A DNA stretch of 64,000 bases from Aminobacter carboxidus. Its GTDB lineage: Bacteria; Pseudomonadota; Alphaproteobacteria; Rhizobiales; Rhizobiaceae. The stretch lies in NCBI RefSeq assembly GCF_014863355.1, contig NZ_JACZEP010000005.1:124001-188000 (forward strand), written 5' to 3'. Shown here one piece after another: positions 1-64,000 of this stretch; the stretch's first letter is position 1, and the number at the start of each line of letters is the position of its first letter. Below the pieces are notes generated by a model. It did no database searches, was not told where the DNA came from, and saw only the letters and a program-made list of their open reading frames with translations. The translations under genes and the position numbers were made by a program.

Positions 1-161
1 ATGATCGACGTCACCACGAACCGCGCCGGGCCCGTGGTCAGATATTGGGCAACGCCGAAGATGAGGCCGAAGGGTATGGCAAAGACCAGGCCATAGAGCG
101 TCACCAGAGCGGTGACGCGAAAGCCCTGCAGGATGCCGAGCCAGATCTCGAGGATGGTCAT
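1..161 (-). CDS. ABC transporter permease, N-terminal part (cut by window edge)
   Basis: Only the first 53 codons are inside the window. The readable protein begins MTILEIWLGILQGFRVTALV and shows one hydrophobic membrane segment followed by a polar stretch, as in inner-membrane permeases of polar amino-acid ABC transporters (HisM/GlnP type). Its ATG overlaps the stop of the upstream binding-protein gene in an ATGA junction, so the two are translationally coupled and should form one importer. The remaining membrane segments and the ATPase must lie to the left of base 1. The family is inferred from the short N-terminus and the neighbour. Confidence 0.7.
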   Translation of the reverse strand, partial: MTILEIWLGILQGFRVTALVTLYGLVFAIPFGLIFGVAQYLTTGPARFVVTSI

Positions 162-1045
162 TTGCCGGCACCAGCCGTGCCACAGAGTTTCTCGACGGTG
201 ACGGTATCAGGCACGACCTCAGTTTCGCCAAAGCCATATCTGGCCATGACTTTGGTAACCGTGCCGTCTTTTGTCAGGGCCAGAAGCCTTTCATCCCACA
301 GTGCGCGCAAATCCTGGTCTTCGCTGCGAAACGCGACTGCGGCATAGGTGGCCTGTTCGTCTGTCGTCACGAAGGGTGTCGCACTTTCCAGTCCCTTGAG
401 CTTGCCGCTGGCAAGCAGCCCGATCACTGTCGGAGACGACAACACCGTCACATCGATGCGGCCGGAGCGCAGGGCCGAGATGTTGGCCTCGATGTCGGGG
501 AACAGCAGCATGTTGCTTTCCGGCACGCCGGCTATAGTCGCATTCCTGACCGACACACTGCCGCGGCCAGCACCCATGATGATCTTCTTGCTGACGATAT
601 CGTCGAAGCCATGGATCTGTTTTGGATTACCAGTGAGCACGATGGCAGCGTCATGGACCTTCAGATCGGGTGCACCGAAGGCAACCTGCCGGCAGCGCTC
701 CGGTGTGATGGACAGACCGGAGGCCACGGCATCGAAGCGGCCGGCCAGCAGACCCGGGATCAGGGCGCCGAACTCGGTGACCCTGATGTCGATCTCCTTG
801 ACGCCAAGTTCGGCAAAGGCAGCCCTCAACAGATCAGGATGCCATCCCTTTGCCTCGCCGGTGGCTTCATCGCGAAAGCCCCAGGGCGTCCGGTTGTGAA
901 TGCCGATGACGATCTTGCCCTCGCGCAGGATGCGCTCCTTCGTTGTCTCGGCAAAGGCCGGACCACCTGGCAAGGCAACGATCAGCGCAAGCAAAACGCA
1001 CCACATGAATGCAAGCCGCAGGCGTACAGAACTTCTGAAGGTCAT
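158..1045 (-). CDS. Periplasmic substrate-binding protein, family 3 (amino-acid type ABC transporter)
   Basis: A 295-residue exported solute-binding protein. Residues 1 to about 32 form a signal peptide (basic start, hydrophobic core, cleavage near AFA-ETT). The mature part begins with the ILREGKIVIGI strand typical of SBP_bac_3 proteins, and the middle holds FDAVASGLSITPER, which matches the conserved D-x-V-x-x-G-x-x-I-T-x-E-R signature. The start at 1045 is preferred over an in-frame ATG at 1060 because a GGGAGAGAGAG stretch precedes it. It overlaps the permease gene by four bases. The ligand is probably a polar amino acid or related compound (for example ectoine-like), but the sequence does not decide this. 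Confidence 0.85.
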   Translation of the reverse strand: MTFRSSVRLRLAFMWCVLLALIVALPGGPAFAETTKERILREGKIVIGIHNRTPWGFRDEATGEAKGWHPDLLRAAFAELGVKEIDIRVTEFGALIPGLLAGRFDAVASGLSITPERCRQVAFGAPDLKVHDAAIVLTGNPKQIHGFDDIVSKKIIMGAGRGSVSVRNATIAGVPESNMLLFPDIEANISALRSGRIDVTVLSSPTVIGLLASGKLKGLESATPFVTTDEQATYAAVAFRSEDQDLRALWDERLLALTKDGTVTKVMARYGFGETEVVPDTVTVEKLCGTAGAGK

Positions 1046-1157
1046 TTCTCTCTCTCCCATTGTTGTAAAAGGTGCCTGCCCGATCGCCGATCCAGGGCAA
1101 GCCTGATGTGTGGCCGCGTGGCATCGCTGCCTCGCCTCCCGCGAGCCTGCTATGTGT

Positions 1158-1865
1158 TCAGCTTCGCCGTGGCTGGCTTTCGCGGGCTATGGTGCCGTCT
1201 GACATGGATGCGCGAAGGCGGTTCGTCTCGCCGTCCAGGCCGCGATCCCCGGCGGGCTGGCGTCGGCTATCGGCCGGCTGCGCGTCCGCGCCGCGGTCGC
1301 CCAATGCCTGGAGATCCGCCAGGACCGACTGAATTTGCGGCCAGGGAAATGCCGATGTGTCGCCCATGTTGTCGCCACCGCCAGCAATGATCTTCAGCTT
1401 GGCGATCACCCCGGCGAGTGATTGAGCGCGAGTGGTGGCAACAGCGTCGAAGATCTCTTCTTCGGCCTCAACAGCCTGCGCCTCGGCGGCACGGGCTCGT
1501 GAGTATCCGACCTCCTGGTCGAGCTCGTTCCAACGTGCCTGCTGATCCGCTGGCTGCGGTGCGCTCTGCTGGTCGTTCCCAGGTCCACCGCTCGGTTCAG
1601 AAGCTCTCAGGGCATTCCTGATCCTTATCTCCAGACGCTGCTGCAGCCGGCACAAAACCACGGCCATGTGGTGTGCCTGTTCCCACTCCTGCAGCAGGAC
1701 AACACACGGGTCGAGCGGCGCAAGCAAACGCGCCGCGAAGCGCTCCGTCAGTCTAGTGGCAACCGCAGCACCGCCACCTCTCGTATCGTCATCCACAGCA
1801 CAGCTCTTCCTTCGCCCCTCTTGGGTGACGAAAGGCAAAGCTGTGGTATTGTCGGAATCAGCCAT
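1158..1865 (-). CDS. Conserved-looking hypothetical protein, charged and Ala/Gln rich
   Basis: A 235-residue protein that I do not recognise. It begins MADSDNTTALPF, has no signal peptide or membrane segment, and is rich in Ala, Arg, Glu and Gln. A helical stretch around residues 110-160 (with EAEEEIFDAVATTRAQSLAG) could form a coiled coil. The start at 1865 follows a GGAG box by nine bases; the longer frame to 1946 lacks one. It is transcribed away from the small XRE regulator at 2007, so the two share a promoter region. The C-terminal 60 residues are low in complexity and may be disordered. Confidence 0.6.
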   Translation of the reverse strand: MADSDNTTALPFVTQEGRRKSCAVDDDTRGGGAAVATRLTERFAARLLAPLDPCVVLLQEWEQAHHMAVVLCRLQQRLEIRIRNALRASEPSGGPGNDQQSAPQPADQQARWNELDQEVGYSRARAAEAQAVEAEEEIFDAVATTRAQSLAGVIAKLKIIAGGGDNMGDTSAFPWPQIQSVLADLQALGDRGADAQPADSRRQPAGDRGLDGETNRLRASMSDGTIARESQPRRS

Positions 1866-2006
1866 GATCCGAGCTCCAACCAGCTTGGGTTTGGTCAGGC
1901 CGAAGAAGGTGTTGACGCACCTTGTTCGGCCGTTTGCGACCCTCATCGCATTACTGCGCGGCTATCGGATAATGTCAACCAAAAATGATAAATTTCGACA
2001 ATTAGA

Positions 2007-2255
2007 ATGATTTCAGTTGAGCAATGTAGAGGCGCTCGCGCAATGCTGGGGTGGAGTCAGGATGAACTTGCGCGTCTTGCGGCAATCTCGCGCGCAACGA
2101 TAGTTGATTTTGAACGCGGGGCGCGAATCCCCCATCGGAACAGTCTCACTGCAATCCGCAGGGCATTTGAGGCAGGCGGTATTCAGTTCATTCCGGAAAA
2201 TGGTGGCGGAGCGGGATTGCGGTTTGAGAAGCCGACGCGGAGTCCTGATGATTGA
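2007..2255 (+). CDS. Small XRE-family helix-turn-helix regulator
   Basis: An 82-residue cytoplasmic DNA-binding protein. Residues 6-62 form one HTH_3 domain: RGARAMLGWSQDELARLA is helices 1-2, SRATIVDFERGARIP the recognition region, and NSLTAIRRAFEAGGIQFI the closing helices. The tail GGAGLRFEKP is the standard ending of a very common rhizobial XRE subfamily, so the gene is complete. It is divergent from the unassigned gene at 1865, which it may control together with itself. No effector domain is present. Confidence 0.85.
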   Translation: MISVEQCRGARAMLGWSQDELARLAAISRATIVDFERGARIPHRNSLTAIRRAFEAGGIQFIPENGGGAGLRFEKPTRSPDD

Positions 2256-2679
2256 GAGAAACGCCAACCCATAGCTTGACGTGACCCGTCATCAAGTGGG
2301 GCGCTACGCGTCACCTTCTTGTAGCCCAAGACGATCCCTAGCAGGCGCGCCAACTGCAGCTGGGCGGTGGGGGTGAGCCGCAGCTGGCGCTAAGCTCATG
2401 TGTTGCCTTGGGGAGGCGGCAGGAGCCTGTGTGCAAATTAGACACAGCTAACGCAACGTCAAGCAACGCCAGCGTGTCTGGTGAAGAACTATCGCAACTT
2501 GCGCCAGCCTGGGCTTTCAGCCCTGCTAATCCTGCTCGGGCGATGGGCCGGCCGCTTCTCTTAAATCTGTACTCGAAACAGACTTTTCGGACATAAATTT
2601 CCGGCTGCAGGCCCGACCTCGATAGTGCGGCCCTGCTAGTACCGCCGCTGCAACCAGCGTTGGTATCCTGGCGGTCTGA
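2256..2679. other. 424-base intergenic stretch, no gene supported
   Basis: Short open frames exist (for example 2408-2596 on the plus strand), but none has a ribosome-binding site or a protein-like sequence. A reverse-strand stretch around 2330-2395 reads RQLRLTPTAQLQLARLLG, which could be a decayed coding fragment, but it is too short to name. Confidence 0.4.
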
Positions 2680-3129
2680 CTACGCCTTGGTCTTCCGTCC
2701 AGCTTTTTTCACAGGCTTCTTGTCGCCGGGCTTCCGACCGAGGCCGAGCTGCTTCGCCAGATCTGAGCGTCTTGCAGAATATCCGGGAGCTACCATGGGG
2801 TAGTCAGAGGGCAGGGACCACTTTGAACGGTATTGTTCAGGGGTGAGCCCCAGAATACCAAGATGCCGCTTCAGGGTTTGATACTTCTTACCGTCTTCCA
2901 GGCTGATGAGGTAACCGTCCGTGACAGTCTTCTTGATAGGCATCCGGGGTGTTGGCCGCTCTTCCACCGTCGTCGCCCGAGTGCCGAGCGAGCTGATGCT
3001 GGAATGGATTTGGGCAATCAAGCCAGGCAGATCTCCGGCCGGGACTGGATTGTTCGAAACATAGGCGGCCACGATATCGGCAGTGAGCTCAATCAGCTGA
3101 CTATTGGGGTTTAGCAATACTTCAGTCAT
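2680..3129 (-). CDS. MucR/Ros-family transcriptional regulator lacking canonical zinc ligands
   Basis: A 149-residue regulator of the MucR/Ros family, which binds AT-rich promoters and controls exopolysaccharide, motility and cell-cycle genes in alphaproteobacteria. The N-terminal part (MTEVLLNPNSQLIELTADIV) is the oligomerisation region. The C-terminal DNA-binding region carries SLEDGKKYQTLKRHL, LTPEQYRSKW and YPMVAPGYSARRSDLAKQLGLG, all family hallmarks. In Ros the zinc site is Cys-x2-Cys plus two His; here the first Cys is Ser (SLED), the second is Asp and the second His is gone. Zinc-independent homologues are known from Mesorhizobium. The start at 3129 follows a CCGAGG box; an upstream in-frame extension to 3261 looks non-coding. 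Confidence 0.88.
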   Translation of the reverse strand: MTEVLLNPNSQLIELTADIVAAYVSNNPVPAGDLPGLIAQIHSSISSLGTRATTVEERPTPRMPIKKTVTDGYLISLEDGKKYQTLKRHLGILGLTPEQYRSKWSLPSDYPMVAPGYSARRSDLAKQLGLGRKPGDKKPVKKAGRKTKA

Positions 3130-3464
3130 CACAATACCTCGGAAGAGTACTCGGCTACCAAGCTCCGGTAGCGCAATTTTGCCCACGACGAAACCCGGGG
3201 GTTCCAAAAGGCACGAGTTCGGCCGCCGTTGGACGTCCGCTTTGCGCCCAGTATCTGCCATTCAGCTCAGCACGGTGGAGGCCTAAAAGCGGATGTTTAG
3301 GTTCTCTAGCATGCTAATTAATTATCCCGGAAGATCGATAGGCAAAGTAAGAAATATTTCAGGAAGCGTTTGTTGCAGAACTATTCGAGTTACTCTAGAA
3401 GGAATAGGTATATAAACGCCGCACAACGCGGCGCTTCAACGGGTTTGCTGTCTGTGAGGGTCCA
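3130..3464. other. Divergent promoter region between MucR-like gene and PIN gene
   Basis: This 335-base gap separates two divergent genes and must hold both promoters. Around 3309-3335 it has an AT-rich block (gcatgctaattaattatc), unlike the GC-rich surroundings. MucR-type proteins bind such A/T tracts, so autoregulation or silencing of the neighbouring defence genes is possible. No gene is seen here. Confidence 0.4.
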
Positions 3465-5144
3465 ATGGAGCATGCGTTCATAGCCGACACGAACCTGTTC
3501 TTCGAATGCATGCGTTTGGAAGAACTCCCCTGGTCTGACCTTTCTGTGGACCCGGTTGTTATCGCGTTGACCAAGCCGGTCATGGCGGAGATCGACAAGC
3601 ATAAGAAGGGCGGCGGCAGAACCCGCAAGCGGGCAATCGAGATATCGGGGCGGATACGCGCAATGCTGACGTCCCAGCCGCCTGAAGTCGTTATCCGGGA
3701 AGCAGGGCCGCGAGTCGTTCTCAGACTTATGCCGATCGTCCAGCCCGCTCCTGAGTTCGCCAGTTCGCTCGACTACACCATCAACGACGACCGGATCGTG
3801 GGGACTGTCGCCACCCTTTCAAAGGATGAGACGTTCGCCTCAGTCTCGATGCTGACAGATGATAGCGTCGCGGCATCCACTGCTCAGGGTCTCGGCGTTT
3901 CTTTCTTCCTGATTCCGGAGAGTTGGAAGCGACCGCCGGAGGAAACGAATGAGGCGAAGCGGATCAAGGAACTGGAAAAGGACATTTCGATCTACAGGGC
4001 GCAGGAGCCTTCTATCAGCATCGCAGACGCTTCAGATGATCCAGCACAGGCCCATGTTATCCGCCACGTCGCTTTAGCACTCGAGCCGCCTGAAATTGAT
4101 CAGCTGATCGACAAGCTGAAAGTGCGTCATCCCGTAAAGCAGGATTTTGCTGTTCCAGAAATCGAGAGCCAGGCGGATGGGACAGAGATTTCTTATGAGG
4201 CGCCCGACGCTGAAGCGATCGAAAAGTACACTTCTGAGGCGTACCCGAAATGGATCGGCGCGTGCCGCTCGATCTTCGAGAGGCTGCACAATGGCCGCCT
4301 CGAGCCCGAGGCTGAGGTTGCGTTAACATTCAGCGTCGCAAATGGCGGCACTCGGCCAGCGTCAAAGATGCGCGTGTCGTTTGAGGCAATCGGCAACATC
4401 CACCTGTGCCATGACGCTCATGATCCGGACAATGACGAAGATCAGGATGATGGCGGGCAATCCGCGCTCTCCCCGATTCCAGGGCTGCCCGCGCCGCCTG
4501 TTGCGCCAGCGGTTCGACGTGTCGTGAAACGGCCGCCGACTGCGTCGAATGGCGTTGATATCGCCACGCCGAGAGTACCCGGCACCGGTCTGAGGTTTTC
4601 CGAACTGGGAAAGGGTTCGCGTGGGCTTATGGGGCTCGATTCGCACTTTGCGGCAGTCCGCAGCGCGCAATCGATGTTCGATAATCTTCACGGCAGAGGG
4701 GCGCTCGCAGATTTGGCGCGCGGGGTAGGGCCTATCTCGGACATAATGAGAATCGCAGAGGAACAAGATCGTCTGCGCAGGTCGCTGTTTGAACCCACTG
4801 GCATCGCCAGACCGACCTACCTCGATGTTTCGCCTGTCCGACTGCCGCCCATGCCAGAGAAGCACAATCCTGAAAGGTTCTATTATGACCGGTGGCCAAA
4901 GGCCAAACCGACCAAACGTGGTGCACTGACCTGCGATCTATTTCGTCACCAGCGGGGGAAGGAATTGTTTGAGGTCGATGTTCAGTTTCCCGACGATGGG
5001 GACGTCACGGGTGCCGTTAGGTGTGTCGTCGAAGCAGAGAACCTCACCAAACCGGCAGAGCTTCTGCTACCTGTTAGCCGCACGATAGAAGCCTATAGCC
5101 TCGCGTCTGTCGCGGAGCAGATGATCCAACGTTGCGGCTTCTGA
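3465..5144 (+). CDS. PIN-domain protein with long C-terminal extension
   Basis: A 559-residue protein starting with a PIN nuclease-like domain (about residues 1-155). The acidic residues expected of PIN enzymes are visible: Asp8 in FIADTN, Glu42 in VMAEIDKHK, Asp108/109 in INDDRIV and Asp132/133 in LTDDS. The fold cuts RNA by a metal-dependent mechanism. The remaining 400 residues match nothing I recognise; they include a Pro-rich linker (about 345-365, SPIPGLPAPPVAP) and a final predicted beta-rich region. There is no antitoxin-sized gene next to it, so it is not an ordinary VapC toxin. It stands at the left edge of the defence island, 155 bases before an HNH endonuclease gene on the same strand. 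Confidence 0.75.
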   Translation: MEHAFIADTNLFFECMRLEELPWSDLSVDPVVIALTKPVMAEIDKHKKGGGRTRKRAIEISGRIRAMLTSQPPEVVIREAGPRVVLRLMPIVQPAPEFASSLDYTINDDRIVGTVATLSKDETFASVSMLTDDSVAASTAQGLGVSFFLIPESWKRPPEETNEAKRIKELEKDISIYRAQEPSISIADASDDPAQAHVIRHVALALEPPEIDQLIDKLKVRHPVKQDFAVPEIESQADGTEISYEAPDAEAIEKYTSEAYPKWIGACRSIFERLHNGRLEPEAEVALTFSVANGGTRPASKMRVSFEAIGNIHLCHDAHDPDNDEDQDDGGQSALSPIPGLPAPPVAPAVRRVVKRPPTASNGVDIATPRVPGTGLRFSELGKGSRGLMGLDSHFAAVRSAQSMFDNLHGRGALADLARGVGPISDIMRIAEEQDRLRRSLFEPTGIARPTYLDVSPVRLPPMPEKHNPERFYYDRWPKAKPTKRGALTCDLFRHQRGKELFEVDVQFPDDGDVTGAVRCVVEAENLTKPAELLLPVSRTIEAYSLASVAEQMIQRCGF

Positions 5145-5299
5145 AGGTCAGCAGACTAGCCGCCAGAATAGCCTGAAATAGTCCTGGAAGTGTTCGGGCG
5201 CATCCACATAGCTGCCGTTGTTCACTGATTGTGGCCAACACCCGAACGGTTTCGAGGGTAGCTGTAGACGCCGCACCTTCTTGCTGATTTTCTCGGTGA

Positions 5300-6382
5300 A
5301 TGGCTGAACCTTTCAATCTACACACTGACTCGGGCTCCATGTTGAACGCGACTATGGAACTCAGCTCGGATGGAATCATCCTCCACAGCCGCAGCGGCAC
5401 CGATCGGAATCGAGATTACAAGCGCGCCTTGGAGCTGCTGATGGCGCGCTTCGACCACGCCGGCATCCCATACGAGATTTACCTCGACAGCCGCCCAGTG
5501 CAGCACATTCCGTTGACGCAGCGTCGCCTAGCGTTCGATCGTGTGGCAGCGATTTCGACACGTTTCGACCAACTTGTCCGAGCCATGAATGCCGGAAGCG
5601 CCAGCCACGGCGCGTGGCGGCGCCTGCTGATAGCAACGCCCGGAAGCGGCTCCGAAGAGTTGGTAGCCGCCTTAAATGCCCATGCAGTTAGCCCGACTAT
5701 TGAGCGACTGCCGGCGAGTCAACTCAGGCAAGTCACGAGCGCGCACATTCACAAGGCAGTCGCTCGGTTGCTTGCCGGCGAGGATGCGCCAAATTTCGCT
5801 TCTTCGCGAGACTACGACGCCTTAACCGACGACGGCGTCCCGCTTGCTCCTAAGAAGGTATTCGGCCTCGCTCTTGAGGAAGCAGTGGGGATTGACGCTT
5901 ATCCTGGGCACTTCAGCGCCGGGTGGGGCCAGGTTTGTTTCGAGTTGCTCGAAACAGCGGGGCTATGGATCGTGCCCAAATCGGGGGGCGATCCACGGCC
6001 GCGACCCAGATCAGCCGAAGTCGAGGCAGAGCTGGCTGACCTGGCGCCGACGGAGGAGGAGCGTAGTTGGATCGAGGGCAATCCCAAGATCGTCTCGCAC
6101 TTGAAACGCGAACGACAACCTGGTCTGGCGAAACAGAAGCGCGCCGAGTTCATCGCCGAGCATGGCCGCTTGTTTTGCGAAGAATGTAGGCTTGACCCGG
6201 TAGAACGGTACGGTCCTGAGGCGGGGCACGCCTGCATTGAGGTGCACCATCACCGGGTGCACGTCGCGAACATGAAGCCGGGGCACCTCACGCTTACCGA
6301 TGATCTAAAGTGCCTCTGCGCAAATTGTCATCGCGTGCTGCATCGCAAGCTAACGTTGGGCTTGGCTGCATGGACAGCTTGA
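5300..6382 (+). CDS. McrA-like HNH endonuclease
   Basis: A 360-residue protein with a C-terminal HNH nuclease domain. Residues 293-348 hold a zinc-binding CEEC pair (Cys293, Cys296), the catalytic HHH at 316-318, and CANCHRVLH with Cys340, Cys343, His344 and His348. N-terminal residues 20-80 (IILHSRSGTDRNRDYKRALE) resemble the head domain found in ScoMcrA-like type IV restriction enzymes, which cut modified DNA. That N-terminal match is from memory of the family and less certain than the HNH. Start is ambiguous: 5300 is the longest, an ATG at 5339 would remove 13 residues, and neither has a strong ribosome site. It probably acts on foreign DNA, alone or with the preceding PIN protein. Confidence 0.8.
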   Translation: MAEPFNLHTDSGSMLNATMELSSDGIILHSRSGTDRNRDYKRALELLMARFDHAGIPYEIYLDSRPVQHIPLTQRRLAFDRVAAISTRFDQLVRAMNAGSASHGAWRRLLIATPGSGSEELVAALNAHAVSPTIERLPASQLRQVTSAHIHKAVARLLAGEDAPNFASSRDYDALTDDGVPLAPKKVFGLALEEAVGIDAYPGHFSAGWGQVCFELLETAGLWIVPKSGGDPRPRPRSAEVEAELADLAPTEEERSWIEGNPKIVSHLKRERQPGLAKQKRAEFIAEHGRLFCEECRLDPVERYGPEAGHACIEVHHHRVHVANMKPGHLTLTDDLKCLCANCHRVLHRKLTLGLAAWTA

Positions 6383-6563
6383 CATAACAGCTAGTAAGCG
6401 CCCAATCTCAGCCGTAGAGGCAAACTTTTCCTTGTGCCAAAAGCGGACGTTACGGACGGCCTCGATCACCGGTCACGCCGAGTGGCTTGCCGATAGCCGG
6501 TAAAACTCGGCAGCCAGAGGTTTCAGGGCCGCGAGTATCTCGCGGACACCGCCGCTTTAGGGC

Positions 6564-8261
6564 CTATTTCCATAGAGCCGCCGGCGTTGAATCGGGCGGG
6601 TTGACGGGACGCAGGATCTGCACAGGCATCGTCATGGGGGTGTCTAAGCCGATCACCAAGGCCTCGCCCTGCCCAAGGATCGGGAGAAACGAAGCCGCCG
6701 ACGCGTCGAGGCTGCCACAGGCCTGCTCGACGATCTGGCGATCTTTCTCGTTGATCAGCCGGTGAACGATGAACATGCCCATTTGGCTCAGAACGTCCTC
6801 GGGAATATCTCGTGGGCGCTGCGTCGCCAGAAGAGCGTGAAGGCCATATTTTCGGCCTTCCTTGGCGATCAGCGCGAACGATTCGAGGCGAACGCGGTTG
6901 AATTCGTCGCCAATGGATTTGTTGAGGAATTGATGGGCCTCGTCCAACGCGACGATCAGCGGCTTGTCTTTGAAGGCGCCACGACGGGCGAGCTTGATCA
7001 GGTGATGTCCAAGAGCATTTGCGACGAGCTCGCGGGTATGATGCTCGAAGGGTAGATCTTCCATCGATACCCGGAGAATGCTGTATCGATCATCAGCCAG
7101 GAATTCCTGAATCACCTCCGTTAAATCGGCCAGTGCGCCGGGCGCGAATACGGGCGCCATCTCGGCCGAATGGACCAGCACGCTAATCCGGCTGACCAAG
7201 GTCGTGCAGTAGCCCCGCCCATTAACGTCCGCTCCGCCCCAATTCGCCGGATTTGGATTATTCTGGAAGCCGCCGGTTGGAAAGACACATTCTTCGTAAA
7301 TTTGGTCGGCAAGCTTGGTAATGTCATAGGCAGCACCGGGTTGGCGGAGCGCGGCGGCGTGCTCCGTCTGCTTATTGACTACCGGCGCCTTGGCCTGCTG
7401 GGCCTTGATAAGCAAGCCGTCCGTGCCGAGTTCCGGCGCAAGATGAAGCAATTTCAGGCTTTGCAATGCCTCGCGCAGCTTCGGGGATTGCGAGCCCCCG
7501 CTCGGTTGGAACATCGCGAACAGATCACTCTCCGACAGGTGCTTGTGCGGAAAGCCCACGAAAAAGCGACTGTCGTCAGCCGCGGCTGGCTGACCGCCAA
7601 GCCAAACATGGCCCGCCCGGTCGTTCAAGGTGCGGAATTCGCCGCTCGGATCGAACAGGATAGCTTTTCCCCGGTGGCGAGCGATCTCACCGAGCAGCCG
7701 GGCCAAGGTCCAGCTCTTGCCGCCTCCCGTGGTTCCAAGAACGGCGCAATGTCGCCCGAATATAGACTCTGGCGGGAACGATATCCTCGTGGTGGGCGAC
7801 TGAGGTAGATGAGCGAGCTCGACGAACTTCCCAGCTTCGCCTCCGTTTTGTTCAATCGCGTGCTTCACGAGGTCCGGATGCGCCGCGTAGGCGTATTGTC
7901 CGATCCTCGGGTGCTCTGGAATGCCCCGCGATATCTTGCCGGTCGCGAGGTCTATCGAGAGAAGCAACTGGACGCTGCCGATGGGATTGGCGGTTACGGC
8001 CTCCGATTTGCGGGCGGGCTCGACGGTCAGCCGATCACCGTCCAGCAAGCGGATCTGAGTGATCCGGCCGAGGATCCCTTGGGTCTCGCCTTCTATCACC
8101 ACGAATTCCCCGACCTCTCCCCGGCCGACGCGGTGGCCGGAATAGGAGGGGGCCACGGAAATGGTCCCGTGAGGCAGGTTGAGCCTCACGACTGCCGGTT
8201 CCACATATACGATGGAGCCCACGTATCGCCCGGCCTCGAAAGCGGCGGTTGGAAGGCCCAT
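6564..8261 (-). CDS. HerA-like ATPase of a SIR2-HerA defence pair
   Basis: A 565-residue ATPase of the HerA/DUF87 class. Residues 15-110 form the beta-barrel HAS domain. GTTGGGKS at 176-183 is Walker A, PLIVALDEAH at 434-442 is Walker B, and LLATQRPRDIP just beyond carries the conserved Gln-Arg sensor. HerA proteins assemble as hexameric rings that translocate or unwind DNA. The gene starts three bases after the stop of a SIR2 gene on the same strand, the arrangement of the known SIR2-HerA (Nezha) anti-phage system, where both proteins form a large complex that degrades NAD+ and cuts DNA on infection. The function is transferred from that system by architecture and order. Confidence 0.88.
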   Translation of the reverse strand: MGLPTAAFEAGRYVGSIVYVEPAVVRLNLPHGTISVAPSYSGHRVGRGEVGEFVVIEGETQGILGRITQIRLLDGDRLTVEPARKSEAVTANPIGSVQLLLSIDLATGKISRGIPEHPRIGQYAYAAHPDLVKHAIEQNGGEAGKFVELAHLPQSPTTRISFPPESIFGRHCAVLGTTGGGKSWTLARLLGEIARHRGKAILFDPSGEFRTLNDRAGHVWLGGQPAAADDSRFFVGFPHKHLSESDLFAMFQPSGGSQSPKLREALQSLKLLHLAPELGTDGLLIKAQQAKAPVVNKQTEHAAALRQPGAAYDITKLADQIYEECVFPTGGFQNNPNPANWGGADVNGRGYCTTLVSRISVLVHSAEMAPVFAPGALADLTEVIQEFLADDRYSILRVSMEDLPFEHHTRELVANALGHHLIKLARRGAFKDKPLIVALDEAHQFLNKSIGDEFNRVRLESFALIAKEGRKYGLHALLATQRPRDIPEDVLSQMGMFIVHRLINEKDRQIVEQACGSLDASAASFLPILGQGEALVIGLDTPMTMPVQILRPVNPPDSTPAALWK

Positions 8262-8264
8262 GAT

Positions 8265-9464
8265 CTAGCGCTCCCTAACCGCGCGGACCCTATCGAGATG
8301 TCTCTCAAGGTCGGTTTGGGCAGCGATGTCGGGAATGACCGGAACGAGTTCCTCAAACGATGCGGCCAGCATGGCGAGGCGAGCATCGCCCTGGTCAATG
8401 AGACCCGCGATTTTCTGTAGGTGCGGGTTCGTCGCTGATTGAGCTTCAATGCCTGGAGAAATCACCACGACCTTGAGGGAGAGGTTGGTATCGATCGCCG
8501 CTAGGATCGGCTCTGCCAAGTGATTATCATTAAAACCGAAACCAATGATCAGCAACGCGGTGTCGCTGGCGCGCAGCGCGGTTTGGAAAGACGAGATCAT
8601 CTCCAGGTACGGCTGGGCGAACGCCAGCTCGTACTTGGTGTTGCGCGGGTAGATGAGCAGAGGCTTCTCAGTCTTTTCCTTCTTGACAATCTGCTTGGTC
8701 GCCTCATTGAGCTCCCAATCAATGGAGCCGTGGATTTTATAGAGCTGGAATAGGTTCTCGATATAGTCTGGAGCATCGGCGTTCGATCCGCGTCGCACCA
8801 CGTCGTAGGAGAAGTGCATCGGTTCGAAAATGGCGGGCTGGGCCATAGTAAAGCCGTCCATCACGACGAAACCGGCACGCTGCGCGGCATGCTCGAAGCA
8901 TCGATCGTAATTGGTGGTGAACAGCTTCAAACGCTCGCGCCGGGTCGATCGCCGGCCAAGCTTCCGCAAAAAGGCCTCGTGCAGGAGCAAGGAATCGCTT
9001 GAATCTAGAAAATCAACTTTCGTCCTGATGATCCGTTCGGCATCGGCGATAAACCGCTGGATTTTGGTCTGTTTGTCGCCGTGCTCGAAGCCTTCCGCTG
9101 TCTTGCAGCGGGATAGCAGCTCCTCGATGTTTGTGTTGCCCGCCGGTTGCCGGGCTATCTCGAGCACCTCCGCCCATGTCGCCCGCTTAGCATCTCCGTC
9201 GTTCGTGTATTCATTGTGAACCGCATTCCATAGGTCGCCCATGGTGGGTGCCTTCGCAGCGCCTGCGGCATTCTCCACGCACAGCGACGTCCCCAGCCCT
9301 GTCAGAACGATGAGTTTTTGAGCGCGGATAATGTCCGATAGAACCCGATTGATCTCCTCAGTTGCGGGATCGGGCTGTTTCTCATCTGCGGCAGTCGTTC
9401 CCGGAGTCGGAGCAGCCAACTGCTCGACCCAAGCACGCTTGGTCGTATAACTTTTAACTTTCAA
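8265..9464 (-). CDS. SIR2-domain NADase-like protein of a SIR2-HerA defence pair
   Basis: A 399-residue SIR2-type protein. LIVLTGLGTSL at 51-61 is the NAD-binding loop, FTTNYD at 182-187 carries the conserved Asn, and KIHGSIDW at 243-250 holds the catalytic His. Bacterial SIR2 defence proteins cleave NAD+ to starve infected cells. The nucleotide-binding loop reads GLGTS where the family norm is GAGxS. I chose a TTG start at 9464 because GGGGGG precedes it by three bases; an in-frame TTG at 9509 would add 15 residues that look non-coding. The gene is directly upstream of herA with a three-base gap, so co-translation is certain in practice. No promoter was picked out; recombinase debris lies immediately upstream. 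Confidence 0.88.
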   Translation of the reverse strand: MKVKSYTTKRAWVEQLAAPTPGTTAADEKQPDPATEEINRVLSDIIRAQKLIVLTGLGTSLCVENAAGAAKAPTMGDLWNAVHNEYTNDGDAKRATWAEVLEIARQPAGNTNIEELLSRCKTAEGFEHGDKQTKIQRFIADAERIIRTKVDFLDSSDSLLLHEAFLRKLGRRSTRRERLKLFTTNYDRCFEHAAQRAGFVVMDGFTMAQPAIFEPMHFSYDVVRRGSNADAPDYIENLFQLYKIHGSIDWELNEATKQIVKKEKTEKPLLIYPRNTKYELAFAQPYLEMISSFQTALRASDTALLIIGFGFNDNHLAEPILAAIDTNLSLKVVVISPGIEAQSATNPHLQKIAGLIDQGDARLAMLAASFEELVPVIPDIAAQTDLERHLDRVRAVRER

Positions 9465-9534
9465 GTGCCCCCCGAAATTTTCGACATGATCAGTACGATT
9501 GACCTGCAAGTCCAGATCTCTGCAAGGTAATTAG

Positions 9535-9892
9535 CAGCAAGATTGAGCGCAGTGAATTCATTGAAATCTGGATAAGAGTGCTGCCATGGGTTGAGAGACG
9601 TGGCGGAACTGTGGGCGACTTCGCTTTTCCCAGCCGTTTTTATGCCTACAGCCCATTTGAGCACCAGGCAGCATGCCCGACTGGTGGATGAGTGAGTGCC
9701 GGTGATTGGTCTGCGTCGAGAAGAGTATGGCACGCCGCTTCGCCGAACCAAGGCTTCGATCATCTATAAAGGCGACTGGGAATCTCCGGGCGGTTCAAAT
9801 GCTGCTCGACCACTAAGATCGAGAACACAGTCCGGTATCTCGGTCTCGATGTAGAAGATGCCCTGGAGCTAGCCGAGGCGACCGAGGCCTGA
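9535..9892 (+). pseudogene. Decayed tyrosine recombinase, C-terminal remnant
   Basis: This stretch aligns by eye with the last 120 codons of the intact recombinase at 16592-17224. Shared pieces include tgagcaccaggcagcatgcc against tgagcacgaggcaatacgcc, gagtatggcac, cttcgccgaaccaaggc, and atctcggtctcgatgtagaag against atctcggcgtcgatgtggagg, ending in the same place with a stop. The frame is broken by several small deletions: THSLRRT has lost its His, and GHSKIENT has become a stop. It is therefore inactive and older than, or diverged from, the intact copy. It abuts the SIR2 promoter and marks a former element end inside the island. Confidence 0.8.
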
Positions 9893-10081
9893 TCAAAGCA
9901 GCTCCACTGTCTCGGTGGGGCCGCGAACTGCGATGCGCCCCATGTCGGACGTTGAGATCGACTTGATCGCTTCCCGAAAGTCGACATCTTGGTTGCGCCT
10001 GATCTCGGCCGCAGCGGCGACTTTGACTCCGCTTGGAACCAGCCATTTCGGCTGAGCCTCTTTTTCGGTCGTCCACGCGCC
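9893..10081 (-). pseudogene. Headless coding remnant, unassigned
   Basis: On the minus strand this reads as a protein-like tail of about 62 codons, including EKEAQPKWLVPSGVKVAAAA and DMGRIAVRGPTETVELL, ending at a TGA. A stop lies upstream in the same frame and there is no start codon, so only the 3-prime end of a gene seems to survive. I do not recognise the family. It is tail to tail with the recombinase remnant, as expected if a deletion joined two gene fragments. Confidence 0.4.
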
Positions 10082-10233
10082 TCAACTTTTCGGTAATCTC
10101 CGGCTAGACCTGTCCAGATAGGGGCTTTGCTTTGACCGCTCGCAGACGCGTTGGCAATGTATGACCGCAGATATGATGATCTGTCCCTGAATCAGGTGGA
10201 ACTTACCCTGATCCAGTTTGCTCCCAATTGATC

Positions 10234-10860
10234 TTACTTGCGCTTCAACTTGATCGAACCCTTGGTAATTCGGTCCGTCCAATAAGTGCCGGTCATGAGG
10301 GTGGCGGGGCTGTCCTTAACCACGTAACGGAACGCGCCGTAATGGATTTCGCTTTCCGATCCTCGAAGGTGGATATCAGGTTCGCTCTGGTAAACGCCAT
10401 ATATTTCGACTGCTCCATCGGCGCTCGCGACAATCCGTTCGGCCTTGAGCGCGGAATCGGATGATTTTGTGGAAATCCTGATCGACAATGTAGAGAAGGT
10501 TTGCTTGATCGTGGCCGTGCCATGGATTGCAGTGGGTATACTTGTCTCGCCCTTGTAGGTCGACAGTATTTCCACATCCCATTCTCCGCGCAGGTCGGGA
10601 ACCGAAACGAAATAATAGACCGGCCAGCAGCGCCAGACCCATTTCTCAAAAACGGAAAGGATAACAGTCACGACAACAACGGTCAGAGAAAAGGGTTTTA
10701 GGTAGCTCGCATCAACCGGTATACTTAGGACCCACAATGAACCGCCCCAAACCGCAGCGGCAAGCACAATTACCGTCGAAATGGAAAACCGCGTGAACAA
10801 ACTACGCAAATCCAGCCCCCCTCTCGAGGTCTTGAAACCGATATTCCATGGCATAGCCAA
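10234..10860 (-). CDS. Cap15-like two-TM, beta-rich effector (CBASS membrane effector)
   Basis: A 208-residue membrane protein with two transmembrane segments (about 28-47 and 57-75) and a beta-rich cytoplasmic domain from residue 86 on. VPDLRGEWDVEILSTYKG, TIKQTFSTLSIRIST, then EIHYGAF and TGTYWTDRITKGSIKL follow the pattern of the SMODS-associating 2TM beta-strand-rich effectors, whose studied member Cap15 binds a cyclic dinucleotide through a beta barrel and disrupts the inner membrane. The gene points away from the CapV/CD-NTase pair that begins 700 bases to the right. Its ATG at 10860 or an internal TTG near 10809 could be the start. Either it uses the product of that CD-NTase or its own synthase has been lost. 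Confidence 0.72.
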   Translation of the reverse strand: MAMPWNIGFKTSRGGLDLRSLFTRFSISTVIVLAAAVWGGSLWVLSIPVDASYLKPFSLTVVVVTVILSVFEKWVWRCWPVYYFVSVPDLRGEWDVEILSTYKGETSIPTAIHGTATIKQTFSTLSIRISTKSSDSALKAERIVASADGAVEIYGVYQSEPDIHLRGSESEIHYGAFRYVVKDSPATLMTGTYWTDRITKGSIKLKRK

Positions 10861-11564
10861 TGTCGAGCTCGCGCGCTATCCTCTGCTTGCTGTGTTCTAC
10901 ACCGGCGTCGACCGACCTGTGGACTGTATCCCTATGCTGAGGATGCCGGCCGCTTCTACCAGCTTCTCGTTCGGAGAGGATTTTCCTACGAGACATGCCG
11001 AAGTTCTGGCTCTTAATGAGAGCATCCATGACGGAGCGGTCCTGTTCGGAAGGCCAGCGTCCGAAGAACGCTACCGCTGTACGGGTTGGTCTTATCGGAT
11101 AGTCGCACGTGGAAAGTCCAACTCGGTCGAGCCAAACCGTGGTTCGGCTTATAATAGCGCCATAGCCCTGTCGGTCTCGGAAGATGTAGACTGCGTGCTC
11201 CTCGCGACGGCGGAGAGATGCGAGATTTTCCGCGACGGAAGAAGTGAAACGATACCCAGTCGGAAGTCTTTCGATAGCCTCCAGAACATATGATAGACTC
11301 AGCCCATGAAAGGGCCGCGCGCGTGGCCGAGCACGGCCGCACGAGCCTGCGCGGTCCCGCCCCAAACGAACTTGCAACCCGGTCCAGATCGGACCACTAG
11401 CTGATCGGGGTAACGTCACATGGCCGCCTGGGCCGCGATCAAGGAACGCGGCCGGCAGTCAAGGTGGGCGCCTTGAGAAGTAAGACAAAGAATAGCTGAT
11501 AGCCTTTTGCCGGCACAATCGAGCCGCTATATCAGGGGTTCTTCGCTTTTGCCGGGGGGGCTGC
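10861..11564. other. Ambiguous 700-base stretch between two effector genes
   Basis: Two opposing open frames cover this region and I cannot decide between them. The plus frame 10781-11293 (170 codons) includes PTRHAEVLALNESI and overlaps the Cap15-like gene head to head by 80 bases. The minus frame 10802-11419 (205 codons) includes REEHAVYIFRDRQGYGAII and would end inside the Cap15-like gene, as an upstream operon partner would. Neither matches a family I know, and GC at third codon positions (roughly 55-60 percent) is low in both. From 11420 to 11564 I see only the promoter region of the patatin gene, ending in a G-rich ribosome site. Confidence 0.35.
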
Positions 11565-12494
11565 GTGACCGTAGAAGACAAGCCATTTCGCATCCTCACG
11601 CTTGATGGGGGTGGAGCGAAGGGCTTCTATACCTTGGGCGTTTTGCACGAGCTTGAGGCTATGCTGGGCAAGCCGCTCCACCAGGCGTTCGACCTGATCT
11701 TTGGCACCAGCACGGGCGCTATCATCGGCACGCTACTAGCGGTCGGTACGCCGGTCACCGAGATACACAAGCTTTACCGCAGGCATGTGCCCGACGTTAT
11801 GCGCCCCAAGGAAAAGGAACGCCGGTCGGCCGCCCTCAAGAAGCTGGGCGACGAGATCTTCAAAGATCAGAAATTCGATGCGGTGAAGACCGGCCTTGGG
11901 GTTGTTGCGACCAAGTGGGTGATGGAAACGCCTATCATCTTCAAGTCGGACCCGAAACAAGCCCACGGTCGGGGGGCGACCTTCGTTCAGGGCTTCGGGT
12001 GTACGCTCAGCGACGCTGTTCAGGCCTCTTGCTCGGCCTACCCGTTCTTCTCAAGGCGGCAGCTCAAGATTGACGGCGATGAGCTCCTTTTGCTTGATGG
12101 GGGGTTTTGCGCAAATAACCCGACCCTCTATGCCATTGCGGACGCGGTGCGCGCCTACAAGCTGCCTCATGACCGTATCAAGGTATTGAACGTCGGCGTG
12201 GGTGATTATCCGGTCCCTCGTTTGAAGAGGTTCACCAAGGCCTGGTTCATATCCTGGGCAGACGAAGCGGAGCTGATCCAGAAGACTTTCAACATCAACG
12301 CTCAGTCGATGGAGCAGCTTCGCTGCATTCTGTTTCCCGACATCGAGACCATCCGCATCAGCGAGGCGTTCACCGAGCCGTCGATGGAAACCGACCTCCT
12401 CGAATACAATCTGGCGAAGCTCGACCTGATCCACACCCGCGGCCGTGATTCCTTCGGGAAGATGGAAGCCGCCATCCGCAAGCTGCTGGGGTAA
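11565..12494 (+). CDS. capV: CapV-like patatin phospholipase, CBASS effector
   Basis: A 309-residue patatin-like lipid hydrolase. ILTLDGGGAKG at 10-20 is the oxyanion hole, GTSTG at 47-51 holds the nucleophile Ser49, and LLDGGF at 175-180 supplies the dyad Asp177. In CBASS, CapV is switched on by a cyclic nucleotide made by the neighbouring synthase and degrades inner-membrane phospholipids, killing the infected cell. The CD-NTase gene starts two bases after its stop, so this is a minimal type I CBASS operon. Translation begins at a GTG (residues MTVEDKPF) with GGGGGGG just upstream. Length and motif order are normal for the family; nothing is missing. Confidence 0.9.
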   Translation: MTVEDKPFRILTLDGGGAKGFYTLGVLHELEAMLGKPLHQAFDLIFGTSTGAIIGTLLAVGTPVTEIHKLYRRHVPDVMRPKEKERRSAALKKLGDEIFKDQKFDAVKTGLGVVATKWVMETPIIFKSDPKQAHGRGATFVQGFGCTLSDAVQASCSAYPFFSRRQLKIDGDELLLLDGGFCANNPTLYAIADAVRAYKLPHDRIKVLNVGVGDYPVPRLKRFTKAWFISWADEAELIQKTFNINAQSMEQLRCILFPDIETIRISEAFTEPSMETDLLEYNLAKLDLIHTRGRDSFGKMEAAIRKLLG

Positions 12495-12496
12495 GA

Positions 12497-13435
12497 ATGC
12501 CGATATCAGAAGATCGTCTGAACACGTGGTCTCAGGTCGGCGCGGGACCAAGCTCACGCGACACGTACGCGACAATCCGGCGTGCCCTCACGCATGAAAA
12601 GGCACCGTTTGCCAACCGATCGGTCGATGTCTTTCTGCAAGGCTCTTACGGAAACGATACCAACGTATGGTCCGAGAGCGACGTGGACGTGGTGATGAGC
12701 ACTGACGCCGTTTACCACTCCAATACCGACGCGCTGAATCAGACGGACAAGGCGACATTTGATCGGCAGTTCGTTCCGGCCACGTACCAATACGACCACT
12801 TCAAGAGCGAGGTGACGACCTGGTTAACTGGTTGGTTTGGTAAGGACGCCATGCCTGGCAACAAAGCCGTTGAGATTGCGGCCAACTCCTCTCGCCGCAA
12901 GGCGGACGTACTGATATCGACCGAGTTCAGGCTCTACCTGCCGTCGAACGGGTTCATGCCATACCGGTACATATCTGGCGTCCGCTTTGTGACCCGAGAT
13001 GGTCAGACTATCGTGAACTATCCGAAGCAGCACTCAGCGAATCTCACCACTCGCCATCAAGAGTCCAAGAGCTGGCTAAAGCCCACCATTCGCATCATGA
13101 AAAACATGCGAAACCGCATGGCGGACGACAAGGTCATTGAGCGCAGCCTTGCGCCCTCCTATTTCATCGAGGGCATGATGCACAACGTGCCGCTTCCGGC
13201 CTTTCAGCGTAGTTTCCAGCACGCGGTCAGCGCGAGCCTTGAGTGGCTGTGGACGGCCAAATTCAACACGTTGAGTTGCGCCAACGGCATCCATCCTCTG
13301 GTGGCCAATGGCACACACACGTCTTGGCCCGAAGACAACTACTCTGCCTTTCTCAAGGCTGCCGTGAGTATTACGCCAAAGGGTAGCTGCGCGCGCTACT
13401 TTCGGACCTGTGGACTATTGAGAGGCACCCCTTGA
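12497..13435 (+). CDS. CD-NTase, CBASS cyclic-nucleotide synthase
   Basis: A 312-residue nucleotidyltransferase of the CD-NTase (SMODS) class. The GS motif is at 49-50 (LQGSYGN), the paired metal-binding acidic residues are Asp62 and Asp64 in ESDVDVVM, and the third is Asp137 in RRKADVLIS. On phage sensing such enzymes make a cyclic di- or trinucleotide; here the partner is the patatin CapV two bases upstream. The C-terminal end (from about residue 290) does not show the usual WNNW-like ending and may be frameshifted or simply divergent. No Cap2/Cap3 or HORMA/TRIP13 genes are present, so the operon would be type I. The nucleotide product cannot be told from the sequence. Confidence 0.9.
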   Translation: MPISEDRLNTWSQVGAGPSSRDTYATIRRALTHEKAPFANRSVDVFLQGSYGNDTNVWSESDVDVVMSTDAVYHSNTDALNQTDKATFDRQFVPATYQYDHFKSEVTTWLTGWFGKDAMPGNKAVEIAANSSRRKADVLISTEFRLYLPSNGFMPYRYISGVRFVTRDGQTIVNYPKQHSANLTTRHQESKSWLKPTIRIMKNMRNRMADDKVIERSLAPSYFIEGMMHNVPLPAFQRSFQHAVSASLEWLWTAKFNTLSCANGIHPLVANGTHTSWPEDNYSAFLKAAVSITPKGSCARYFRTCGLLRGTP

Positions 13436-13483
13436 AGTAATGCTGGGACATCCCCAGCTAGCCGACAGATAGAGGAGGGTTTT

Positions 13484-14404
13484 ATGGTTCGGAGGGTGAC
13501 GCCGTCTCAGTACAACGCCATGGTTCGCCGGTATAACCAGGAGGTTGACCGGGTGAACCGAGCCAATCGGGCTGCCGCCGAGAAGGCCGTGCGCGAATAC
13601 AATCGCGAGGTTGATCGCGTCAATCAGCATAACCGGCGGGTGGTACAGGAACACAACCGCCAGGTAGCGCAGTACAGCCAGAAGCGCCGGGCGGCGGTGA
13701 GTAAATACAATCAGGCGGTGCGGACCCACAATGCCCAAGTCGAACGCGAACGGCAACGCCGGCTATCAGCCCTGCGTTCTCTCACCACCACGCGCTACAG
13801 CGAGGTAAGCGCTTCCTCCTTCGATCTGAGCGAGCGGTTCGATCGGATTGAGCCTGGCGCAGACGCCGACATCCTGGCTGCAGCCGAGCGCGAGAGCAGC
13901 AACAGCGCAGCGGTAGCCTATGCCTTGAACGCCGACGCCGAAGCGCCGGCTGAGGTCACGCACGATACCGGCATCCTCGACTATCTGGCAGACTTGTCCC
14001 AGGACCTTTGCGACCGCTGGAAAGGGGCACTGTTTGCGCTCAATCCCGCCAACACAGACGCGGCTCGCCACTTCTGCACAAGCGTGCGCGAGATTTTTAC
14101 CGAAATCCTTGATCGGTGGGCTCTCGACGCGGATGTTATCGCCGCCGATCCTGCCTACGAGAAGACCCCCAATGGCACGCCGTCGCGCAGGGCGAAGATC
14201 CGCTATCTGCTCAAGCAAAAGGGCGCGGATTCTCCTGCAATGCTAGGTTTCGTGGAAAAGGACATCGAAGACATCCTCCAGCTATTCCCTGTCTTCAATA
14301 AGGCCACCCACGGCGCGGCCGGAGCGATCAGCTTTGCGAGCCTGAAGGCGCTTCGGCAGCGCGTCGAGGGCGGCATCATGTTCCTCGCCACTATCGCTTC
14401 ATAG
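13484..14404 (+). CDS. Coiled-coil protein resembling pPIWI-associated nucleases
   Basis: A 306-residue cytoplasmic protein of two parts. Residues 5-95 are a highly repetitive charged helix in which YN-x2-V-x3-N units recur (RYNQEVDRVNRAN, EYNREVDRVNQHN, KYNQAVRTHNAQV), predicting a long coiled coil. Residues 150-306 carry ALNPANTDAARHFCTSVREI, SRRAKIRYLL and NKATHG, an order I associate with the predicted nucleases found beside pPIWI-RE defence genes. That assignment is from memory and not certain. The gene lies 48 bases after the CD-NTase on the same strand with its own GAGGAGGG ribosome site, so it may be a third component of the CBASS operon or a separate defence gene. Confidence 0.6.
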   Translation: MVRRVTPSQYNAMVRRYNQEVDRVNRANRAAAEKAVREYNREVDRVNQHNRRVVQEHNRQVAQYSQKRRAAVSKYNQAVRTHNAQVERERQRRLSALRSLTTTRYSEVSASSFDLSERFDRIEPGADADILAAAERESSNSAAVAYALNADAEAPAEVTHDTGILDYLADLSQDLCDRWKGALFALNPANTDAARHFCTSVREIFTEILDRWALDADVIAADPAYEKTPNGTPSRRAKIRYLLKQKGADSPAMLGFVEKDIEDILQLFPVFNKATHGAAGAISFASLKALRQRVEGGIMFLATIAS

Positions 14405-14750
14405 CCTGGAAGGCGCGGCTTGCGTTTCAGGACATCCATCCACCGCGAGCCGCGCGCGGTAGGCGAGCCCAACCGGATCTGCCTTCCGCAACCGGGGGCG
14501 GGTTCAACGTGCGTGCCGGGTCGCATCTAGATTTGGTGTGGCGCGGAAACGATCGACGCGCTTACGATTTCGGGTGGCTCGGTTGAGGCGGTTGCCGACT
14601 GCGGTGTAGAACCATCGCATGTGCATGCCTAATTGAGTGGGAGGTGGCGGCTATCGCGTCCGCTCGGCCAATAGCAGTCGGTCCGCTTGCAGCCCCGCAG
14701 CGGAATGTTTTCAAACGGAGGTAGAAAACGGAAGCCCGTACTACTCCCGC
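14405..14750. other. Intergenic stretch, no gene seen
   Basis: No protein-like frame of credible length is present on either strand. The right half borders the decayed acetyltransferase remnant and the recombinase fragment and is probably island debris. Confidence 0.4.
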
Positions 14751-14893
14751 CTAAGGGGCGGCGTGGTAGAAAATGATCTCCGGATCGCCTTCATCAAGGT
14801 TGTCGACGTACCCGCTCGGCTTGAAGCCCAACTCAGCAAACAGCATCCGCATTGGCCTATTGGACATGTTGGTGGAGCTGAATAGGTCGGGCC
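14751..14893 (-). pseudogene. GNAT acetyltransferase, C-terminal remnant
   Basis: The minus strand reads PDLFSSTNMSNRPMRMLF, then AELGFKPSGYVDNLDEGDPE and IIFYHAAP before a TAG at 14751. Asn-x-x-M followed by F-x-x-x-GF-x-x-SG is the C-terminal signature of GNAT N-acetyltransferases. The upstream acetyl-CoA-binding part is missing: at about 14893 the sequence changes to recombinase-like DNA. Only about 47 codons survive, so the gene is dead. Confidence 0.65.
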
Positions 14894-14922
14894 TTGTTTG
14901 ATCTGGCAATTGACAGCACGTC
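14893..14922 (+). pseudogene. Short tyrosine-recombinase fragment
   Basis: The bases tttgatctggcaattgacag match ttcgatctggcaatcgacag of the intact recombinase (codons for FDLAIDS), with differences at synonymous third positions. About 23 of 28 bases agree over the stretch, after which similarity stops. It appears to be a second scrap of a related recombinase gene. Confidence 0.5.
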
Positions 14923-15090
14923 ATCGCGCCGTGGAACGAGCGATACTGGTTCGTACATGATTTCGACGATTATTGCGTTCGTACCGCCGTCAGGTTAATT
15001 CGGTTTAACGAAAAATTCCTTGCAACAAATCATCGGGTACGATAGTTACTCGGTCGGGCTTGGCCCACGAGATCGCCTTTGCGGTCGCCC

Positions 15091-15122
15091 AAAAGCCTCG
15101 ATGGAAACGTCGGAGGCTTTTT
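15091..15122 (-). terminator. Rho-independent terminator after the DUF3800 gene
   Basis: The arms aaaagcctc (15091-15099) and gaggctttt (15113-15121) form a nine-pair stem with a 13-base loop. Read on the minus strand the stem ends in a T run. It lies just beyond the DUF3800 stop codon at 15129 and could work in both directions. Confidence 0.75.
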
Positions 15123-15128
15123 GAGTTT

Positions 15129-15950
15129 TTAGGCCTTCCGTTCGACATTCTCAAAGCAGCTATATTTGGATCCGAGCATCGGCCGCTCGTCTTCCTTGAT
15201 ATGGCACTCAATCAGCTTTCTGTCGTCGGTTAGACGCTGGTAAGGACGATTGCTGGCGTGATAGCCGCCCATACAGATCGGCCATAGATACAGATCCGCC
15301 AGTTGCGCCATTGGCGAAGTCTTCTGCTTGGTCTTGAACTCGTAGAGCGTCTGGGTCAACTGCTCGGGGGGCAAGGGGCCATACTTATCGGAATTGTCCT
15401 TAGCGAACGGCATTCCCTCCGTCTTTAGAGCCTTGTAGTAGCCCTCCAGGTTCGCATCTTCAGCCTTGTTGCAGCGCTCAGGATGCACGCGCAGCTTCAT
15501 GCCTTGGGCGATAGCGTATTTCGCGGCGCGTTCGACGACGACAGTGAATGCGGTTTTGCAGAGCATCCAAGGATTCTGCTTGTACTGCTCGAGGTATCGT
15601 CCACAGTATCCGGGACGGTCGACAGTGCACGCGATACCGACCACGGGCGCCTCTCGCATCAGAATGTAAAGTTCCTCGTAGAATGCTCCCAGCTTGTCCT
15701 TCTCCCAGCCCCGCAGGAAATCGAAGTTCTCGTTCTGCGATCTGATTTCCGACGAGTGCAAGGGCGCCGTGATTTCCCATTTCTCACAGAACTTTGCGTG
15801 AAGGTCTCGGGCGTTGTCCTCTTCGTCACTTCGAACCAGGATGCCACCGAGTGCGAACCAATCGTACCCGTGCGCCGGTTTCTTCCCGACCTTGTGGGTA
15901 GGATGTCTGGTTCCGGAATCGTCGAGGTAGAGGTTCAAGGTGACAGGCAA
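15129..15950 (-). CDS. DUF3800 domain protein
   Basis: A 273-residue protein of the DUF3800 family. It opens with LNLYLDDSGT, the conserved strand and Asp-Asp-Ser that define the family, followed by WFALGGILV, LHSSEI around residue 64 and MAQLADLYLWPI near residue 215, all standard positions. The fold is related to RNase H-like nucleases and such genes are frequent in phage-defence islands and near mobile elements, but no activity is established. It stands alone on the minus strand with a terminator behind it. Its start ATG at 15950 lacks a strong ribosome site. Length is normal for the family. Confidence 0.8.
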   Translation of the reverse strand: MPVTLNLYLDDSGTRHPTHKVGKKPAHGYDWFALGGILVRSDEEDNARDLHAKFCEKWEITAPLHSSEIRSQNENFDFLRGWEKDKLGAFYEELYILMREAPVVGIACTVDRPGYCGRYLEQYKQNPWMLCKTAFTVVVERAAKYAIAQGMKLRVHPERCNKAEDANLEGYYKALKTEGMPFAKDNSDKYGPLPPEQLTQTLYEFKTKQKTSPMAQLADLYLWPICMGGYHASNRPYQRLTDDRKLIECHIKEDERPMLGSKYSCFENVERKA

Positions 15951-16591
15951 GGCAATCTCTCGTGGCAGTCGATCGGAGGTTCTTCTCGACTCCTGATACC
16001 CGCGAATACATAATTTTTGCTCACTACCATTTCATCATCCACCTTGATGTCGCTCAGTACTTGATTAAGCTTGCGGCGGTCGGTGAGGAATGTCGCACAA
16101 AGCTGGCGGCAATCAGGCGGCTGGTTCAGTCCTGACGACGGCGGGCGGCAGAAGGTCAAGCACAGCAGCCGGATCTTCGTTCCGCACTAAGAAGGGCACC
16201 GTCGTGCTTATCGTGGCGGTGCACGCGTCCGGTGAAAATTGTTGATGCTCGCCAGTTTGACACCTCTGCGCCCAAGGTGAGAACCGCGGACACACATTTA
16301 CGAAGATGCGAAGCGCATGTCCGACCGTGCCGCGAAGGCCTTTAGAGACATTCGTAGCTAGCCCAAAACACTGCCGGCGACGTCTTGGTCAGTTTACGCG
16401 CGGGCGGGTACAGACGAAAAGCGCCTCATGCCGGTGACGATCCAGGCGTATGAAGGATTCTTGCACCCTGCTGTGTTATGGCAGCTTTGCCCGCTCGCAC
16501 AGCCGCATGCTGCCTGTCCGGAAACGGCCCCTAGGCGGTGATGCTGGCGATCCGTTTCTCCATCGGCCAATCAAGGCCGAGGAGAACTCAC
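15951..16591. other. Intergenic stretch before the recombinase
   Basis: No complete gene is supported. A minus-strand frame at 15935-16159 contains DRRKLNQVLSDIKVDDEMVV, which reads like real protein, but it overlaps the start of the DUF3800 gene in another frame and has no recognisable family. The last 30 bases carry the GAGGAG ribosome site of the recombinase. Confidence 0.35.
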
Positions 16592-17224
16592 ATGGGTCAC
16601 TCTCAATACGATGACGCTGGCCGTCAGCGAGCAGCTTGGAATGCAGGAAAGAAGGTAGGAACTAAGCGTCCGCTTACACAGAAACAGATCTGGGCTGTTC
16701 GCTTCTTCCTCGATAGCGAGAGACGCATTCGGGACCGCGCGCTGTTCGATCTGGCAATCGACAGCAAGCTACGCGGCTGCGACTTGGTCAAGATCAGGAT
16801 CCGCGATCTGGTTGCGGGGGCAGAAATCCGGACCCGTGCCATTGTCGTTCAGCAAAAGACGGGCCGGCCGGTCCAGTTCGAGATCACCAGCGACGTAAGA
16901 GCCAGCCTTCTGGCTTGGCTTGAAAGGCGCGGAGGATCGGTCGACGACTATGGATTCCCAAGCCGGATCAATCACGCCCGCCACATGAGCACGAGGCAAT
17001 ACGCCCGCCTGGTTGACGAATGGGTCGCAGCGATTGGGCTGCGACCAGAGGAGTATGGCACCCACTCGCTTCGTCGCACGAAGGCGTCGATGATCTACAA
17101 GGCGACAGGAAATCTCCGCGCTATACAGATCCTGCTTGGCCACTCCAAGATCGAGAACACTGTCCGATATCTCGGCGTCGATGTGGAGGATGCGCTGCTC
17201 CTGGCCGAGCGAACTGAAATCTGA
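16592..17224 (+). CDS. Tyrosine recombinase (phage-integrase family), compact form
   Basis: A 210-residue site-specific recombinase. The catalytic set is complete: Arg61 (LRGCDL), Lys89 (QQKTG), His158-x-x-Arg161 (HSLRRT), His184 (LLGHS) and nucleophile Tyr193 (VRYLGV). The usual N-terminal core-binding domain is reduced to about 30 residues, giving a short enzyme of a kind common in rhizobia. The start at 16592 follows GAGGAGAACTCAC; the frame open to 16538 has no such site. It sits at the right-hand end of the defence island and is the likely mobility gene. A strong hairpin follows directly. Related broken copies lie at 9.5-9.9 kb and 14.9 kb. Confidence 0.9.
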   Translation: MGHSQYDDAGRQRAAWNAGKKVGTKRPLTQKQIWAVRFFLDSERRIRDRALFDLAIDSKLRGCDLVKIRIRDLVAGAEIRTRAIVVQQKTGRPVQFEITSDVRASLLAWLERRGGSVDDYGFPSRINHARHMSTRQYARLVDEWVAAIGLRPEEYGTHSLRRTKASMIYKATGNLRAIQILLGHSKIENTVRYLGVDVEDALLLAERTEI

Positions 17225-17228
17225 CATT

Positions 17229-17266
17229 GAAGCGGTCATCCGCGATGCATGGCGGATGACCGCTTC
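17229..17266. repeat. Perfect 15-bp inverted repeat after the recombinase gene
   Basis: gaagcggtcatccgc (17229-17243) and gcggatgaccgcttc (17252-17266) are exact reverse complements around an eight-base loop gatgcatg. It begins four bases after the recombinase stop. No T run follows, so it is either an imperfect terminator or a recombination-related site. Confidence 0.75.
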
Positions 17267-17340
17267 TGCTCCGTTCTGTCTGTCCTGGGGTGGTAAGCGG
17301 AAAGGCAGCATTGAGCGTGACGTGCTATGAAGGCGGTCGT

Positions 17341-17904
17341 TCAATTGCCTTGCACACCCCCGCCGACAGCCTCATCGATCCAGGTCCGCGTTTCCGTTAG
17401 CAGCTCGTCAGACAGTGCCTGTTCTTCAATCGCGCGCGCGATAATCATGGTGCCGACCATTGCGGCCCAGGTGACGATTGCCAGCCGACGGCGTTCGGCC
17501 GGTTCGCCGTTGATCCCCGAGGCAATTCTGTCGATTTGGGCGCGCGTGCCATCACTCATGGCATGGCGGGCAGCTTCGCTCTGATGGCGGGTCTCCGCCA
17601 CCATGCCTGCTGTGGGACAACCCTTGCCTGGATTGTCGCGGTGGAGCGGTGAAAGGTAGCGCTCTACGTAATCCGACAGGTTGAACGAAGCGTTCGAATC
17701 GACCTTGAACACATGGTCGAGGGTTTTGGCGACGAGGTCTTCCTTGGAGTTGAAATGGCCATAGAAGCCGCCATGGGTAAGCCCGGCGGCGTTCATGATT
17801 TCGGCGACGGTTATCGCATCGAAGCCTTTTTCGCGAAAGAGCTCGCTGGCGGCGTCCAGAATCCGGATGCGGTTTTGCGCCATCTGCCCGCGTGTAACTC
17901 TCAT
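17341..17904 (-). CDS. TetR/AcrR-family repressor
   Basis: A 187-residue regulator starting MRVTRGQMAQNRIRILDAAS. Residues 10-56 form the TetR helix-turn-helix (FREKGFDAITVAEIMNAAGLTHGGFYGHFNSKEDL), with HGGFYGHF as the recognition helix. The rest is the ligand-binding and dimer part, including CPTAGMVAE, as in the AcrR-like subgroup that often controls an adjacent dehydrogenase. A frame open to 17952 would add 16 residues; the shorter start is preferred. It is divergent from the SDR gene at 18125, and at least three inverted repeats of the TGAT/ATCA type lie in the gap, so it probably represses both directions until an organic ligand binds. Confidence 0.85.
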   Translation of the reverse strand: MRVTRGQMAQNRIRILDAASELFREKGFDAITVAEIMNAAGLTHGGFYGHFNSKEDLVAKTLDHVFKVDSNASFNLSDYVERYLSPLHRDNPGKGCPTAGMVAETRHQSEAARHAMSDGTRAQIDRIASGINGEPAERRRLAIVTWAAMVGTMIIARAIEEQALSDELLTETRTWIDEAVGGGVQGN

Positions 17905-17955
17905 TGCCTGCCTCAGTGGAAGTGACAGGGCCGCGTGCGGCACCATCAGCATATA

Positions 17956-17970
17956 TGATGAATATCATCA
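17956..17970. promoter_or_regulatory. Inverted repeat TGATGA-ATA-TCATCA, probable TetR operator
   Basis: A perfect six-plus-six inverted repeat 52 bases upstream of the TetR gene. Similar half-sites recur nearer the SDR gene, which supports one protein binding all of them. Confidence 0.65.
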
Positions 17971-18047
17971 ATATAGGAGTTTTGGCCATTTGGGACAAGA
18001 CAGCAGCGGCACGTGCTCCGGCTCTGGAAGATTTCCGTCAGCGACCG

Positions 18048-18105
18048 TTGACATTTACATGATGATTATCATATTTAGCCGCAATGATGACGACCATCAT
18101 GTAAA
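18048..18105 (+). promoter_or_regulatory. SDR promoter with nested TetR-type operators
   Basis: A -35-like ttgaca (18048-18053) is followed at 18-base spacing by tattta. Over it lies ATGAT-gatt-ATCAT (18059-18072), and just downstream ATGATG-acgac-CATCAT (18084-18100). The outer arms tttacatgatg (18054-18064) and catcatgtaaa (18095-18105) also pair. A repressor on these sites would block the SDR promoter. The promoter call is by eye. Confidence 0.6.
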
Positions 18106-18124
18106 AAAACAGAGTGATTACGTT

Positions 18125-18913
18125 ATGACCCAGCTGCCATCTGTCCTCATCACCGGCGCCTCATCGGGCATTGGCGCAACCTATGCCGATCGCATGGCCC
18201 GGCGCGGCCACGATCTGGTTCTGGTCGCGCGGGATGGCGCAAGAATGGAAGCATTGGCCGCCAAGCTCAGGCAGGATACGGGGGTCGCCATTGATATTCT
18301 TCGCGCCGATCTGACCAACCGCGACGATCTGGCCAAGGTCGAAGGCCGCCTTCGCGATGACGAGAAGATCGGCATTCTGATCAACAATGCCGGCGCCGCT
18401 CTCGGTGGTGCATTCGACCAGCAGTCGCTCGACGATATCGAACGTCTGGTTGCCCTCAACACGATGTCGGTGCTGCGGCTTGCCAATGTCGCCGCCAGTC
18501 GCTTCGCAAAAGAGGGCGCTGGCTCGATCATCAATATTTCTTCGGTCGTCGCCCTCGTTCCCGAGTTCGGCCAGACCGTTTACGGCGCTACTAAGGCCTT
18601 CGTCACCTTCCTGTCCCAAGGCATGAACCACGAACTGGCACCCAAGGGCGTCTATGTGCAAGCCGTGCTGCCATCCGCTACTGCCACCGAAATCTGGCAG
18701 CGCGCCGGTGCCGATACCAGCACCATGCCGACCATGATGGCCGTGGACGAACTGGTGGATGCGGCCCTGGTGGGCTTTGACCGCCGCGAGACGATCACCA
18801 TTCCTCCGCTGCCCGAAGCGGCCCAGTGGGACACTTACCAAGCCGCTCGCCACGCCATGCTTCCCGGCTTCGGCAATATGCATCCCGCAGAGCGCTACCG
18901 CATCTCCAACTGA
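18125..18913 (+). CDS. Short-chain dehydrogenase/reductase (SDR)
   Basis: A 262-residue classical SDR. GASSGIGATYADRM near residue 10 is the Rossmann Gly motif, NNAGAALGG the conserved NNAG, and Ser with YGATK supplies the catalytic Ser, Tyr and Lys. It probably reduces a carbonyl or oxidises an alcohol with NADP(H), as in the DltE-like branch. The start at 18125 (MTQLPSVLITG) is chosen because upstream frame residues are operator DNA; no strong ribosome site is seen. It is followed 59 bases on by a zinc-free alcohol-dehydrogenase-like gene, forming a two-gene operon facing the TetR repressor. The substrate is unknown; such pairs often handle reactive carbonyls or quinones. Confidence 0.85.
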   Translation: MTQLPSVLITGASSGIGATYADRMARRGHDLVLVARDGARMEALAAKLRQDTGVAIDILRADLTNRDDLAKVEGRLRDDEKIGILINNAGAALGGAFDQQSLDDIERLVALNTMSVLRLANVAASRFAKEGAGSIINISSVVALVPEFGQTVYGATKAFVTFLSQGMNHELAPKGVYVQAVLPSATATEIWQRAGADTSTMPTMMAVDELVDAALVGFDRRETITIPPLPEAAQWDTYQAARHAMLPGFGNMHPAERYRISN

Positions 18914-18972
18914 TCGCTGTCGACCCTGCCGCACCACCTCGCCGCATTTGTCGGCCAACTGGACGTTGCATC

Positions 18973-19971
18973 ATGAAAGCCCATCTCCTCGATCACTACA
19001 AACAGGACGCATTGCGCCTCGGCGATATCCCAATGCCAGAGACGGGCGATGGTGACGTCCTGATCGAGGTCCATGCGGCGGGGCTCAACGTGCTCGATTC
19101 CAAGATCCGCAGTGGCGAGTTCAAGGCCATCCTGCCGTACAAGCTGCCAATCGCCCTTGGGCATGACGTTGCTGGCGTTGTGTCTCGGGTCGGTCGAAAT
19201 GTGCGGGATGTCAAGCCTGGCGACGCGGTCTATTCGCGTGTCCCCGATGGCCGCATCGGCACGCTGGCCGAGTTCATTGCCGTGAAGGCGGAAGATGTCG
19301 CACTGAAACCTTCCAACCTGACCATGATCGAAGCTGCATCCATCCCCCTGGTGGGCCTGACGGCCTGGCAGTCCTTGGTCGAGCGCGCAGGCATCCGGAA
19401 AGGCCAGAAGGTGCTGATCCACGCGGGTTCAGGCGGCGTCGGTACCATTGCCATTCAGTTGGCGAGGCACCTCGGTGCCACTGTCGCAACGACGGCAAGC
19501 GCGGCCAACAAGGACCTCGTCGCGACGCTGGGCGCCGATGTGGTCATCGACTACCGCAAGGAGGCCTTCGAAGAAGCGGTTTCGGGTTATGACGTCGTCC
19601 TCAACAGCCTCGGCGCCGAAACGCTCGAGAAATCGCTGGACGTGCTCAAATCCGGCGGCCAGCTCATCTCCATTTCGGGTCCCCCCGACCCTTCCTTCGC
19701 CAGGCAGCAGGGCTTCCATTGGGTGCTTCAGTTTGCCATACGCCTAATGAGCTCTAGCATCCGCAGGAAAGCTAGGGCCCGGAAGGTCAACTACTCGTTC
19801 CTGTTCATGAAAGCAGATGGCGCGCAACTGCGTCAGATCACCAATCTGCTCGAAGCCGGGACGATCAAACCGGTGATCGACCGCGTCTTTCCCTTCAACG
19901 CCGCTAACGAGGCGCTGGCCTACATTGAGACAGGCCGCGCCAAAGGCAAGGTCGTCGTGCAGCTCAAGTAG
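18973..19971 (+). CDS. NADP-dependent quinone-oxidoreductase-like MDR protein
   Basis: A 332-residue medium-chain dehydrogenase/reductase. Residues 1-120 form the GroES-like catalytic domain (GDVLIEVHAAGLNVLDSKIRSG, LGHDVAGVV) without zinc-binding cysteines; HAGSGGVGTIAIQLARHLGA near residue 150 is the nucleotide-binding motif. The C-terminal AYIETGRAKGKVVV is the standard ending of the quinone oxidoreductase (QOR) branch, which uses NADPH to reduce quinones or enones. It is downstream of the SDR in the TetR-controlled operon, so it probably shares its inducer. The start at 18973 begins the family-typical MKAHLLDHY; upstream frame residues belong to the preceding gene in another frame. Confidence 0.85.
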   Translation: MKAHLLDHYKQDALRLGDIPMPETGDGDVLIEVHAAGLNVLDSKIRSGEFKAILPYKLPIALGHDVAGVVSRVGRNVRDVKPGDAVYSRVPDGRIGTLAEFIAVKAEDVALKPSNLTMIEAASIPLVGLTAWQSLVERAGIRKGQKVLIHAGSGGVGTIAIQLARHLGATVATTASAANKDLVATLGADVVIDYRKEAFEEAVSGYDVVLNSLGAETLEKSLDVLKSGGQLISISGPPDPSFARQQGFHWVLQFAIRLMSSSIRRKARARKVNYSFLFMKADGAQLRQITNLLEAGTIKPVIDRVFPFNAANEALAYIETGRAKGKVVVQLK

Positions 19972-20216
19972 GGCTACCTGGACACGCCCGGCATCTCACC
20001 CCGGCCCAGATCGAAGGCTGGCGCCGGATATGTCCGGTTCTGAGAATCGCGCCTCAGGCCGGAATAGCAACAATAAAGGTCGGAACCCGCCGATGACATC
20101 ACCCCGCGCTTATCGGCAGCTATTCGATCCATGGCGTCCAGAAAGCGGTCGGTCTGGAATCGGCCCCTTTTGGGACTAGGAGCTATTGGGCTGGGCCGCG
20201 CAATGGGCAGTATCGA
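19972..20216. other. Convergent intergenic stretch, nothing recognised
   Basis: It lies between the ends of two convergent genes. No coding frame, hairpin with T run or repeat stood out. Confidence 0.4.
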
Positions 20217-20984
20217 TTAGCCGTCCGGAAATATCACATCCACTTTTGCTTCGGCGAATGCCCTGCTCATTTCGGCGCTTGGCGGCGCGTCCGTCACCAC
20301 CCTGCTGAGATCCTTGATCTTGCAGAGCTCGACAAGAGCGGTGCGGCCGAGCTTCTGATTGTCGGCGACAATGGTCGTCTGCCGCGCCTGCTGCATCATC
20401 GCCCGCGCCACCGACGCAATCTCGATGGAGAAATCGAAGAAGATGGAGGTCGTGTCCATGGCACCGATGGTCAGCACGGCATGGTCGACCCTGAAGCGCC
20501 GGATCTCCTCCATGGTCATTTCACCAAAGGTCTGGGAATCCCGGCCGAGATTCCCCCCCAGCAGCACGACGCTGTTGCCGCCGTGCCCGTGCAGAAGCCG
20601 CGACGCGATGTCCAGCGAGTTGGTGATCACCGTCAGGTCGTCACGGCTGGCAATGGCATTGGCCACGGCATAGACGGTGGTCCCGGCGTTCATCATGACG
20701 CTTTCGCCTGGCTTCAGCAGCTCGTTGACCAGTTGGGCGATGGTGTTTTTTTCCTTGGCGTTCTGCCCCTGACGCTTGCGAAAAGCGCCTTCAGATGCCG
20801 AATGAACATGGATCGCGCCGCCATGGACCTTCTGCAGCAGGCCGCGCTCGTCGAGCTGCGACAGGTCGCGGCGGATGGTCTCGCGCGAAACATCGAGTTC
20901 GAGCGCCAGGTCATTGACCGTCACCTTCTGACGCTCGGCCGCGACAGAAAGGATGCGGTCCCAGCGCTGTTCGGTCAGACTCAT
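20217..20984 (-). CDS. DeoR-family transcriptional regulator
   Basis: A 255-residue DeoR-type repressor. Residues 5-60 form the winged helix (VTVNDLALELDVSRETIRRDLSQLDERGLLQKVHGGA), whose SRETIRRDL is the recognition helix. The C-terminal DeoR sensor domain contains MNAGTTVYAVANAIA, TVITNSLDIA and VVLLGGNLGRDSQTF, where the family binds phosphorylated sugars or similar metabolites. It is the last gene after the fused permease on the same strand. Two inverted repeats built on TGCCC/GGGCA lie immediately upstream and overlap the permease stop, so it probably regulates itself; a role for the neighbouring transporter genes is inferred from position. Confidence 0.88.
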   Translation of the reverse strand: MSLTEQRWDRILSVAAERQKVTVNDLALELDVSRETIRRDLSQLDERGLLQKVHGGAIHVHSASEGAFRKRQGQNAKEKNTIAQLVNELLKPGESVMMNAGTTVYAVANAIASRDDLTVITNSLDIASRLLHGHGGNSVVLLGGNLGRDSQTFGEMTMEEIRRFRVDHAVLTIGAMDTTSIFFDFSIEIASVARAMMQQARQTTIVADNQKLGRTALVELCKIKDLSRVVTDAPPSAEMSRAFAEAKVDVIFPDG

Positions 20985-21012
20985 ATCACGACCCCTTGCT
21001 GTTTAGTCTCGT

Positions 21013-21060
21013 ATGCCCGATCGGGCATATTTCGGTCAAGGTTGTGCCCGGAGTGGGCAC
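21013..21060. promoter_or_regulatory. Two TGCCC-GGGCA inverted repeats, probable DeoR operators
   Basis: ATGCCCGATCGGGCAT at 21013-21028 is a perfect 16-base palindrome. GTGCCC-ggagt-GGGCAC at 21044-21060 repeats the same half-site with one base more between arms and runs into the permease stop codon. Both precede the DeoR gene on the minus strand. Confidence 0.72.
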
Positions 21061-22769
21061 TATGCCAAGCGCCAGCGCTGCGTGCGCAGCATCAGCCTCC
21101 TTGAGAGGCGATCGAAGACGAAGCGTATCGACAGCGAGCTGAGGAATATCAGCACCGAAAGCGCGGCCGCGCTCTGCGTGTAGCCGAACTCCTCCATGTT
21201 CAGGATCGCGATCGAGGATAACATCGTGTCGGTCGTGTAGATGAAGATGACCGCCGATGTCGTCGTCATGGCGTGCATGAACAGATAGGACGAAATCTCC
21301 AGTATCGCGGGCAGGCTGATCGGCACCGTCACGCGGAAGAACGTCTTGTAGAAGGGAGCGCGAAGGGAGGCCGATACGGATTCGAACTCCGGGTCGATCT
21401 GCTTCAGGGCGGTCAATGCGATGATGTGACAGACCGGGTAATAATGAATGACAGAGCTCAGGACCAGGATCGCCATGGTGCCATAGATGAAGTTCAGCGG
21501 ATTTTGTGGGCTGGAGAAGAAGAAGATGTAGCTCAGGCCCAAAACCAGGCCGGGAATCGCCATCGGAAGTGTCGCCGAAAAGTGGATGATCTGGCGAACC
21601 GCCGTGTTGTACTGACCTTTTTCGACCAGGTACGCTCCAAGGAAGACGATGGCCGTGCCGATGATTGCCGTGGCCAGCGCCAGAACGAGCGAATTGACAT
21701 AGACTTCCCAGCCCTGGCCGCTGGACGAGCTGAAATCATAATGCGCCAGGCTGAAGGACAGATCGTAAGGCCAAAAGCCGACCAGCGATGCATAAACGCA
21801 GGTGCCGACCATCAGCACCGACAGTCCGCCAATGACCGAACAGTAGAGCAGTGCGGCACCGTCGCCATACAGGCTGGCCTTTGGCTGCAGCGGCACGGTC
21901 CGCGCCCCCAGTGTCGATGCCTGTCGGCGGGTGATGTATCGATCCGCCCAGAATGCCAGCACGGCCGGGATCAGCAGGAAGACGCCCGCAACCGCGCCCA
22001 TCTCAAAATTCTGCTGGCCTACCACCTGCTTGTAGATGTCCGTCGCCAGCACATTGAACTCACCGCCGATGATCTTGGGGACGCTGAAATCGGTGATCGA
22101 AATCGTGAATCCGGCGGTAAATGCGCTGAGCAAGCCGTATCTCACCCCCGGCAGAGTTACGTTCCAGAAGATGCGAAACCTGCTGGTCCTCATCGACCAC
22201 GCCGCCTCATAGAGGCGGGCGTCGGCGGTGCGCAGGGCGGTGGTCAGGATCAGCAGGGCCACCGGAAATATCAGGACGACATGGCCAATGGTGATGCCTA
22301 TCGCACCATAGACGCTGTAGCCGCCAAGCAGCCATTTCGCGAAGCCCTGATTGCCGAGCAGGTACTGCAGTGCAATCGCAGGCATCATGGTCGGCGCGAA
22401 AAGCGGAAACAGGGCCAGCGTGCGAAACAGCGGCTTCATCGGCATGCAGCTGCGCGTCAAGGCATAGGCATAGGCAAAGGCAAGCACCGTGCTGATCGTC
22501 GATACGGCCAGCGCGAGCACCAGGCTGTTGGTGATCGAGCTGCCGAGCGCGGGCGTAGCCAGATAGGTCGCGAAATTGGCAGTGCCCGCAAACAGGCCAT
22601 CCGCAGTCATCAGGCTTTTTGAAAACAGCGCGGCCAGAGGCATGAGGTAGGCGCAGAGAAAAAAGGCGACGAAGGCCCAGCAGATCCAGCGCATCAGCCG
22701 TTCGTCGGTGCTCATGGCACGTGCTTTCCTGCTCTCAAACAGCCCAGGCATTCCGTCCAAAGTGCTCAT
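21060..22769 (-). CDS. Fused ABC permease, putative 2-aminoethylphosphonate type
   Basis: A 569-residue inner-membrane permease made of two homologous BPD_transp_1 halves with about 12 membrane segments. Each half shows an EAA-type loop facing the ATPase: LYEAAWSMRTSRFRIFWNV in the first half, FESVSASLRAPFYKTFFRV in the second. Fused permeases of this length occur in iron(III) uptake and in the putative 2-aminoethylphosphonate (PhnSTU2) systems. The matching binding protein and ATPase are encoded on the opposite strand at 23006 and 25167. It reads divergently from the binding protein across a gap containing a palindrome. Assignment to aminoethylphosphonate rests on the resemblance of all three parts, not on any phosphonate-degrading gene nearby. 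Confidence 0.8.
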   Translation of the reverse strand: MSTLDGMPGLFESRKARAMSTDERLMRWICWAFVAFFLCAYLMPLAALFSKSLMTADGLFAGTANFATYLATPALGSSITNSLVLALAVSTISTVLAFAYAYALTRSCMPMKPLFRTLALFPLFAPTMMPAIALQYLLGNQGFAKWLLGGYSVYGAIGITIGHVVLIFPVALLILTTALRTADARLYEAAWSMRTSRFRIFWNVTLPGVRYGLLSAFTAGFTISITDFSVPKIIGGEFNVLATDIYKQVVGQQNFEMGAVAGVFLLIPAVLAFWADRYITRRQASTLGARTVPLQPKASLYGDGAALLYCSVIGGLSVLMVGTCVYASLVGFWPYDLSFSLAHYDFSSSSGQGWEVYVNSLVLALATAIIGTAIVFLGAYLVEKGQYNTAVRQIIHFSATLPMAIPGLVLGLSYIFFFSSPQNPLNFIYGTMAILVLSSVIHYYPVCHIIALTALKQIDPEFESVSASLRAPFYKTFFRVTVPISLPAILEISSYLFMHAMTTTSAVIFIYTTDTMLSSIAILNMEEFGYTQSAAALSVLIFLSSLSIRFVFDRLSRRLMLRTQRWRLA

Positions 22770-22819
22770 TGCGCATTTCCCCGTTGTCGATGCAAGTCGG
22801 CCATTTCGGAAGCCCGATT

Positions 22820-22835
22820 GGTCATACAGATGACC
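22820..22835. promoter_or_regulatory. Palindrome GGTCAT-acag-ATGACC in divergent transporter promoter
   Basis: A perfect six-plus-six inverted repeat 51 bases upstream of the permease gene. Further right, accaca-ttgt-aacggt (about 22870-22885) and accgttttgtggt (about 22900-22912) form a looser repeat. The half-sites differ from the TGCCC repeats next to deoR, so a different regulator, or GntR-type binding, is possible. Confidence 0.55.
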
Positions 22836-23005
22836 GAAAATTACCGAACTGTCCAGAAATAATCAAAAACCACATTGTAACGGTCGCAAATCGGTAGTAC
22901 CGTTTTGTGGTGAACGGGTCTCTGGAGCCATCTCCGAACCTGCCGGCTCGCAAGGCCAGCCCGTCGCCAAAAAAAGCACGTGCCAACCATCAATGGGAGT
23001 TGAGG

Positions 23006-24055
23006 ATGTCAAAAGAGCAAACAGGTATCTCGGCAGCGCTGGTCGCAGGATTGCTCGCGATCGCTCCGGCCCTGAGCACAACGGCGGCACAGGCCGCCGA
23101 AACCATCACCGTCTACACGACGGTGGCACCCGAACAATTGCCGATCTACGAGCGGAGCTTTCGCGCGTCCAACCCGGATATCTCCATCAAATGGGTTCGG
23201 GATTCGACCGGGGTGATCGCAGCGAAACTTCTGGCCGAGGGTGCAAACACATCGGCGGACATCGTCTTTTCGCTTGCTTCGGAAAATGTGATCCAGCTCG
23301 ACAAGGCCGGCTTGCTGCAACCTTACGAGCCGGCCGACTATCAGGGCCTAGATCCTAAGTTCAAAGACAATCAGTCGCCGCCGCATTGGTCTGGCGTGTT
23401 CGCATATATGGCGGCGATCTGTTTCAACACGATGGAAGCCGAAAAAGCCGGGTTGCCTTTGCCCAAGTCCTGGGAGGATCTTCTCGATCCCCGCTTCAAG
23501 GGCAAGATCGTCATGCCCAATCCCAGTTCGTCGGGCACCGGCTACATCTCGGTTTCCGGTTGGCTCCAGACCCTGGGCGAAGAAAAGGCTTGGACGTTCA
23601 TGACCGGCCTTCACGACAACGTCGCCATGTACACCCATTCCGGCTCCAAGCCGTGCATCCAGGCGGCGAGCGGGGAGTTTCCCGTCGGCATTTCCTTCTC
23701 GTCCGAAGCCCTGCAGCTCAAGAAGCGCGGAGCTCCGATCGAAGTCGTCATGCCCACCGAAGGTGTCGGCTGGGCCCTTTCTTCGGCTGCGATCTTTAAG
23801 TCGTCGAAACAGCCGGAAGCCGCGAAGAAATTCATGGACTGGGCAGTCAGTGTCGAAGCCAACAAGGTCTATGCCGGGCTTTGGGAAGTGATCGGCCGGC
23901 CGGAGCTGAAGGGGACGGTGGAAGGTCTTCGCGATGTGCCCGAAAAGTTGATGATCAACAATGACTTCCGCTGGGCCGCCGAGCATCGCGACGTGGTGCT
24001 GAAGCAATGGCAGGACCGCTTCGGCGTTAAATCCGAGCCCAAGCCCAAACCCTGA
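23006..24055 (+). CDS. Periplasmic binding protein, putative 2-aminoethylphosphonate ABC transporter
   Basis: A 349-residue exported solute-binding protein. Residues 1-30 are a signal peptide cleaved near AQAAE. The mature start ETITVYTTVAPEQLPIY matches family 1 iron/phosphonate-type binding proteins. Residues around SSSGTGYISVSGWLQTLGEEKAW and EGVGWALSSAAIFKSSKQPE are conserved positions in the TIGR-type putative aminoethylphosphonate receptor. A GGGAGTTGAGG ribosome site fixes the start. It heads an operon with an alpha/beta hydrolase and the transporter ATPase. The protein ends in a Lys-Pro tail (KSEPKPKP). Aminoethylphosphonate is the family guess; the hydrolase neighbour suggests another ester-linked or organic substrate is also possible. 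Confidence 0.8.
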   Translation: MSKEQTGISAALVAGLLAIAPALSTTAAQAAETITVYTTVAPEQLPIYERSFRASNPDISIKWVRDSTGVIAAKLLAEGANTSADIVFSLASENVIQLDKAGLLQPYEPADYQGLDPKFKDNQSPPHWSGVFAYMAAICFNTMEAEKAGLPLPKSWEDLLDPRFKGKIVMPNPSSSGTGYISVSGWLQTLGEEKAWTFMTGLHDNVAMYTHSGSKPCIQAASGEFPVGISFSSEALQLKKRGAPIEVVMPTEGVGWALSSAAIFKSSKQPEAAKKFMDWAVSVEANKVYAGLWEVIGRPELKGTVEGLRDVPEKLMINNDFRWAAEHRDVVLKQWQDRFGVKSEPKPKP

Positions 24056-24184
24056 GACGAGCCAGGCACGTAACAGACTGCACGGTTGCGTCCGTCTTGG
24101 GCGCAGCCGCCACCAATCAACAAAATCGCGGGTTATGTCGGCTTCGCCGGCCGTTTCCGCGCGCCCAACAGACGGAGCAAAGAC

Positions 24185-25120
24185 ATGCTTGAGCATGGAA
24201 TTCAGGCCTATGTTGACGAGGTCAACAGCACTCTTTCCAAGATCGCGGCGCCCAACAGCGCCGCCGGACACAGGGAGTTTCGTGAATCCCTGATGGAGTT
24301 TTTTCCAACGCGGTTTCCGGCCGGCATGACAATCCGAAACCGCTTCATCGAGGCGCCGGGCAGACAGATCGGCATCCGCATCTATCGGCCGGCCGGTTGG
24401 CAGGAAGGCGGCGGCGCGGCCTTGTTCTTTCACGGCGGCGGCTTCGTTTCCGGAAGTGTCTTCACCCATGACATCTACGCTGCCGGCATAGCCGAAACGG
24501 CAGGCGTGCAAGTCATCAGCATCAACTACCGTCTTGCTCCGGAAAACCCATATCCGGCAGCCTTCGATGATTGCTACTTCACGCTTGAGTGGCTTGCACA
24601 GAACGGCGCCGTAATGGGGATTGACCCCGAACGCATGGTCATCGGCGGTGACAGCGCGGGTGGAAATCTAGCCGCTGCGTGTGCACTCAAGGCACGGGAC
24701 AAGGACGGGCCGACCGTGCGCCTGCAATATCTGATCTTCCCTTGCCTGGACACCGATTTCAACCTGCATAGCTATCTTGAAAACAAGAACGACCCCTTCC
24801 TGAAGCGCTCGCAGATGATGGGTTTCTGGAAAGACTACCTGAGTGGCCGCTACGATCTGGACGACTATTATGCCCTGCCGTTGCGTTGCCCGGACTATTC
24901 GCGCTTGCCGGCGGCCTATATCGTCACCGCCGATCATGATCCTCTCATGGATGAGGGCGAAATTTACGCCAGGAAGCTGGAGGCGGCAGGCGTATCGGTT
25001 CAGTATCGCTGCGTCGAAGGCGCCATGCATGGCTTCCTGAGAGCCCGCTTCACCAGCAAACTGGCAGCTGCGGAACTCGAACAGCTCGGACGGACAATCA
25101 GGGAAGCCGTGATGCGCTGA
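24185..25120 (+). CDS. Alpha/beta hydrolase (HSL/Aes-type esterase)
   Basis: A 311-residue carboxyl-ester hydrolase of the hormone-sensitive-lipase group. FFHGGGFVSG near residue 112 is the HGGG oxyanion motif, IGGDSAGGNLAA near 155 is the GDSAG nucleophile elbow with the catalytic Ser, DHDPLMDEG provides the Asp, and GAMHGFLR the His. The start at 24185 (MLEHGIQAYV) follows a GGAG box. It is placed between the binding protein and the ATPase of one transporter, so its substrate is probably related to what the transporter brings in. It lacks a signal peptide and should act in the cytoplasm. Which ester it hydrolyses cannot be told. Confidence 0.87.
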   Translation: MLEHGIQAYVDEVNSTLSKIAAPNSAAGHREFRESLMEFFPTRFPAGMTIRNRFIEAPGRQIGIRIYRPAGWQEGGGAALFFHGGGFVSGSVFTHDIYAAGIAETAGVQVISINYRLAPENPYPAAFDDCYFTLEWLAQNGAVMGIDPERMVIGGDSAGGNLAAACALKARDKDGPTVRLQYLIFPCLDTDFNLHSYLENKNDPFLKRSQMMGFWKDYLSGRYDLDDYYALPLRCPDYSRLPAAYIVTADHDPLMDEGEIYARKLEAAGVSVQYRCVEGAMHGFLRARFTSKLAAAELEQLGRTIREAVMR

Positions 25121-25166
25121 GCGCATCGGAGCTTGCTGACAGCCAGAGCCAAACAACGAGGCGCTC

Positions 25167-26270
25167 GTGAACATGCTCAGAAATGATACGGTTGCGGCCT
25201 ATCTGGAGATCAAGGATCTCTGGAAGGCGTTCGGCGAGTTCCAGGCCATCAAGGGTGTCTCGCTGGCCATAGAACAAGGTGAGTTCATCTGCTTTCTAGG
25301 CCCGTCAGGCTGTGGCAAGACGACACTGCTGCGCGCAATTGCCGGCCTTGACCTGCAGACACGCGGTACGATCTTGCAAGGCGGCAAGGACATCTCCGCC
25401 CTGCCACCATCCAGGCGCGACTACGGCATCGTCTTCCAGTCCTATGCGCTGTTTCCCAACCTGACGATCGAAAAGAACGTCGCCTTCGGCCTGGAAAACA
25501 CCAAGCGTCCCCGCGCTGAAATCGCGGCGCGCGTCGACGAATTGCTGACCCTTGTCGGCCTAACCGCTCAGGCAAAGAAATATCCGGCTCAGCTCTCTGG
25601 CGGCCAGCAGCAGCGCATCGCTTTGGCCCGCGCGATAGCAATCTCACCGGGCTTGTTGCTGCTCGACGAGCCGCTTTCGGCGCTCGACGCAAAGGTGCGA
25701 GTGCACCTTCGCCACGAGATCAAGGAGCTACAGCGAAAACTAGGCGTCACCACCATTATGGTCACCCACGATCAGGAAGAAGCGCTGTCGATGGCGGATC
25801 GTATTGTGGTGATGAACCAGGGCGTCATCGAGCAAGTGGGTACGCCGATAGAGGTGTATCGCCAACCAAGGACGCTTTTTGTCGCTGACTTCATTGGGGA
25901 AACCAACAAGTTCCCTGTCGAGGTCGTGTCACCACGTGAGGTGGCGATCGCCGGGGCCGTATTAGATTGCGCGCCGCACCAACTGGCTTCCGGTGTCCGG
26001 GCAGTGGCGGTCGTTCGACCGGTCGATGTTGTTCCTTATGGTCCAAACACCGGTGACGTCGCCAGCCCGGGTAACCTGATCGAGGTCAGCGTCACCGAGA
26101 TGGAGTTCCTCGGCGCGTTCTGGCGCACCCGGCTCGCCGCCGACCGACTTGGCCAGCAGGGCCTTGTTGCCGACTTCTCGATCAATGCAGTCCGCAGGCT
26201 CGGCATCGCAGCCGGTGTTTCGATGCGGGTGGAATTGCCGGACGAGCGGCTGCTTGTCTTTGCTGGCTGA
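25167..26270 (+). CDS. ABC transporter ATPase, putative 2-aminoethylphosphonate type
   Basis: A 367-residue ATPase. GPSGCGKTT is Walker A, the Q-loop FQSYALFPNL follows, LSGGQQQRIALARA is the ABC signature and LLLLDEPLSALD Walker B with the H-loop VTHDQ after it. The last 120 residues form a TOBE-like regulatory domain. Sequence style matches the iron/phosphonate/polyamine group, in particular the putative PhnT. It should power the fused permease encoded divergently at 22769. Start is a GTG at 25167 after GAGG, or an ATG six bases on. It ends the operon that begins with the binding protein. Confidence 0.87.
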   Translation: MNMLRNDTVAAYLEIKDLWKAFGEFQAIKGVSLAIEQGEFICFLGPSGCGKTTLLRAIAGLDLQTRGTILQGGKDISALPPSRRDYGIVFQSYALFPNLTIEKNVAFGLENTKRPRAEIAARVDELLTLVGLTAQAKKYPAQLSGGQQQRIALARAIAISPGLLLLDEPLSALDAKVRVHLRHEIKELQRKLGVTTIMVTHDQEEALSMADRIVVMNQGVIEQVGTPIEVYRQPRTLFVADFIGETNKFPVEVVSPREVAIAGAVLDCAPHQLASGVRAVAVVRPVDVVPYGPNTGDVASPGNLIEVSVTEMEFLGAFWRTRLAADRLGQQGLVADFSINAVRRLGIAAGVSMRVELPDERLLVFAG

Positions 26271-26622
26271 TTGCGACAATCGGCGAGAAAGTTCGCGGCG
26301 GTCCGTTTGTCGAGCTCTGTCTATCGTGTGCGGCGATGCGGGCCAGGCTAAATCTTACAAGTTGCGACCAATGGTCGGCTATCGAACGGCGGTGGTCTGT
26401 CAACGCAGCTCAGGGTCAGGTCACGACAATCCTCGCGCCGACTTCAAGGTCCGCTATCTAAGGTCTGAGCGCCAAAGCTGCCGGTCTCCTGTCGGCCCCG
26501 GTTGTGACGCACCACAAGGCGCCCCTTCTCGGCCATGTGAGTATCACAAGCTAGTTGCAATTTCATCGTCTTACAGATGTCGCGTTGGCCGCAAGCCGAA
26601 CTCGTCAATGACGATTTGACGC
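26271..26622. other. Convergent intergenic stretch, no gene supported
   Basis: Between two convergent genes. A 40-codon minus-strand frame starting with MKLQLACDTHMAEK is present but has no family or ribosome site. This gap separates the regulated transporter region from the large catabolic cluster. Confidence 0.4.
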
Positions 26623-28581
<1,959 letters not shown>

Positions 28582-28638
28582 CGGCGCGGTCCTTTGTCGG
28601 GTGGCAGCGGGCAAGGCAAACAGGCTTGCGCTTCGCCA

Positions 28639-28660
28639 GATGTTTAATTATATAAACATC
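28639..28660. promoter_or_regulatory. Regulon site A, inverted repeat GTTTA-N6-TAAAC
   Basis: GTTTAATTATATAAAC occupies 28642-28657, with the arms extended by gat and atc on the two sides. It lies between aacS and the thioesterase gene and very close to the thioesterase start, fitting a repressor site. Related sites occur at 32006, 41367, 43683, 48411 and 48461. Confidence 0.72.
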
Positions 28661-28661
28661 C

Positions 28662-29174
28662 ATGAGTCAACTTTCGAAACCCATCGTCATTGTCTCGCAG
28701 ATCGACCCGACCTGGCGGGACTACAACGGCCACGTCAACTACGCCGCCTACGCCATGGCGGCCGACCCGGCGATCGATGCGATCTATGCCGCAGCAGGGC
28801 TCGACTGGAACTATCGCAAGAGACAAAGCCGCTCGGATTACGTTGTCGAAAGCCGCTTCTTTTACCTTCGGGAGATCAGAAGTGGCGGAAAGATCGAAGT
28901 TCGCGCCCGTCTTGTCGATTTCGACCGCAAGCGCACGCATATCTATTGCGAGATCCGCGACCACGACAATGGCAGCCTCTCGGCCACGGCACACATCGTT
29001 TCGCTGCATGTCGACTCGGCCAGAGCCAAAAGCGCCGAGTTCGAGGACTTTGCCTTGGAGGGCTTCGCCGCACTCAAGGCCGAGCATGACCAGTTGCCGG
29101 TTCCCGATATTTTCGACGACACGGTCACTCTGACGCGCCGTCTCGGCCAAGCCCGGGCTGCTCCCGCCGCATGA
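28662..29174 (+). CDS. Betainyl-CoA-thioesterase-like hotdog protein
   Basis: A 170-residue thioesterase of the 4HBT hotdog fold. IDPTWRDYNGHVNYAAY is the catalytic helix region with the conserved Asp; FDRKRTHIYCEIRDHDNG and SLHVD follow in the order seen in betainyl-CoA thioesterase of carnitine catabolism (CdhB, or the C-terminal domain of fused carnitine dehydrogenases). In that pathway it hydrolyses betainyl-CoA, the product of BKACE. The next gene, convergent from the right, is a carnitine-dehydrogenase homologue, so the two parts of the fused enzyme are encoded separately here. The start is tight against regulon site A, with almost no leader. Confidence 0.75.
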   Translation: MSQLSKPIVIVSQIDPTWRDYNGHVNYAAYAMAADPAIDAIYAAAGLDWNYRKRQSRSDYVVESRFFYLREIRSGGKIEVRARLVDFDRKRTHIYCEIRDHDNGSLSATAHIVSLHVDSARAKSAEFEDFALEGFAALKAEHDQLPVPDIFDDTVTLTRRLGQARAAPAA

Positions 29175-29224
29175 AAGTTTGCCCGCCGCGCATGAAGCGA
29201 GGCGAGCCCTTCTTTTCGCGAACT

Positions 29225-30160
29225 TCAGTTGGTCAGATCGAGGGCCGAGGCGGCCTTGAGCACATTGACCAGCGCTTCGTCGCGGCGTGCCGCCACTTCG
29301 CCGACAGATCGTTTTGCGAAGAAGGTTTCTGCCTGGGCGATGACCGTCTCACGCAGTTCGTCGGTCATTGTCGGCTGCCCCAACTCGCCCCAACTGGTTG
29401 CGATCTCTTCTTCAAATATCTCGAAATAGCGCCGCATGCCTGTGCCGCCGCCGAGCGCGTAGGTCAGGAATGGTCCCATGAAGGCCCAGCGCAAGCCCGG
29501 TCCGAACCGCACAGCATTGTCAACGTCTTCTACGGTGGCGGCGCCCGTTTGGATCAGATGCATCGCTTCCTTGAAGATCGCGTTCTGCAGCCGGTTGGCG
29601 ATGTAGCCAGATATCTCCTTGGCAAGCACCAGTGGTTGCTTGCCGATATCGCGATAGAAGGCCTCTGCCTTGGCAACAGCCCATTCGGCGGTCTTGGGCC
29701 CGGCGACGATCTCGACCAGCGGAATGAGATAGGGTGGGTTGAAAGGGTGGCCGACCAGACAGCGTTCGGGATGAGTACAGGCCGACTGCAGCCGCGAGAC
29801 GAGTAGGCTCGACGAACTCGAGGCGATGATCGCCGTATGCGGTGCTGCAGCATCCATCTCGGCAAACAGCCTGATCTTCAGCTCTTCGCTTTCCGGCCCG
29901 CTTTCCTGCACGAAGTTGACGCCTTCCAGCGCTTCGCTGAGGCTTGATGCGATCACGATCTCGGGGATGCGCTCGGGCACCGAGGCGTCGAGGCCGCGCA
30001 GAATCGGCCATGCTTTGGCGATCTTCTCCGGCAGCTGAGCAAGGCTTCCTGGATTGGGATCGAAAGCCTTCACCACCAGCCCTCGCGACAGGAAGTAGGC
30101 AGCCCAGCCGGCCCCGATGGTGCCTGTGCCGACCACCGCGATAGTCCTTATTTCGTTCAT
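29225..30160 (-). CDS. L-carnitine-dehydrogenase-like 3-hydroxyacid dehydrogenase
   Basis: A 311-residue NAD-dependent dehydrogenase of the 3-hydroxyacyl-CoA dehydrogenase superfamily. IAVVGTGTIGAGWAAYF is the Rossmann motif, FVQESGPE and SSSSSLLVS line the active site, HPERCLVGHPFNPPYLIPLVE carries the catalytic His, and GLRWAFMGPFLTYALGGG is a stretch I know from carnitine dehydrogenase. The length fits that enzyme without its thioesterase fusion. It would oxidise a 3-hydroxy acid such as L-carnitine to the 3-keto acid that BKACE cleaves. A lambda-crystallin or L-gulonate-type dehydrogenase is the main alternative. It is transcribed in the same direction as etfAB, 57 bases downstream of etfA. 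Confidence 0.75.
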   Translation of the reverse strand: MNEIRTIAVVGTGTIGAGWAAYFLSRGLVVKAFDPNPGSLAQLPEKIAKAWPILRGLDASVPERIPEIVIASSLSEALEGVNFVQESGPESEELKIRLFAEMDAAAPHTAIIASSSSSLLVSRLQSACTHPERCLVGHPFNPPYLIPLVEIVAGPKTAEWAVAKAEAFYRDIGKQPLVLAKEISGYIANRLQNAIFKEAMHLIQTGAATVEDVDNAVRFGPGLRWAFMGPFLTYALGGGTGMRRYFEIFEEEIATSWGELGQPTMTDELRETVIAQAETFFAKRSVGEVAARRDEALVNVLKAASALDLTN

Positions 30161-30217
30161 TTCAACTCCCTTTCAATTCCGGCAATCTATCGGCGGCAAC
30201 GGTCGCTGACATCCCGC

Positions 30218-31147
30218 TCAAAGCGCCTTTTCGAGTTCCGGCAGGATGACGAACAGGTCGCCGACGATGCCGTAGTCGGCAACCTGGAAGATCGGGGCTT
30301 CCTCGTCCTTGTTGATGGCGACGATAACCTTCGAGTCCTTCATGCCGGCGAGGTGCTGGATCGCACCCGAAATGCCGCAGGCGATGTAGAGATCGGGCGC
30401 CACCACCTTGCCGGTCTGGCCGACCTGCCAGTCATTGGGGGCGTAGCCGGCGTCGACGGCAGCGCGGCTGGCGCCAACGGCTGCACCGAGCTTGTCGGCG
30501 ACGGGCAGGATGACTTCCTGGAACTTCTCCGACGAACCGAGCGCGCGGCCACCCGAGATGATGATCTTGGCCGAGGTCAGCTCAGGACGATCGCTCGCCG
30601 ACAGCTTGTTTTCGACGAAGGTCGACAGGCCCGGATTGGCGGCTGCCGCAACGGTCTCGACAGCGGCGGAACCGCCTTCGGGTGCGGCCTGGAACGAGGC
30701 GGTTCGCACGGTGATGACCTTCTTGGCATCAGGTGCCTGCACCGTCTGGATGGCGTTGCCGGCATAGATCGGGCGCTTGAAGGTGTCGGCCGAGACGACC
30801 TCGATGATTTCCGAGACCTGGGCGACGTCGAGCAGGGCGGCGACGCGCGGGGCGACGTTCTTGCCGGTCGAGGTCGCTGCCGCAACGATGGTGTCATAGT
30901 TGGGGGCGAGCCCAACGACCAGCGCTGCCATCGGCTCGGCGAGGCGCTCGGTCAGTTCGTCGGCTTCGGCGAGCAGAACCTTGCGCACGCCCTTGAGCTT
31001 GGAAGCAGCATCAGCGGCTGCCTTGGCGCCCTTGCCGGCAACCAGCACGTCGATGTCGGAGCCGATCTTGAGCGCCGCCGACAGCGCCTTGGCGGTCTGG
31101 TCGGAGAGCGAAGCGTTGTCGTGGTCGGCGATGAGGAGAATTGCCAT
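30218..31147 (-). CDS. etfA: Electron transfer flavoprotein alpha subunit
   Basis: A 309-residue ETF alpha subunit. The C-terminal half binds [13 protein letters not shown] is the conserved entry, then [41 protein letters not shown] and the [22 protein letters not shown] ending are the ETF-alpha signature. It accepts electrons from acyl-CoA dehydrogenases through ETF beta and passes them to the membrane ubiquinone oxidoreductase. It follows etfB by 24 bases. The pair stands in the middle of a cluster with three acyl-CoA dehydrogenases, so it is probably a dedicated electron carrier; housekeeping copies would normally be elsewhere in the genome. Confidence 0.95.
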
Positions 31148-31171
31148 GTTGTTGATCCCTTTCCGCTTCGC

Positions 31172-31921
31172 TTACAAAACGCCGGCTTCGTTGCGCAGCT
31201 TGTCGACCAGCTCGGCGGCGGTCTTGACCTTGATGCCCGCCTTGCGGCCGCCTGGCTCCTCGGTCTTCAAAACCTTGAGGCGCGGAGCGACGTCGGCGCC
31301 GAAATCGGCGGCCGACTTTTCGTCGAGCGGCTTCTTCTTGGCCTTCATGATGTTGGGCAGCGAGGCATAACGCGGCTGGTTGAGGCGCAGGTCGACAGTG
31401 ACGATCGCCGGCATCTTGAGCGCCACCGTCTGCAGGCCGCCGTCGACTTCGCGCGTCACATTGGCCGTGTCGCCAGCGAGTTCGATCTTCGAGGCAAAGG
31501 TGCCCTGGGCCCAGCCGAGCAGGGCTGCCAGCATCTGGCCGGTCTGGTTGGAATCGTCGTCGATCGCCTGCTTGCCGAGCAGCACCAGGCCCGGCTTCTC
31601 AGCCTCGACCACGCCCTTCAGCACCTTGGCGACGCCGAGCGGCTCGACGGCTTCGTCGACCTTGACCAGGATCGCGCGATCGGCACCCATGGCGAGCGCG
31701 GTACGCAGCGTTTCCTGCGCCTGGGCAGGTCCGATCGAAACGACGATGATCTCTCCGACCTTGCCGGCTTCCTTGAGGCGGATCGCCTCTTCGACCGCGA
31801 TCTCGTCGAACGGATTCATCGCCATCTTGACGTTGGCGAGTTCGACGCCCGAGCCGTCCGTCAGGGTCCTGACTTTGACGTTGGGATCGACCACTCTTTT
31901 TACCGTCACCAGTGCCTTCAT
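31172..31921 (-). CDS. etfB: Electron transfer flavoprotein beta subunit
   Basis: A 249-residue ETF beta subunit. It begins [18 protein letters not shown], the family start, and contains [16 protein letters not shown] and [21 protein letters not shown], the AMP-binding region. The recognition loop for acyl-CoA dehydrogenases is near [12 protein letters not shown]. It forms a heterodimer with etfA directly downstream. A GAGG box precedes the ATG. Its promoter region is shared with the divergent acyl-CoA dehydrogenase at 32061, and regulon site B lies between, with a weaker look-alike at about 31938 nearer this gene. Confidence 0.95.
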
Positions 31922-32005
31922 TAAACAGCCTCAATTGTTGCCTGTAAAAAATAATCGACTTATATGGGCAAAATATCGGATAATTGCGGATATAGAAAGG
32001 GTCTT

Positions 32006-32021
32006 GTTTAAAAAATCAAAC
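32006..32021. promoter_or_regulatory. Regulon site B, GTTT-N8-AAAC
   Basis: GTTTAAAAAATCAAAC lies 40 bases before the acyl-CoA dehydrogenase at 32061 and 84 bases before etfB. The distance to the start codon equals that of site F upstream of the binding protein at 48517. Confidence 0.72.
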
Positions 32022-32060
32022 CGCCCTATGGTGAGGCGACTGAAAAACAGGTGCCCCCAA

Positions 32061-33257
32061 ATGCCTATCGATAACGAATTCCGCAAACAGATCCTGGCCA
32101 GCGTCGAGCGTTTCGTCACCGATCGCGTCACCCCGCGCGCTGCCGAGATCGACGCCACAAACACCTTTCCAGCTGACCTCTACAGCGAAGCCGCCAGCCT
32201 CGGCGTATTCGGCCTGTGGGTGCCCGAGGAGTATGGCGGCATCGGCCCCGACATGGTCACGCCGCTCCTGATCTCCGACATCATCGCCCGTGTCAGCCCG
32301 TCCTTTGCGCTGATTTTCTCCAACTGCGGCGATGCGGTTACCCCGATCGTTAATTTCGGCAGCGACGAGCAGAAGCGCCGTCTGCTGCCAGGCATTGCCG
32401 CCGGCACGACCATTCCCTGCTTCGCGCTCACCGAGCCCGGTTCGGGTTCGGATGCGGCCTCGATCTCAACCCAGGCGCGGGCTGCGGAAGGCGGCTATCG
32501 CATCAGCGGTCGCAAGATGTGGATCACTAATGGCGGTGTCGGCGATGTCTTCACCGTCTTTGCCAAGACCGACCCGGAAGCCGGCAACAAGGGAATTTCG
32601 GCGTTCATCGTCGAGCGTGGCGCCGAAGGTTTCACCATCGGCCGCAACGAGGACCTGATCGGCCTGCGCGGCAGCCCCGCCACGGAACTGGTGTTCGAGG
32701 ACGTCTTCGTTTCAGCCGACCAGATGCTGGGTGAGAAGAACCGGGGCTTCAAGATCGCGATGTCGACACTCGACGAGGCCCGGCTCAATTGTTCGGCCAT
32801 GGCGCTCGGGGCTGCCACCGGTGCGCTTGAATGTGCGATCAACTATTCGAAAGAGCGTGTGCAGTTCGGCAAGCCGATCATCGAGCACCAGGGCCTGGCG
32901 TTCCTGTTGGCCGACTGTGCCGCTCGCCTGACAGGCTCACGCGCCATCTGGCAGCGGGCGATGTCGATGCTCGAGCAGTCACGCAGCCGCGAGGCAAGCA
33001 CGATTGCGGCCATGGCCAAGCTGCTTTGCACCGAAACCGCGATGCGCGTGACGACCGAATGCGTCCAGGCGATGGGCGCCAATGGCTTGTCCAAGGCCTA
33101 TCCGGTCGAGCGCTTCATGCGCGACTGCAAGCCATTCGAGGTGTTTGACGGCACCAGCCAGATCCAGAAGCTGCTGATCGGCCGTCATCTTGAGAAATAT
33201 GGATTGCCGGAGATCTCGCACGAAGAGATCGCGGCGCTGGGAATTGCGGCCGAGTAG
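32061..33257 (+). CDS. Acyl-CoA dehydrogenase (first of three)
   Basis: A 398-residue flavoenzyme. CFALTEPGSGSDAASIST and KMWITNGGVGDVFTVFAKT bind FAD and substrate, and the C-terminal RFMRDCKPFEVFDGTSQIQKLLIGRHL closes the active site. Where MCAD has the catalytic Glu in YEGT, this protein has Asp (FDGT), as do the other two in the cluster. It introduces a 2,3 double bond into an acyl-CoA and reduces ETF, which is encoded divergently. The ATG at 32061 starts MPIDNEFRKQ. It begins an apparent operon through the SDR, amidohydrolase, hydratase and acyl-CoA synthetase to 37826. Confidence 0.92.
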   Translation: MPIDNEFRKQILASVERFVTDRVTPRAAEIDATNTFPADLYSEAASLGVFGLWVPEEYGGIGPDMVTPLLISDIIARVSPSFALIFSNCGDAVTPIVNFGSDEQKRRLLPGIAAGTTIPCFALTEPGSGSDAASISTQARAAEGGYRISGRKMWITNGGVGDVFTVFAKTDPEAGNKGISAFIVERGAEGFTIGRNEDLIGLRGSPATELVFEDVFVSADQMLGEKNRGFKIAMSTLDEARLNCSAMALGAATGALECAINYSKERVQFGKPIIEHQGLAFLLADCAARLTGSRAIWQRAMSMLEQSRSREASTIAAMAKLLCTETAMRVTTECVQAMGANGLSKAYPVERFMRDCKPFEVFDGTSQIQKLLIGRHLEKYGLPEISHEEIAALGIAAE

Positions 33258-33280
33258 CCCGCACCAATCTGGAGACTGAC

Positions 33281-34012
33281 ATGAGCAAGGGTACTGTTTT
33301 CGCCACCGGCGCCGCCGGGGGCATCGGGGAAGCTACGGTCGCGCGTCTGCTGGACGACGGCTACACCGTGGTCGCGGTTGATCTGAGCAGCGAGGGTCTG
33401 GAAACGCTGGCAAAACGTCATGCCGGCCAGAAACTGCATACTGTCCGGGCCGACTTGACCGACGAGAAGGCGGCACGTGCCGCCGTGCACAAGGCCAGGG
33501 AGATGGCCGGGCAGATCGACTATCTCGTCAACCTGATCGGCTGGTTCGGCACGCAGCCCTTCGTCAAGGAAGACTCGGCCTACTGGCGCAAAACCATCGC
33601 CATCAACTTCGAGGCGCTGCTCTACGTCACGCATGAGATCCTGCCGGAGATGATCGAGCGCAAGAAGGGCAAGATCATCAATATCACCTCCGACGCCGGC
33701 AAGGTCGGCCAGAGCGGCGAGGCGGTCTATTCGGGCATGAAGGGGGCGGTCATCGCCTGGACCAAGAGTCTGGCGCGCGAGAATGCCCGCTACGGGCTGA
33801 ACATCAACTGCACCGCACCCGGACCGACCGAAACCGCGCTCGAGCTGGCGCAGGATCCGGACGTCATCGGCCGGGTCGTCAAGGCGATCCCGTTCCGCCG
33901 CTTCGCCAAACCCTCGGAACAGGCGGCGATGATTTCTTTCCTGTGCTCGAAGGACGCCGACTTCATCACCGGTCAGGTCTACAGCGTCAGCGGCGGCCTG
34001 ACGATGATCTGA
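33281..34012 (+). CDS. SDR, similar to 2-hydroxycyclohexanecarboxyl-CoA dehydrogenase (BadH-like)
   Basis: A 243-residue short-chain dehydrogenase. ATGAAGGIGEAT near residue 8 binds NAD, LIGWFG replaces the usual NNAG, and NITSDAGKVGQSGEAVYSGMKGAV holds Ser, Tyr and Lys of the catalytic triad. SDAGKVGQSGEAVYSG is a stretch I associate with BadH, the NAD-dependent 2-hydroxyacyl-ring-CoA dehydrogenase of alicyclic acid breakdown. It should oxidise a 3-hydroxyacyl-CoA made by a hydratase of the cluster. It lies 23 bases after the acyl-CoA dehydrogenase and 46 before the amidohydrolase on the same strand. Confidence 0.82.
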   Translation: MSKGTVFATGAAGGIGEATVARLLDDGYTVVAVDLSSEGLETLAKRHAGQKLHTVRADLTDEKAARAAVHKAREMAGQIDYLVNLIGWFGTQPFVKEDSAYWRKTIAINFEALLYVTHEILPEMIERKKGKIINITSDAGKVGQSGEAVYSGMKGAVIAWTKSLARENARYGLNINCTAPGPTETALELAQDPDVIGRVVKAIPFRRFAKPSEQAAMISFLCSKDADFITGQVYSVSGGLTMI

Positions 34013-34058
34013 TCGGGCAACCGATCCCGCACGCATCTCATAACTAGGGAACACAGCC

Positions 34059-34904
34059 ATGGTCATGGCCATCGACTTTCTGTGCAATCATTTCACTGCC
34101 GACAGCATAGCCAAGAACTACCTCCACAATGAGGAAGAGGCGGCACGCTTCGCCCAAATCGGCCTGACCGACAACCTGGTTGGCAACGATCCCGAGGTCT
34201 TCCTTGCCGAGATGTCCAAGATCGGCGTGGAAAAGCTTCTGGTACCCTCGATCGTCACCTGGTCCTACTGGCGCTCTGAGCCGGTCGAACACACGACGCC
34301 TGAGGAAGTCATTGAGATTCGCAAGGCGGCGCCCGAGCGCATCTTTGGTCTTTACGGTGTGGATGTGCGCAAGCGCATGGACGGTGTGCGCGAGCTTGAA
34401 ATGCTGGTGCGCGAACACGATTTCCGAGGCATTCACATCCACCCGCATGGCTTCGGTTTCCCTCCTGACCATGCCTACTACTTTCCGTTCTATGCCAAGT
34501 GCGAGGAACTCGGCGTCCCGGTGGTGATCTCGATGGGCCATACGGTCGATCTAATGCCGATCGAGAACGGTAAGCCGATCCATCTCGACAAAATCGCGCT
34601 CTACTTTCCCAATTTGAAGATCGTCTGTGCTCACACCGGCTGGCCCTGGGTCGAGGAAGCCATCGCGCTCGCCTGGAAGCATCCCAACGTCTTCATCGGT
34701 ACCTCAGCTTACAAGCCCAAGAACTGGTCGCCACAGCTGGTCAAGTTCATCAACAGCTGGGGCAAGGGCAAGGTTATGTGGGGCACCGACTTCCCGCTGA
34801 TCATGCAGAAGGAATCGATCGAGCAGGTGAAGGCTCTGGGCCTGAAGCCGGAGGCAGAGGCGTCGCTTCTGCACGGTACAGCCCAGCGCGTCTTCGGCCT
34901 CTGA
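34059..34904 (+). CDS. Amidohydrolase-2 family protein
   Basis: A 281-residue TIM-barrel hydrolase or decarboxylase of the amidohydrolase_2 family. Metal-site and active-site positions visible are GIHIHPHGFGF near residue 128, VVISMGHT, VCAHTGWPWVEEA near 190 and VMWGTDFPL near 245. The N-terminal strand reads IDFLCNHF where most members have HxH, so the first metal ligand pair is altered. Family members decarboxylate or hydrolyse ring or keto acids. In this operon it may open or trim an intermediate between the dehydrogenase and the CoA ligase steps. No closer assignment is possible from sequence alone. Confidence 0.8.
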   Translation: MVMAIDFLCNHFTADSIAKNYLHNEEEAARFAQIGLTDNLVGNDPEVFLAEMSKIGVEKLLVPSIVTWSYWRSEPVEHTTPEEVIEIRKAAPERIFGLYGVDVRKRMDGVRELEMLVREHDFRGIHIHPHGFGFPPDHAYYFPFYAKCEELGVPVVISMGHTVDLMPIENGKPIHLDKIALYFPNLKIVCAHTGWPWVEEAIALAWKHPNVFIGTSAYKPKNWSPQLVKFINSWGKGKVMWGTDFPLIMQKESIEQVKALGLKPEAEASLLHGTAQRVFGL

Positions 34905-34929
34905 TCCACTTGTTACAAGGAGTTTGACT

Positions 34930-35688
34930 ATGAGCGCAGAATCCGGCCTCGAAGCCACTTTCGAAAACGGCGTTGCCAAACTGATGATCCGCCGCGAGCG
35001 GCGCCGCAACGCGCTCGATGATGCCACGATGGAGGCGCTGCGTGACGCGCTGATCACGGCCAAGCGCACTGGCATCGGCGCTATTGTGCTCTGCGGTGAG
35101 GGTACCAAGGCGTTCTGCGCCGGTTCTGACCTCAAGGAGATGGCCGATCAGAATTATGATGAGCGCCTGCTGCATACAGAACTAGGGCAGGAGATCGGTG
35201 ATTTGATCGAGGCGCATCCGGCCGTGGTCATCGCCGGCATTGAGGGGTATTGCCTCGGCGGCGGCCTGGAACTGGCTTCCGCTTGCGACTACCGCATCGC
35301 CGGCCGCGGCGCCGTGCTGGGCTTGCCGGAAGTCGCCATCAATGCGCTCCCGTCCTGGGGAGGAACCGTGCGTATCCCCCGCATTGTCGGTGTCGGCCGT
35401 GCCCGCGAACTGGTGATCTTCGGCCGCATGCTGAGCGGTGCTGAAGCCGAGCAGTGGGGCCTCGTCGCCCGCGCGGTCGAAGATGGCACGGCTGTAGCGG
35501 CCGCCATGGACCTGGCAAACAAGATCGCCACCGGCCATGATCGCAAAACGGTGTCGATTGCCAAGCATTTGCTGAGCTTCGGCTACGGCATTCCGGCGCG
35601 CAGCGGACGCCATCTGGAGTATCTTGCCGACATGAACCAGCTTGGCAGCGATGCGGTCGAGCAGGGCGTGGCCAAGTACAAGAGCTGA
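34930..35688 (+). CDS. Enoyl-CoA hydratase/isomerase family protein (first of two)
   Basis: A 252-residue crotonase-fold protein. KAFCAGSDLKEMA supplies the first oxyanion-hole NH, and GYCLGGGLELASACDYRIAG the second, the two anchor motifs of the family. LPEVAINALPSWGGTVRIPRIVG is the typical active-site loop. It hydrates, isomerises or hydrolyses an enoyl- or keto-acyl-CoA. The start ATG at 34930 follows AAGGAG; a TTG six bases before is possible. It is inside the operon from 32061 to 37826. Alternative functions inside the fold (ring hydrolase such as BadI) cannot be excluded and would fit the BadH-like neighbour. Confidence 0.88.
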   Translation: MSAESGLEATFENGVAKLMIRRERRRNALDDATMEALRDALITAKRTGIGAIVLCGEGTKAFCAGSDLKEMADQNYDERLLHTELGQEIGDLIEAHPAVVIAGIEGYCLGGGLELASACDYRIAGRGAVLGLPEVAINALPSWGGTVRIPRIVGVGRARELVIFGRMLSGAEAEQWGLVARAVEDGTAVAAAMDLANKIATGHDRKTVSIAKHLLSFGYGIPARSGRHLEYLADMNQLGSDAVEQGVAKYKS

Positions 35689-35714
35689 CGGAATCGCTGT
35701 AAGTGAGGGAGGAG

Positions 35715-37826
35715 ATGAGTTTGATTGAGCATGCGGCCGGCGGTGTAGCGTCCGGACAGAACCTCACCGCGCTGCTGTCGCCACGGTCGATCGCAGTCAT
35801 CGGGGCGTCGCCACGCCCCGATACTCCAGGCCATGACACGCTGGTCCAACTCCGTCGCATTGGCTACACCGGCAAGATCATTCCAGTGAACCCGAAATAT
35901 GAGGAGATTGCCGGGTTGCGCTGTGTTCCGAGCCTGGCGGCACTCGACGACACGCCCGACCATGCCATCGTTGCCGTCAACAACGACATCGTCGAGGCAG
36001 CGATCGGCGAGGCAGCGGCGCGCGGCATCAAGGCGGCGACGATCTTCGCCAGCTGCTATCTCGAAAACGATACCAGCCCGAAGCTGGTCGAGAGGCTCGC
36101 CGAACGTGCCCGCAACAATGGCATGTCGATCTGCGGCGCCAACTGCATGGGCTTCTACAACATGGCTCATCGCGTCTCGGCGAGCTGGTTCCCCATCGAG
36201 GAACTGCCCTCGGGACCGATCGCCTTCGTCAGCCATTCGGGCGCGGTCTTCGCCGCATTCCTGGGTCTCGACCGACGGCTCGGCTACAGCCTCGCCGTCT
36301 CGGCTGGGCAGGAGCTGACCACCACGGTCGCCGACTATCTCGACTATGCGCTCGACCTCGAGGAAACGCGTGTCGCTGCACTTTTCCTGGAGACAATCCG
36401 CGACCCACAGGGTTTCGCCAAGGCGCTCGAAAAGGCGCGCGACCGTGATGTTCCCGTGGTCGCGGTCAAGGTTGGCCGCACTAGCCAGAGTGCTCGCCTG
36501 GCTGAGAGCCACTCCGGTGCGATCGCCGGCAACGACGCCGCCTACCAGGCGCTTTTCGACCGCTACGGTGTCATCCGCGCCCGCGATGTCGACGAACTGG
36601 CGGCGACGGCAACGCTGCTGTCGTCGCCGAAGAAATACGTATCCGGCGGCCTTGCTGCGATCACCGATTCCGGGGGCGCGCGCGGCCTGTTGATCGACCT
36701 CGCCGACGACGAGAAGGTCGGCTTCGCCCAGATCGGCAAAGCCACCGAAACCGTGCTGCGCGAAAGGCTCGACTATGGGCTGGAGCCCGTCAACCCGCTC
36801 GATGCCTGGGGCTCGGGCCGCGACTATGTCGGTGTCTATCGCGACTGTCTGAACGCGCTGATGGCCGATCCGGATACCGGCATCGGTATGTTCTTGTTTG
36901 ACATCGCGCTGGAGGATCATCTGTCGCGTGGTTTCGTTGGCGCCTGCATCGACGTGGCGAATGCCACCGACAAGCCGGTGTTCGTCGCCACCAATTTCGG
37001 CAAGCTGCCGCGCACCGAACTGGCAAACCAGCTTTATGCCGCGGGCATTCCGTTGATTGATGGCGTCGGCACTGCGTTGCGGGCTGTGAAGCATCTTGTT
37101 TCCCGCAAGCCCCCATCAGATTCGATCGCGACGACGAGCAAGATCATCGATACGGCAGTGGTAGAGGGGTGGAAGCGCCGCCTTGGCAAGGCAAATGGTT
37201 CGTTCGACGAAGCGACGGGTTATGCGCTTGTCCAGGACTGGGGCATTGCGACGCTGTGCCACCACAGCGTGGCCAACAGGCAGGAGCTTGAGCAGAAGCT
37301 TGAGGGTTTCCCACTGCCCGCGGTGCTCAAGACGGCGGCGCCCGGCATCCTGCACAAGTCGGATGTCGGTGGCGTGTTCGTCGGCCTCAAGGACAAGGCG
37401 GCCGTGCTGGCGGCTTATGACGACATGGCAGGCCGGCTCGGCAAGGAAGCGATTCTCGTCGAGATGGCGCCCAAGGGCGTTGAACTGATCGTCGGCGGGC
37501 TGATCGATCCGCAGTTTGGGCCGATCGTCATGATCGGTGCCGGCGGCATCCTGGTCGAGCTGTTCAAGGACGTGGCCTTCGTGCTGGCGCCGGCCTCGCG
37601 CGAGGAGATCCGCCGCGCCATCGACAAGCTAAAGACGGCAGCAATCCTCGGCGGCCTGCGCGGTGCGGCTGCTGCCGACATAGATGCTGTCGTGGCCACG
37701 ATCGCCTCGTTCTCGCAACTGGTGGCCGATCTTTCGGAAGACATCACCGGCATTGAGATCAACCCGCTGCTGGCGACGCCAAAAGGGTGCGTTCCGCTGG
37801 ACGTTTTGGTGACGTTGAAGAGTTGA
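35715..37826 (+). CDS. Acyl-CoA synthetase, NDP-forming type (CoA-binding plus ATP-grasp)
   Basis: A 703-residue fused acyl-CoA synthetase. Residues 15-140 are the CoA-binding domain (LLSPRSIAVIGASPRPDTPG, IIPVNPKYEEIAGLRC), 150-450 the succinyl-CoA-ligase-like part with phospho-His candidate in ESHSGAIAGND, and 480-700 the ATP-grasp domain (LPAVLKTAAPGILHKSDVGGV and IEINPLLATPKG). Such enzymes form acyl-CoA from a carboxylic acid using ATP to ADP. It closes the operon started at 32061 and is followed by a terminator. The start ATG at 35715 follows GGGAGGAG. It is one of two ligases, with the PaaK-like one at 38502, that could activate the pathway substrate. Confidence 0.88.
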   Translation: MSLIEHAAGGVASGQNLTALLSPRSIAVIGASPRPDTPGHDTLVQLRRIGYTGKIIPVNPKYEEIAGLRCVPSLAALDDTPDHAIVAVNNDIVEAAIGEAAARGIKAATIFASCYLENDTSPKLVERLAERARNNGMSICGANCMGFYNMAHRVSASWFPIEELPSGPIAFVSHSGAVFAAFLGLDRRLGYSLAVSAGQELTTTVADYLDYALDLEETRVAALFLETIRDPQGFAKALEKARDRDVPVVAVKVGRTSQSARLAESHSGAIAGNDAAYQALFDRYGVIRARDVDELAATATLLSSPKKYVSGGLAAITDSGGARGLLIDLADDEKVGFAQIGKATETVLRERLDYGLEPVNPLDAWGSGRDYVGVYRDCLNALMADPDTGIGMFLFDIALEDHLSRGFVGACIDVANATDKPVFVATNFGKLPRTELANQLYAAGIPLIDGVGTALRAVKHLVSRKPPSDSIATTSKIIDTAVVEGWKRRLGKANGSFDEATGYALVQDWGIATLCHHSVANRQELEQKLEGFPLPAVLKTAAPGILHKSDVGGVFVGLKDKAAVLAAYDDMAGRLGKEAILVEMAPKGVELIVGGLIDPQFGPIVMIGAGGILVELFKDVAFVLAPASREEIRRAIDKLKTAAILGGLRGAAAADIDAVVATIASFSQLVADLSEDITGIEINPLLATPKGCVPLDVLVTLKS

Positions 37827-37848
37827 GGCACTTGTCGACAACACAACA

Positions 37849-37882
37849 AAGAGCCGCCGACAGTGATGCCGGTGGCTCTTTT
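37849..37882 (+). terminator. Rho-independent terminator of the 32-38 kb operon
   Basis: agagccgccg and cggtggctct pair over a loop around acagtgatgc, followed by tttt. It begins 23 bases after the synthetase stop. Confidence 0.75.
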
Positions 37883-38092
37883 ACGTTCTCGTCACGCCAC
37901 GGGCAGGTTGGAACGGCGTTTCGTCGATAAAGGGCAGGATGACGTTTTCGGCGATCCGCGAGACATTGTTGCTGTATTCGTTTAGGTAGAGGCTGCCGGC
38001 TCAAGCGATGGAGCCGGCCGAGAACACCGCACGCCGCCAGCCGTTCGAAGAACCTGCAGCTTGGCAAATAATTCTTCGATCTCGCCTGCGGA

Positions 38093-38398
38093 TCACGCTT
38101 CCAGCTCCGTGCCGACCACCTGCTTCCAGCGCAGCTTGAACACTTCCCATTCTGCCTCGCGCTGATTGTCGAAGCGCATATTGTCGAGGATGACGGTGGC
38201 GCGGCCGCGCACCCCGGTGAGCCGGCAGACCTTCCATTCGCGGTTCGGAATGGTGCATGCGAGCACATAGCGGCCTTCTATCGGCATGGCGCTGCGAAAA
38301 TAGTCCAGCATGCGCTGCAACTCCATCGAGTAGGTTGGACCGGGCGCATCGCGAAACTGCAGAGCTACATCGCGCTCTGCTGCGGATGGCTTGTACAT
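38093..38398 (-). CDS. Small conserved-looking protein of unknown function
   Basis: A 101-residue soluble protein, MYKPSAAERDVALQFRDAPG to VVGTELEA, with no signal peptide or membrane segment. The even mix of charged and hydrophobic residues and a plausible start make it a real gene candidate, but I do not recognise the family. It is alone between a terminator and the PaaK-like gene, both on the minus strand side, and could be co-transcribed with neither. RGRATVILDNMRFDNQREAE suggests a beta hairpin and helix. A 103-base gap separates it from the ligase gene upstream of it on that strand. Confidence 0.6.
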   Translation of the reverse strand: MYKPSAAERDVALQFRDAPGPTYSMELQRMLDYFRSAMPIEGRYVLACTIPNREWKVCRLTGVRGRATVILDNMRFDNQREAEWEVFKLRWKQVVGTELEA

Positions 38399-38501
38399 CG
38401 TCGGTCTCCTTTACTTGACGTGTGGCCGCCGCTCTTCCGCACTCGATCTGGGCCTGTAGTATCCGGTGCCGAACCTTTGGCGGTGATCGGGGCGGATCTA
38501 T

Positions 38502-39878
38502 TCAGCGCGCTTCTCGCGCCGCGTCAGAGATGTAGTCGCGCTGGTCCTTCCAGCGCTTGGCCTTGTACTGGCTGCGCGCCAACGTTTCGGGCGCAAGCGC
38601 CGTTACCTGGAAGCGCAGGGCAATCTTTCTGCGGATATCGCCGGCGATCTGTTCGCAGAGCTCGGCGCTGCGACCGGGCGCGAGCGCCGATTTCGGCATG
38701 AAGCGCAGCTCGGCCCTGTCCAAGCCGTCTTCGGTCGTCGACAATACAATCTCGTATTCGTCGACTTCCTGGAAACCGAGCACGACCTGCTCGATCGCCT
38801 GGGGCCAGACATTGATGCCCTTGATTCGATACATCTCGTCGAGCCGGCTGATCGAGCCGATCTCAATGCCGCAAAAGGGTCGGCCGCAACGGCAGTAGGA
38901 ACCGGTGCGATAGACGGCCAGATCCTTCATCCGGCAACGGATGACAGGCGTGTCCAAATGATAGAGGCTGGTGATGACGATCTCGCCCTTCTCGCCGTCT
39001 CGGACATGCTTGCCGGTGGCTGGATCGATCACCTCGACCAGTACATGCGGGTCGACATTGTGCAGCATGCCGGGCCTGTGCTCGTCGCCTGTGCCTTCCT
39101 CGCAGGTGAACATGTGGTCGTTGCGCGACTGCGTCGAGCCGTAGCGGTCGAACACCCGCGCATTCCAGTCGCGCTCCAGGCGGTCGTACCAGCGCAGCGA
39201 CGCGCCTTCGCCGCCGCAGAACAGCGCCTCGACGGTTGAGACGTCGGCGCTTTGGTCGCGCAGGGCGGCGAGATGCCAGAAATACGAAGTCGTGCCGATC
39301 AGGCCTTTCGGCTTGAAGCGCTCGATGAGTTCCAGCTTGCGTTCCGCATCGTAGTTGCCAGCGGGCAGCACGTTGAGCCCGTAGTCGAGAGCGCCGTGAT
39401 ATTCGAGCCGGCCACCCCCGAGCATGGTTAGCGGCAGCGTCAGCAGGGCTGTGTCGCCTGGACGCAGCCTGGCCCAGCGGTACATGTAGGCATAGACTGC
39501 CGAGCTGCCCTGCAATTCGCGCAGTGTCTGGCCGTGCAGTTCCTGACCCTGGCCGGAGGTACCGCTGGTCGTGAACAGCATCAGCGGATCGCGTCGGTTG
39601 ATGACGTGCCTAAGTCTGCTGCCATAGGGCGGCTCCGTAACCTGGTCGGTAATGAAGTCGCCTTTCTCGACGGTCGGCACGCGATCAGCGAAATCTTCCA
39701 GCGACTTGATGGTGGTGACGTCGATGCCGCGCTCGTGCCAGACGCGCGAATAAAAAGCGTTGGTGGTCGAGACATATTCGAGCAGCCCCTGCAGTCGCTG
39801 AAATTGGAGCGCGCGTATCTCGCTACGCTCCAGCCGCTCCCAGGAATCGCGTTCGGGCGGGGTGGAAGCTTGCAACAT
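38502..39878 (-). CDS. Phenylacetate-CoA-ligase-like AMP ligase (PaaK family)
   Basis: A 458-residue adenylate-forming ligase. LMLFTTSGTSGQGQELHG is the P-loop, RYGSTQSRNDHMFTCEEG and VITSLYHLDTPVIRCRMKDL the core motifs, and CRCGRPFCGIEIGSISRLDEM plus RIKGINVWPQAIEQVV the C-terminal hinge typical of PaaK, which activates aromatic or small organic acids to CoA esters with release of AMP. The start at 39878 (MLQASTPPERD) follows AGGACC; a longer frame to 40283 overlaps the next gene and is not real. It could prime the pathway substrate. The acyl-CoA dehydrogenase upstream on the same strand is 212 bases away. Confidence 0.87.
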   Translation of the reverse strand: MLQASTPPERDSWERLERSEIRALQFQRLQGLLEYVSTTNAFYSRVWHERGIDVTTIKSLEDFADRVPTVEKGDFITDQVTEPPYGSRLRHVINRRDPLMLFTTSGTSGQGQELHGQTLRELQGSSAVYAYMYRWARLRPGDTALLTLPLTMLGGGRLEYHGALDYGLNVLPAGNYDAERKLELIERFKPKGLIGTTSYFWHLAALRDQSADVSTVEALFCGGEGASLRWYDRLERDWNARVFDRYGSTQSRNDHMFTCEEGTGDEHRPGMLHNVDPHVLVEVIDPATGKHVRDGEKGEIVITSLYHLDTPVIRCRMKDLAVYRTGSYCRCGRPFCGIEIGSISRLDEMYRIKGINVWPQAIEQVVLGFQEVDEYEIVLSTTEDGLDRAELRFMPKSALAPGRSAELCEQIAGDIRRKIALRFQVTALAPETLARSQYKAKRWKDQRDYISDAAREAR

Positions 39879-40090
39879 CCTTGGTCCTCGTTGATCGTTT
39901 TTGTTGAGTTCTCGATCCGGACCGATCGATGGGAATTCCAGGCGTCGGCCCGAAGTGACGTCGGTCAGCCGCGGCTGGCTCCTGCGACTACCAGCACCAC
40001 CCCAATGACAAACTGGGCGCCGCACGTCGTTGGTTCCCCTTGGCTCGTGAACTCGTACCGGCCCTGCTGCGCGATGTCGGTGGGTTGAGT

Positions 40091-41290
40091 TCAGAAGATC
40101 ATCAGGCCGTCGCGGACGAGATGGCGCGCAATCAGCAGGCGCTGGATCTGCGGCGTGCCGTCGAAGATCTGGAAGGCACGCGAGTCGCGCATCAGTCGCT
40201 CGGCGGAATTCTCCTTCGACAGGCCATTGGCGCCCATGATCTGCACGCATTCTGTGGTCACGCGAACTGCCATTTCGGTGCACAGGAGCTTAGCGACGGA
40301 GGCAAGGGCTGTGGTTTCCTTGGCATCGCCACGACCGAGCGCGTCGAGGCCCTTGAGCCATACGGCCTTGCTCATCTCGATTTCTGCCGCCAGTTCGGCG
40401 ATCAGGAACTGCAGGCCCTGGTGCTGGAAGATCGGCTTGCCGAACTGCTGGCGTTGTAGTGCATAGATGCGGGCGATTTCGAGTGCGGCTGTCGCCGTAC
40501 CCAGTGCCATTCCCGCCGCGTTTAAACGTGCAGAGTCGAGCGTCAACATGGCGATCTTGAAGCCTTCGTTCTCTGCGCCGAGGCGGTGGGTCTCGGGCAC
40601 GAAGACGTCGTCGAACACCAGTTCGCTGGTCGGATTGCCGCGCAGACCGGTCAGCGGCTCATCGCGGCCGCGCTCGAAACCGGCCACACCATACTCGACC
40701 AGGAAAGCGGAGATGCCGCGGGAGCCCGCGTCAGGATCGGTCTTGGCGAAGACTACGAAGACGTCGCCGACCGAGCCGTTGGTGCACCACATCTTGCGGC
40801 CGTTTAGCCTGTAGCCGCCGTCGACTTTTGTCGCGCGCGTCCGCATCGCCGAAACATCGGACCCAGCCAGCGGCTCTGACATCGAGATGCATGGGATCTT
40901 TGAGCCTTCGGCAACCTGGGGCACGATCGATTGAGCGATGTGAGGCGCCGCCTTGGCGATGATTGGGGTCAGCACGTCGGCGCAATTGGCAAATGTCACG
41001 GCGAAGGCCGGGCTGGTGCGCGCTATCCTTTCGGCAGCGAGCAGGGGCAACACATGGTCCATGCCGATACCGCCGAACTCCTCAGGCACATCGATACGGA
41101 ACAATCCAAGCTCGCCTGCTTGCCGGTAGAGCTCATACGGAAAATCGGCGGTGCGTTCCATGTCGGCAATGGCTGGCTGGACATGTTCGCGGCAGAACCG
41201 GTCGACTGTCGCGAGGACGGAAGTGCGGAGGGAGGTGTCGGTCAACTGTTGGTCCTCGGCAGTGGAGCTGGGCGTCGCGCTAGGCGCCAT
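40091..41290 (-). CDS. Acyl-CoA dehydrogenase (second of three)
   Basis: A 399-residue acyl-CoA dehydrogenase close to the one at 32061. CISMSEPLAGSDVSAMRT and GRKMWCTNGSVGDVFVVFAKT bind FAD and substrate; RLMRDSRAFQIFDGTPQIQRLL is the C-terminal active-site lid with Asp in place of MCAD Glu. It delivers electrons to EtfAB. Together with the PaaK-like ligase downstream it forms a minus-strand unit. Its promoter faces the acetoacetate-decarboxylase-like gene, with regulon site C in between. The ATG at 41290 follows CGGAGACG. Confidence 0.92.
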   Translation of the reverse strand: MAPSATPSSTAEDQQLTDTSLRTSVLATVDRFCREHVQPAIADMERTADFPYELYRQAGELGLFRIDVPEEFGGIGMDHVLPLLAAERIARTSPAFAVTFANCADVLTPIIAKAAPHIAQSIVPQVAEGSKIPCISMSEPLAGSDVSAMRTRATKVDGGYRLNGRKMWCTNGSVGDVFVVFAKTDPDAGSRGISAFLVEYGVAGFERGRDEPLTGLRGNPTSELVFDDVFVPETHRLGAENEGFKIAMLTLDSARLNAAGMALGTATAALEIARIYALQRQQFGKPIFQHQGLQFLIAELAAEIEMSKAVWLKGLDALGRGDAKETTALASVAKLLCTEMAVRVTTECVQIMGANGLSKENSAERLMRDSRAFQIFDGTPQIQRLLIARHLVRDGLMIF

Positions 41291-41366
41291 GTGACGCGTC
41301 TCCGTTTAGAAAATAAGGTCGCTGGGTGGGTTCACCCTTGCCTATTTGTCGAAAATACCCATAAAT

Positions 41367-41384
41367 GTTTGAAAAAATCAACAC
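41367..41384. promoter_or_regulatory. Regulon site C, GTTTGA-N5-TCAACAC
   Basis: GTTTGAAAAAATCAACAC is a variant of sites B, D and E with one more base between the arms. It lies in the 109-base gap between divergent genes at 41290 and 41400, only 16 bases before the plus-strand start. Confidence 0.6.
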
Positions 41385-41399
41385 AAAAAGGATTACGAT

Positions 41400-42209
41400 A
41401 TGGAGGGTAGCACAAACGGCGAGGCCTGTTTCCTCGACGTCGGCGGATGGGCGCATCCTTTCGGCCGCGCGCCATGGCACTTCGAAGGTGAAACGCTAAG
41501 TGTCTATGTCGAGGCCGCTTCGGGCTCTTTGGCACCGTTTTTTCCCGAACCCCTGACGCTTGCCGGCCCACCGGTCTTCCGGCTGACTGTGCATGCGTTG
41601 CGTTCTGATTGTGGTCTCGGACGGGAATGGGCGGCCCGCAATCCGCGTCGCTCGCAATTCCACGAAGCGGTGATTGCATTCAACGCCGAGATCGATGGTG
41701 TCAGTGGCAACTGGGATCCGTTCATGTGGACCGACGCCGAGGCCCAACTCTCCGTCGGTCGGGAGCTCTACGGTTTTTCGATGCGGCTCGGCGAAATCTC
41801 CATGACCCGGCGCCCAGCACTTAACGGCTGGCGAAGTGGTGATATCATTGCCGCGCAGGCCTGTCAGGACGGCCGCCCGATCTTCTCGATGGAGATGGAA
41901 CTGGGCAAGACCGGCGCCGAGGCGGCGCCTGTGCCGGTCGCTGGCACGCCGGTATTTTACTCGCGCCGCACTTTGCCGCGCCCAGGCAATCCAGCCGTAT
42001 CGGATGTGGAACTTTGCAGGACGACGATGCAGAATCTGCGCCTTGGCGAGGTCTGGTCGGGACATGGCGCATTTCGTATCGAGCATGATCGGCTCAGTGC
42101 GTTGGCCGATGGCAAGGTGCTCGGCGCGCGCTGGAGCAGCTTTGAAATGACAAAGATTCCCGCCGAAGTTCTCGGCCGGTGGACTGTAAACAGTGAAGGT
42201 AGGAGCTGA
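41400..42209 (+). CDS. Acetoacetate-decarboxylase-family protein without the Schiff-base lysine
   Basis: A 269-residue protein with the acetoacetate decarboxylase fold. The family core is clear in FHEAVIAF, WDPFMWTDAEAQLSVGRELYGF and IIAAQACQDGRPIF. In true decarboxylases GREI-x-GFPKK provides the Schiff-base Lys; here the motif reads GRELYGFSMRL (residues 121-130), with Ser-Met-Arg in place of Pro-Lys-Lys. It therefore should not decarboxylate by the known route. A new lyase or isomerase role, or a binding role, is possible. It heads a two-gene unit with the SDR at 42214 and faces regulon site C. Confidence 0.8.
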   Translation: MEGSTNGEACFLDVGGWAHPFGRAPWHFEGETLSVYVEAASGSLAPFFPEPLTLAGPPVFRLTVHALRSDCGLGREWAARNPRRSQFHEAVIAFNAEIDGVSGNWDPFMWTDAEAQLSVGRELYGFSMRLGEISMTRRPALNGWRSGDIIAAQACQDGRPIFSMEMELGKTGAEAAPVPVAGTPVFYSRRTLPRPGNPAVSDVELCRTTMQNLRLGEVWSGHGAFRIEHDRLSALADGKVLGARWSSFEMTKIPAEVLGRWTVNSEGRS

Positions 42210-42213
42210 CGAC

Positions 42214-42972
42214 ATGATCGACCTAAAGAACAAGACCATCCTCGTCACCGGTTCATCGCGCGGCATTGGCAAGGCCATTCTCGAGACCTGCCACGCCGCG
42301 GGGGCTAATGTCGTCCTGCACTATGGGCGCAGTGGCGCTGCGGCCGAGGCAATCCGCGGCGAGCTTGGCGCCGAACGCTGCCTCGCCGTTCAGGGCGAAC
42401 TCGGCGAACTCGGCGACATTCAGCGCCTGTGGCAAGCTGCAGTGGCATGGAAGGGCAAGGTCGATGTGCTGGTCAACAACGCCTCCATCCGCATCGACCT
42501 CGACCTCAGTACGGCGGATACCGAATGGGATGCTGCCTGGCGCAAGGTTCTCGATGTCAACCTGATCGGCCCGGCGCACCTGTCGCGTATGGCGGTTCGG
42601 CATTTCCAGCAAAGCGGCGGTGGCTCGATCGTCAACATCGCCAGCCGCCCGGCCTTTCGCGGCGACACGGCGACATGCCCGCATGACGGTGCCGCAAAAG
42701 GCGGCCTTGTCTCGCTTACCCGGCAGATCGCCCGCCACTATGGCGGCGACAACGTCAAGGCTTTCGTGGTGGCGCCCGGTATCATCGAGACCGACCAGGC
42801 CTCGGAATTCTTCGAAGTCAGCGGCCGCGGCCCGTGGCTCGAGGAAATCCCCGCCGGCCGCTTCGGCCGCCCTGCGGATATCGCCAACATCGTCGCGTTC
42901 CTGGCGTCGGGACTGGGCGACTATGCCACCGGCTCGACCATCGACGTCAATGGCGCGTCATATGTTCACTGA
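42214..42972 (+). CDS. SDR with the catalytic tyrosine replaced by aspartate
   Basis: A 252-residue short-chain dehydrogenase fold. GSSRGIGKAIL near residue 13 binds NAD(P), NNAS at 88-91 and Asn116 are conserved, and Ser144 and Lys162 are in place. Position 158, normally the catalytic Tyr of YxxxK, is Asp (PHDGAAKGG); the codon GAC is one base from TAC. The enzyme should be inactive as a dehydrogenase or use another mechanism. It resembles the truncated SDR at the right edge of the window (shared pattern GANVVL-x-YG, WAEAIAWK versus WQAAVAWK). The start follows AGGAGCTGACGAC, five bases after the preceding stop. Confidence 0.82.
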   Translation: MIDLKNKTILVTGSSRGIGKAILETCHAAGANVVLHYGRSGAAAEAIRGELGAERCLAVQGELGELGDIQRLWQAAVAWKGKVDVLVNNASIRIDLDLSTADTEWDAAWRKVLDVNLIGPAHLSRMAVRHFQQSGGGSIVNIASRPAFRGDTATCPHDGAAKGGLVSLTRQIARHYGGDNVKAFVVAPGIIETDQASEFFEVSGRGPWLEEIPAGRFGRPADIANIVAFLASGLGDYATGSTIDVNGASYVH

Positions 42973-42980
42973 TCGGCGCG

Positions 42981-43547
42981 TCAGAAGGACGGAGGCGTCG
43001 CCGCACTGACGACTTCGCAGATATCGTCGCTGACATTGCGGAACCGGTGCGGGAGGGAGCTGTTGAAATAATACGCCTCTCCCGCTTTCAAGATCTTGCG
43101 TTCGACACCGACGGTCACTTCGAGTGAGCCTTTCAGAACGATGCCGCATTCCTCACCGGAATGTTGCAACATTTCAACGCCCGTATCGGTGCCTGGACCG
43201 TAACGCTCCATCACCATCTGCAACTTCCGGCTCTTGTCTCTTCCGTTGATGAGAAGGAACGAGATGTCGCCGCCGCCAATTTCGACAAGGTCTTCCTTGC
43301 TAAAAAAGACGTTGGAGGCACTCTCCATGTCAAGAGAGAAGAAATCAGCAATACTGATGGAAAAAACAGACAATATCTTCTTGAGAGATGCGACCTGCGG
43401 GCTGGTTGCCCCTTGCTCGATAAGCGAAATTGTCCCGTTGGTAAGGCCAGCTCTTCGGGCCAGCTCACGTTGCGAAAGTCCATACGCGGCGCGCAGGGTG
43501 GCAAGCCGTTCGCCGACGCCATCCGAGTCATGTTTCGGTTCGCTCAC
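42981..43547 (-). CDS. XRE-cupin transcriptional regulator
   Basis: A 188-residue regulator. Residues 12-66 are an XRE helix-turn-helix (LRAAYGLSQRELARRAGLTNGTISLIEQG), and residues 115-185 a cupin sensor (HSGEECGIVLKGSLEVTVG, AGEAYYFNSSLPHRFRN). The organisation matches PuuR-like proteins that sense polyamines or other small amines and acids. It is encoded inside the catabolic cluster, divergent from the operon at 43723, with regulon site D between, which makes it the prime candidate for the factor that binds the GTTT/AAAC sites. Whether it represses or activates cannot be seen. The ORF ends nine bases from the convergent SDR stop. Confidence 0.88.
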   Translation of the reverse strand: MSEPKHDSDGVGERLATLRAAYGLSQRELARRAGLTNGTISLIEQGATSPQVASLKKILSVFSISIADFFSLDMESASNVFFSKEDLVEIGGGDISFLLINGRDKSRKLQMVMERYGPGTDTGVEMLQHSGEECGIVLKGSLEVTVGVERKILKAGEAYYFNSSLPHRFRNVSDDICEVVSAATPPSF

Positions 43548-43682
43548 TGTGACCTACTTTTTCGGTTTGTTGCTGGTTTTCAACTATGCCGAACTCTCCC
43601 TGATCGGCAAGCTGTAATATGCGATGCTTGCCCGGTCGGCCCCGGTCAATCTTCTCTAGACAGTCTTTTTCAAGTGTGTAAT

Positions 43683-43698
43683 GTAGAAAAAATCAAAC
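43683..43698. promoter_or_regulatory. Regulon site D, GTAGAAAAAATCAAAC
   Basis: Fourteen of 16 bases agree with site B. It lies 25 bases before the acyl-CoA dehydrogenase start at 43723 and 136 bases upstream of the divergent XRE-cupin gene. Confidence 0.7.
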
Positions 43699-43722
43699 AC
43701 ACCGAATGGCGGGAGGGCCTTT

Positions 43723-44880
43723 GTGAACTTCGAACTTACCAGTCAGCAGGCCCTGATTGCGGAGACTGCGCGGCGTTTCGTAGCGACGCATTTGATGCCG
43801 CATGAAGAAAATATCGAACGCTCAGGTGAGGTTCCGGATGAACTGCGCCTCGAACTCAAGGATCTGGCGCGTGAGGCGGGTCTTTATGCGGCAAACATGC
43901 CCGAAGCAGTCGGCGGTGCTGGACTGAACAATATCGAGCTCGCCCTGCTCGAGCGCGAGCTGGGACGTGTCAGCCTGTCCCTGGCGAGTTGCGTACTGCG
44001 CCCGGCGCCCATCCTTAAGGCCTGTGCCGGCGAGCAGATCGAACGTTATCTCAAGCCAACTGTGAGGGGCGACCGCGTCGATTGTTTTGCGCTAACCGAG
44101 CCGGGTGCGGGTTCCGACGCAAACAACATCTCAACCCAAGCGACAGCAGATGGCGACGACTTCATCCTCAATGGCTCGAAGCATTTCATCAGCCATGCCG
44201 ACGTTGCCGATTTCGCCATCGTCTTTGCCGTCAGCGGCATGACCGACGGTCCGCGTCCGCGCAAGCTGATCACCTCCTTCCTCGTCGACAAGGGGACGCC
44301 TGGATTTGAGGTGCGGCGCATGGGCCGTGCCGTCGGCAACCGCGGCTATCATCAATGCGAACTGTTCTTCACCGATTGCCGGCTGCCCGGGAGCCAGGTT
44401 CTGGGCGAGATGCATCGCGGTTTCGACGTTGCGAAGGAATGGTTGTTCGCCAGCCGCCTCGCCATTGCTGCCAACTGCGTTGGGCGTTCCGAGCGCATCC
44501 TCGAAATGGCGCTGGAGTGGGCGGCAACCCGCAAGACATTCGGCAAGCCGATCGCCGAGCATCAAGGCATCGGTTTCAAGCTCGCCGACATGGCGACCGA
44601 GATCGAGGCGGCGCGACTGCTCATGCTTCAGTGTGCCTGGAAGATGGATCGCGGCGAGGGCAGCGAGGCGCTGCTCGGCATGGCCAAGATGTATGGCAGC
44701 GAAACGTTAGGTCGCGTCGCCGACCACGCCGTGCAGATATTCGGCGGCATGGGTGTGATGCAGGAGATGCCGATCGAGCGCTTCTGGCGTGATGCGCGCG
44801 TCGAGCGAATCTGGGACGGCACGTCGGAGATTCAGCGCCACATGATCGCGCGCGAACTGACGCGCCCGTATAAGCAGTAG
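43723..44880 (+). CDS. Acyl-CoA dehydrogenase (third of three)
   Basis: A 385-residue acyl-CoA dehydrogenase. CFALTEPGAGSDANNIST and FILNGSKHFISHADVADFAI are the flavin and substrate motifs. RFWRDARVERIWDGTSEIQRHMIARELT ends the protein; Asp again stands in the catalytic Glu position. It shows more CaiA/MCAD-like features than the first two. Translation begins at a GTG in GAGGGCCTTT GTG AAC. It starts a tight operon: hydratase, BKACE, flavodoxin-like protein and transporter ATPase follow with overlaps or gaps below 15 bases. Confidence 0.92.
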   Translation: MNFELTSQQALIAETARRFVATHLMPHEENIERSGEVPDELRLELKDLAREAGLYAANMPEAVGGAGLNNIELALLERELGRVSLSLASCVLRPAPILKACAGEQIERYLKPTVRGDRVDCFALTEPGAGSDANNISTQATADGDDFILNGSKHFISHADVADFAIVFAVSGMTDGPRPRKLITSFLVDKGTPGFEVRRMGRAVGNRGYHQCELFFTDCRLPGSQVLGEMHRGFDVAKEWLFASRLAIAANCVGRSERILEMALEWAATRKTFGKPIAEHQGIGFKLADMATEIEAARLLMLQCAWKMDRGEGSEALLGMAKMYGSETLGRVADHAVQIFGGMGVMQEMPIERFWRDARVERIWDGTSEIQRHMIARELTRPYKQ

Positions 44881-44890
44881 GAGGAAAACC

Positions 44891-45676
44891 TTGGAAACTC
44901 TCGTCAAGTCGACGCGTCTCGGCAAGATCAACATCATCACGCTCAACCGCCCCAAGGCGAACGCGATCAACATCGCCATGAGCGAACAGCTGACTGCTGC
45001 GTTCAAGGCTTTCCGCGAGGACGACGGTCTGGTCGCCGCCATCGTGACCGGGGCCGGAGACAAATTCTTCTGCGGTGGCTGGGATATGAACGAGGCGGCC
45101 AGCGGCGTGAAGGACAATGAGGAGCACGGCGCAGGCGGCTTTGCCGGCCTGCAGGAATTGCTCAATTGCAACAAGCCGATTATCGCCGCCCTCAATGGCC
45201 TGACCGTCGGCGGCGGCTGGGAAATTGCGCTCGCTTGCGACCTGGTGCTGGCCACACCCAACACTCGCTTCTGGTTCCCTGAAGTGCAGCGCGGCTTCAT
45301 CGCCGACGCCGGCGGCGTCCAGCGCCTGCCGCGCATGCTGCCCAAGCGCATCGCCATGGAAATCCTTCTGACCGGCCGCTGGTTCGAGGTCGCGGAAGCC
45401 GAGCGTTGGGGCATGATCAATGCGATCGTCGACAGCGCGGAGCTGATGCCGCGCGCGATAGCCCTTGCCGAGAAGATCGCCGAGGGTGCGCCGCTCTCGG
45501 TCCAGGCGACCAAGGAGGTCGTTCGTGCCACAGAGGTGATGACCGACCGCGAAGCGTTGACTGGCCTCGCCGGCCTCGATCTGCCGGTACACAAGCGGAT
45601 GATGGCATCGTCCGATTTCATCGAGGGACCGACGGCATTCACCGAAGGCCGTGCGCCGGTCTGGGCCGGCCGGTAA
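44891..45676 (+). CDS. Enoyl-CoA hydratase/isomerase family protein (second of two)
   Basis: A 261-residue crotonase-fold protein. DKFFCGGWDMNEAA and NGLTVGGGWEIALACDLVLA form the oxyanion hole, and WFPEVQRGFIADAGGVQRLPR the active-site loop with the Glu expected of hydratases. LMPRAIALAEKIAEGAPLSV is the usual C-terminal helix. It probably hydrates the enoyl-CoA made by the preceding dehydrogenase. The start is a TTG with TAGGAGG nine bases before it; that AGGAGG overlaps the stop of the preceding gene. CaiD-like crotonobetainyl-CoA hydratase activity would fit the proposed pathway but is not shown by the sequence. Confidence 0.9.
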   Translation: METLVKSTRLGKINIITLNRPKANAINIAMSEQLTAAFKAFREDDGLVAAIVTGAGDKFFCGGWDMNEAASGVKDNEEHGAGGFAGLQELLNCNKPIIAALNGLTVGGGWEIALACDLVLATPNTRFWFPEVQRGFIADAGGVQRLPRMLPKRIAMEILLTGRWFEVAEAERWGMINAIVDSAELMPRAIALAEKIAEGAPLSVQATKEVVRATEVMTDREALTGLAGLDLPVHKRMMASSDFIEGPTAFTEGRAPVWAGR

Positions 45677-45689
45677 GGGACTGCAGGCC

Positions 45690-46613
45690 ATGAGCGAATC
45701 CAAAAAGACCATCATCACCGCCGCGATCACCGGCTCGATCCATACGCCGAGCATGTCGCCCTATCTGCCGGTCACGCCGAAGGAAATCGCTGACCAGGCG
45801 ATCGACGCGGCTCGGGCAGGTGCGGCGATCGTCCACCTTCATGCCCGTAATCCGGAAACCGGCGAACCGGCCTCCGATCCAAAGCTCTATCGCGAGATCA
45901 TCAGCCGCATCACCGACGCTTGCGATGTCGTCGTCAATATCACCACAGGCGGTGGTAACAACATGAGCGTCGAGCAGCGCCTCGCCGCAGCCGTCGAGCT
46001 CAAGCCCGAGATCTGCTCGCTGAACATGGGCTCGATGAATTTCCCCATGCACACGCTGCTGCGCAAGCACACTGAGTTCAAGCATGGCTGGGAGTGCGAA
46101 TATATTGAGGAAAGCCGCGACTTCGTTTTCAAGAGCACGTTCAAGGACATCGAAGATACGGTCAAGCTGCTGTCGCCGCTCGGTACGCGCTTCGAGTTCG
46201 AGTGTTACGACGTCGGCCACCTCTACACGCTGTCCTTCTTCGAGCGCGAAGGCCTGGTCGAGGCGCCATATGCGATCCAGTTTGTGATGGGCATCCTCGG
46301 CGGCATCGGCGCATCGCTCGAGGAGCTTGTCCACCTCAAGGGCACTGCCGACCGGCTGTTCGGCGACCGTTATCGCTTCTCTGTTCTGGCGGGCGGCAAG
46401 GCCCAGATGCAGATCGCTGCGGGTGGCGCCATCTTGGGTGGCAATGTTCGTGTCGGCATGGAAGACAGCCTGTTCATTTCCGCCGGCAAGCTCTGCAAGA
46501 GCAATGCCGAACAAGTGGAGAAGGCTGTACGCATCCTGACCGAGCTGTCTTGCGAGATAGCTACGCCCGAAGATGCGCGGCGGACGCTGAAACTGAAGGG
46601 CAGGGTGGGCTGA
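45690..46613 (+). CDS. Beta-keto acid cleavage enzyme (BKACE, DUF849)
   Basis: A 307-residue zinc-dependent TIM-barrel enzyme of the BKACE family. It condenses a beta-keto acid with acetyl-CoA and splits the product into a new acyl-CoA and acetoacetate. AAIVHLHARNPETGEP near residue 45 gives the His-x-His metal ligands, VVNITTGGGNNMS the substrate loop, and MGILGGIGAS with FSVLAGGKAQMQIAA later conserved positions. Known members use 3-keto-5-aminohexanoate, dehydrocarnitine and others; the pocket cannot be typed by eye. Acetoacetate is then used by aacS (26.6 kb). The stop overlaps the next start (TGATGA). Confidence 0.93.
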   Translation: MSESKKTIITAAITGSIHTPSMSPYLPVTPKEIADQAIDAARAGAAIVHLHARNPETGEPASDPKLYREIISRITDACDVVVNITTGGGNNMSVEQRLAAAVELKPEICSLNMGSMNFPMHTLLRKHTEFKHGWECEYIEESRDFVFKSTFKDIEDTVKLLSPLGTRFEFECYDVGHLYTLSFFEREGLVEAPYAIQFVMGILGGIGASLEELVHLKGTADRLFGDRYRFSVLAGGKAQMQIAAGGAILGGNVRVGMEDSLFISAGKLCKSNAEQVEKAVRILTELSCEIATPEDARRTLKLKGRVG

Positions 46614-47272
46614 TGACGATGCCGGGCGAACGGATATGCAGTCTGATCGCCAGTCCACGTCGCGACGGCAACTCCAGCCGGCTTGCCAATGCCTTGGCCG
46701 AAGGTGCCGCATCGGCTGGGCATCAGGTCGAAACGCTGCATATCGTCGATTTCGTCAGCGGCTTCCTGCGTGATTGCCGTGACTGCCGCAACGCGGACGG
46801 CGAGTGCAGCATCGACGACCGCTACGGCGAGTTGTTGCTGGAGCACATACTGCCAGCCAGTGCCGTCGTGATTGCTACGCCGATCTACTGGTATGGGTTA
46901 CCGGCGCAGTTCAAATGTGTCGTCGACCGGCTGGTCTGCTACACGAGCCAGCGGCACCGAGGCTCCGTCGATGTCCTGCGCCAACTCAGCGGTAAAAAAT
47001 ATGTGCTGCTTTTGTCGTCGGAGGAGAGCAACTTTGGCATGAGCGTCGGCATTGTCCAGCAGATGTCCGACTTCTGCCGCTACACCTATGGTTCGCTTGT
47101 TGCCGTGATGAATGCCGTCGGCAACCGTCGTGGCGAGATCGAGCGCGACCCGGCTGACCCGCTTGGGCAGGCGAGAAAAATCGGTTCGGACCTCTTCGGT
47201 ATCCGCGCCACCGACTTCAGGATAGATACGCCGCGACCCGGCACTGTCTGGCTTACAGGAGAGCCCAAATGA
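46613..47272 (+). CDS. Flavodoxin-fold NAD(P)H oxidoreductase with Cys cluster
   Basis: A 219-residue protein of the NADPH-dependent FMN reductase group. SLIASPRRDGNSSRLANAL binds the FMN phosphate; DCRDCRNADGECSIDDRY is the Cys-rich loop seen in a flavodoxin branch with C-x2-C-x6-C; VVIATPIYWYGLPAQFKCVVDR lines the flavin. A reductive step on an FMN cofactor or a direct two-electron transfer is likely. It sits between BKACE and the transporter ATPase, overlapping both by one and four bases, so it belongs to the pathway. No partner oxygenase is encoded nearby, so a role as a reductase for a flavin mono-oxygenase would need a distant partner. Confidence 0.85.
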   Translation: MTMPGERICSLIASPRRDGNSSRLANALAEGAASAGHQVETLHIVDFVSGFLRDCRDCRNADGECSIDDRYGELLLEHILPASAVVIATPIYWYGLPAQFKCVVDRLVCYTSQRHRGSVDVLRQLSGKKYVLLLSSEESNFGMSVGIVQQMSDFCRYTYGSLVAVMNAVGNRRGEIERDPADPLGQARKIGSDLFGIRATDFRIDTPRPGTVWLTGEPK

Positions 47273-48414
47273 CTGGACTCGCACAACGACTTCCCGATGA
47301 TGCTGGCGCGCACGCCCCTGCCAAGAAGGTGCTGTGCAGCTTCAGCAAGGTCAACAAGAGTTATGATGGCAAGACGCGCGTCGTAGCCGATCTCGACCTC
47401 GATATCTTCCAGGGCGAGTTCCTGACACTGCTAGGGCCATCCGGTTCCGGCAAGACTACGACCCTGATGATGCTGGCCGGCTTCGAGCAGCCCAATGAAG
47501 GCAGCATCGAGCTTGATGGCACCTCCATTGTCGGCGTCCCCGCCTATTTGCGCAACATCGGCATGGTGTTTCAGAACTATGCGCTGTTCCCGCACATGAC
47601 CGTTGCCCAGAACCTCGCCTTCCCGCTGCGCATGCGTGGGGTCGGCAAGGTCGAGCGCGAGCAGAGGGTCAAGAACATTCTTGACGTGGTGCGCCTGCCC
47701 GAGGTCGCCGACCGGCGTCCGACGCAGTTGTCAGGTGGCCAGCAGCAGCGTATCGCGCTGGCCCGTGCGCTGATCTTCGAGCCGCGTCTGGTGCTGATGG
47801 ACGAGCCGTTAGGTGCCCTCGACAAGCAGCTGCGCGAGCACATGCAGATCGAGATCAGGCAGTTGCATGAAAGGCTTGGCATCACGGTCGTCTATGTCAC
47901 GCACGATCAATCCGAGGCGCTGACCATGTCCGACCGGGTCGCCGTCTTCGCCCATGGCAAGATCCAGCAGATCGCGGCGCCGAATGACATCTACGAGCGC
48001 CCTGCCAACGCCTTTGTCGCGGACTTCATCGGCGACAACAACCAGCTGCGCGGCATCGTCAAAGGCCATGAGGGCCATGAACACGAGGTCGATTGCGGCG
48101 GCGTGACTGTTCGCGCCGTTTCGGAACACCAACACCAGATCGGCACCGAAGTTCTGGTTGCATTCAGGCCTGAAAATGCGGTGCTCGACCATCCCATCCC
48201 GCCCCTGCCCAACAAGTTCGATGTGCAGGTCTCGGAGAAGATCTATCTCGGCGACCACCTCAGGCTCCGCTGTCGGTTGGCAAATGGCGACGTCATCACG
48301 GTGAAAATTTCCAACAAGGCTCAGCGTGGCGACTTCGCTCCAGGCTCGGCAACATCCTTCTATTGGTCGGGATTGGACTGCCATGTCCTGTCGACCGAAA
48401 TCGCAAAGTTGTAG
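47269..48414 (+). CDS. PotA-type ABC transporter ATPase
   Basis: A 381-residue ATPase for a spermidine/putrescine-type importer. GPSGSGKTTTLMMLAGF is Walker A, FQNYALFPHMTV the Q-loop, LSGGQQQRIALARALIF the signature, LVLMDEPLGALD Walker B and YVTHDQSEA the H-loop. The C-terminal 110 residues are a TOBE_2 domain (FVADFIGDNNQLRG, LVAFRPENAV). Its start overlaps the flavodoxin-like gene in an ATGA junction, tying uptake to the catabolic operon. The binding protein and two permeases follow at 48517-51657 after a regulated promoter. Regulon site E begins inside its stop codon. Confidence 0.93.
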   Translation: MTGLAQRLPDDAGAHAPAKKVLCSFSKVNKSYDGKTRVVADLDLDIFQGEFLTLLGPSGSGKTTTLMMLAGFEQPNEGSIELDGTSIVGVPAYLRNIGMVFQNYALFPHMTVAQNLAFPLRMRGVGKVEREQRVKNILDVVRLPEVADRRPTQLSGGQQQRIALARALIFEPRLVLMDEPLGALDKQLREHMQIEIRQLHERLGITVVYVTHDQSEALTMSDRVAVFAHGKIQQIAAPNDIYERPANAFVADFIGDNNQLRGIVKGHEGHEHEVDCGGVTVRAVSEHQHQIGTEVLVAFRPENAVLDHPIPPLPNKFDVQVSEKIYLGDHLRLRCRLANGDVITVKISNKAQRGDFAPGSATSFYWSGLDCHVLSTEIAKL

Positions 48415-48426
48415 AAAATATCAAAC
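48411..48426. promoter_or_regulatory. Regulon site E, GTAGAAAATATCAAAC
   Basis: It differs from site D at one base (nearly identical 16-mer), overlaps the stop codon of the ATPase gene and lies about 90 bases before the binding-protein start. Confidence 0.68.
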
Positions 48427-48460
48427 ACGCCACTGGACGAGCACCCTCCTTTCCGTTAGA

Positions 48461-48476
48461 GTTTAGTTAATTAAAC
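48461..48476. promoter_or_regulatory. Regulon site F, GTTTAGTTAATTAAAC
   Basis: A near-perfect inverted repeat (GTTTA/TTAAAC arms) 40 bases before the binding-protein start at 48517, the same distance as site B from its gene. With site E it gives this promoter two candidate operators. Confidence 0.72.
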
Positions 48477-48516
48477 ATCTGCTCGACGGAACCGGGCGCA
48501 ATAAGGGAGTGAGGAC

Positions 48517-49563
48517 ATGAAGAAATATGTAGCCACAGTTGCGTGCGCAGCTGGCCTTTTCACACTGGAGCCGGGCATGGCGGCGGCGCGCGATCTGACC
48601 ATCGTTGCGTGGGGTGGTGTCGGCCAGAATGCGCAGCGTGCGGCCTACTTCGAGCCCTATGCCAAGGCAACCGGCAAGAAGGTGCTGGAGGACCAGACGC
48701 CCTTGCTGGCCAAGGTTCGCAGCATGGTCGAGTCCGGCAATGTCACCTGGGATCTGCTTGATCAGGAATCAGCGGAAGCGGTGATCGGCTGCGAGGAAGG
48801 GCTGTTTGAAAAGCTCGACTGGAGCCAGATCGACAAGTCGAAATATGTCGACCATGTCCATGGCGAGTGCGGCTACGGCTTCTACACCGCTGGCAACATT
48901 CTCGCTTATGACGGCGATCGCTTCGCTAGCAATCCTCCCTCCAGCTGGGCAGATTTTTTCGACACCACAAAGTTCCCCGGCAAGCGCGGATTGTGGAACA
49001 CGCCGAAGGGTGCGCTTGAGGTTGCCTTGATGGGTGACGGCGTTCCGGTCAGCGAAGTCTACAAGGTGCTGCGCACTCCGGAAGGTGTCGATCGCGCCTT
49101 CGCCAAGCTCGACTCGATCAAGAAGGAAATTCTGTTGTGGAATTCGGGTGCCGAGTTCCTGAGTCGTCTCGCCAGTGGCGAGTATGTCATGACCTATGCG
49201 TGGAACGGCCGCATCGCCACCACCAACGCCACCGACAAGAAGAACTTCAAGATCGCATGGGACGCCGGCTACACCTATGTGACCGACCAACTGGTCGTCG
49301 TGAAGGGCAGCCCCAACGCCGCCCAGGCGATGGAGTACATCAAGTTCATCGACGAGCATCCCGAACTCCAGGCGGAATACACCAAGCGCACCTTCTACAG
49401 CTCGACCAGCCTGGCTTCGCTCGATCACCTTTCCGATGACGTCAAGGCGCAGCTTCCGCTGATCCCCGATCGCCTGAAGAACGCCGTGCCGGTGGACGAC
49501 GAGTTCTGGGTCGAGAACCTGGACAGCCTGACCGAGCGTTTCAACACTTGGGCCGCGCAATAA
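48517..49563 (+). CDS. PotD-type periplasmic binding protein
   Basis: A 348-residue exported binding protein. A signal peptide covers residues 1-24 (cleavage near AAARD). The mature start DLTIVAWGGVGQNAQRAAYFEPY is that of family 8 polyamine-type receptors, and YGFYTAGNILAYDGDRF, SSWADFFDTTKFPGKRGLWNTP and YVMTYAWNGR are conserved parts of the cleft. Aromatic residues in the cleft (Trp, Tyr) would suit a quaternary amine or polyamine. The order binding protein, permease, permease with the ATPase just before it is a full importer. Strong expression is suggested by a dedicated promoter and by a hairpin after the gene. Confidence 0.9.
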   Translation: MKKYVATVACAAGLFTLEPGMAAARDLTIVAWGGVGQNAQRAAYFEPYAKATGKKVLEDQTPLLAKVRSMVESGNVTWDLLDQESAEAVIGCEEGLFEKLDWSQIDKSKYVDHVHGECGYGFYTAGNILAYDGDRFASNPPSSWADFFDTTKFPGKRGLWNTPKGALEVALMGDGVPVSEVYKVLRTPEGVDRAFAKLDSIKKEILLWNSGAEFLSRLASGEYVMTYAWNGRIATTNATDKKNFKIAWDAGYTYVTDQLVVVKGSPNAAQAMEYIKFIDEHPELQAEYTKRTFYSSTSLASLDHLSDDVKAQLPLIPDRLKNAVPVDDEFWVENLDSLTERFNTWAAQ

Positions 49564-49595
49564 CCGAACTGAAAATCTAGCATCCTCCCAATGCT

Positions 49596-49624
49596 GGCGG
49601 CGGTCGTCGAACGGCGGCCGCCGC
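49596..49624 (+). terminator. GC-rich hairpin between binding protein and permease genes
   Basis: ggcggcggtcg and cggccgccgc form an imperfect GC-rich stem around tcgaa, 33 bases after the binding-protein stop. Such hairpins commonly protect the receptor mRNA and lower permease expression. No clean T run follows. Confidence 0.5.
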
Positions 49625-49642
49625 TTCTTCTCGGAGAAAGAC

Positions 49643-50842
49643 GTGACCTTTCTGACCAGGACAATGCGAACCAGATGGGCAGCCAGCTTGCTGTTGATCG
49701 CACCGCTCTTTGCGTTCTTGCTTGTCTTCTATTTCTATCCCATTGCTTCCTTCCTGCTGCGCAGCGCAAGCACGTCCGAAATCACCAACACCATTCCGGC
49801 AACGTCGATCGCACTTGGCCAATGGGACGGCGAGGGCCTGCCGGACGAGCCGGTCTATGCCGCTCTCGTTTCAGATCTGAATGCCTCGGCGCAAGCGGCC
49901 GCGATCCTCGGACGCCGCCTGAATGCGCTGGAGCCTGGCATGCGCACTGTTGTGCGCAAGGCAACCGCTGCCGCGCGCGAGCTGACTTTAGCTACACCCG
50001 CCGAGGCGAAGGCGAAGCTGATCGAAGCGGACGAAAAATGGGGCGCTCCGGCGACCTGGAAGCTTCTGAGGCACGAGACCAGGGTGGCGACCTCCACCTT
50101 CCTGCTCGCTGCGGTCGATGTGCAGCGCAAAGCCGACAAGCTCGAGCTAAAGACCGGCAACGACGCTCTGTTCCTGCCGATCTTCCTGCGCACCTTGGCG
50201 ATCTCGTTCACCGTAACGCTGATTTGCATCATCATCGGCTACCCCGTTGCGTGGGTCATCGCCATGGCGACCCCGCGTACGGCCAGCTGGCTGATGCTTT
50301 TGGTGCTGGTGCCGTTCTGGCTGTCGATCCTGGCGCGCACCGCTGCGTGGATCATCGTCCTCCAGGGCAACGGCCCGGTGAACAGCCTGCTAATGTGGGC
50401 CGGTCTCGCCGACGCACCGCTGCAACTGGTGTTCAACCGTTTCGGCGTGATCCTGGTCATGGTACACGTGATGCTGCCGTTCCTTGTGCTGCCATTGTGC
50501 AATTCGATCAGGGCCATCCCTAAGTCCTATTTCCAGGCCGCGGCCAATCTTGGGGCGCCGCCCGTACGCGCTTTCATGCACGTCATCTTCCCGCTCACCG
50601 TGCCGGGCATGTGGGCAGGCGGCTTCATCGTCTTCATTCTGTCGATCGGCTACTACATCACGCCCGCGCTCGTTGGCGGGCCGAACGACCAGATGATCAG
50701 CTCGTTCATCGCCTTCTACACCAACCAGTCGATCAACTGGTCGCTTTCCTCGGCGCTCAGCGCCTGGCTGTTGGGCGGCATGCTGGCGCTGGTGATGCTG
50801 AGCCAGCGCGTCATCGGCCCCATGATCAGGAGAGTGACATGA
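49643..50842 (+). CDS. PotB-type permease with a large periplasmic insert
   Basis: A 399-residue inner-membrane permease. The first membrane segment lies at about 13-36, and the transmembrane core with five further segments starts only near residue 180 (ISFTVTLICIIIGYPVAWVIAMA). Between them is a polar insert of about 140 residues (from SASTSEITNT to ALFLPIF) rich in Ala and charged residues, well beyond the usual 60. The EAA loop AAANLGAPPVRAFMHVIFPL is intact. It pairs with the permease that overlaps its stop. Start is a GTG after GGAGAAAGAC. Confidence 0.9.
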   Translation: MTFLTRTMRTRWAASLLLIAPLFAFLLVFYFYPIASFLLRSASTSEITNTIPATSIALGQWDGEGLPDEPVYAALVSDLNASAQAAAILGRRLNALEPGMRTVVRKATAAARELTLATPAEAKAKLIEADEKWGAPATWKLLRHETRVATSTFLLAAVDVQRKADKLELKTGNDALFLPIFLRTLAISFTVTLICIIIGYPVAWVIAMATPRTASWLMLLVLVPFWLSILARTAAWIIVLQGNGPVNSLLMWAGLADAPLQLVFNRFGVILVMVHVMLPFLVLPLCNSIRAIPKSYFQAAANLGAPPVRAFMHVIFPLTVPGMWAGGFIVFILSIGYYITPALVGGPNDQMISSFIAFYTNQSINWSLSSALSAWLLGGMLALVMLSQRVIGPMIRRVT

Positions 50843-51657
50843 ACGCAAACCGCGCTGCCTCGGGGCGAGGCTGGACGATTTTTGTGCGTGTTTCGGCTGC
50901 GCTTGTCTTCGCCTTCATGCTCTTGCCGCTGCTGGTGCTGATCCCGGTATCGCTCACCTCAGGAACGCTTTTGGTCCTGCCGACACCAGGCTATTCGCTG
51001 CGCTGGTACCAGGATGTGTTCCACAATCCGATCTGGCTGAATGCTTTACGTAACAGCTTGATCATCGCCTCGATTACCACCGTGGTGGCAGTCGCACTGG
51101 GAACGGCGGCGGCCATCGGCATCTGGCGCCTGGCCCCAAAGGTGCGTGGCATCGCACTCGCAGTCATCAGCGTGCCGATCGTCACGCCCGCGGTCATTGC
51201 GGCCGTTGCGATGTTCATCTTCCACGCCAGCGTGGGGCTGGGTGGGTCGATGACCAGCATCGTGCTGGGCCATATCACCATCTCGGCGCCGTTTGTCGTG
51301 ATTGCCGTGCTCTCCAGTCTCGACGTGTTCGACAATCGCCTGATGCTGGCGGCTGCCAGCCTCGGCGCCGCGCCGCCGAAGGCGTTCTGGCATGTCATGC
51401 TGCCGATCATCACCCCAGGCATCGTTTCAGGTGCGATCTTTGCCTTCCTCACCTCCTTCGACGAAATCGTGTTGGTGCTGTTCCTCGGCAGCCCGAGCGT
51501 CCGCACGTTGCCGCAGGAACTGTTCAGTGGCATCCGCGAACAGATGAGCCCGTCTGTAACCGTCATCGCCAACATGCTGATCGTGGTCGCCACCGCAGCC
51601 ATCATCGCTGTCGAGCTGTTGCGCCGCCGGATCGTTGTTGCAGGGGAAAAGAAATAG
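50839..51657 (+). CDS. PotC-type permease
   Basis: A 272-residue inner-membrane permease with six predicted segments, the first at 14-37 (ALVFAFMLLPLLVLIPVSL). The EAA loop reads AAASLGAAPPKAFWHVMLPIITPG, a good match to PotC. The start overlaps the PotB-type stop (ATGA). It completes the importer formed with the ATPase at 47269 and the receptor at 48517. The operon ends here; a hairpin follows before the convergent mutase operon. Confidence 0.92.
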   Translation: MNANRAASGRGWTIFVRVSAALVFAFMLLPLLVLIPVSLTSGTLLVLPTPGYSLRWYQDVFHNPIWLNALRNSLIIASITTVVAVALGTAAAIGIWRLAPKVRGIALAVISVPIVTPAVIAAVAMFIFHASVGLGGSMTSIVLGHITISAPFVVIAVLSSLDVFDNRLMLAAASLGAAPPKAFWHVMLPIITPGIVSGAIFAFLTSFDEIVLVLFLGSPSVRTLPQELFSGIREQMSPSVTVIANMLIVVATAAIIAVELLRRRIVVAGEKK

Positions 51658-51688
51658 ACGGATCACCGGCTTCCACCTCGAAGTTGCA

Positions 51689-51715
51689 GGCCGTGCCTCC
51701 ATCGAAGGCGCGGCC
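51689..51715. terminator. Hairpin between convergent operons
   Basis: ggccgtgcct and aggcgcggcc pair at nine of ten positions over a seven-base loop, between the permease stop and the stop of the small membrane-peptide gene. It probably serves both directions, though T runs are weak. Confidence 0.55.
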
Positions 51716-51723
51716 TTGCCGTT

Positions 51724-51843
51724 TCAGAGGTAAAGCGCTGCTGCCAAGACGGCGTAGGCCGCCAACACGGTCAGCGAGGCGAGCATGATGGCCCGGATGG
51801 CAGTCGACTTGTAGCAGCTGTCGGGGCGGGATCTTCTGACCAT
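51724..51843 (-). CDS. 39-residue membrane peptide
   Basis: MVRRSRPDSCYKSTAIRAIM followed by LASLTVLAAYAVLAAALYL gives a basic N-terminus and one membrane-spanning helix ending at the C-terminus. A GAGGGAG box precedes the ATG by seven bases and overlaps the stop of the mutase gene, so the peptide is probably translated as the last cistron of that operon. I know no family. Positive-inside topology would leave the C-terminus outside. The clear ribosome site and length of the helix argue against chance. Confidence 0.6.
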   Translation of the reverse strand: MVRRSRPDSCYKSTAIRAIMLASLTVLAAYAVLAAALYL

Positions 51844-51854
51844 GGACGGCTCCC

Positions 51855-53564
51855 TCAAAACGAAGCCGCCGGCTCGAAGGTGCCAAAATGGTGCCGCCAA
51901 CGCTCGGCGATCTCGCCGACGGTCGCGTAGGAACGCACCGCCTCCATCGTTGCCGGCACCATGTTCTCGCCGCTCACACAGGCGCGGTCGATCGCGTCCA
52001 GCGCTTGCTGAACTCGGGCGTTGTCACGCTCGCGCCGGATTCGCGCGGTGCGCTGGTGCTGGCGGCCGGTCGTCGTGGGGTCCATCCGGAAGGCACTGTT
52101 GGGCACGTCTGGCTTCTGCGGCCACTTGTTGACTGTCACCCAGGGCCGGTCGCCGCGATCGAGCCGCTGCTGCCGCCGCTGGGCGCCCCGGTTCATGATC
52201 TCCCGACCGAAGCCGCCGTCGATGACCCGTAGCGCGCCGCCGATCTCGTCGATTCGCTTGATGTGTTCCCAGATTTCGTCGGCGGTCTGCTTGGTCAGGG
52301 TCTCGATGAAATAGGAGCCACCGAGTGGGTCGATGGTGTCGAGGAAACCGTGTTCGTGGGCAATAATCTGCTGGGTGCGGACGGCCACCTTTACCGTCTC
52401 CTCGGTCGGCGTGCCGACCGCCTCGTCATAGGAGGCAATGTAGACGTAGCTCGCCCCGCCGAGAACGTAAGCGAGCGTGCCGAAGCCGATGCGCACGATA
52501 TTGTTGAGGGGTTCCTGCAGCGCCTCCTGGCCGTGGCCATAGACGGTTGTTTTCAGCGCCATCGAACGCGGATCGCGGGCGCCGTAACGCTCCTTGAGCA
52601 GGCGTGCCCACACCCGCCGCAAAGCGCGCAGATTGGCTACCGAGACGAAGAAGTCGTGGCGCTCGTCCGGAAACATGTGGAACAACGGCGCAACCTTGTC
52701 GATGTCGTGGCCTTGGGCGACGAGCAGGTCGAGATAGTGGATGGCGTTGCCAAGCGCGAGTGCTGCACCCCAGGTGGAACCGGCGCCGCCGGCGTTTAGG
52801 TGATTGTAGCAGACGGTGATCGGCGACCAGCCCGGTGCGTGCTCCGCGCACCAAACGACGGGATCGACGGCGAGCTTGGCTGCCGGACCGGCCGGTATGA
52901 TCTGCGTGCCACGTGCGAGATATTCCTTCAGTGGATCGTTCTGCAGGTTGATGACATAGTCGCTTGAGGCGAGCCCCTGCTTTTCACCGACCACGGCAAA
53001 CATGGCGAGCACGATAGGGCCGATGGAGTTGCCGAGGGTGCCGACGCGCTTGATGGAATTGAGCGGGATGCCTTCGAACAAAAGCTCCATGTCGGCAAGC
53101 GTGTCGATCGACACGCCAACGCGGCCGACCTCACCGGTCGACATGACGTCGTCGGAATCGTAGCCGCATTGCGTCGGCAGGTCGAAGGCGATTAGCAACT
53201 GCTCGACGCCTAGGTCGATCAGTTTGCGGAAACGCTTGTTGCAATCGGTCGCCTCGCCGAACCCGGCATAGGCGGAAACGACGAAGGGCTCGGTTCGGAA
53301 CATCGCGGCGGAATCGCCGCGCGTGAAGGGGTATTCACCGGGAAAACCGACATCTGTCACATAGTCGAAGCCGACGTCGGCGAGAGATTTCGGGCTGTAG
53401 AGCGGCTCGATCACACGCCCAATGTCGATCTCGAACTGCTTGCGCTCCGGCAGATGGTCGATGGCCGGCGCGTAGGATTCGCTGAGCCACCTCACATGTT
53501 CGCGCGAAACGTCGGACGCCAACGCGCTTTCTCGCCGGGTGTCCGGAATGTCATTCGTCGGCAT
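51855..53564 (-). CDS. B12-dependent acyl-CoA mutase, large subunit, unusual active site
   Basis: A 569-residue methylmalonyl-CoA-mutase-family TIM barrel without its own B12 domain. GYDSDDVMSTGEVGRVGVSIDTL, AYVLGGASYVYIASYDEAVGTPTEETVKVAVRTQQII and TIDPLGGSYFIETLT are family hallmarks, and the size equals HcmA/IcmA-type subunits. Active-site parts differ from methylmalonyl-CoA mutase: RQYAGF is SAYAGFG (97-103), the SGYH-x-x-EAG loop is CYNHLNAGG (252-260), and HCQTSG is replaced. The isomerised acyl-CoA is therefore unknown. The B12-binding partner is encoded at 57283. It overlaps the MeaB-type gene by 14 bases. Confidence 0.87.
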   Translation of the reverse strand: MPTNDIPDTRRESALASDVSREHVRWLSESYAPAIDHLPERKQFEIDIGRVIEPLYSPKSLADVGFDYVTDVGFPGEYPFTRGDSAAMFRTEPFVVSAYAGFGEATDCNKRFRKLIDLGVEQLLIAFDLPTQCGYDSDDVMSTGEVGRVGVSIDTLADMELLFEGIPLNSIKRVGTLGNSIGPIVLAMFAVVGEKQGLASSDYVINLQNDPLKEYLARGTQIIPAGPAAKLAVDPVVWCAEHAPGWSPITVCYNHLNAGGAGSTWGAALALGNAIHYLDLLVAQGHDIDKVAPLFHMFPDERHDFFVSVANLRALRRVWARLLKERYGARDPRSMALKTTVYGHGQEALQEPLNNIVRIGFGTLAYVLGGASYVYIASYDEAVGTPTEETVKVAVRTQQIIAHEHGFLDTIDPLGGSYFIETLTKQTADEIWEHIKRIDEIGGALRVIDGGFGREIMNRGAQRRQQRLDRGDRPWVTVNKWPQKPDVPNSAFRMDPTTTGRQHQRTARIRRERDNARVQQALDAIDRACVSGENMVPATMEAVRSYATVGEIAERWRHHFGTFEPAASF

Positions 53565-54582
53565 GATCTTTGTCCATTATCCGCTCGGCGGCGCGATGCG
53601 GGTCGCTGCGGCCTGCGATGATTTCTTGCATTTGGTCGTCCAGGTTTGCGGCGTTGCCGGCTCCTAGATGCCGGTCGAGCAGGCGCCGCTGCAGGATGGA
53701 ACGCAGGTGCCTCGCGAGGTTGTGCCGGCGCCGGCGCTCGTGCTGACCACTGTCGTCGATCCAGTCCGCGCACGCTTCGATTGCCTCGATCAGCTTGCCC
53801 GCCACGCCGGCGTCGGACGCGGTGACCGTAACGACCGGGGGGTGCCAGGCACCGCCGGACAGGGTCGCATCGCCATAGCGTTCTTCGATCCGTTGCCGTG
53901 TCGCGCCGGGCACCGCAGCAAGCATCGAGCGGTCAGCTTTTCCTTCGTTGCGGCCGGGACGGCCGGCGAAAACCAGCGCCAGCATGTTGCCTAGGTCGTG
54001 CTTGACAGTTGCCGCCCCGGGCAGATCGCCCTTGTTGACGACATAGATGTCGCCCACCTCCATCAGCCCGGCCTTCGCAGCCTGGACGGAATCGCCAAGC
54101 CCGGGAACGGAGACGACAAGCGTGCAGTCGGCCACAAAGGCCACGTCGACTTCGTTCTGCCCGACGCCTACTGTTTCCAGCAGGATGCGGGAGACACCGA
54201 AGCTGGCCATGACGGCGGAAAGATCGACCGCCGCTTCAGTCAGGCCGCCGGAATGGCCGCGTGCCGACATGGAGCGGATGAAGACCTCGTCGAGATCCTC
54301 GCAGCGGCGCATCCTGACGCGATCGCCGAGGACTGCTCCGCCCGAGAAGGGGCTGGCGGGATCAACGGCGATGATGCCGACGCGGTGTCCCTGGCCGCAC
54401 CATTCGGCGGCGAGCGCGTCGATGAGCGTGGATTTGCCGACGCCAGGCGGGCCTGTCACGCCGAGCACCAGGCTGTCTTGTTGCTCGGCATAGGCTCGGG
54501 CCAGCACCTCGCGCCAACCGGGCGATCTGTTTTCGATGGCACTCAGCGATTTGGCGAGCAGGCGGCGCCAGGTCGTAGCCAT
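53551..54582 (-). CDS. meaB: MeaB-type GTPase chaperone of the mutase
   Basis: A 343-residue G3E GTPase (MeaB/ArgK). GVTGPPGVGKST at 41-52 is the P-loop, GIIAVDPASPFSGGAVLGDRVRM the switch I region, ILLETVGVGQNEVD the switch II, and DIYVVNKGDL the NKxD base-recognition motif. The protein gates loading and protects adenosylcobalamin in acyl-CoA mutases. It is encoded between thiolase and mutase. The start at 54582 (MATTWRRLL) lies two bases after the thiolase stop; the frame open to 54633 is thiolase sequence in another frame. Its presence supports a working mutase. Confidence 0.9.
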   Translation of the reverse strand: MATTWRRLLAKSLSAIENRSPGWREVLARAYAEQQDSLVLGVTGPPGVGKSTLIDALAAEWCGQGHRVGIIAVDPASPFSGGAVLGDRVRMRRCEDLDEVFIRSMSARGHSGGLTEAAVDLSAVMASFGVSRILLETVGVGQNEVDVAFVADCTLVVSVPGLGDSVQAAKAGLMEVGDIYVVNKGDLPGAATVKHDLGNMLALVFAGRPGRNEGKADRSMLAAVPGATRQRIEERYGDATLSGGAWHPPVVTVTASDAGVAGKLIEAIEACADWIDDSGQHERRRRHNLARHLRSILQRRLLDRHLGAGNAANLDDQMQEIIAGRSDPHRAAERIMDKDHADE

Positions 54583-54584
54583 GA

Positions 54585-55769
54585 CTATTCGACCGCGACC
54601 ATCATGCCGTCGCCCTGGCCGTAGCCGCCGCAAATGGCGGCAACGCCGAGCCCGCTGCCTTCCCGGCGCATGCCATTGGCAAGGGTCATGACCAGCCGGG
54701 CACCGCTGGCGCCAAGCGGATGGCCGATCGCCACCGCGCCGCCGGCCTTGTTCGTTCTCTCACGCAAAGCATCAGCCTTGCCGCGGTCCCCGTTGGCAAG
54801 GACCAGCGTGCTGACCAGTGGCGTGGCTGCAAAGGCCTCGTTGATCTCGAAACGGGCGATGTCGCCCTCCCGCTTGCCGCTTCGCTCGAGCAGCCTGTCG
54901 ATCGCGACGGCTGGCGTAGTGGAGCCGCTAGTCGGCCCGCCGGCAACCTGGACGTAGTCCACGATTTGCGCCAGCGGCGTCAGGCCATGTACCCGCGCAA
55001 ACCGTCTGGACGAAAGCATCAGGAATGCTGCGCCGTCGTTAAGTCCAGGCGCATTTCCCGGAGTGACCGTTGGACTCGAGTACACCGTTTTCAGCCTGGC
55101 GAGTTTCTCCAGCGATGCATCGGCACGTGGAGATTCATCAGAGGCGAGGGTGGTGCCAACGTGATCGACAGCAAAACGCTCTGCGGCGTAATAGCCCAAA
55201 GCCTCGGCGGTAAAATACTTGCGATGGCTTTCGACCGCCCATTCGTCCTGCTGCTGGCGGTCGACGCCCATCCGCTCGGCTTCTTCGCCGGTGTAGCAGG
55301 CGATTGCCTTGTCCAGGAAATCGGCGCGCAAAAGCAGCGGGTCACTGACGTCGACTTTTCCGGGGCGGATGCCGCGCTGGCGCGGCCACAGGTATGGCGT
55401 GTTGCTGAGGCTGTCGAACCCGCCGCAGACAACGACATCGGCCCCGCCGTTGCGGATATCCTTGAAGCCCAGACCGATCGCGGTCATGCCCGAACAGCAG
55501 GCGCGGTCGACGCTCATCGACGGTACGGTCTCAGATAGTCCGGAACCCAGCAGCAGCGCCTGACGGGCGGCGGTCAAGACATTGGCGCCGATCATGCCGA
55601 TGCCGGCATAGAGCGCTTCGACAGCCTTGGTGTCGATGCCGCTGCGGCGCATCGCCTCGGCAATCGCCATAGAAGCGAGATCGGTCGCCGGAGCGTCTTT
55701 CAGCGCGCCACCAAATTTTCCAAAAGGCGTGCGGGCAAACGAGATGATCACCACGTCGCGGTCGTTCAT
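54585..55769 (-). CDS. Thiolase (acetyl-CoA acetyltransferase family)
   Basis: A 394-residue thiolase. VDRACCSGMTAIGLG holds the acylated Cys (91 or 92), EINEAFAATPLV and GGAVAIGHPLGASGARLV carry the His, and CGGYGQGDGMMVAVE the second Cys near the C-terminus. It cleaves a 3-ketoacyl-CoA or condenses two acyl-CoAs. The start at 55769 (MNDRDVVIIS) overlaps the ligase stop by an ATGA-type junction. In this operon it may release acetyl-CoA or propionyl-CoA upstream or downstream of the mutase. The first Cys pair and Gln-Gly in the last motif are slightly unusual but within the family. Confidence 0.9.
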   Translation of the reverse strand: MNDRDVVIISFARTPFGKFGGALKDAPATDLASMAIAEAMRRSGIDTKAVEALYAGIGMIGANVLTAARQALLLGSGLSETVPSMSVDRACCSGMTAIGLGFKDIRNGGADVVVCGGFDSLSNTPYLWPRQRGIRPGKVDVSDPLLLRADFLDKAIACYTGEEAERMGVDRQQQDEWAVESHRKYFTAEALGYYAAERFAVDHVGTTLASDESPRADASLEKLARLKTVYSSPTVTPGNAPGLNDGAAFLMLSSRRFARVHGLTPLAQIVDYVQVAGGPTSGSTTPAVAIDRLLERSGKREGDIARFEINEAFAATPLVSTLVLANGDRGKADALRERTNKAGGAVAIGHPLGASGARLVMTLANGMRREGSGLGVAAICGGYGQGDGMMVAVE

Positions 55770-57286
55770 TGCACGGCCGCCGCCGGCTGGAGACGCGCCC
55801 GGAGCTCCGCCTTGTCGACCTTGCCGTTTCCGGTGCGCGGAAGGTGTCGGACGAAAAACCATCGCTTTGGCGTTCTGATGCCGATCCTCGGCTTACAGAA
55901 GTTCTCGCATTCGGACGCGGTGAGTTTGGCTGCGGCTTCCGGAGCGATGAAGGCCACGCAGAGCTCGCCCAATGCGTCGTCTGAAATACCGACGACGGCC
56001 GCTTCCTGCACGCCGGGGCAGCTCGACAGGCAGGCCTCGACTTCAGCCGGATAGATGTTGAACCCACCTGAGATCAGCATCTCCTTGGAGCGGCCGACGA
56101 CGTAGATGAAGCCTTCAGCGTCCTTGCGGGCAAGATCGCCAGACCACAACCAGCCGCCGCGCAGCACCTTGGCCGTCTCTTCGGGTTGGTTCCAGTAGCC
56201 CGACATGATGTGCTCGGCACAGATGGTAATCTCGCCGATTTCGCCGGTCGCCACTTCCACGCCCGCCTCGTCGCGCAGTACGATTTCGACGAAGCTGTAG
56301 GGACGGCCGATACAGCCGAAACGGATACCGCCGTCGGACGCAATGTGCTCGGCCGCCCTGAGCAGGCTGCAGGTCATCATCGCTTCGGTCAGGCCGTAAT
56401 TGTGGGTCAGCACATCGCCCCAGCGGGCAATCGCCCTGTCGAGTGTGTTGCGCTGGATCGCCTCGGCGCCGTAGCCGATCCACCGGATCGACGAGAGGTC
56501 ATGGCGGTCGATATCGGGCGAATTCAGGATGCGCGTCAGTACCGTGGGCACGCAGCTGAAGGCGGTCACCCTCTCGCGTTCGATGGTCGGCAACAGTTGG
56601 TCGAGCGCGCCCCCGGGGACGACGACATTCGTCGCACCGCGCAGCAGGAACGGTGTGAAATAGGCGCCGCTGGCATGGGTGAGCGGGCCGACATGCGCGA
56701 GCCGGTCGTCGCCGCGGATGTCGCGGTCGATCAGCATGTTCTTGTAGACGCTCTGCCAGTTGCGGTGGCTCAGCATCACGCCTTTTGGCGCGCCTGATGA
56801 ACCCGAGGTGTAGTTGATCGAGCACAGCGCATCGAGGTCGTCGCCAGCGGAGGCCTCAGGCCCATCAAAGCTGGTCAGGGCCGGCCATGCGGGCCCGCCC
56901 GACGCATCGCCATCGACCTGGCAGAGCCAGAGTCCGGACTGTTCCAGCGCCGCCAGTTTCGTGGTGGTCGTGTGGTCGTGGAATACGGCCTTCGCGCCAC
57001 AATCCTCGACGAGCCGCTCCACTTCGCAGGCGGTGGAGCGCATGTTGAGCGGCACGCGCACAAGCCCAGCCTGTTCGATGGCCAGCTGCAGAATGAGATA
57101 TTCGGCGCGGTTTTGCATGTAGAGGCCGATGCGGCTCGCCTTCGGCAAAGCAGCCTGAAGGCCGGAAGCAACGTGCCCCACCAACTGCTCCAGTTCGCCG
57201 AAGCTCCAGCGGCGTCGGCCATCCACGAGCGCGGTCCTGGCATGGTTTGCGCGCAGCGCGTTGCGAACATAGGCATCGACACTCAC
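55766..57286 (-). CDS. Acyl-CoA ligase (AMP-forming, class I)
   Basis: A 506-residue adenylate-forming ligase. INYTSGSSGAPKGVMLSHRN is the P-loop, YGLTEAMMTCSLL the adenine-binding motif, LWSGDLARKDAEGFIYVVGRSKEMLISGGFNIYPAEVE the hinge and core, and PRTGNGKVDKAELRARL the catalytic-Lys loop. It activates a carboxylic acid for the mutase-thiolase route. The length fits medium- or short-chain acyl-CoA synthetases. Its stop overlaps the thiolase start, and its start overlaps the B12-subunit stop by four bases, so the five genes are one transcript. Confidence 0.9.
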   Translation of the reverse strand: MSVDAYVRNALRANHARTALVDGRRRWSFGELEQLVGHVASGLQAALPKASRIGLYMQNRAEYLILQLAIEQAGLVRVPLNMRSTACEVERLVEDCGAKAVFHDHTTTTKLAALEQSGLWLCQVDGDASGGPAWPALTSFDGPEASAGDDLDALCSINYTSGSSGAPKGVMLSHRNWQSVYKNMLIDRDIRGDDRLAHVGPLTHASGAYFTPFLLRGATNVVVPGGALDQLLPTIERERVTAFSCVPTVLTRILNSPDIDRHDLSSIRWIGYGAEAIQRNTLDRAIARWGDVLTHNYGLTEAMMTCSLLRAAEHIASDGGIRFGCIGRPYSFVEIVLRDEAGVEVATGEIGEITICAEHIMSGYWNQPEETAKVLRGGWLWSGDLARKDAEGFIYVVGRSKEMLISGGFNIYPAEVEACLSSCPGVQEAAVVGISDDALGELCVAFIAPEAAAKLTASECENFCKPRIGIRTPKRWFFVRHLPRTGNGKVDKAELRARLQPAAAVQ

Positions 57287-57696
57287 AGGCTGGCCTCCGT
57301 GCCGAGGTCGATCTCGGCTTGGATGTACTCGGCAATTTCGGCGACGCTCGTGCCCGACAGGAAAACCTTGGACACGCCGATGGCGAGCAGATCGGGAATA
57401 TCCTCCTGCGGGATGACGCCGCCCACGATCATCTTGATGTCGCTGGCGCCGGCCTCGTTGAGCAGCGCTCGCACCTTGGGCACAAGCACGCCATGCGCGC
57501 CCGAAAGGCTGCTGATGCCGACGACGTCGACGTCCTCGTCGACAGCGATCCTGGCGATCTGTTCAGGCGTCCGGCGGATGCCGGTGTAGACCACCTCCAT
57601 GCCTGCCTCGAGCAGGCCGCGCGCCACGACACGGGCGCCGACGTCGTGGCCGTCGAGGCCGACCTTGGCCATAAGGATGCGTATCTTGCGTAACAT
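57283..57696 (-). CDS. B12-binding small subunit of the acyl-CoA mutase
   Basis: A 137-residue cobalamin-binding protein, first gene of the operon. VGLDGHDVGARVVARGLLEAG carries the D-x-H-x-x-G motif with His17 as the lower cobalt ligand; GISSLSGAHGVLVP and VGGVIPQEDIP are the other two cofactor motifs. Size equals HcmB/IcmB small subunits, which partner a 560-residue large subunit. Its mate is encoded three genes downstream, unlike the adjacent order known for Hcm and Icm. The start at 57696 is family-like; an ATG at 57726 would add ten residues. Confidence 0.92.
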   Translation of the reverse strand: MLRKIRILMAKVGLDGHDVGARVVARGLLEAGMEVVYTGIRRTPEQIARIAVDEDVDVVGISSLSGAHGVLVPKVRALLNEAGASDIKMIVGGVIPQEDIPDLLAIGVSKVFLSGTSVAEIAEYIQAEIDLGTEASL

Positions 57697-57765
57697 GTCG
57701 GGGTGCTGCGGTTGACGATGCCGCAAGCTTGTTCGGTTGCTCCTTCGAGCGCCAATAAAGTGTTT

Positions 57766-57780
57766 TTATGCAGCTCATAA
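57766..57780. promoter_or_regulatory. LysR-type box TTATG-cagct-CATAA
   Basis: A perfect five-plus-five inverted repeat with the T-N11-A form of LysR recognition sites. It lies 70 bases upstream of the mutase operon and 110 upstream of the divergent lysR gene. Confidence 0.65.
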
Positions 57781-57889
57781 GGCCGGATGAAGTGACGCGC
57801 TTTGGATGGACCGGGCCCTCCTGCTTGCTTGTGTGGCTTTGCCGGGCGACGTATCACCGGTTGCTGCCGACTTCAGAGAAAGGCCTGTC

Positions 57890-58798
57890 ATGGACCTGCG
57901 CCAGATCCAGTATTTCGTTGCCCTTTACGAGGAAAAGAGCATCACCAAGGCTGCGCGCCGGCTGCATGTCGTTCAGCCGGCGGTCAGCATGCAGATCCGC
58001 CGCATCGAGGCCGACTACGGCGTGACGCTGTTCGAGCGCACGACCTCCGGCGTTTATCCCAACCAGGCCGCCAACACCGTCTATCCGATGTGCCTTGAGG
58101 TGCTGGCGAATGTCGAAAAGCTACGCCGGACCTTGCGCCATGGGTCCGGCAAGATCGACGGAACGCTCAATGTCGGCGTGCCGCCTTCCATTGCCCACGG
58201 CATCCTTGCCGGGGTTTTGATGGATTTCCAACAGCGATACCCAGACGTCCAGATTGCGGTGTCGGAAGGCTATAGCGCCCATCTGGTCGACTGGTTGCTG
58301 CAGGGCGACCTCGATTTCGCCGTCCTCGGCGAGTTTGAAGACGACCGCCGTCTCCATTGCGAACCGTTGGCGATCGAGGAACTCAGGGTGCTCACCAGCA
58401 CCGCAACACCCGTCACTGGCGACTCAATCACCGGGCGCGAACTCCAGAGGCTAAAGCTCATCCTGCCTTCGACCAAGAACTTGATCCGCATCCTGATCGA
58501 CGCCGAGTTCGAGCGTGCCGGGCTTACGCTTGCGCCGTCGATGGAAGTGGATTCGCTGGCCACCGTGTTCGCCGCGGCGCGTCAGCCAGGCTGGGCTTCG
58601 ATCTTGCCTGCAGCAGCGATCAGTGACGCCGACCTCGATCGCGGCATGCGCAGCCTCGCCCTTGTCGAGCCCGCCATACGCCGCACACTGGTCGCAAGCT
58701 TCCCGACGCTCAAGCCGTCTTCTGCTGCCGCGCATGAATTCCTGAAGGCGCTGAAGTGGGCCGTACTGCAGGCCGGCGGCATCGAAATCCTGGCATAA
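57890..58798 (+). CDS. LysR-family regulator
   Basis: A 302-residue LysR-type activator. Residues 1-60 form the helix-turn-helix (MDLRQIQYFVALYEEKSITKAARRLHVVQPAVSMQIRRIE), followed by the linker helix and a substrate-binding domain from about 90 (IDGTLNVGVPPSIAHGI). The frame is open upstream to 57806 but MDLRQ is the standard beginning. It is divergent from the mutase operon and a LysR box lies between, so it should control that operon, with the pathway acid or acyl-CoA as inducer. The hyuB gene follows 61 bases downstream and may be read from the same promoter. Confidence 0.9.
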   Translation: MDLRQIQYFVALYEEKSITKAARRLHVVQPAVSMQIRRIEADYGVTLFERTTSGVYPNQAANTVYPMCLEVLANVEKLRRTLRHGSGKIDGTLNVGVPPSIAHGILAGVLMDFQQRYPDVQIAVSEGYSAHLVDWLLQGDLDFAVLGEFEDDRRLHCEPLAIEELRVLTSTATPVTGDSITGRELQRLKLILPSTKNLIRILIDAEFERAGLTLAPSMEVDSLATVFAAARQPGWASILPAAAISDADLDRGMRSLALVEPAIRRTLVASFPTLKPSSAAAHEFLKALKWAVLQAGGIEILA

Positions 58799-58859
58799 GA
58801 CCGCCTGATAAAGGGCATCAAAAGACTTTAATCGACTGTCGTCGAAGCCATGACGCACA

Positions 58860-60725
58860 GTGCTGCAACGCTCCCCGACGAGACCTCTCGCGTCTCGCAC
58901 AGACCAGGATTTTGCGTTGCTGCAGGACGTTTCCAAGCCAGGCTCGACAGGGGTCGACATCTTCACGATGGTCGTTCTTCGGCGCCGTTTCGAAGCCATC
59001 ATCGGCGAGATGATCAACGCCTTGTTCAAGTCGGGCCGCTCCGGCGTGCTCAACACGGCGATGGATTTTTCCTGCAGCCTGACCGACGCGCGCTTCCAGT
59101 CGATCAGCCTGGCCCAGGGCCTTCCGGTGCATGTCGGCGCGATCGACCTCATCCCCCGTGCAGTGGCGGCAAAATTTGGCCGCGACATCCACCCCGGCGA
59201 CTGCTTCGTCAACAACAGCGGCTATCTTGGCAACACTCATTGCGCCGATTTCACCGTCTGCGCGCCAGTGTTCGTCGATAGCGAAATCGCATTCTACGTC
59301 ATCGCCCGTGCTCATCTTGGCGACATGGGGTTCCCGACGCCAACCACCTACGGCCCGCGCTCGCGCGACGTCTACGAAGAAGGGCTGATGCTGCCCTGTG
59401 TCCGCATTCAGAAGGACTATGCCGACGTTCCCGAGGTCATCGATATCTGCAAGGCCAACATCCGCGTGCCCGAGCAGTTCTATGGCGATTATCTCGCTGT
59501 GCTCGCCGCAGTGCGTACCGGCGAGGCGCGCCTGAAGGTGCTGTGCGCCAAATATGGCGCGGCAACGGTCCGCACCTTCGTCGACGAGTTCCAGAATTAT
59601 GCCGAGCGCATGGCGTGCCAAGCGATCTCCACTTTGCCCAAAGGCCGGGTGAGCAAGGAGATGCTCTACGATTCCGAAACCGAACTTTATCCCGAGGGCA
59701 TCCCGATCCGGGCGACCATCGAGGTCGATCCGGAAGAAGAACTCGTCATCGTCGACCTGACCGAAAATATCGACAACCTGCCGCTCGGCATTAACATGAC
59801 CGAGAGCACGACGATCGCCGCCTGCATGACGGCCGTGCTCAACATACTTGGACCAGACGTACCGCGCTGTACCGGCTCGTTCCGGCGCGTAAAACTGTTG
59901 ATGCGAGAAGGTGCCGCTATCGGAAAGCCGCGCTTCCCGGCGGCGACCTCGGCAGCGACAACCAACTTGTGCCACGCGCTGATCCCGCATCTGCAGTCGA
60001 TGTTCGCCATGCTGCGCGGCGACCTGGGCACCGCCTACGGCACGATCGGCATGCCCGGCTCATGTGCGGTGGTCAGCGGAGAGGACGCAAGGGGACAGGG
60101 ACGATCCTTCGTCAACCAGCTTATCATGGGTTATTGGGGCGGACCGGCATTGTCTGGCCATGACGGCTGGCTCACCTATGGCAGCGGCGCCTCGCAAGGC
60201 ATCCTGTGGCAGTCCAGCGTCGAGGTCGTCGAGCAGCAACAGCCGATCATTATCGAAAAGCTCGAGGTCCGCGAGGACTCGGGCGGCGCCGGGCAGTGGG
60301 AGGGCGCGCCCGGCGCCGATTGCATCATCCGTCCGCGCAGCGGAGCTGTGCGCTTCATGGTGAATTCGGCCTCGCGCGAGCATCCGCCCCAGGGTGCGCA
60401 TGGCGGCCGTGCCGCCGCCCCGATGCGGATCTCGCGCCGCGATGCTTCGGGCAACGACACCGAACTTCCGATCTCGGTCGACACCACGCTGCGGCCCGGC
60501 GAACGCCTGGTCTCCGAAGGCTGCGGCGGTGGTGGCTACGGCGATCCGCTCGATCGCGATCCCTGGGCCGTCGTTGCCAGCCTGAAGGCCGGGCGCATAT
60601 CGCGCCACCGCGCGACCGAAATCTACGGCGTCGTCTTTGGCCATGAAGGCGAGGAAGTTACCATCGACGGGCCGGCAACAGTTGCTCGTCGTGCTCAGCT
60701 TCGCCGCAGGGGAGTGCTGGCATGA
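58860..60725 (+). CDS. hyuB: Hydantoinase B/oxoprolinase family subunit
   Basis: A 621-residue HyuB-type subunit. VVLRRRFEAIIGEMINALFKSG is the family opening, CFVNNSGYLGNTHCADFTVCAPVF, GINMTESTTIAACMTAVLNIL and GGYGDPLDRDPWAV are conserved landmarks. Together with HyuA it hydrolyses cyclic amides such as hydantoins or 5-oxoproline in an ATP-dependent way; the related acetone carboxylases are also built like this. The start is uncertain: a GTG at 58860 is the longest, and the true start may be nearer VDIFTMVVL (about 58960). Its stop overlaps the hyuA start (ATGA). Confidence 0.88.
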   Translation: MLQRSPTRPLASRTDQDFALLQDVSKPGSTGVDIFTMVVLRRRFEAIIGEMINALFKSGRSGVLNTAMDFSCSLTDARFQSISLAQGLPVHVGAIDLIPRAVAAKFGRDIHPGDCFVNNSGYLGNTHCADFTVCAPVFVDSEIAFYVIARAHLGDMGFPTPTTYGPRSRDVYEEGLMLPCVRIQKDYADVPEVIDICKANIRVPEQFYGDYLAVLAAVRTGEARLKVLCAKYGAATVRTFVDEFQNYAERMACQAISTLPKGRVSKEMLYDSETELYPEGIPIRATIEVDPEEELVIVDLTENIDNLPLGINMTESTTIAACMTAVLNILGPDVPRCTGSFRRVKLLMREGAAIGKPRFPAATSAATTNLCHALIPHLQSMFAMLRGDLGTAYGTIGMPGSCAVVSGEDARGQGRSFVNQLIMGYWGGPALSGHDGWLTYGSGASQGILWQSSVEVVEQQQPIIIEKLEVREDSGGAGQWEGAPGADCIIRPRSGAVRFMVNSASREHPPQGAHGGRAAAPMRISRRDASGNDTELPISVDTTLRPGERLVSEGCGGGGYGDPLDRDPWAVVASLKAGRISRHRATEIYGVVFGHEGEEVTIDGPATVARRAQLRRRGVLA

Positions 60726-62791
60726 GTTTCCAGATCGCGGTCGATGTCGGCGGAACCTTCACCGATCTCGTCGTCCTGGAAAGGGGCGGCAAGGTCCATA
60801 CCTTCAAGGCGCCCACTACGCCGGGCCGGATCGTCGATGGTATCCTGAACGGCCTGGAACTGGTTGCGGATCATTTCAAGATCGCTCGTGCCGAGTTGCT
60901 GGCCGCCTGCTCGAAATTTGCCTGTGGCACGACAGCGGCGACCAACGCGATCCTCGAAGGGACATATGCGCGCACCGGGCTGATCTGCACGGAGGGTTTT
61001 CGCGACACGCTGCTGATCCGCGAGGGCGGAAAGCGAGATACCTACACGATCGCCATCGACTATCCTGCGCCCTACATCCCGCGCGAACTCACCGTCGGCG
61101 TGCGTGAACGTATCAACAGCGAGGGTGGTATTGAGCTGGCGCTCGATGAGCAGAGCGTCGTTGTGACCATTGAACGCTTGAAGCACCTCGGCGTCGAATC
61201 GATCGCTGTCGCGCTCCTGTGGTCTATTGCCAATCCGAGCCACGAAAAGCGCATTGGCGAACTGATCGAGACGCACTGGCCGGATATTCCCTACAGCCTC
61301 AGCCATCGCACCAGCCCAACCTTGCGCGAGTACCGCCGCAGTTCGGCGACGGCCATCGATGCGTCACTGAAGCCGCTGGTGCGGCGTGTTGTGAATGAGC
61401 TTGAAAGCCGCCTGCGCGGCGCTGGCCTGGGTGGAGTGCTGACGCTGGTCACCTCTTCTGGCGGGCAGACGGCGGGTGACGAGGTGATCGAATGCCCGAT
61501 CAATCTCTGCCTGTCCGGGCCGTCGGCGGCGCCGGTGTCGGCGCGCAATGTCATTCGCGCCGAGGGTGCCGCGACCTGCAATGCCATCGTCGTCGACATG
61601 GGCGGTACCAGCTTTGATATTTCCATCATCAATGACTGGGAGATCCCGATGCATCGAGAGGGTGTCATCGCCGGTCATGTGTTCGGCGTGCCTTCGGTCG
61701 AGGTCAAGACCATCGGTGCCGGTGGCGGCAGCATCGCCCGCGTCGACGCTGGCGGCTTCATCCATGTCGGGCCGGAAAGTGCGCGCTCCGTTCCTGGGCC
61801 GGCCTGCTATGACCGTGGTGGGATACTGCCGACGGTGACGGATGCCAATCTGGCGCGCGGCTTCCTCGATGCGGCTAATTTCGCTGGCGGCACCATGACG
61901 CTGTCGCCGGCGAAGTCCGAAGCGGCGATCCGGGCTGAAATCGCCGAACCGTTGGAGCTCAGTGTGCACGAAGCGGCCAGCCTGATCGGCCTTGCTGTCG
62001 AGCAGAGCATGGTGGCCGCTATCGAGGACATCACCATCCGCAGGGGCGTCGACCCGCGCGAATATATCATGGTGGCCGGCGGAGCGGCCGCCGGGCTGCA
62101 CGCTGTTCCGATCGCGCGAGAACTAGGCATCCGCAAGGTGCTGGTGCCGCCGGTCGCCGGCGTGCTCAGCGCCTATGGGATCCTTGTCAGTGACATCAAG
62201 TCGAGTTTTTCCAGAAGCCTGCCGGCAGCGACTGATGCCTTCGACTTTGACAGCGTGAACGCGACGCTGGCTTCGCTCGAAGCCGAGGCTACCGCCTACC
62301 TCGACCGCATGAAGGTGCCGGCGGGCTCACGCGAGATCAGGTTCTCGGCGGAGGCGCGCTATCGTGGCCAGGTCTGGCAGATTACGCTCGACTTCAATCA
62401 CACGCATATTGCCGATGCCGCGACGCTCGCGGCCCTGGAAGAGAGCTTCCACCAATTGCACGAGAAGCTCTATTTCGTACGCGGCAACGATACGATCGAG
62501 TTCACCGAATGGACGGCGCTGGCCATCGGCCGGCTGCCGGCGATCACTGTCGATCACGGTGTCAGCGAAGGCGGGCAGGGTTCGGACGCCGCCAAGGGTT
62601 CGCGCCAGGTTTACATGCGAGAACTTGGCGGCAAGGCGGAGATTCCGGTCTTCGACGGTTCGCGCCTCACGCCCGGAACCCGCATTGACGGGCCGGCCAT
62701 GATCGACCAGCGGCTCACCACCATTGTGCTCTATCCATCAACGACCGCTACGCTGTCGGCAAATGGCAGCATCTGGATCGACCTCATCTGA
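60722..62791 (+). CDS. hyuA: Hydantoinase A/oxoprolinase family subunit
   Basis: A 689-residue HyuA-type subunit. IAVDVGGTFTDLVVLERGG is the N-terminal ASKHA nucleotide motif, CGTTAATNAILEGTYARTGLICTEGFRDTL the first conserved block, VVDMGGTSFDISI the second phosphate motif, and GAGGGSIARVDAGGFIHVGPESARSVPGPACY the metal-rich centre. It binds ATP and acts with HyuB. The C-terminal 200 residues are the hydantoinase_A C domain. The operon with LysR upstream and a class IV aminotransferase downstream suggests degradation of a cyclic amide or imide into an amino acid that is then transaminated. Confidence 0.92.
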   Translation: MSFQIAVDVGGTFTDLVVLERGGKVHTFKAPTTPGRIVDGILNGLELVADHFKIARAELLAACSKFACGTTAATNAILEGTYARTGLICTEGFRDTLLIREGGKRDTYTIAIDYPAPYIPRELTVGVRERINSEGGIELALDEQSVVVTIERLKHLGVESIAVALLWSIANPSHEKRIGELIETHWPDIPYSLSHRTSPTLREYRRSSATAIDASLKPLVRRVVNELESRLRGAGLGGVLTLVTSSGGQTAGDEVIECPINLCLSGPSAAPVSARNVIRAEGAATCNAIVVDMGGTSFDISIINDWEIPMHREGVIAGHVFGVPSVEVKTIGAGGGSIARVDAGGFIHVGPESARSVPGPACYDRGGILPTVTDANLARGFLDAANFAGGTMTLSPAKSEAAIRAEIAEPLELSVHEAASLIGLAVEQSMVAAIEDITIRRGVDPREYIMVAGGAAAGLHAVPIARELGIRKVLVPPVAGVLSAYGILVSDIKSSFSRSLPAATDAFDFDSVNATLASLEAEATAYLDRMKVPAGSREIRFSAEARYRGQVWQITLDFNHTHIADAATLAALEESFHQLHEKLYFVRGNDTIEFTEWTALAIGRLPAITVDHGVSEGGQGSDAAKGSRQVYMRELGGKAEIPVFDGSRLTPGTRIDGPAMIDQRLTTIVLYPSTTATLSANGSIWIDLI

Positions 62792-62812
62792 TCACATCCG
62801 CTGGAGCTGACA

Positions 62813-63754
62813 ATGACTGCCCGCAACACCAAGATCTTCCTCAACGGCCGCTTCGTGCCTGAGAACGAGGCGACGGTCTCGGTCTTCGACCGCTGCTTCC
62901 TCTATGGCGACGGCATCTTCGAGGGCGTGGCCGTCTGGGAACGGGCCCCCTTCCGGCTGCAGCCGCATCTCGACCGCATGAAGGAAGGCCTTGCGTATCT
63001 GCGCATCGCCAATCCTTATGACGACGACGGATGGGCTGCGCTGATCGAGCAGACGATCGCGGAGAACGACATGGAGGACGGCTACCTCCGCATCCAGATA
63101 AGCCGTGGTGAAGGTATCTCGTCGATCAAGTGGGAGCCACGCCTGCTGCGCAAGCCAGAACCCAACGTCACCATCATTCCGATCGTCGGCTTCAAGGACT
63201 ATTACAAGGGCCTGATCGCCGAGAAGATGGAGTCCGGCTTGCGCGCCGTCATGCTGTCGCGCCCTCGTGTGCCCTCTGCTTCGGTGCCATCGGGCACCAA
63301 GCATTGCAACTACCTCAACAGCGTATTGGGCGCCATCGAGGTGACCTCATCGCAGGCCGATATCGGCATCGCCGTCGACCGGGAGGGCTTTGTCACCGAA
63401 GGCATAGCCTACAACGTCTTTGCGGTGAAAAACGGTCACCTTGTGACCGCGCCACTCAACCGCGACCTGCTGCCTGGCATCACTCGTTCGGTGGTGATCG
63501 AGATCGCAAAAGCCGAGGGTTACGAAGTCATCGAAGATGTCTTCGACGCCTTCACGCTCGCAGCGGCCGACGAGGTCTTCATCTGTTCGACGCTCGAACT
63601 CGCAGTGCCCGTGGTCGAGATCTCTGGGCGCAAGATCGGCCACGGCGAACCCGGCCCGGCCTCGCGCAAGTTCGGTAAGCTGCTGATCGAGACCATGGCG
63701 CGAGAAGCCGCTGTGTGGCGCACGGCACGGCAAGACAAAAGGCTGAGCGCGTGA
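62813..63754 (+). CDS. Class IV aminotransferase (BCAT/D-amino-acid type)
   Basis: A 313-residue PLP enzyme of fold type IV. Lys163 in SGTKHCNYLNSV binds PLP, FVTEGIAYNVFAV holds the Glu196 that contacts the cofactor nitrogen, and DRCFLYGDGIFEGV is the family opening. It resembles branched-chain or D-amino-acid aminotransferases; the fold also includes aminodeoxychorismate lyase. It lies 21 bases after hyuA and overlaps the next SDR start by four bases (GTGA), so a product of the hydantoinase may be its substrate. No regulator other than the upstream LysR is nearby. Confidence 0.88.
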   Translation: MTARNTKIFLNGRFVPENEATVSVFDRCFLYGDGIFEGVAVWERAPFRLQPHLDRMKEGLAYLRIANPYDDDGWAALIEQTIAENDMEDGYLRIQISRGEGISSIKWEPRLLRKPEPNVTIIPIVGFKDYYKGLIAEKMESGLRAVMLSRPRVPSASVPSGTKHCNYLNSVLGAIEVTSSQADIGIAVDREGFVTEGIAYNVFAVKNGHLVTAPLNRDLLPGITRSVVIEIAKAEGYEVIEDVFDAFTLAAADEVFICSTLELAVPVVEISGRKIGHGEPGPASRKFGKLLIETMAREAAVWRTARQDKRLSA

Positions 63755-64000
63755 GCGGGTTCGTCGATCTCACGGGCAAGACCGTGCTGGTCACCGGCGG
63801 TTCGCGCGGCATCGGCGAAGGCATCGTGCGTGGGCTGGTCGGTGAAGGCGCCAATGTCGTGCTGAATTATGGCTCGAGCCTCGAGCAGGCCGAGGTCATC
63901 GCCGACGAGCTTGGCCGCGATCGCTGCCTGCCAGTTCAGGCAAACATGGCCAGCTGGCAGGATCTCGACCGGCTGTGGGCCGAGGCCATCGCCTGGAAGG
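63751..64000 (+). CDS. SDR, N-terminal part (cut by window edge)
   Basis: The first 83 codons of a short-chain dehydrogenase: DLTGKTVLVTGGSRGIGEGI is the NAD-binding motif and EGANVVLNYGSSLEQAEVIA follows. The start is a GTG overlapping the aminotransferase stop. By eye it is a paralogue of the SDR at 42214 (which lacks the catalytic Tyr); whether this one keeps the Tyr lies beyond the window. Confidence 0.85.
   Translation, partial: MSGFVDLTGKTVLVTGGSRGIGEGIVRGLVGEGANVVLNYGSSLEQAEVIADELGRDRCLPVQANMASWQDLDRLWAEAIAWK

Follow-up and report, generated by a model that had tools for sequence, protein, structure and literature searches.

In the window, the 64,000-nucleotide stretch of Aminobacter carboxidus DNA analysed here, six short sites lie at five promoters, namely those of a thioesterase gene, acdA, adc, acdC and sbp (two at sbp). 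All are less than 15 kb from a gene encoding an XRE-cupin regulator, and three have one weak arm (Table 1). The regulator contains an HTH_3 domain (PF01381, 3.2e-12) and a C-terminal cupin domain (PF07883, 1.1e-17). Judging from gene spacing, the row behind the acdA site may form one operon. The intergenic stretches holding operators 1 and 2 are shared with the aacS and etfBA-hcdh genes. The transporter ATPase behind the acdC site is of the polyamine type (TIGR01187, 381.3 bits; cut-off 355.6).

Table 1 Predicted operators, candidate sites, putative regulator and predicted target genes in the window
Feature	Position	Strand	Sequence	Location or products
Operator 1	28642..28657	.	GTTTAATTATATAAAC	Upstream of thioesterase gene
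Operator 2	32006..32021	+	GTTTAAAAAATCAAAC	Upstream of acdA
Operator 3	41367..41384	+	GTTTGAAAAAATCAACAC	Upstream of ADC-like gene (adc)
Operator 4	43683..43698	+	GTAGAAAAAATCAAAC	Between xre-cupin and acdC
Operator 5a	48411..48426	+	GTAGAAAATATCAAAC	50 bases upstream of operator 5b
Operator 5b	48461..48476	.	GTTTAGTTAATTAAAC	Upstream of binding-protein gene (sbp)
Candidate half-operator	41301..41315	-	TCCGTTTAGAAAATA	Upstream of acdB; outside the six-site count
Candidate weak operator	43568..43583	.	GTTGCTGGTTTTCAAC	Before xre-cupin; outside the six-site count
XRE-cupin transcriptional regulator, candidate repressor	42981..43547	-		HTH_3 + Cupin_2
Thioesterase, predicted target	28662..29174	+		4HBT-type thioesterase
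Predicted target gene row behind acdA site	32061..37826	+		Acyl-CoA dehydrogenase, SDR, amidohydrolase, enoyl-CoA hydratase, ADP-forming acyl-CoA synthetase-like protein
Predicted target gene row	41400..42972	+		Acetoacetate-decarboxylase-like protein, SDR
Predicted target gene row behind acdC site	43723..48414	+		Acyl-CoA dehydrogenase, enoyl-CoA hydratase, BKACE (45690-46613), flavodoxin-fold protein, PotA-type ATPase
Predicted target gene row	48517..51657	+		ABC transporter binding protein and permeases

Each of the six strings was found once in the window by exact matching, at precisely the positions originally predicted. The original prediction had also given all of them the arms GTTT and AAAC, which proved correct for the sites at 28642, 32006 and 48461; their halves pair at 6/8, 5/8 and 7/8 positions, making them true 16-base inverted repeats. 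It was incorrect for 43683 and 48411, which start with GTAG, and for 41367, whose first 16 bases finish with CAAC; pairing in these three is 3/8, 4/8 and 3/8, respectively, versus 2.5 in shuffles. Common to all six are one half-site and an A/T centre, and what links the three weaker sites is chiefly the right half-site ATCAA(A)C, their left arm being weak. The further claim that two sites lie exactly 40 bases ahead of the start codon hinges on the counting convention: counting from a site's first base gives 40 only for 43683, and between the site end and the start codon there are 40 bases for 48461 and 39 for 32006.

In a sample of nine other genomes of the genus, three contained a 42-43% identical relative at E ≤ 1e-30 and six contained none at this threshold. 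As close relatives within the genus were few, footprinting was done on three other species, G224, G082 and G485, the last of which belongs to another family. Up to all three of these genomes have the sites at the corresponding promoters. When three or four species were aligned, 67 of 80 columns were invariant within the sites versus 115 of 492 elsewhere. Operator 2 has 16/16 invariant columns and the same promoter-box spacing in four species, and all 16 bases are retained in G082, where the acdA operon is inverted and located about 25 kb from acdC. Operator 1 is identical in G224 (15/16 columns invariant, three species), operator 3 lies within a 24-base exact match to G224 (11/16, three species), and operator 4 (13/16, four species) corresponds to GTTTGAAAAATCAAAC in G485 and GTTCGAAAAATCAAAC in G082. 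At operator 5b the centre varies and the arms are retained (12/16, four species). Operator 5a is present in G224, 49 bases from 5b, and none is recognisable in the G082 or G485 rows. G485 was outside the training of model R1 and carries sites of 11.3-18.3 bits at its four shared promoters (thioesterase, acdA, acdC and sbp); no match to adc was found within 60 kb of G485. The BKACE gene is present in G224, G082 and G485. Among 394 genomes of the family, the amidohydrolase (E ≤ 1e-100) occurred in three, the same three in which XRE identity is at least 81%. A scan of genome contigs gave a single locus, in a Rhizobiaceae MAG, and an acdC search of viral contigs gave no relative.

Of the two additional candidates in Table 1, the half-operator at 41301 is a 15-base exact match in G224, 14 bases of which also occur in G082, and is unlisted by models R1 and R2. 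The weak operator at 43568 has the counterpart GTTGATGGTTTTCAAC in G224 and none in the G082 and G485 rows. A place at 31940, with 24 bases common to G224, was dropped because it had no operator match.

The six sites exceed chance, though not on the strength of their arms. With the window sites held out, a matrix was built from 14 sites located in the three other species (the G224 acdC site was counted twice, its 16 letters being those of G224 operator 5a). The six window sites ranked 1-6 of 63,985 positions at 20.1-27.0 bits, the next reaching 13.0, and 100 column-permuted matrices reached that score at a mean of 0.02 positions (maximum 1). Model R2, built from the G224 and G082 sites alone, returned the six sites as the six best places in the window (12.3-15.5 bits; next separate place 5.0). 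On the genome, where 150 of the 174 first-look candidates were scored, the same six came out best and a single further match reached E ≤ 10. The reversed model gave no matches; the G082 acdC row in models R1-R3, on which the genome-wide model searches rest, carries one A too many. This rarity elsewhere in the genome accords with the original prediction. The pattern GTTTRAWWWWTYAAAC, composed with knowledge of the sites, matched 12 places in the 6.29 Mb genome with at most two mismatches, compared with 4 for the reversed control. Six of the 12, all inside 20 kb, are the six sites, which also account for all three matches with at most one mismatch; every one of the other six has two mismatches. 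The bare arms GTTTN8AAAC were rejected as a regulon marker, since the genome shows no excess of them (26 places versus 32 in the reversed control); among these 26, a centre holding no more than one G/C is found only at 28642, 32006 and 48461. The claim that all major catabolic operons carry a site was overstated: neither paaK (38502-39878) nor the mutase/MeaB/thiolase/ligase block (51855-57286) had an R1 or R2 match at E ≤ 10 over the window.

Possible promoter boxes with 17-base spacing were seen in the alignments at four promoters. Operator 1 covers a possible -10 box, TATATA; operator 2 overlaps a possible -35 box, TTGTTT (32004-32009), and the spacer, with a -10 box, TATGGT, after 17 bases; operator 3 is directly downstream of a possible -10 box, ATAAAT; and operator 5b is at a possible -10 box, TAGAGT, 17 bases from TGGACG as the -35 box. 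Most sites overlap or follow possible boxes, which fits the expectation for a repressor. A sigma-70 consensus scan recovered none of the proposed promoters (4 found versus 4.2 expected), and a scripted alignment check did not confirm the proposed acdC boxes. Upstream of acdA the scan gave a different promoter (31955-31984), which would place operator 2 downstream of the start.

The own promoters of 17 more distant relatives of the XRE-cupin protein, from Rhizobium and other Hyphomicrobiales (51-56% identical), were examined for a like half-site; TCRAAC or GTTYGA was present in 13 and absent from 4. The arms there are often GTTCGA/TCGAAC, unlike those here, and R1 scores well at only one of the 17. 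In five an own-promoter palindrome with at most one mismatch was found, three of these with six centre bases rather than four; in ten the best palindrome was matched or beaten in at least 40% of shuffles. The segment TNGTISLIEQ of the window protein, which we take to be the recognition helix, is nearly the same in ten aligned relatives (TNSTISLIEA or TNSTVSLIEA; 53-56% identity). Where inspected, these relatives are divergent from an aminotransferase gene and not from the present cluster (AptA model in both of two tested; an annotated aminotransferase in four more).

PuuR of Escherichia coli is the putrescine repressor and controls the gamma-glutamyl-putrescine genes. It is the best NCBIfam match of the XRE-cupin protein, and the cluster also has the polyamine-type ATPase; the match, however, scores 174.8 bits against an equivalog cut-off of 211, and no gamma-glutamylation enzyme was found among the scanned cluster proteins. 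According to PMC7901475, most XRE-cupin proteins characterised in Pseudomonas act as local repressors, their three known binding motifs are palindromic, and most of their sites are in core promoters. PauR and PsdR of P. aeruginosa (PMC7901475; PMC10965056) resemble the present system in combining an XRE helix-turn-helix with a cupin domain, in controlling uptake and metabolic genes (here predicted) and in their palindromic sites; these lie mostly in core promoters, as may be the case here. They differ in controlling polyamine or dipeptide genes rather than beta-oxidation-like genes, and the PsdR site, given in PMC10965056 as TTAAGN5CTTAA, differs from GTTTRAN4TYAAAC here.

Taken together, the conservation of the sites, their rarity elsewhere and their linkage to the xre-cupin gene support the original prediction of a single regulon for which the XRE-cupin protein is the candidate regulator. 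We consider it probable that one local repressor, most likely this protein, uses the six sites as its operators. It is unlikely that the regulon is real and its regulator encoded elsewhere, with the XRE-cupin protein being a passenger or controlling acdC only. The binding of this protein to the sites is a prediction, and genes for TetR (17341-17952), DeoR (20217-20984) and LysR (57806-58798) proteins are found within 26 kb of xre-cupin; a LysR 65% identical to that of the window is encoded in G485 some 15 kb beyond the cluster, and another LysR gene separates the two cluster parts in G082. However, the LysR and DeoR of the window are unmatched in 60 kb of G224 or G082 (E ≤ 1e-20), whereas xre-cupin lies inside all four compared clusters. 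The largest uncovered stretches in the contiguous G224 and G485 clusters are 235 and 243 bases (BKACE counted), so these leave no space for another regulator gene. The own-promoter sites of the distant relatives also speak for the XRE-cupin protein, as do ten loci near other XRE-cupin relatives (7 of 11 such places in this genome and 3 in the genus), at which R1 gave at most 5.4 bits.

Two overlapping site classes read by two proteins, with the 48411/48461 pair served by separate regulators, seem quite improbable. The palindromes (28642 and 48461) and the A-tract sites with one strong half (43683, 48411 and 41367) differ by eye, adjoin each other at sbp, and tend to stay in the same class at a given promoter across species; yet operator 2 falls between the two, and the variants found in G485 and G082 at the acdC site indicate that the weak-arm form can derive from a palindrome. 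Still harder to sustain is a coincidental resemblance to a repeat in A/T-rich promoter texture of a G+C-rich genome, which we regard as very improbable. It would account for the promoter location of the sites and the lack of enrichment of the bare arms, but not for constant arms around a variable centre at sbp in four species, the failure of the reversed and permuted controls, or the clustering of half of the genome matches.

Under the preferred reading of one local XRE-cupin repressor, a helix-turn-helix dimer would read an ideal operator of the inverted-repeat form GTTTRA-N4-TYAAAC, 16 bases long and with A/T at its centre; several sites would keep one strong half, the other being degraded. 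Given their placement at promoters, the repressor, when bound, would prevent transcription from starting. The pathway's substrate, or one of its acyl-CoA or keto-acid intermediates, may bind the cupin domain and release the repressor, and the genes for uptake, activation, oxidation and cleavage would then be switched on jointly. A wider reading, tentative and on balance doubtful as a whole, is that the operators border an undescribed five-promoter catabolic pathway (present in 3 of the 394 genomes sampled in the family, as judged by its amidohydrolase, and in one from a different family); that a PuuR-like sensor of amine metabolism was co-opted for a substrate of carboxylic-acid or polyketide-like type, which a triacetate-type BKACE enzyme would cut; that full repeat, single strong half and tandem pair 50 bases apart would set different induction levels; and that the thioesterase message would be leaderless, its start codon being 4 bases past operator 1.

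Literature searches gave, by title, no paper on this cluster or operator. The local XRE-cupin regulon is an already known and ordinary type of system, of which this would be a new case. It would provide a sequence-defined operator for a PuuR-like XRE-cupin branch in Hyphomicrobiales, and the predicted operators would mark the genes acting together in an uncharacterised catabolic cluster. The substrate would thereby become findable, as a compound releasing the protein from the sites would be the substrate or an intermediate.

The predicted single regulon is supported: the set of six sites is genuine, conserved and local to the gene cluster. The window lies at C27:124001-188000 of a genome of 6,287,532 bases in 31 contigs. 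Gene products of the cluster include acyl-CoA dehydrogenases, enoyl-CoA hydratases, SDRs and CoA ligases, along with a BKACE enzyme, an acetoacetate-CoA ligase and a 4HBT thioesterase; its ABC transporter has a polyamine-type ATPase. The BKACE reaction on 3,5-dioxohexanoate is known from phloroglucinol degradation, according to PMC10470551. Features are listed below; acdA, acdC, adc and sbp are short labels coined in this analysis.

Coordinates of sites and genes in the window
Feature	Position	Strand	Description
CBASS-type defence genes	10234-13435		PADLOC models
2TM (Cap15-like) effector	within 10234-13435	-	CBASS-type locus; PADLOC model
Patatin phospholipase effector and oligonucleotide cyclase	within 10234-13435	+	CBASS-type locus; PADLOC models
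Phage-integrase-family gene	16538-17224		
Operator 1	28642		thioesterase promoter
Operator 2	32006		acdA (acyl-CoA dehydrogenase) promoter
paaK	38502-39878		
Operator 3	41367		adc (acetoacetate-decarboxylase-like) promoter
Candidate regulator (xre-cupin)	42981-43547	-	XRE HTH and cupin domains
Operator 4	43683		acdC (acyl-CoA dehydrogenase) promoter
BKACE enzyme	45690-46613		NF053538 (3,5-dioxohexanoate model), 475.6 against a cut-off of 430
Operators 5a and 5b	48411, 48461		sbp (ABC transporter binding protein) promoter

Each of the six strings was found at its position, once. The original prediction gave them common GTTT and AAAC arms as an inverted repeat upstream of all major catabolic operons. 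Inverted repeats with both arms are present at three of the six; operators 4 and 5a have GTAG in place of the left arm, and in operator 3 the 16-base unit closes with CAAC. Half-to-half pairing reached 6, 5, 3, 3, 4 and 7 of 8 for operators 1, 2, 3, 4, 5a and 5b, respectively, compared with 2.5 of 8 for shuffled sites. "All" was too broad, as the six sites lie at five promoters, and neither paaK nor the 51.9-57.3 kb block has a site.

The arms by themselves carry no meaning, because GTTTN8AAAC occurs at 26 places genome-wide against 32 for the reversed control. With at most two mismatches, GTTTRAWWWWTYAAAC has 12 genomic places against 4 for its control; half of the 12 are the six sites, within 20 kb, and all three places with at most one mismatch are among them. 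Models R1-R3 were built from aligned operators, with one training row inexact (mistyped). R1, trained on 16 sites from three species including those of the window, retrieved the six sites and nothing else from the A. carboxidus genome at E<=10, and 8/8 matches in G224 and 4/5 in G082 fell inside the cluster. R2, trained on G224 and G082 sites only, ranked the six sites as the best places in the window. A genome scan with R2 likewise placed them first (E 0.19-2.3), followed by a single match on contig C1 (E 7.3), with 150 of 174 first-look candidates scored; reversed R2 matched nowhere in this genome, and the best reversed score in the window was 6.3 bits. A matrix from corrected sites plus G485 placed the six at ranks 1-6 among 63,985 window positions. 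An identical 16-base near-match, GTTGAATTAATAAAAC, occurs at C1:487061 and C1:1377239 in opposite orientations.

The same cluster, with an XRE-cupin orthologue, is found in G224 (91% identity) and G082 (81%), which belong to one genus differing from that of the window, and in G485 (85%), from another family. Invariant columns were compared between each site and the remainder of its intergenic stretch: 16/16 versus 35/123 for acdA, 13/16 versus 27/159 for acdC and 12/16 versus 9/86 for sbp site 5b (four species each), and 15/16 versus 10/31 for the thioesterase and 11/16 versus 34/93 for adc (three species each), the last being the weakest of the set (p 0.017). The totals were 67/80 in sites and 115/492 outside. 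In G485, outside the R1 training set, R1 found sites at the thioesterase, acdA, acdC (GTTTGAAAAATCAAAC) and sbp (GTTTAAAATATTAAAC) at 11.3-18.3 bits; the next separate place scored 6.8 bits, and reversed R1 had no match. Operator 5a has no recognisable counterpart in G082 or G485, and the thioesterase gene was not found on the retrieved G082 stretch, in which acdA sits at the contig end. Exact words of at least 11 bases common to the window and G224, sought in nine intergenic stretches, covered five operators, 5b only in part; three stretches had none. Words without an operator match were a 24-mer (31940), 15-mers (31970 and 41301), a 16-mer (49584) and three shorter ones.

As to the regulator, xre-cupin is located within the cluster in 4/4 genomes. 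Counting matches to window genes at >=60% identity, BKACE included, the longest uncovered stretch was 235 bases in G224, 243 in G485 and 415 in the core part of the G082 cluster; there is therefore no space for another regulator gene in the G224 and G485 clusters. A LysR gene sits between the two cluster parts of G082, and G485 has one, 65% identical to the window LysR at 57806, about 15 kb outside the cluster; neither was seen in the G224 stretch. Among 394 family genomes, sampled from a larger group, the three with the amidohydrolase (E<=1e-100) are the same three with XRE identity >=81%, and ten others have 53-56%. In ten aligned relatives the recognition helix is nearly that of the window protein. 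TCRAAC or GTTYGA occurs within 165 bases at the gene start in 13 of 17 more distant relatives, several closely related to one another, and in that interval in none of the other four; we estimate a chance rate of about one sequence in six. Palindromes with no more than one mismatch occur in five of the 17 (centre of 4 bases in two, 6 in three). R1 gave one good score there (L017, 14.3 bits; others <=6.3, reversed <=5.5) and <=5.4 bits at ten loci around other XRE-cupin relatives (7 in this genome, 3 in the genus).

The promoter boxes that follow are putative. For acdA, TTGTTT-17-TATGGT in four species (TATCGT in G082) would make the operator overlap both the -35 box and the spacer; for the thioesterase, TTGCGC-17-TATATA (-35 TTGTTT in G224, TTGCAC in G485) would place it over the -10 box. 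The adc promoter would be TTGCCT-17-ATAAAT, similar in G224 and one base off in G082, with the operator directly downstream. Possible sbp boxes are TGGACG-17-TAGAGT in the window, with TATAGT in G224, TGGATT and TATGGT in G082, and TAGACG and GTAAGT in G485. At acdC, an upstream TAGACA is kept in four species, and script analysis confirmed no -10 box. A consensus scan recovered none of the proposed boxes (4 sites found, 4.2 expected); it returned instead a promoter-like site at 31955-31984, upstream of acdA and partly common to G224. It lies in 31940-31984, whose 24-base and 15-base stretches are identical in G224; the adjacent etfBA has no match within the G224 stretch. The thioesterase start codon follows operator 1 by 4 bases in the window and G224 and by 3 in G485 (28642-28664). 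Its message is possibly leaderless, because this gap has no room for a ribosome site.

In Pseudomonas, XRE-cupin proteins are reported (PMC7901475) to have sites at promoters and to repress by occlusion, and the promoter location of the candidate operators would agree with such repression. The six sites are most likely operators of the XRE-cupin protein of this cluster. Local XRE-cupin regulons are already a known kind, and this operator set is a new example.
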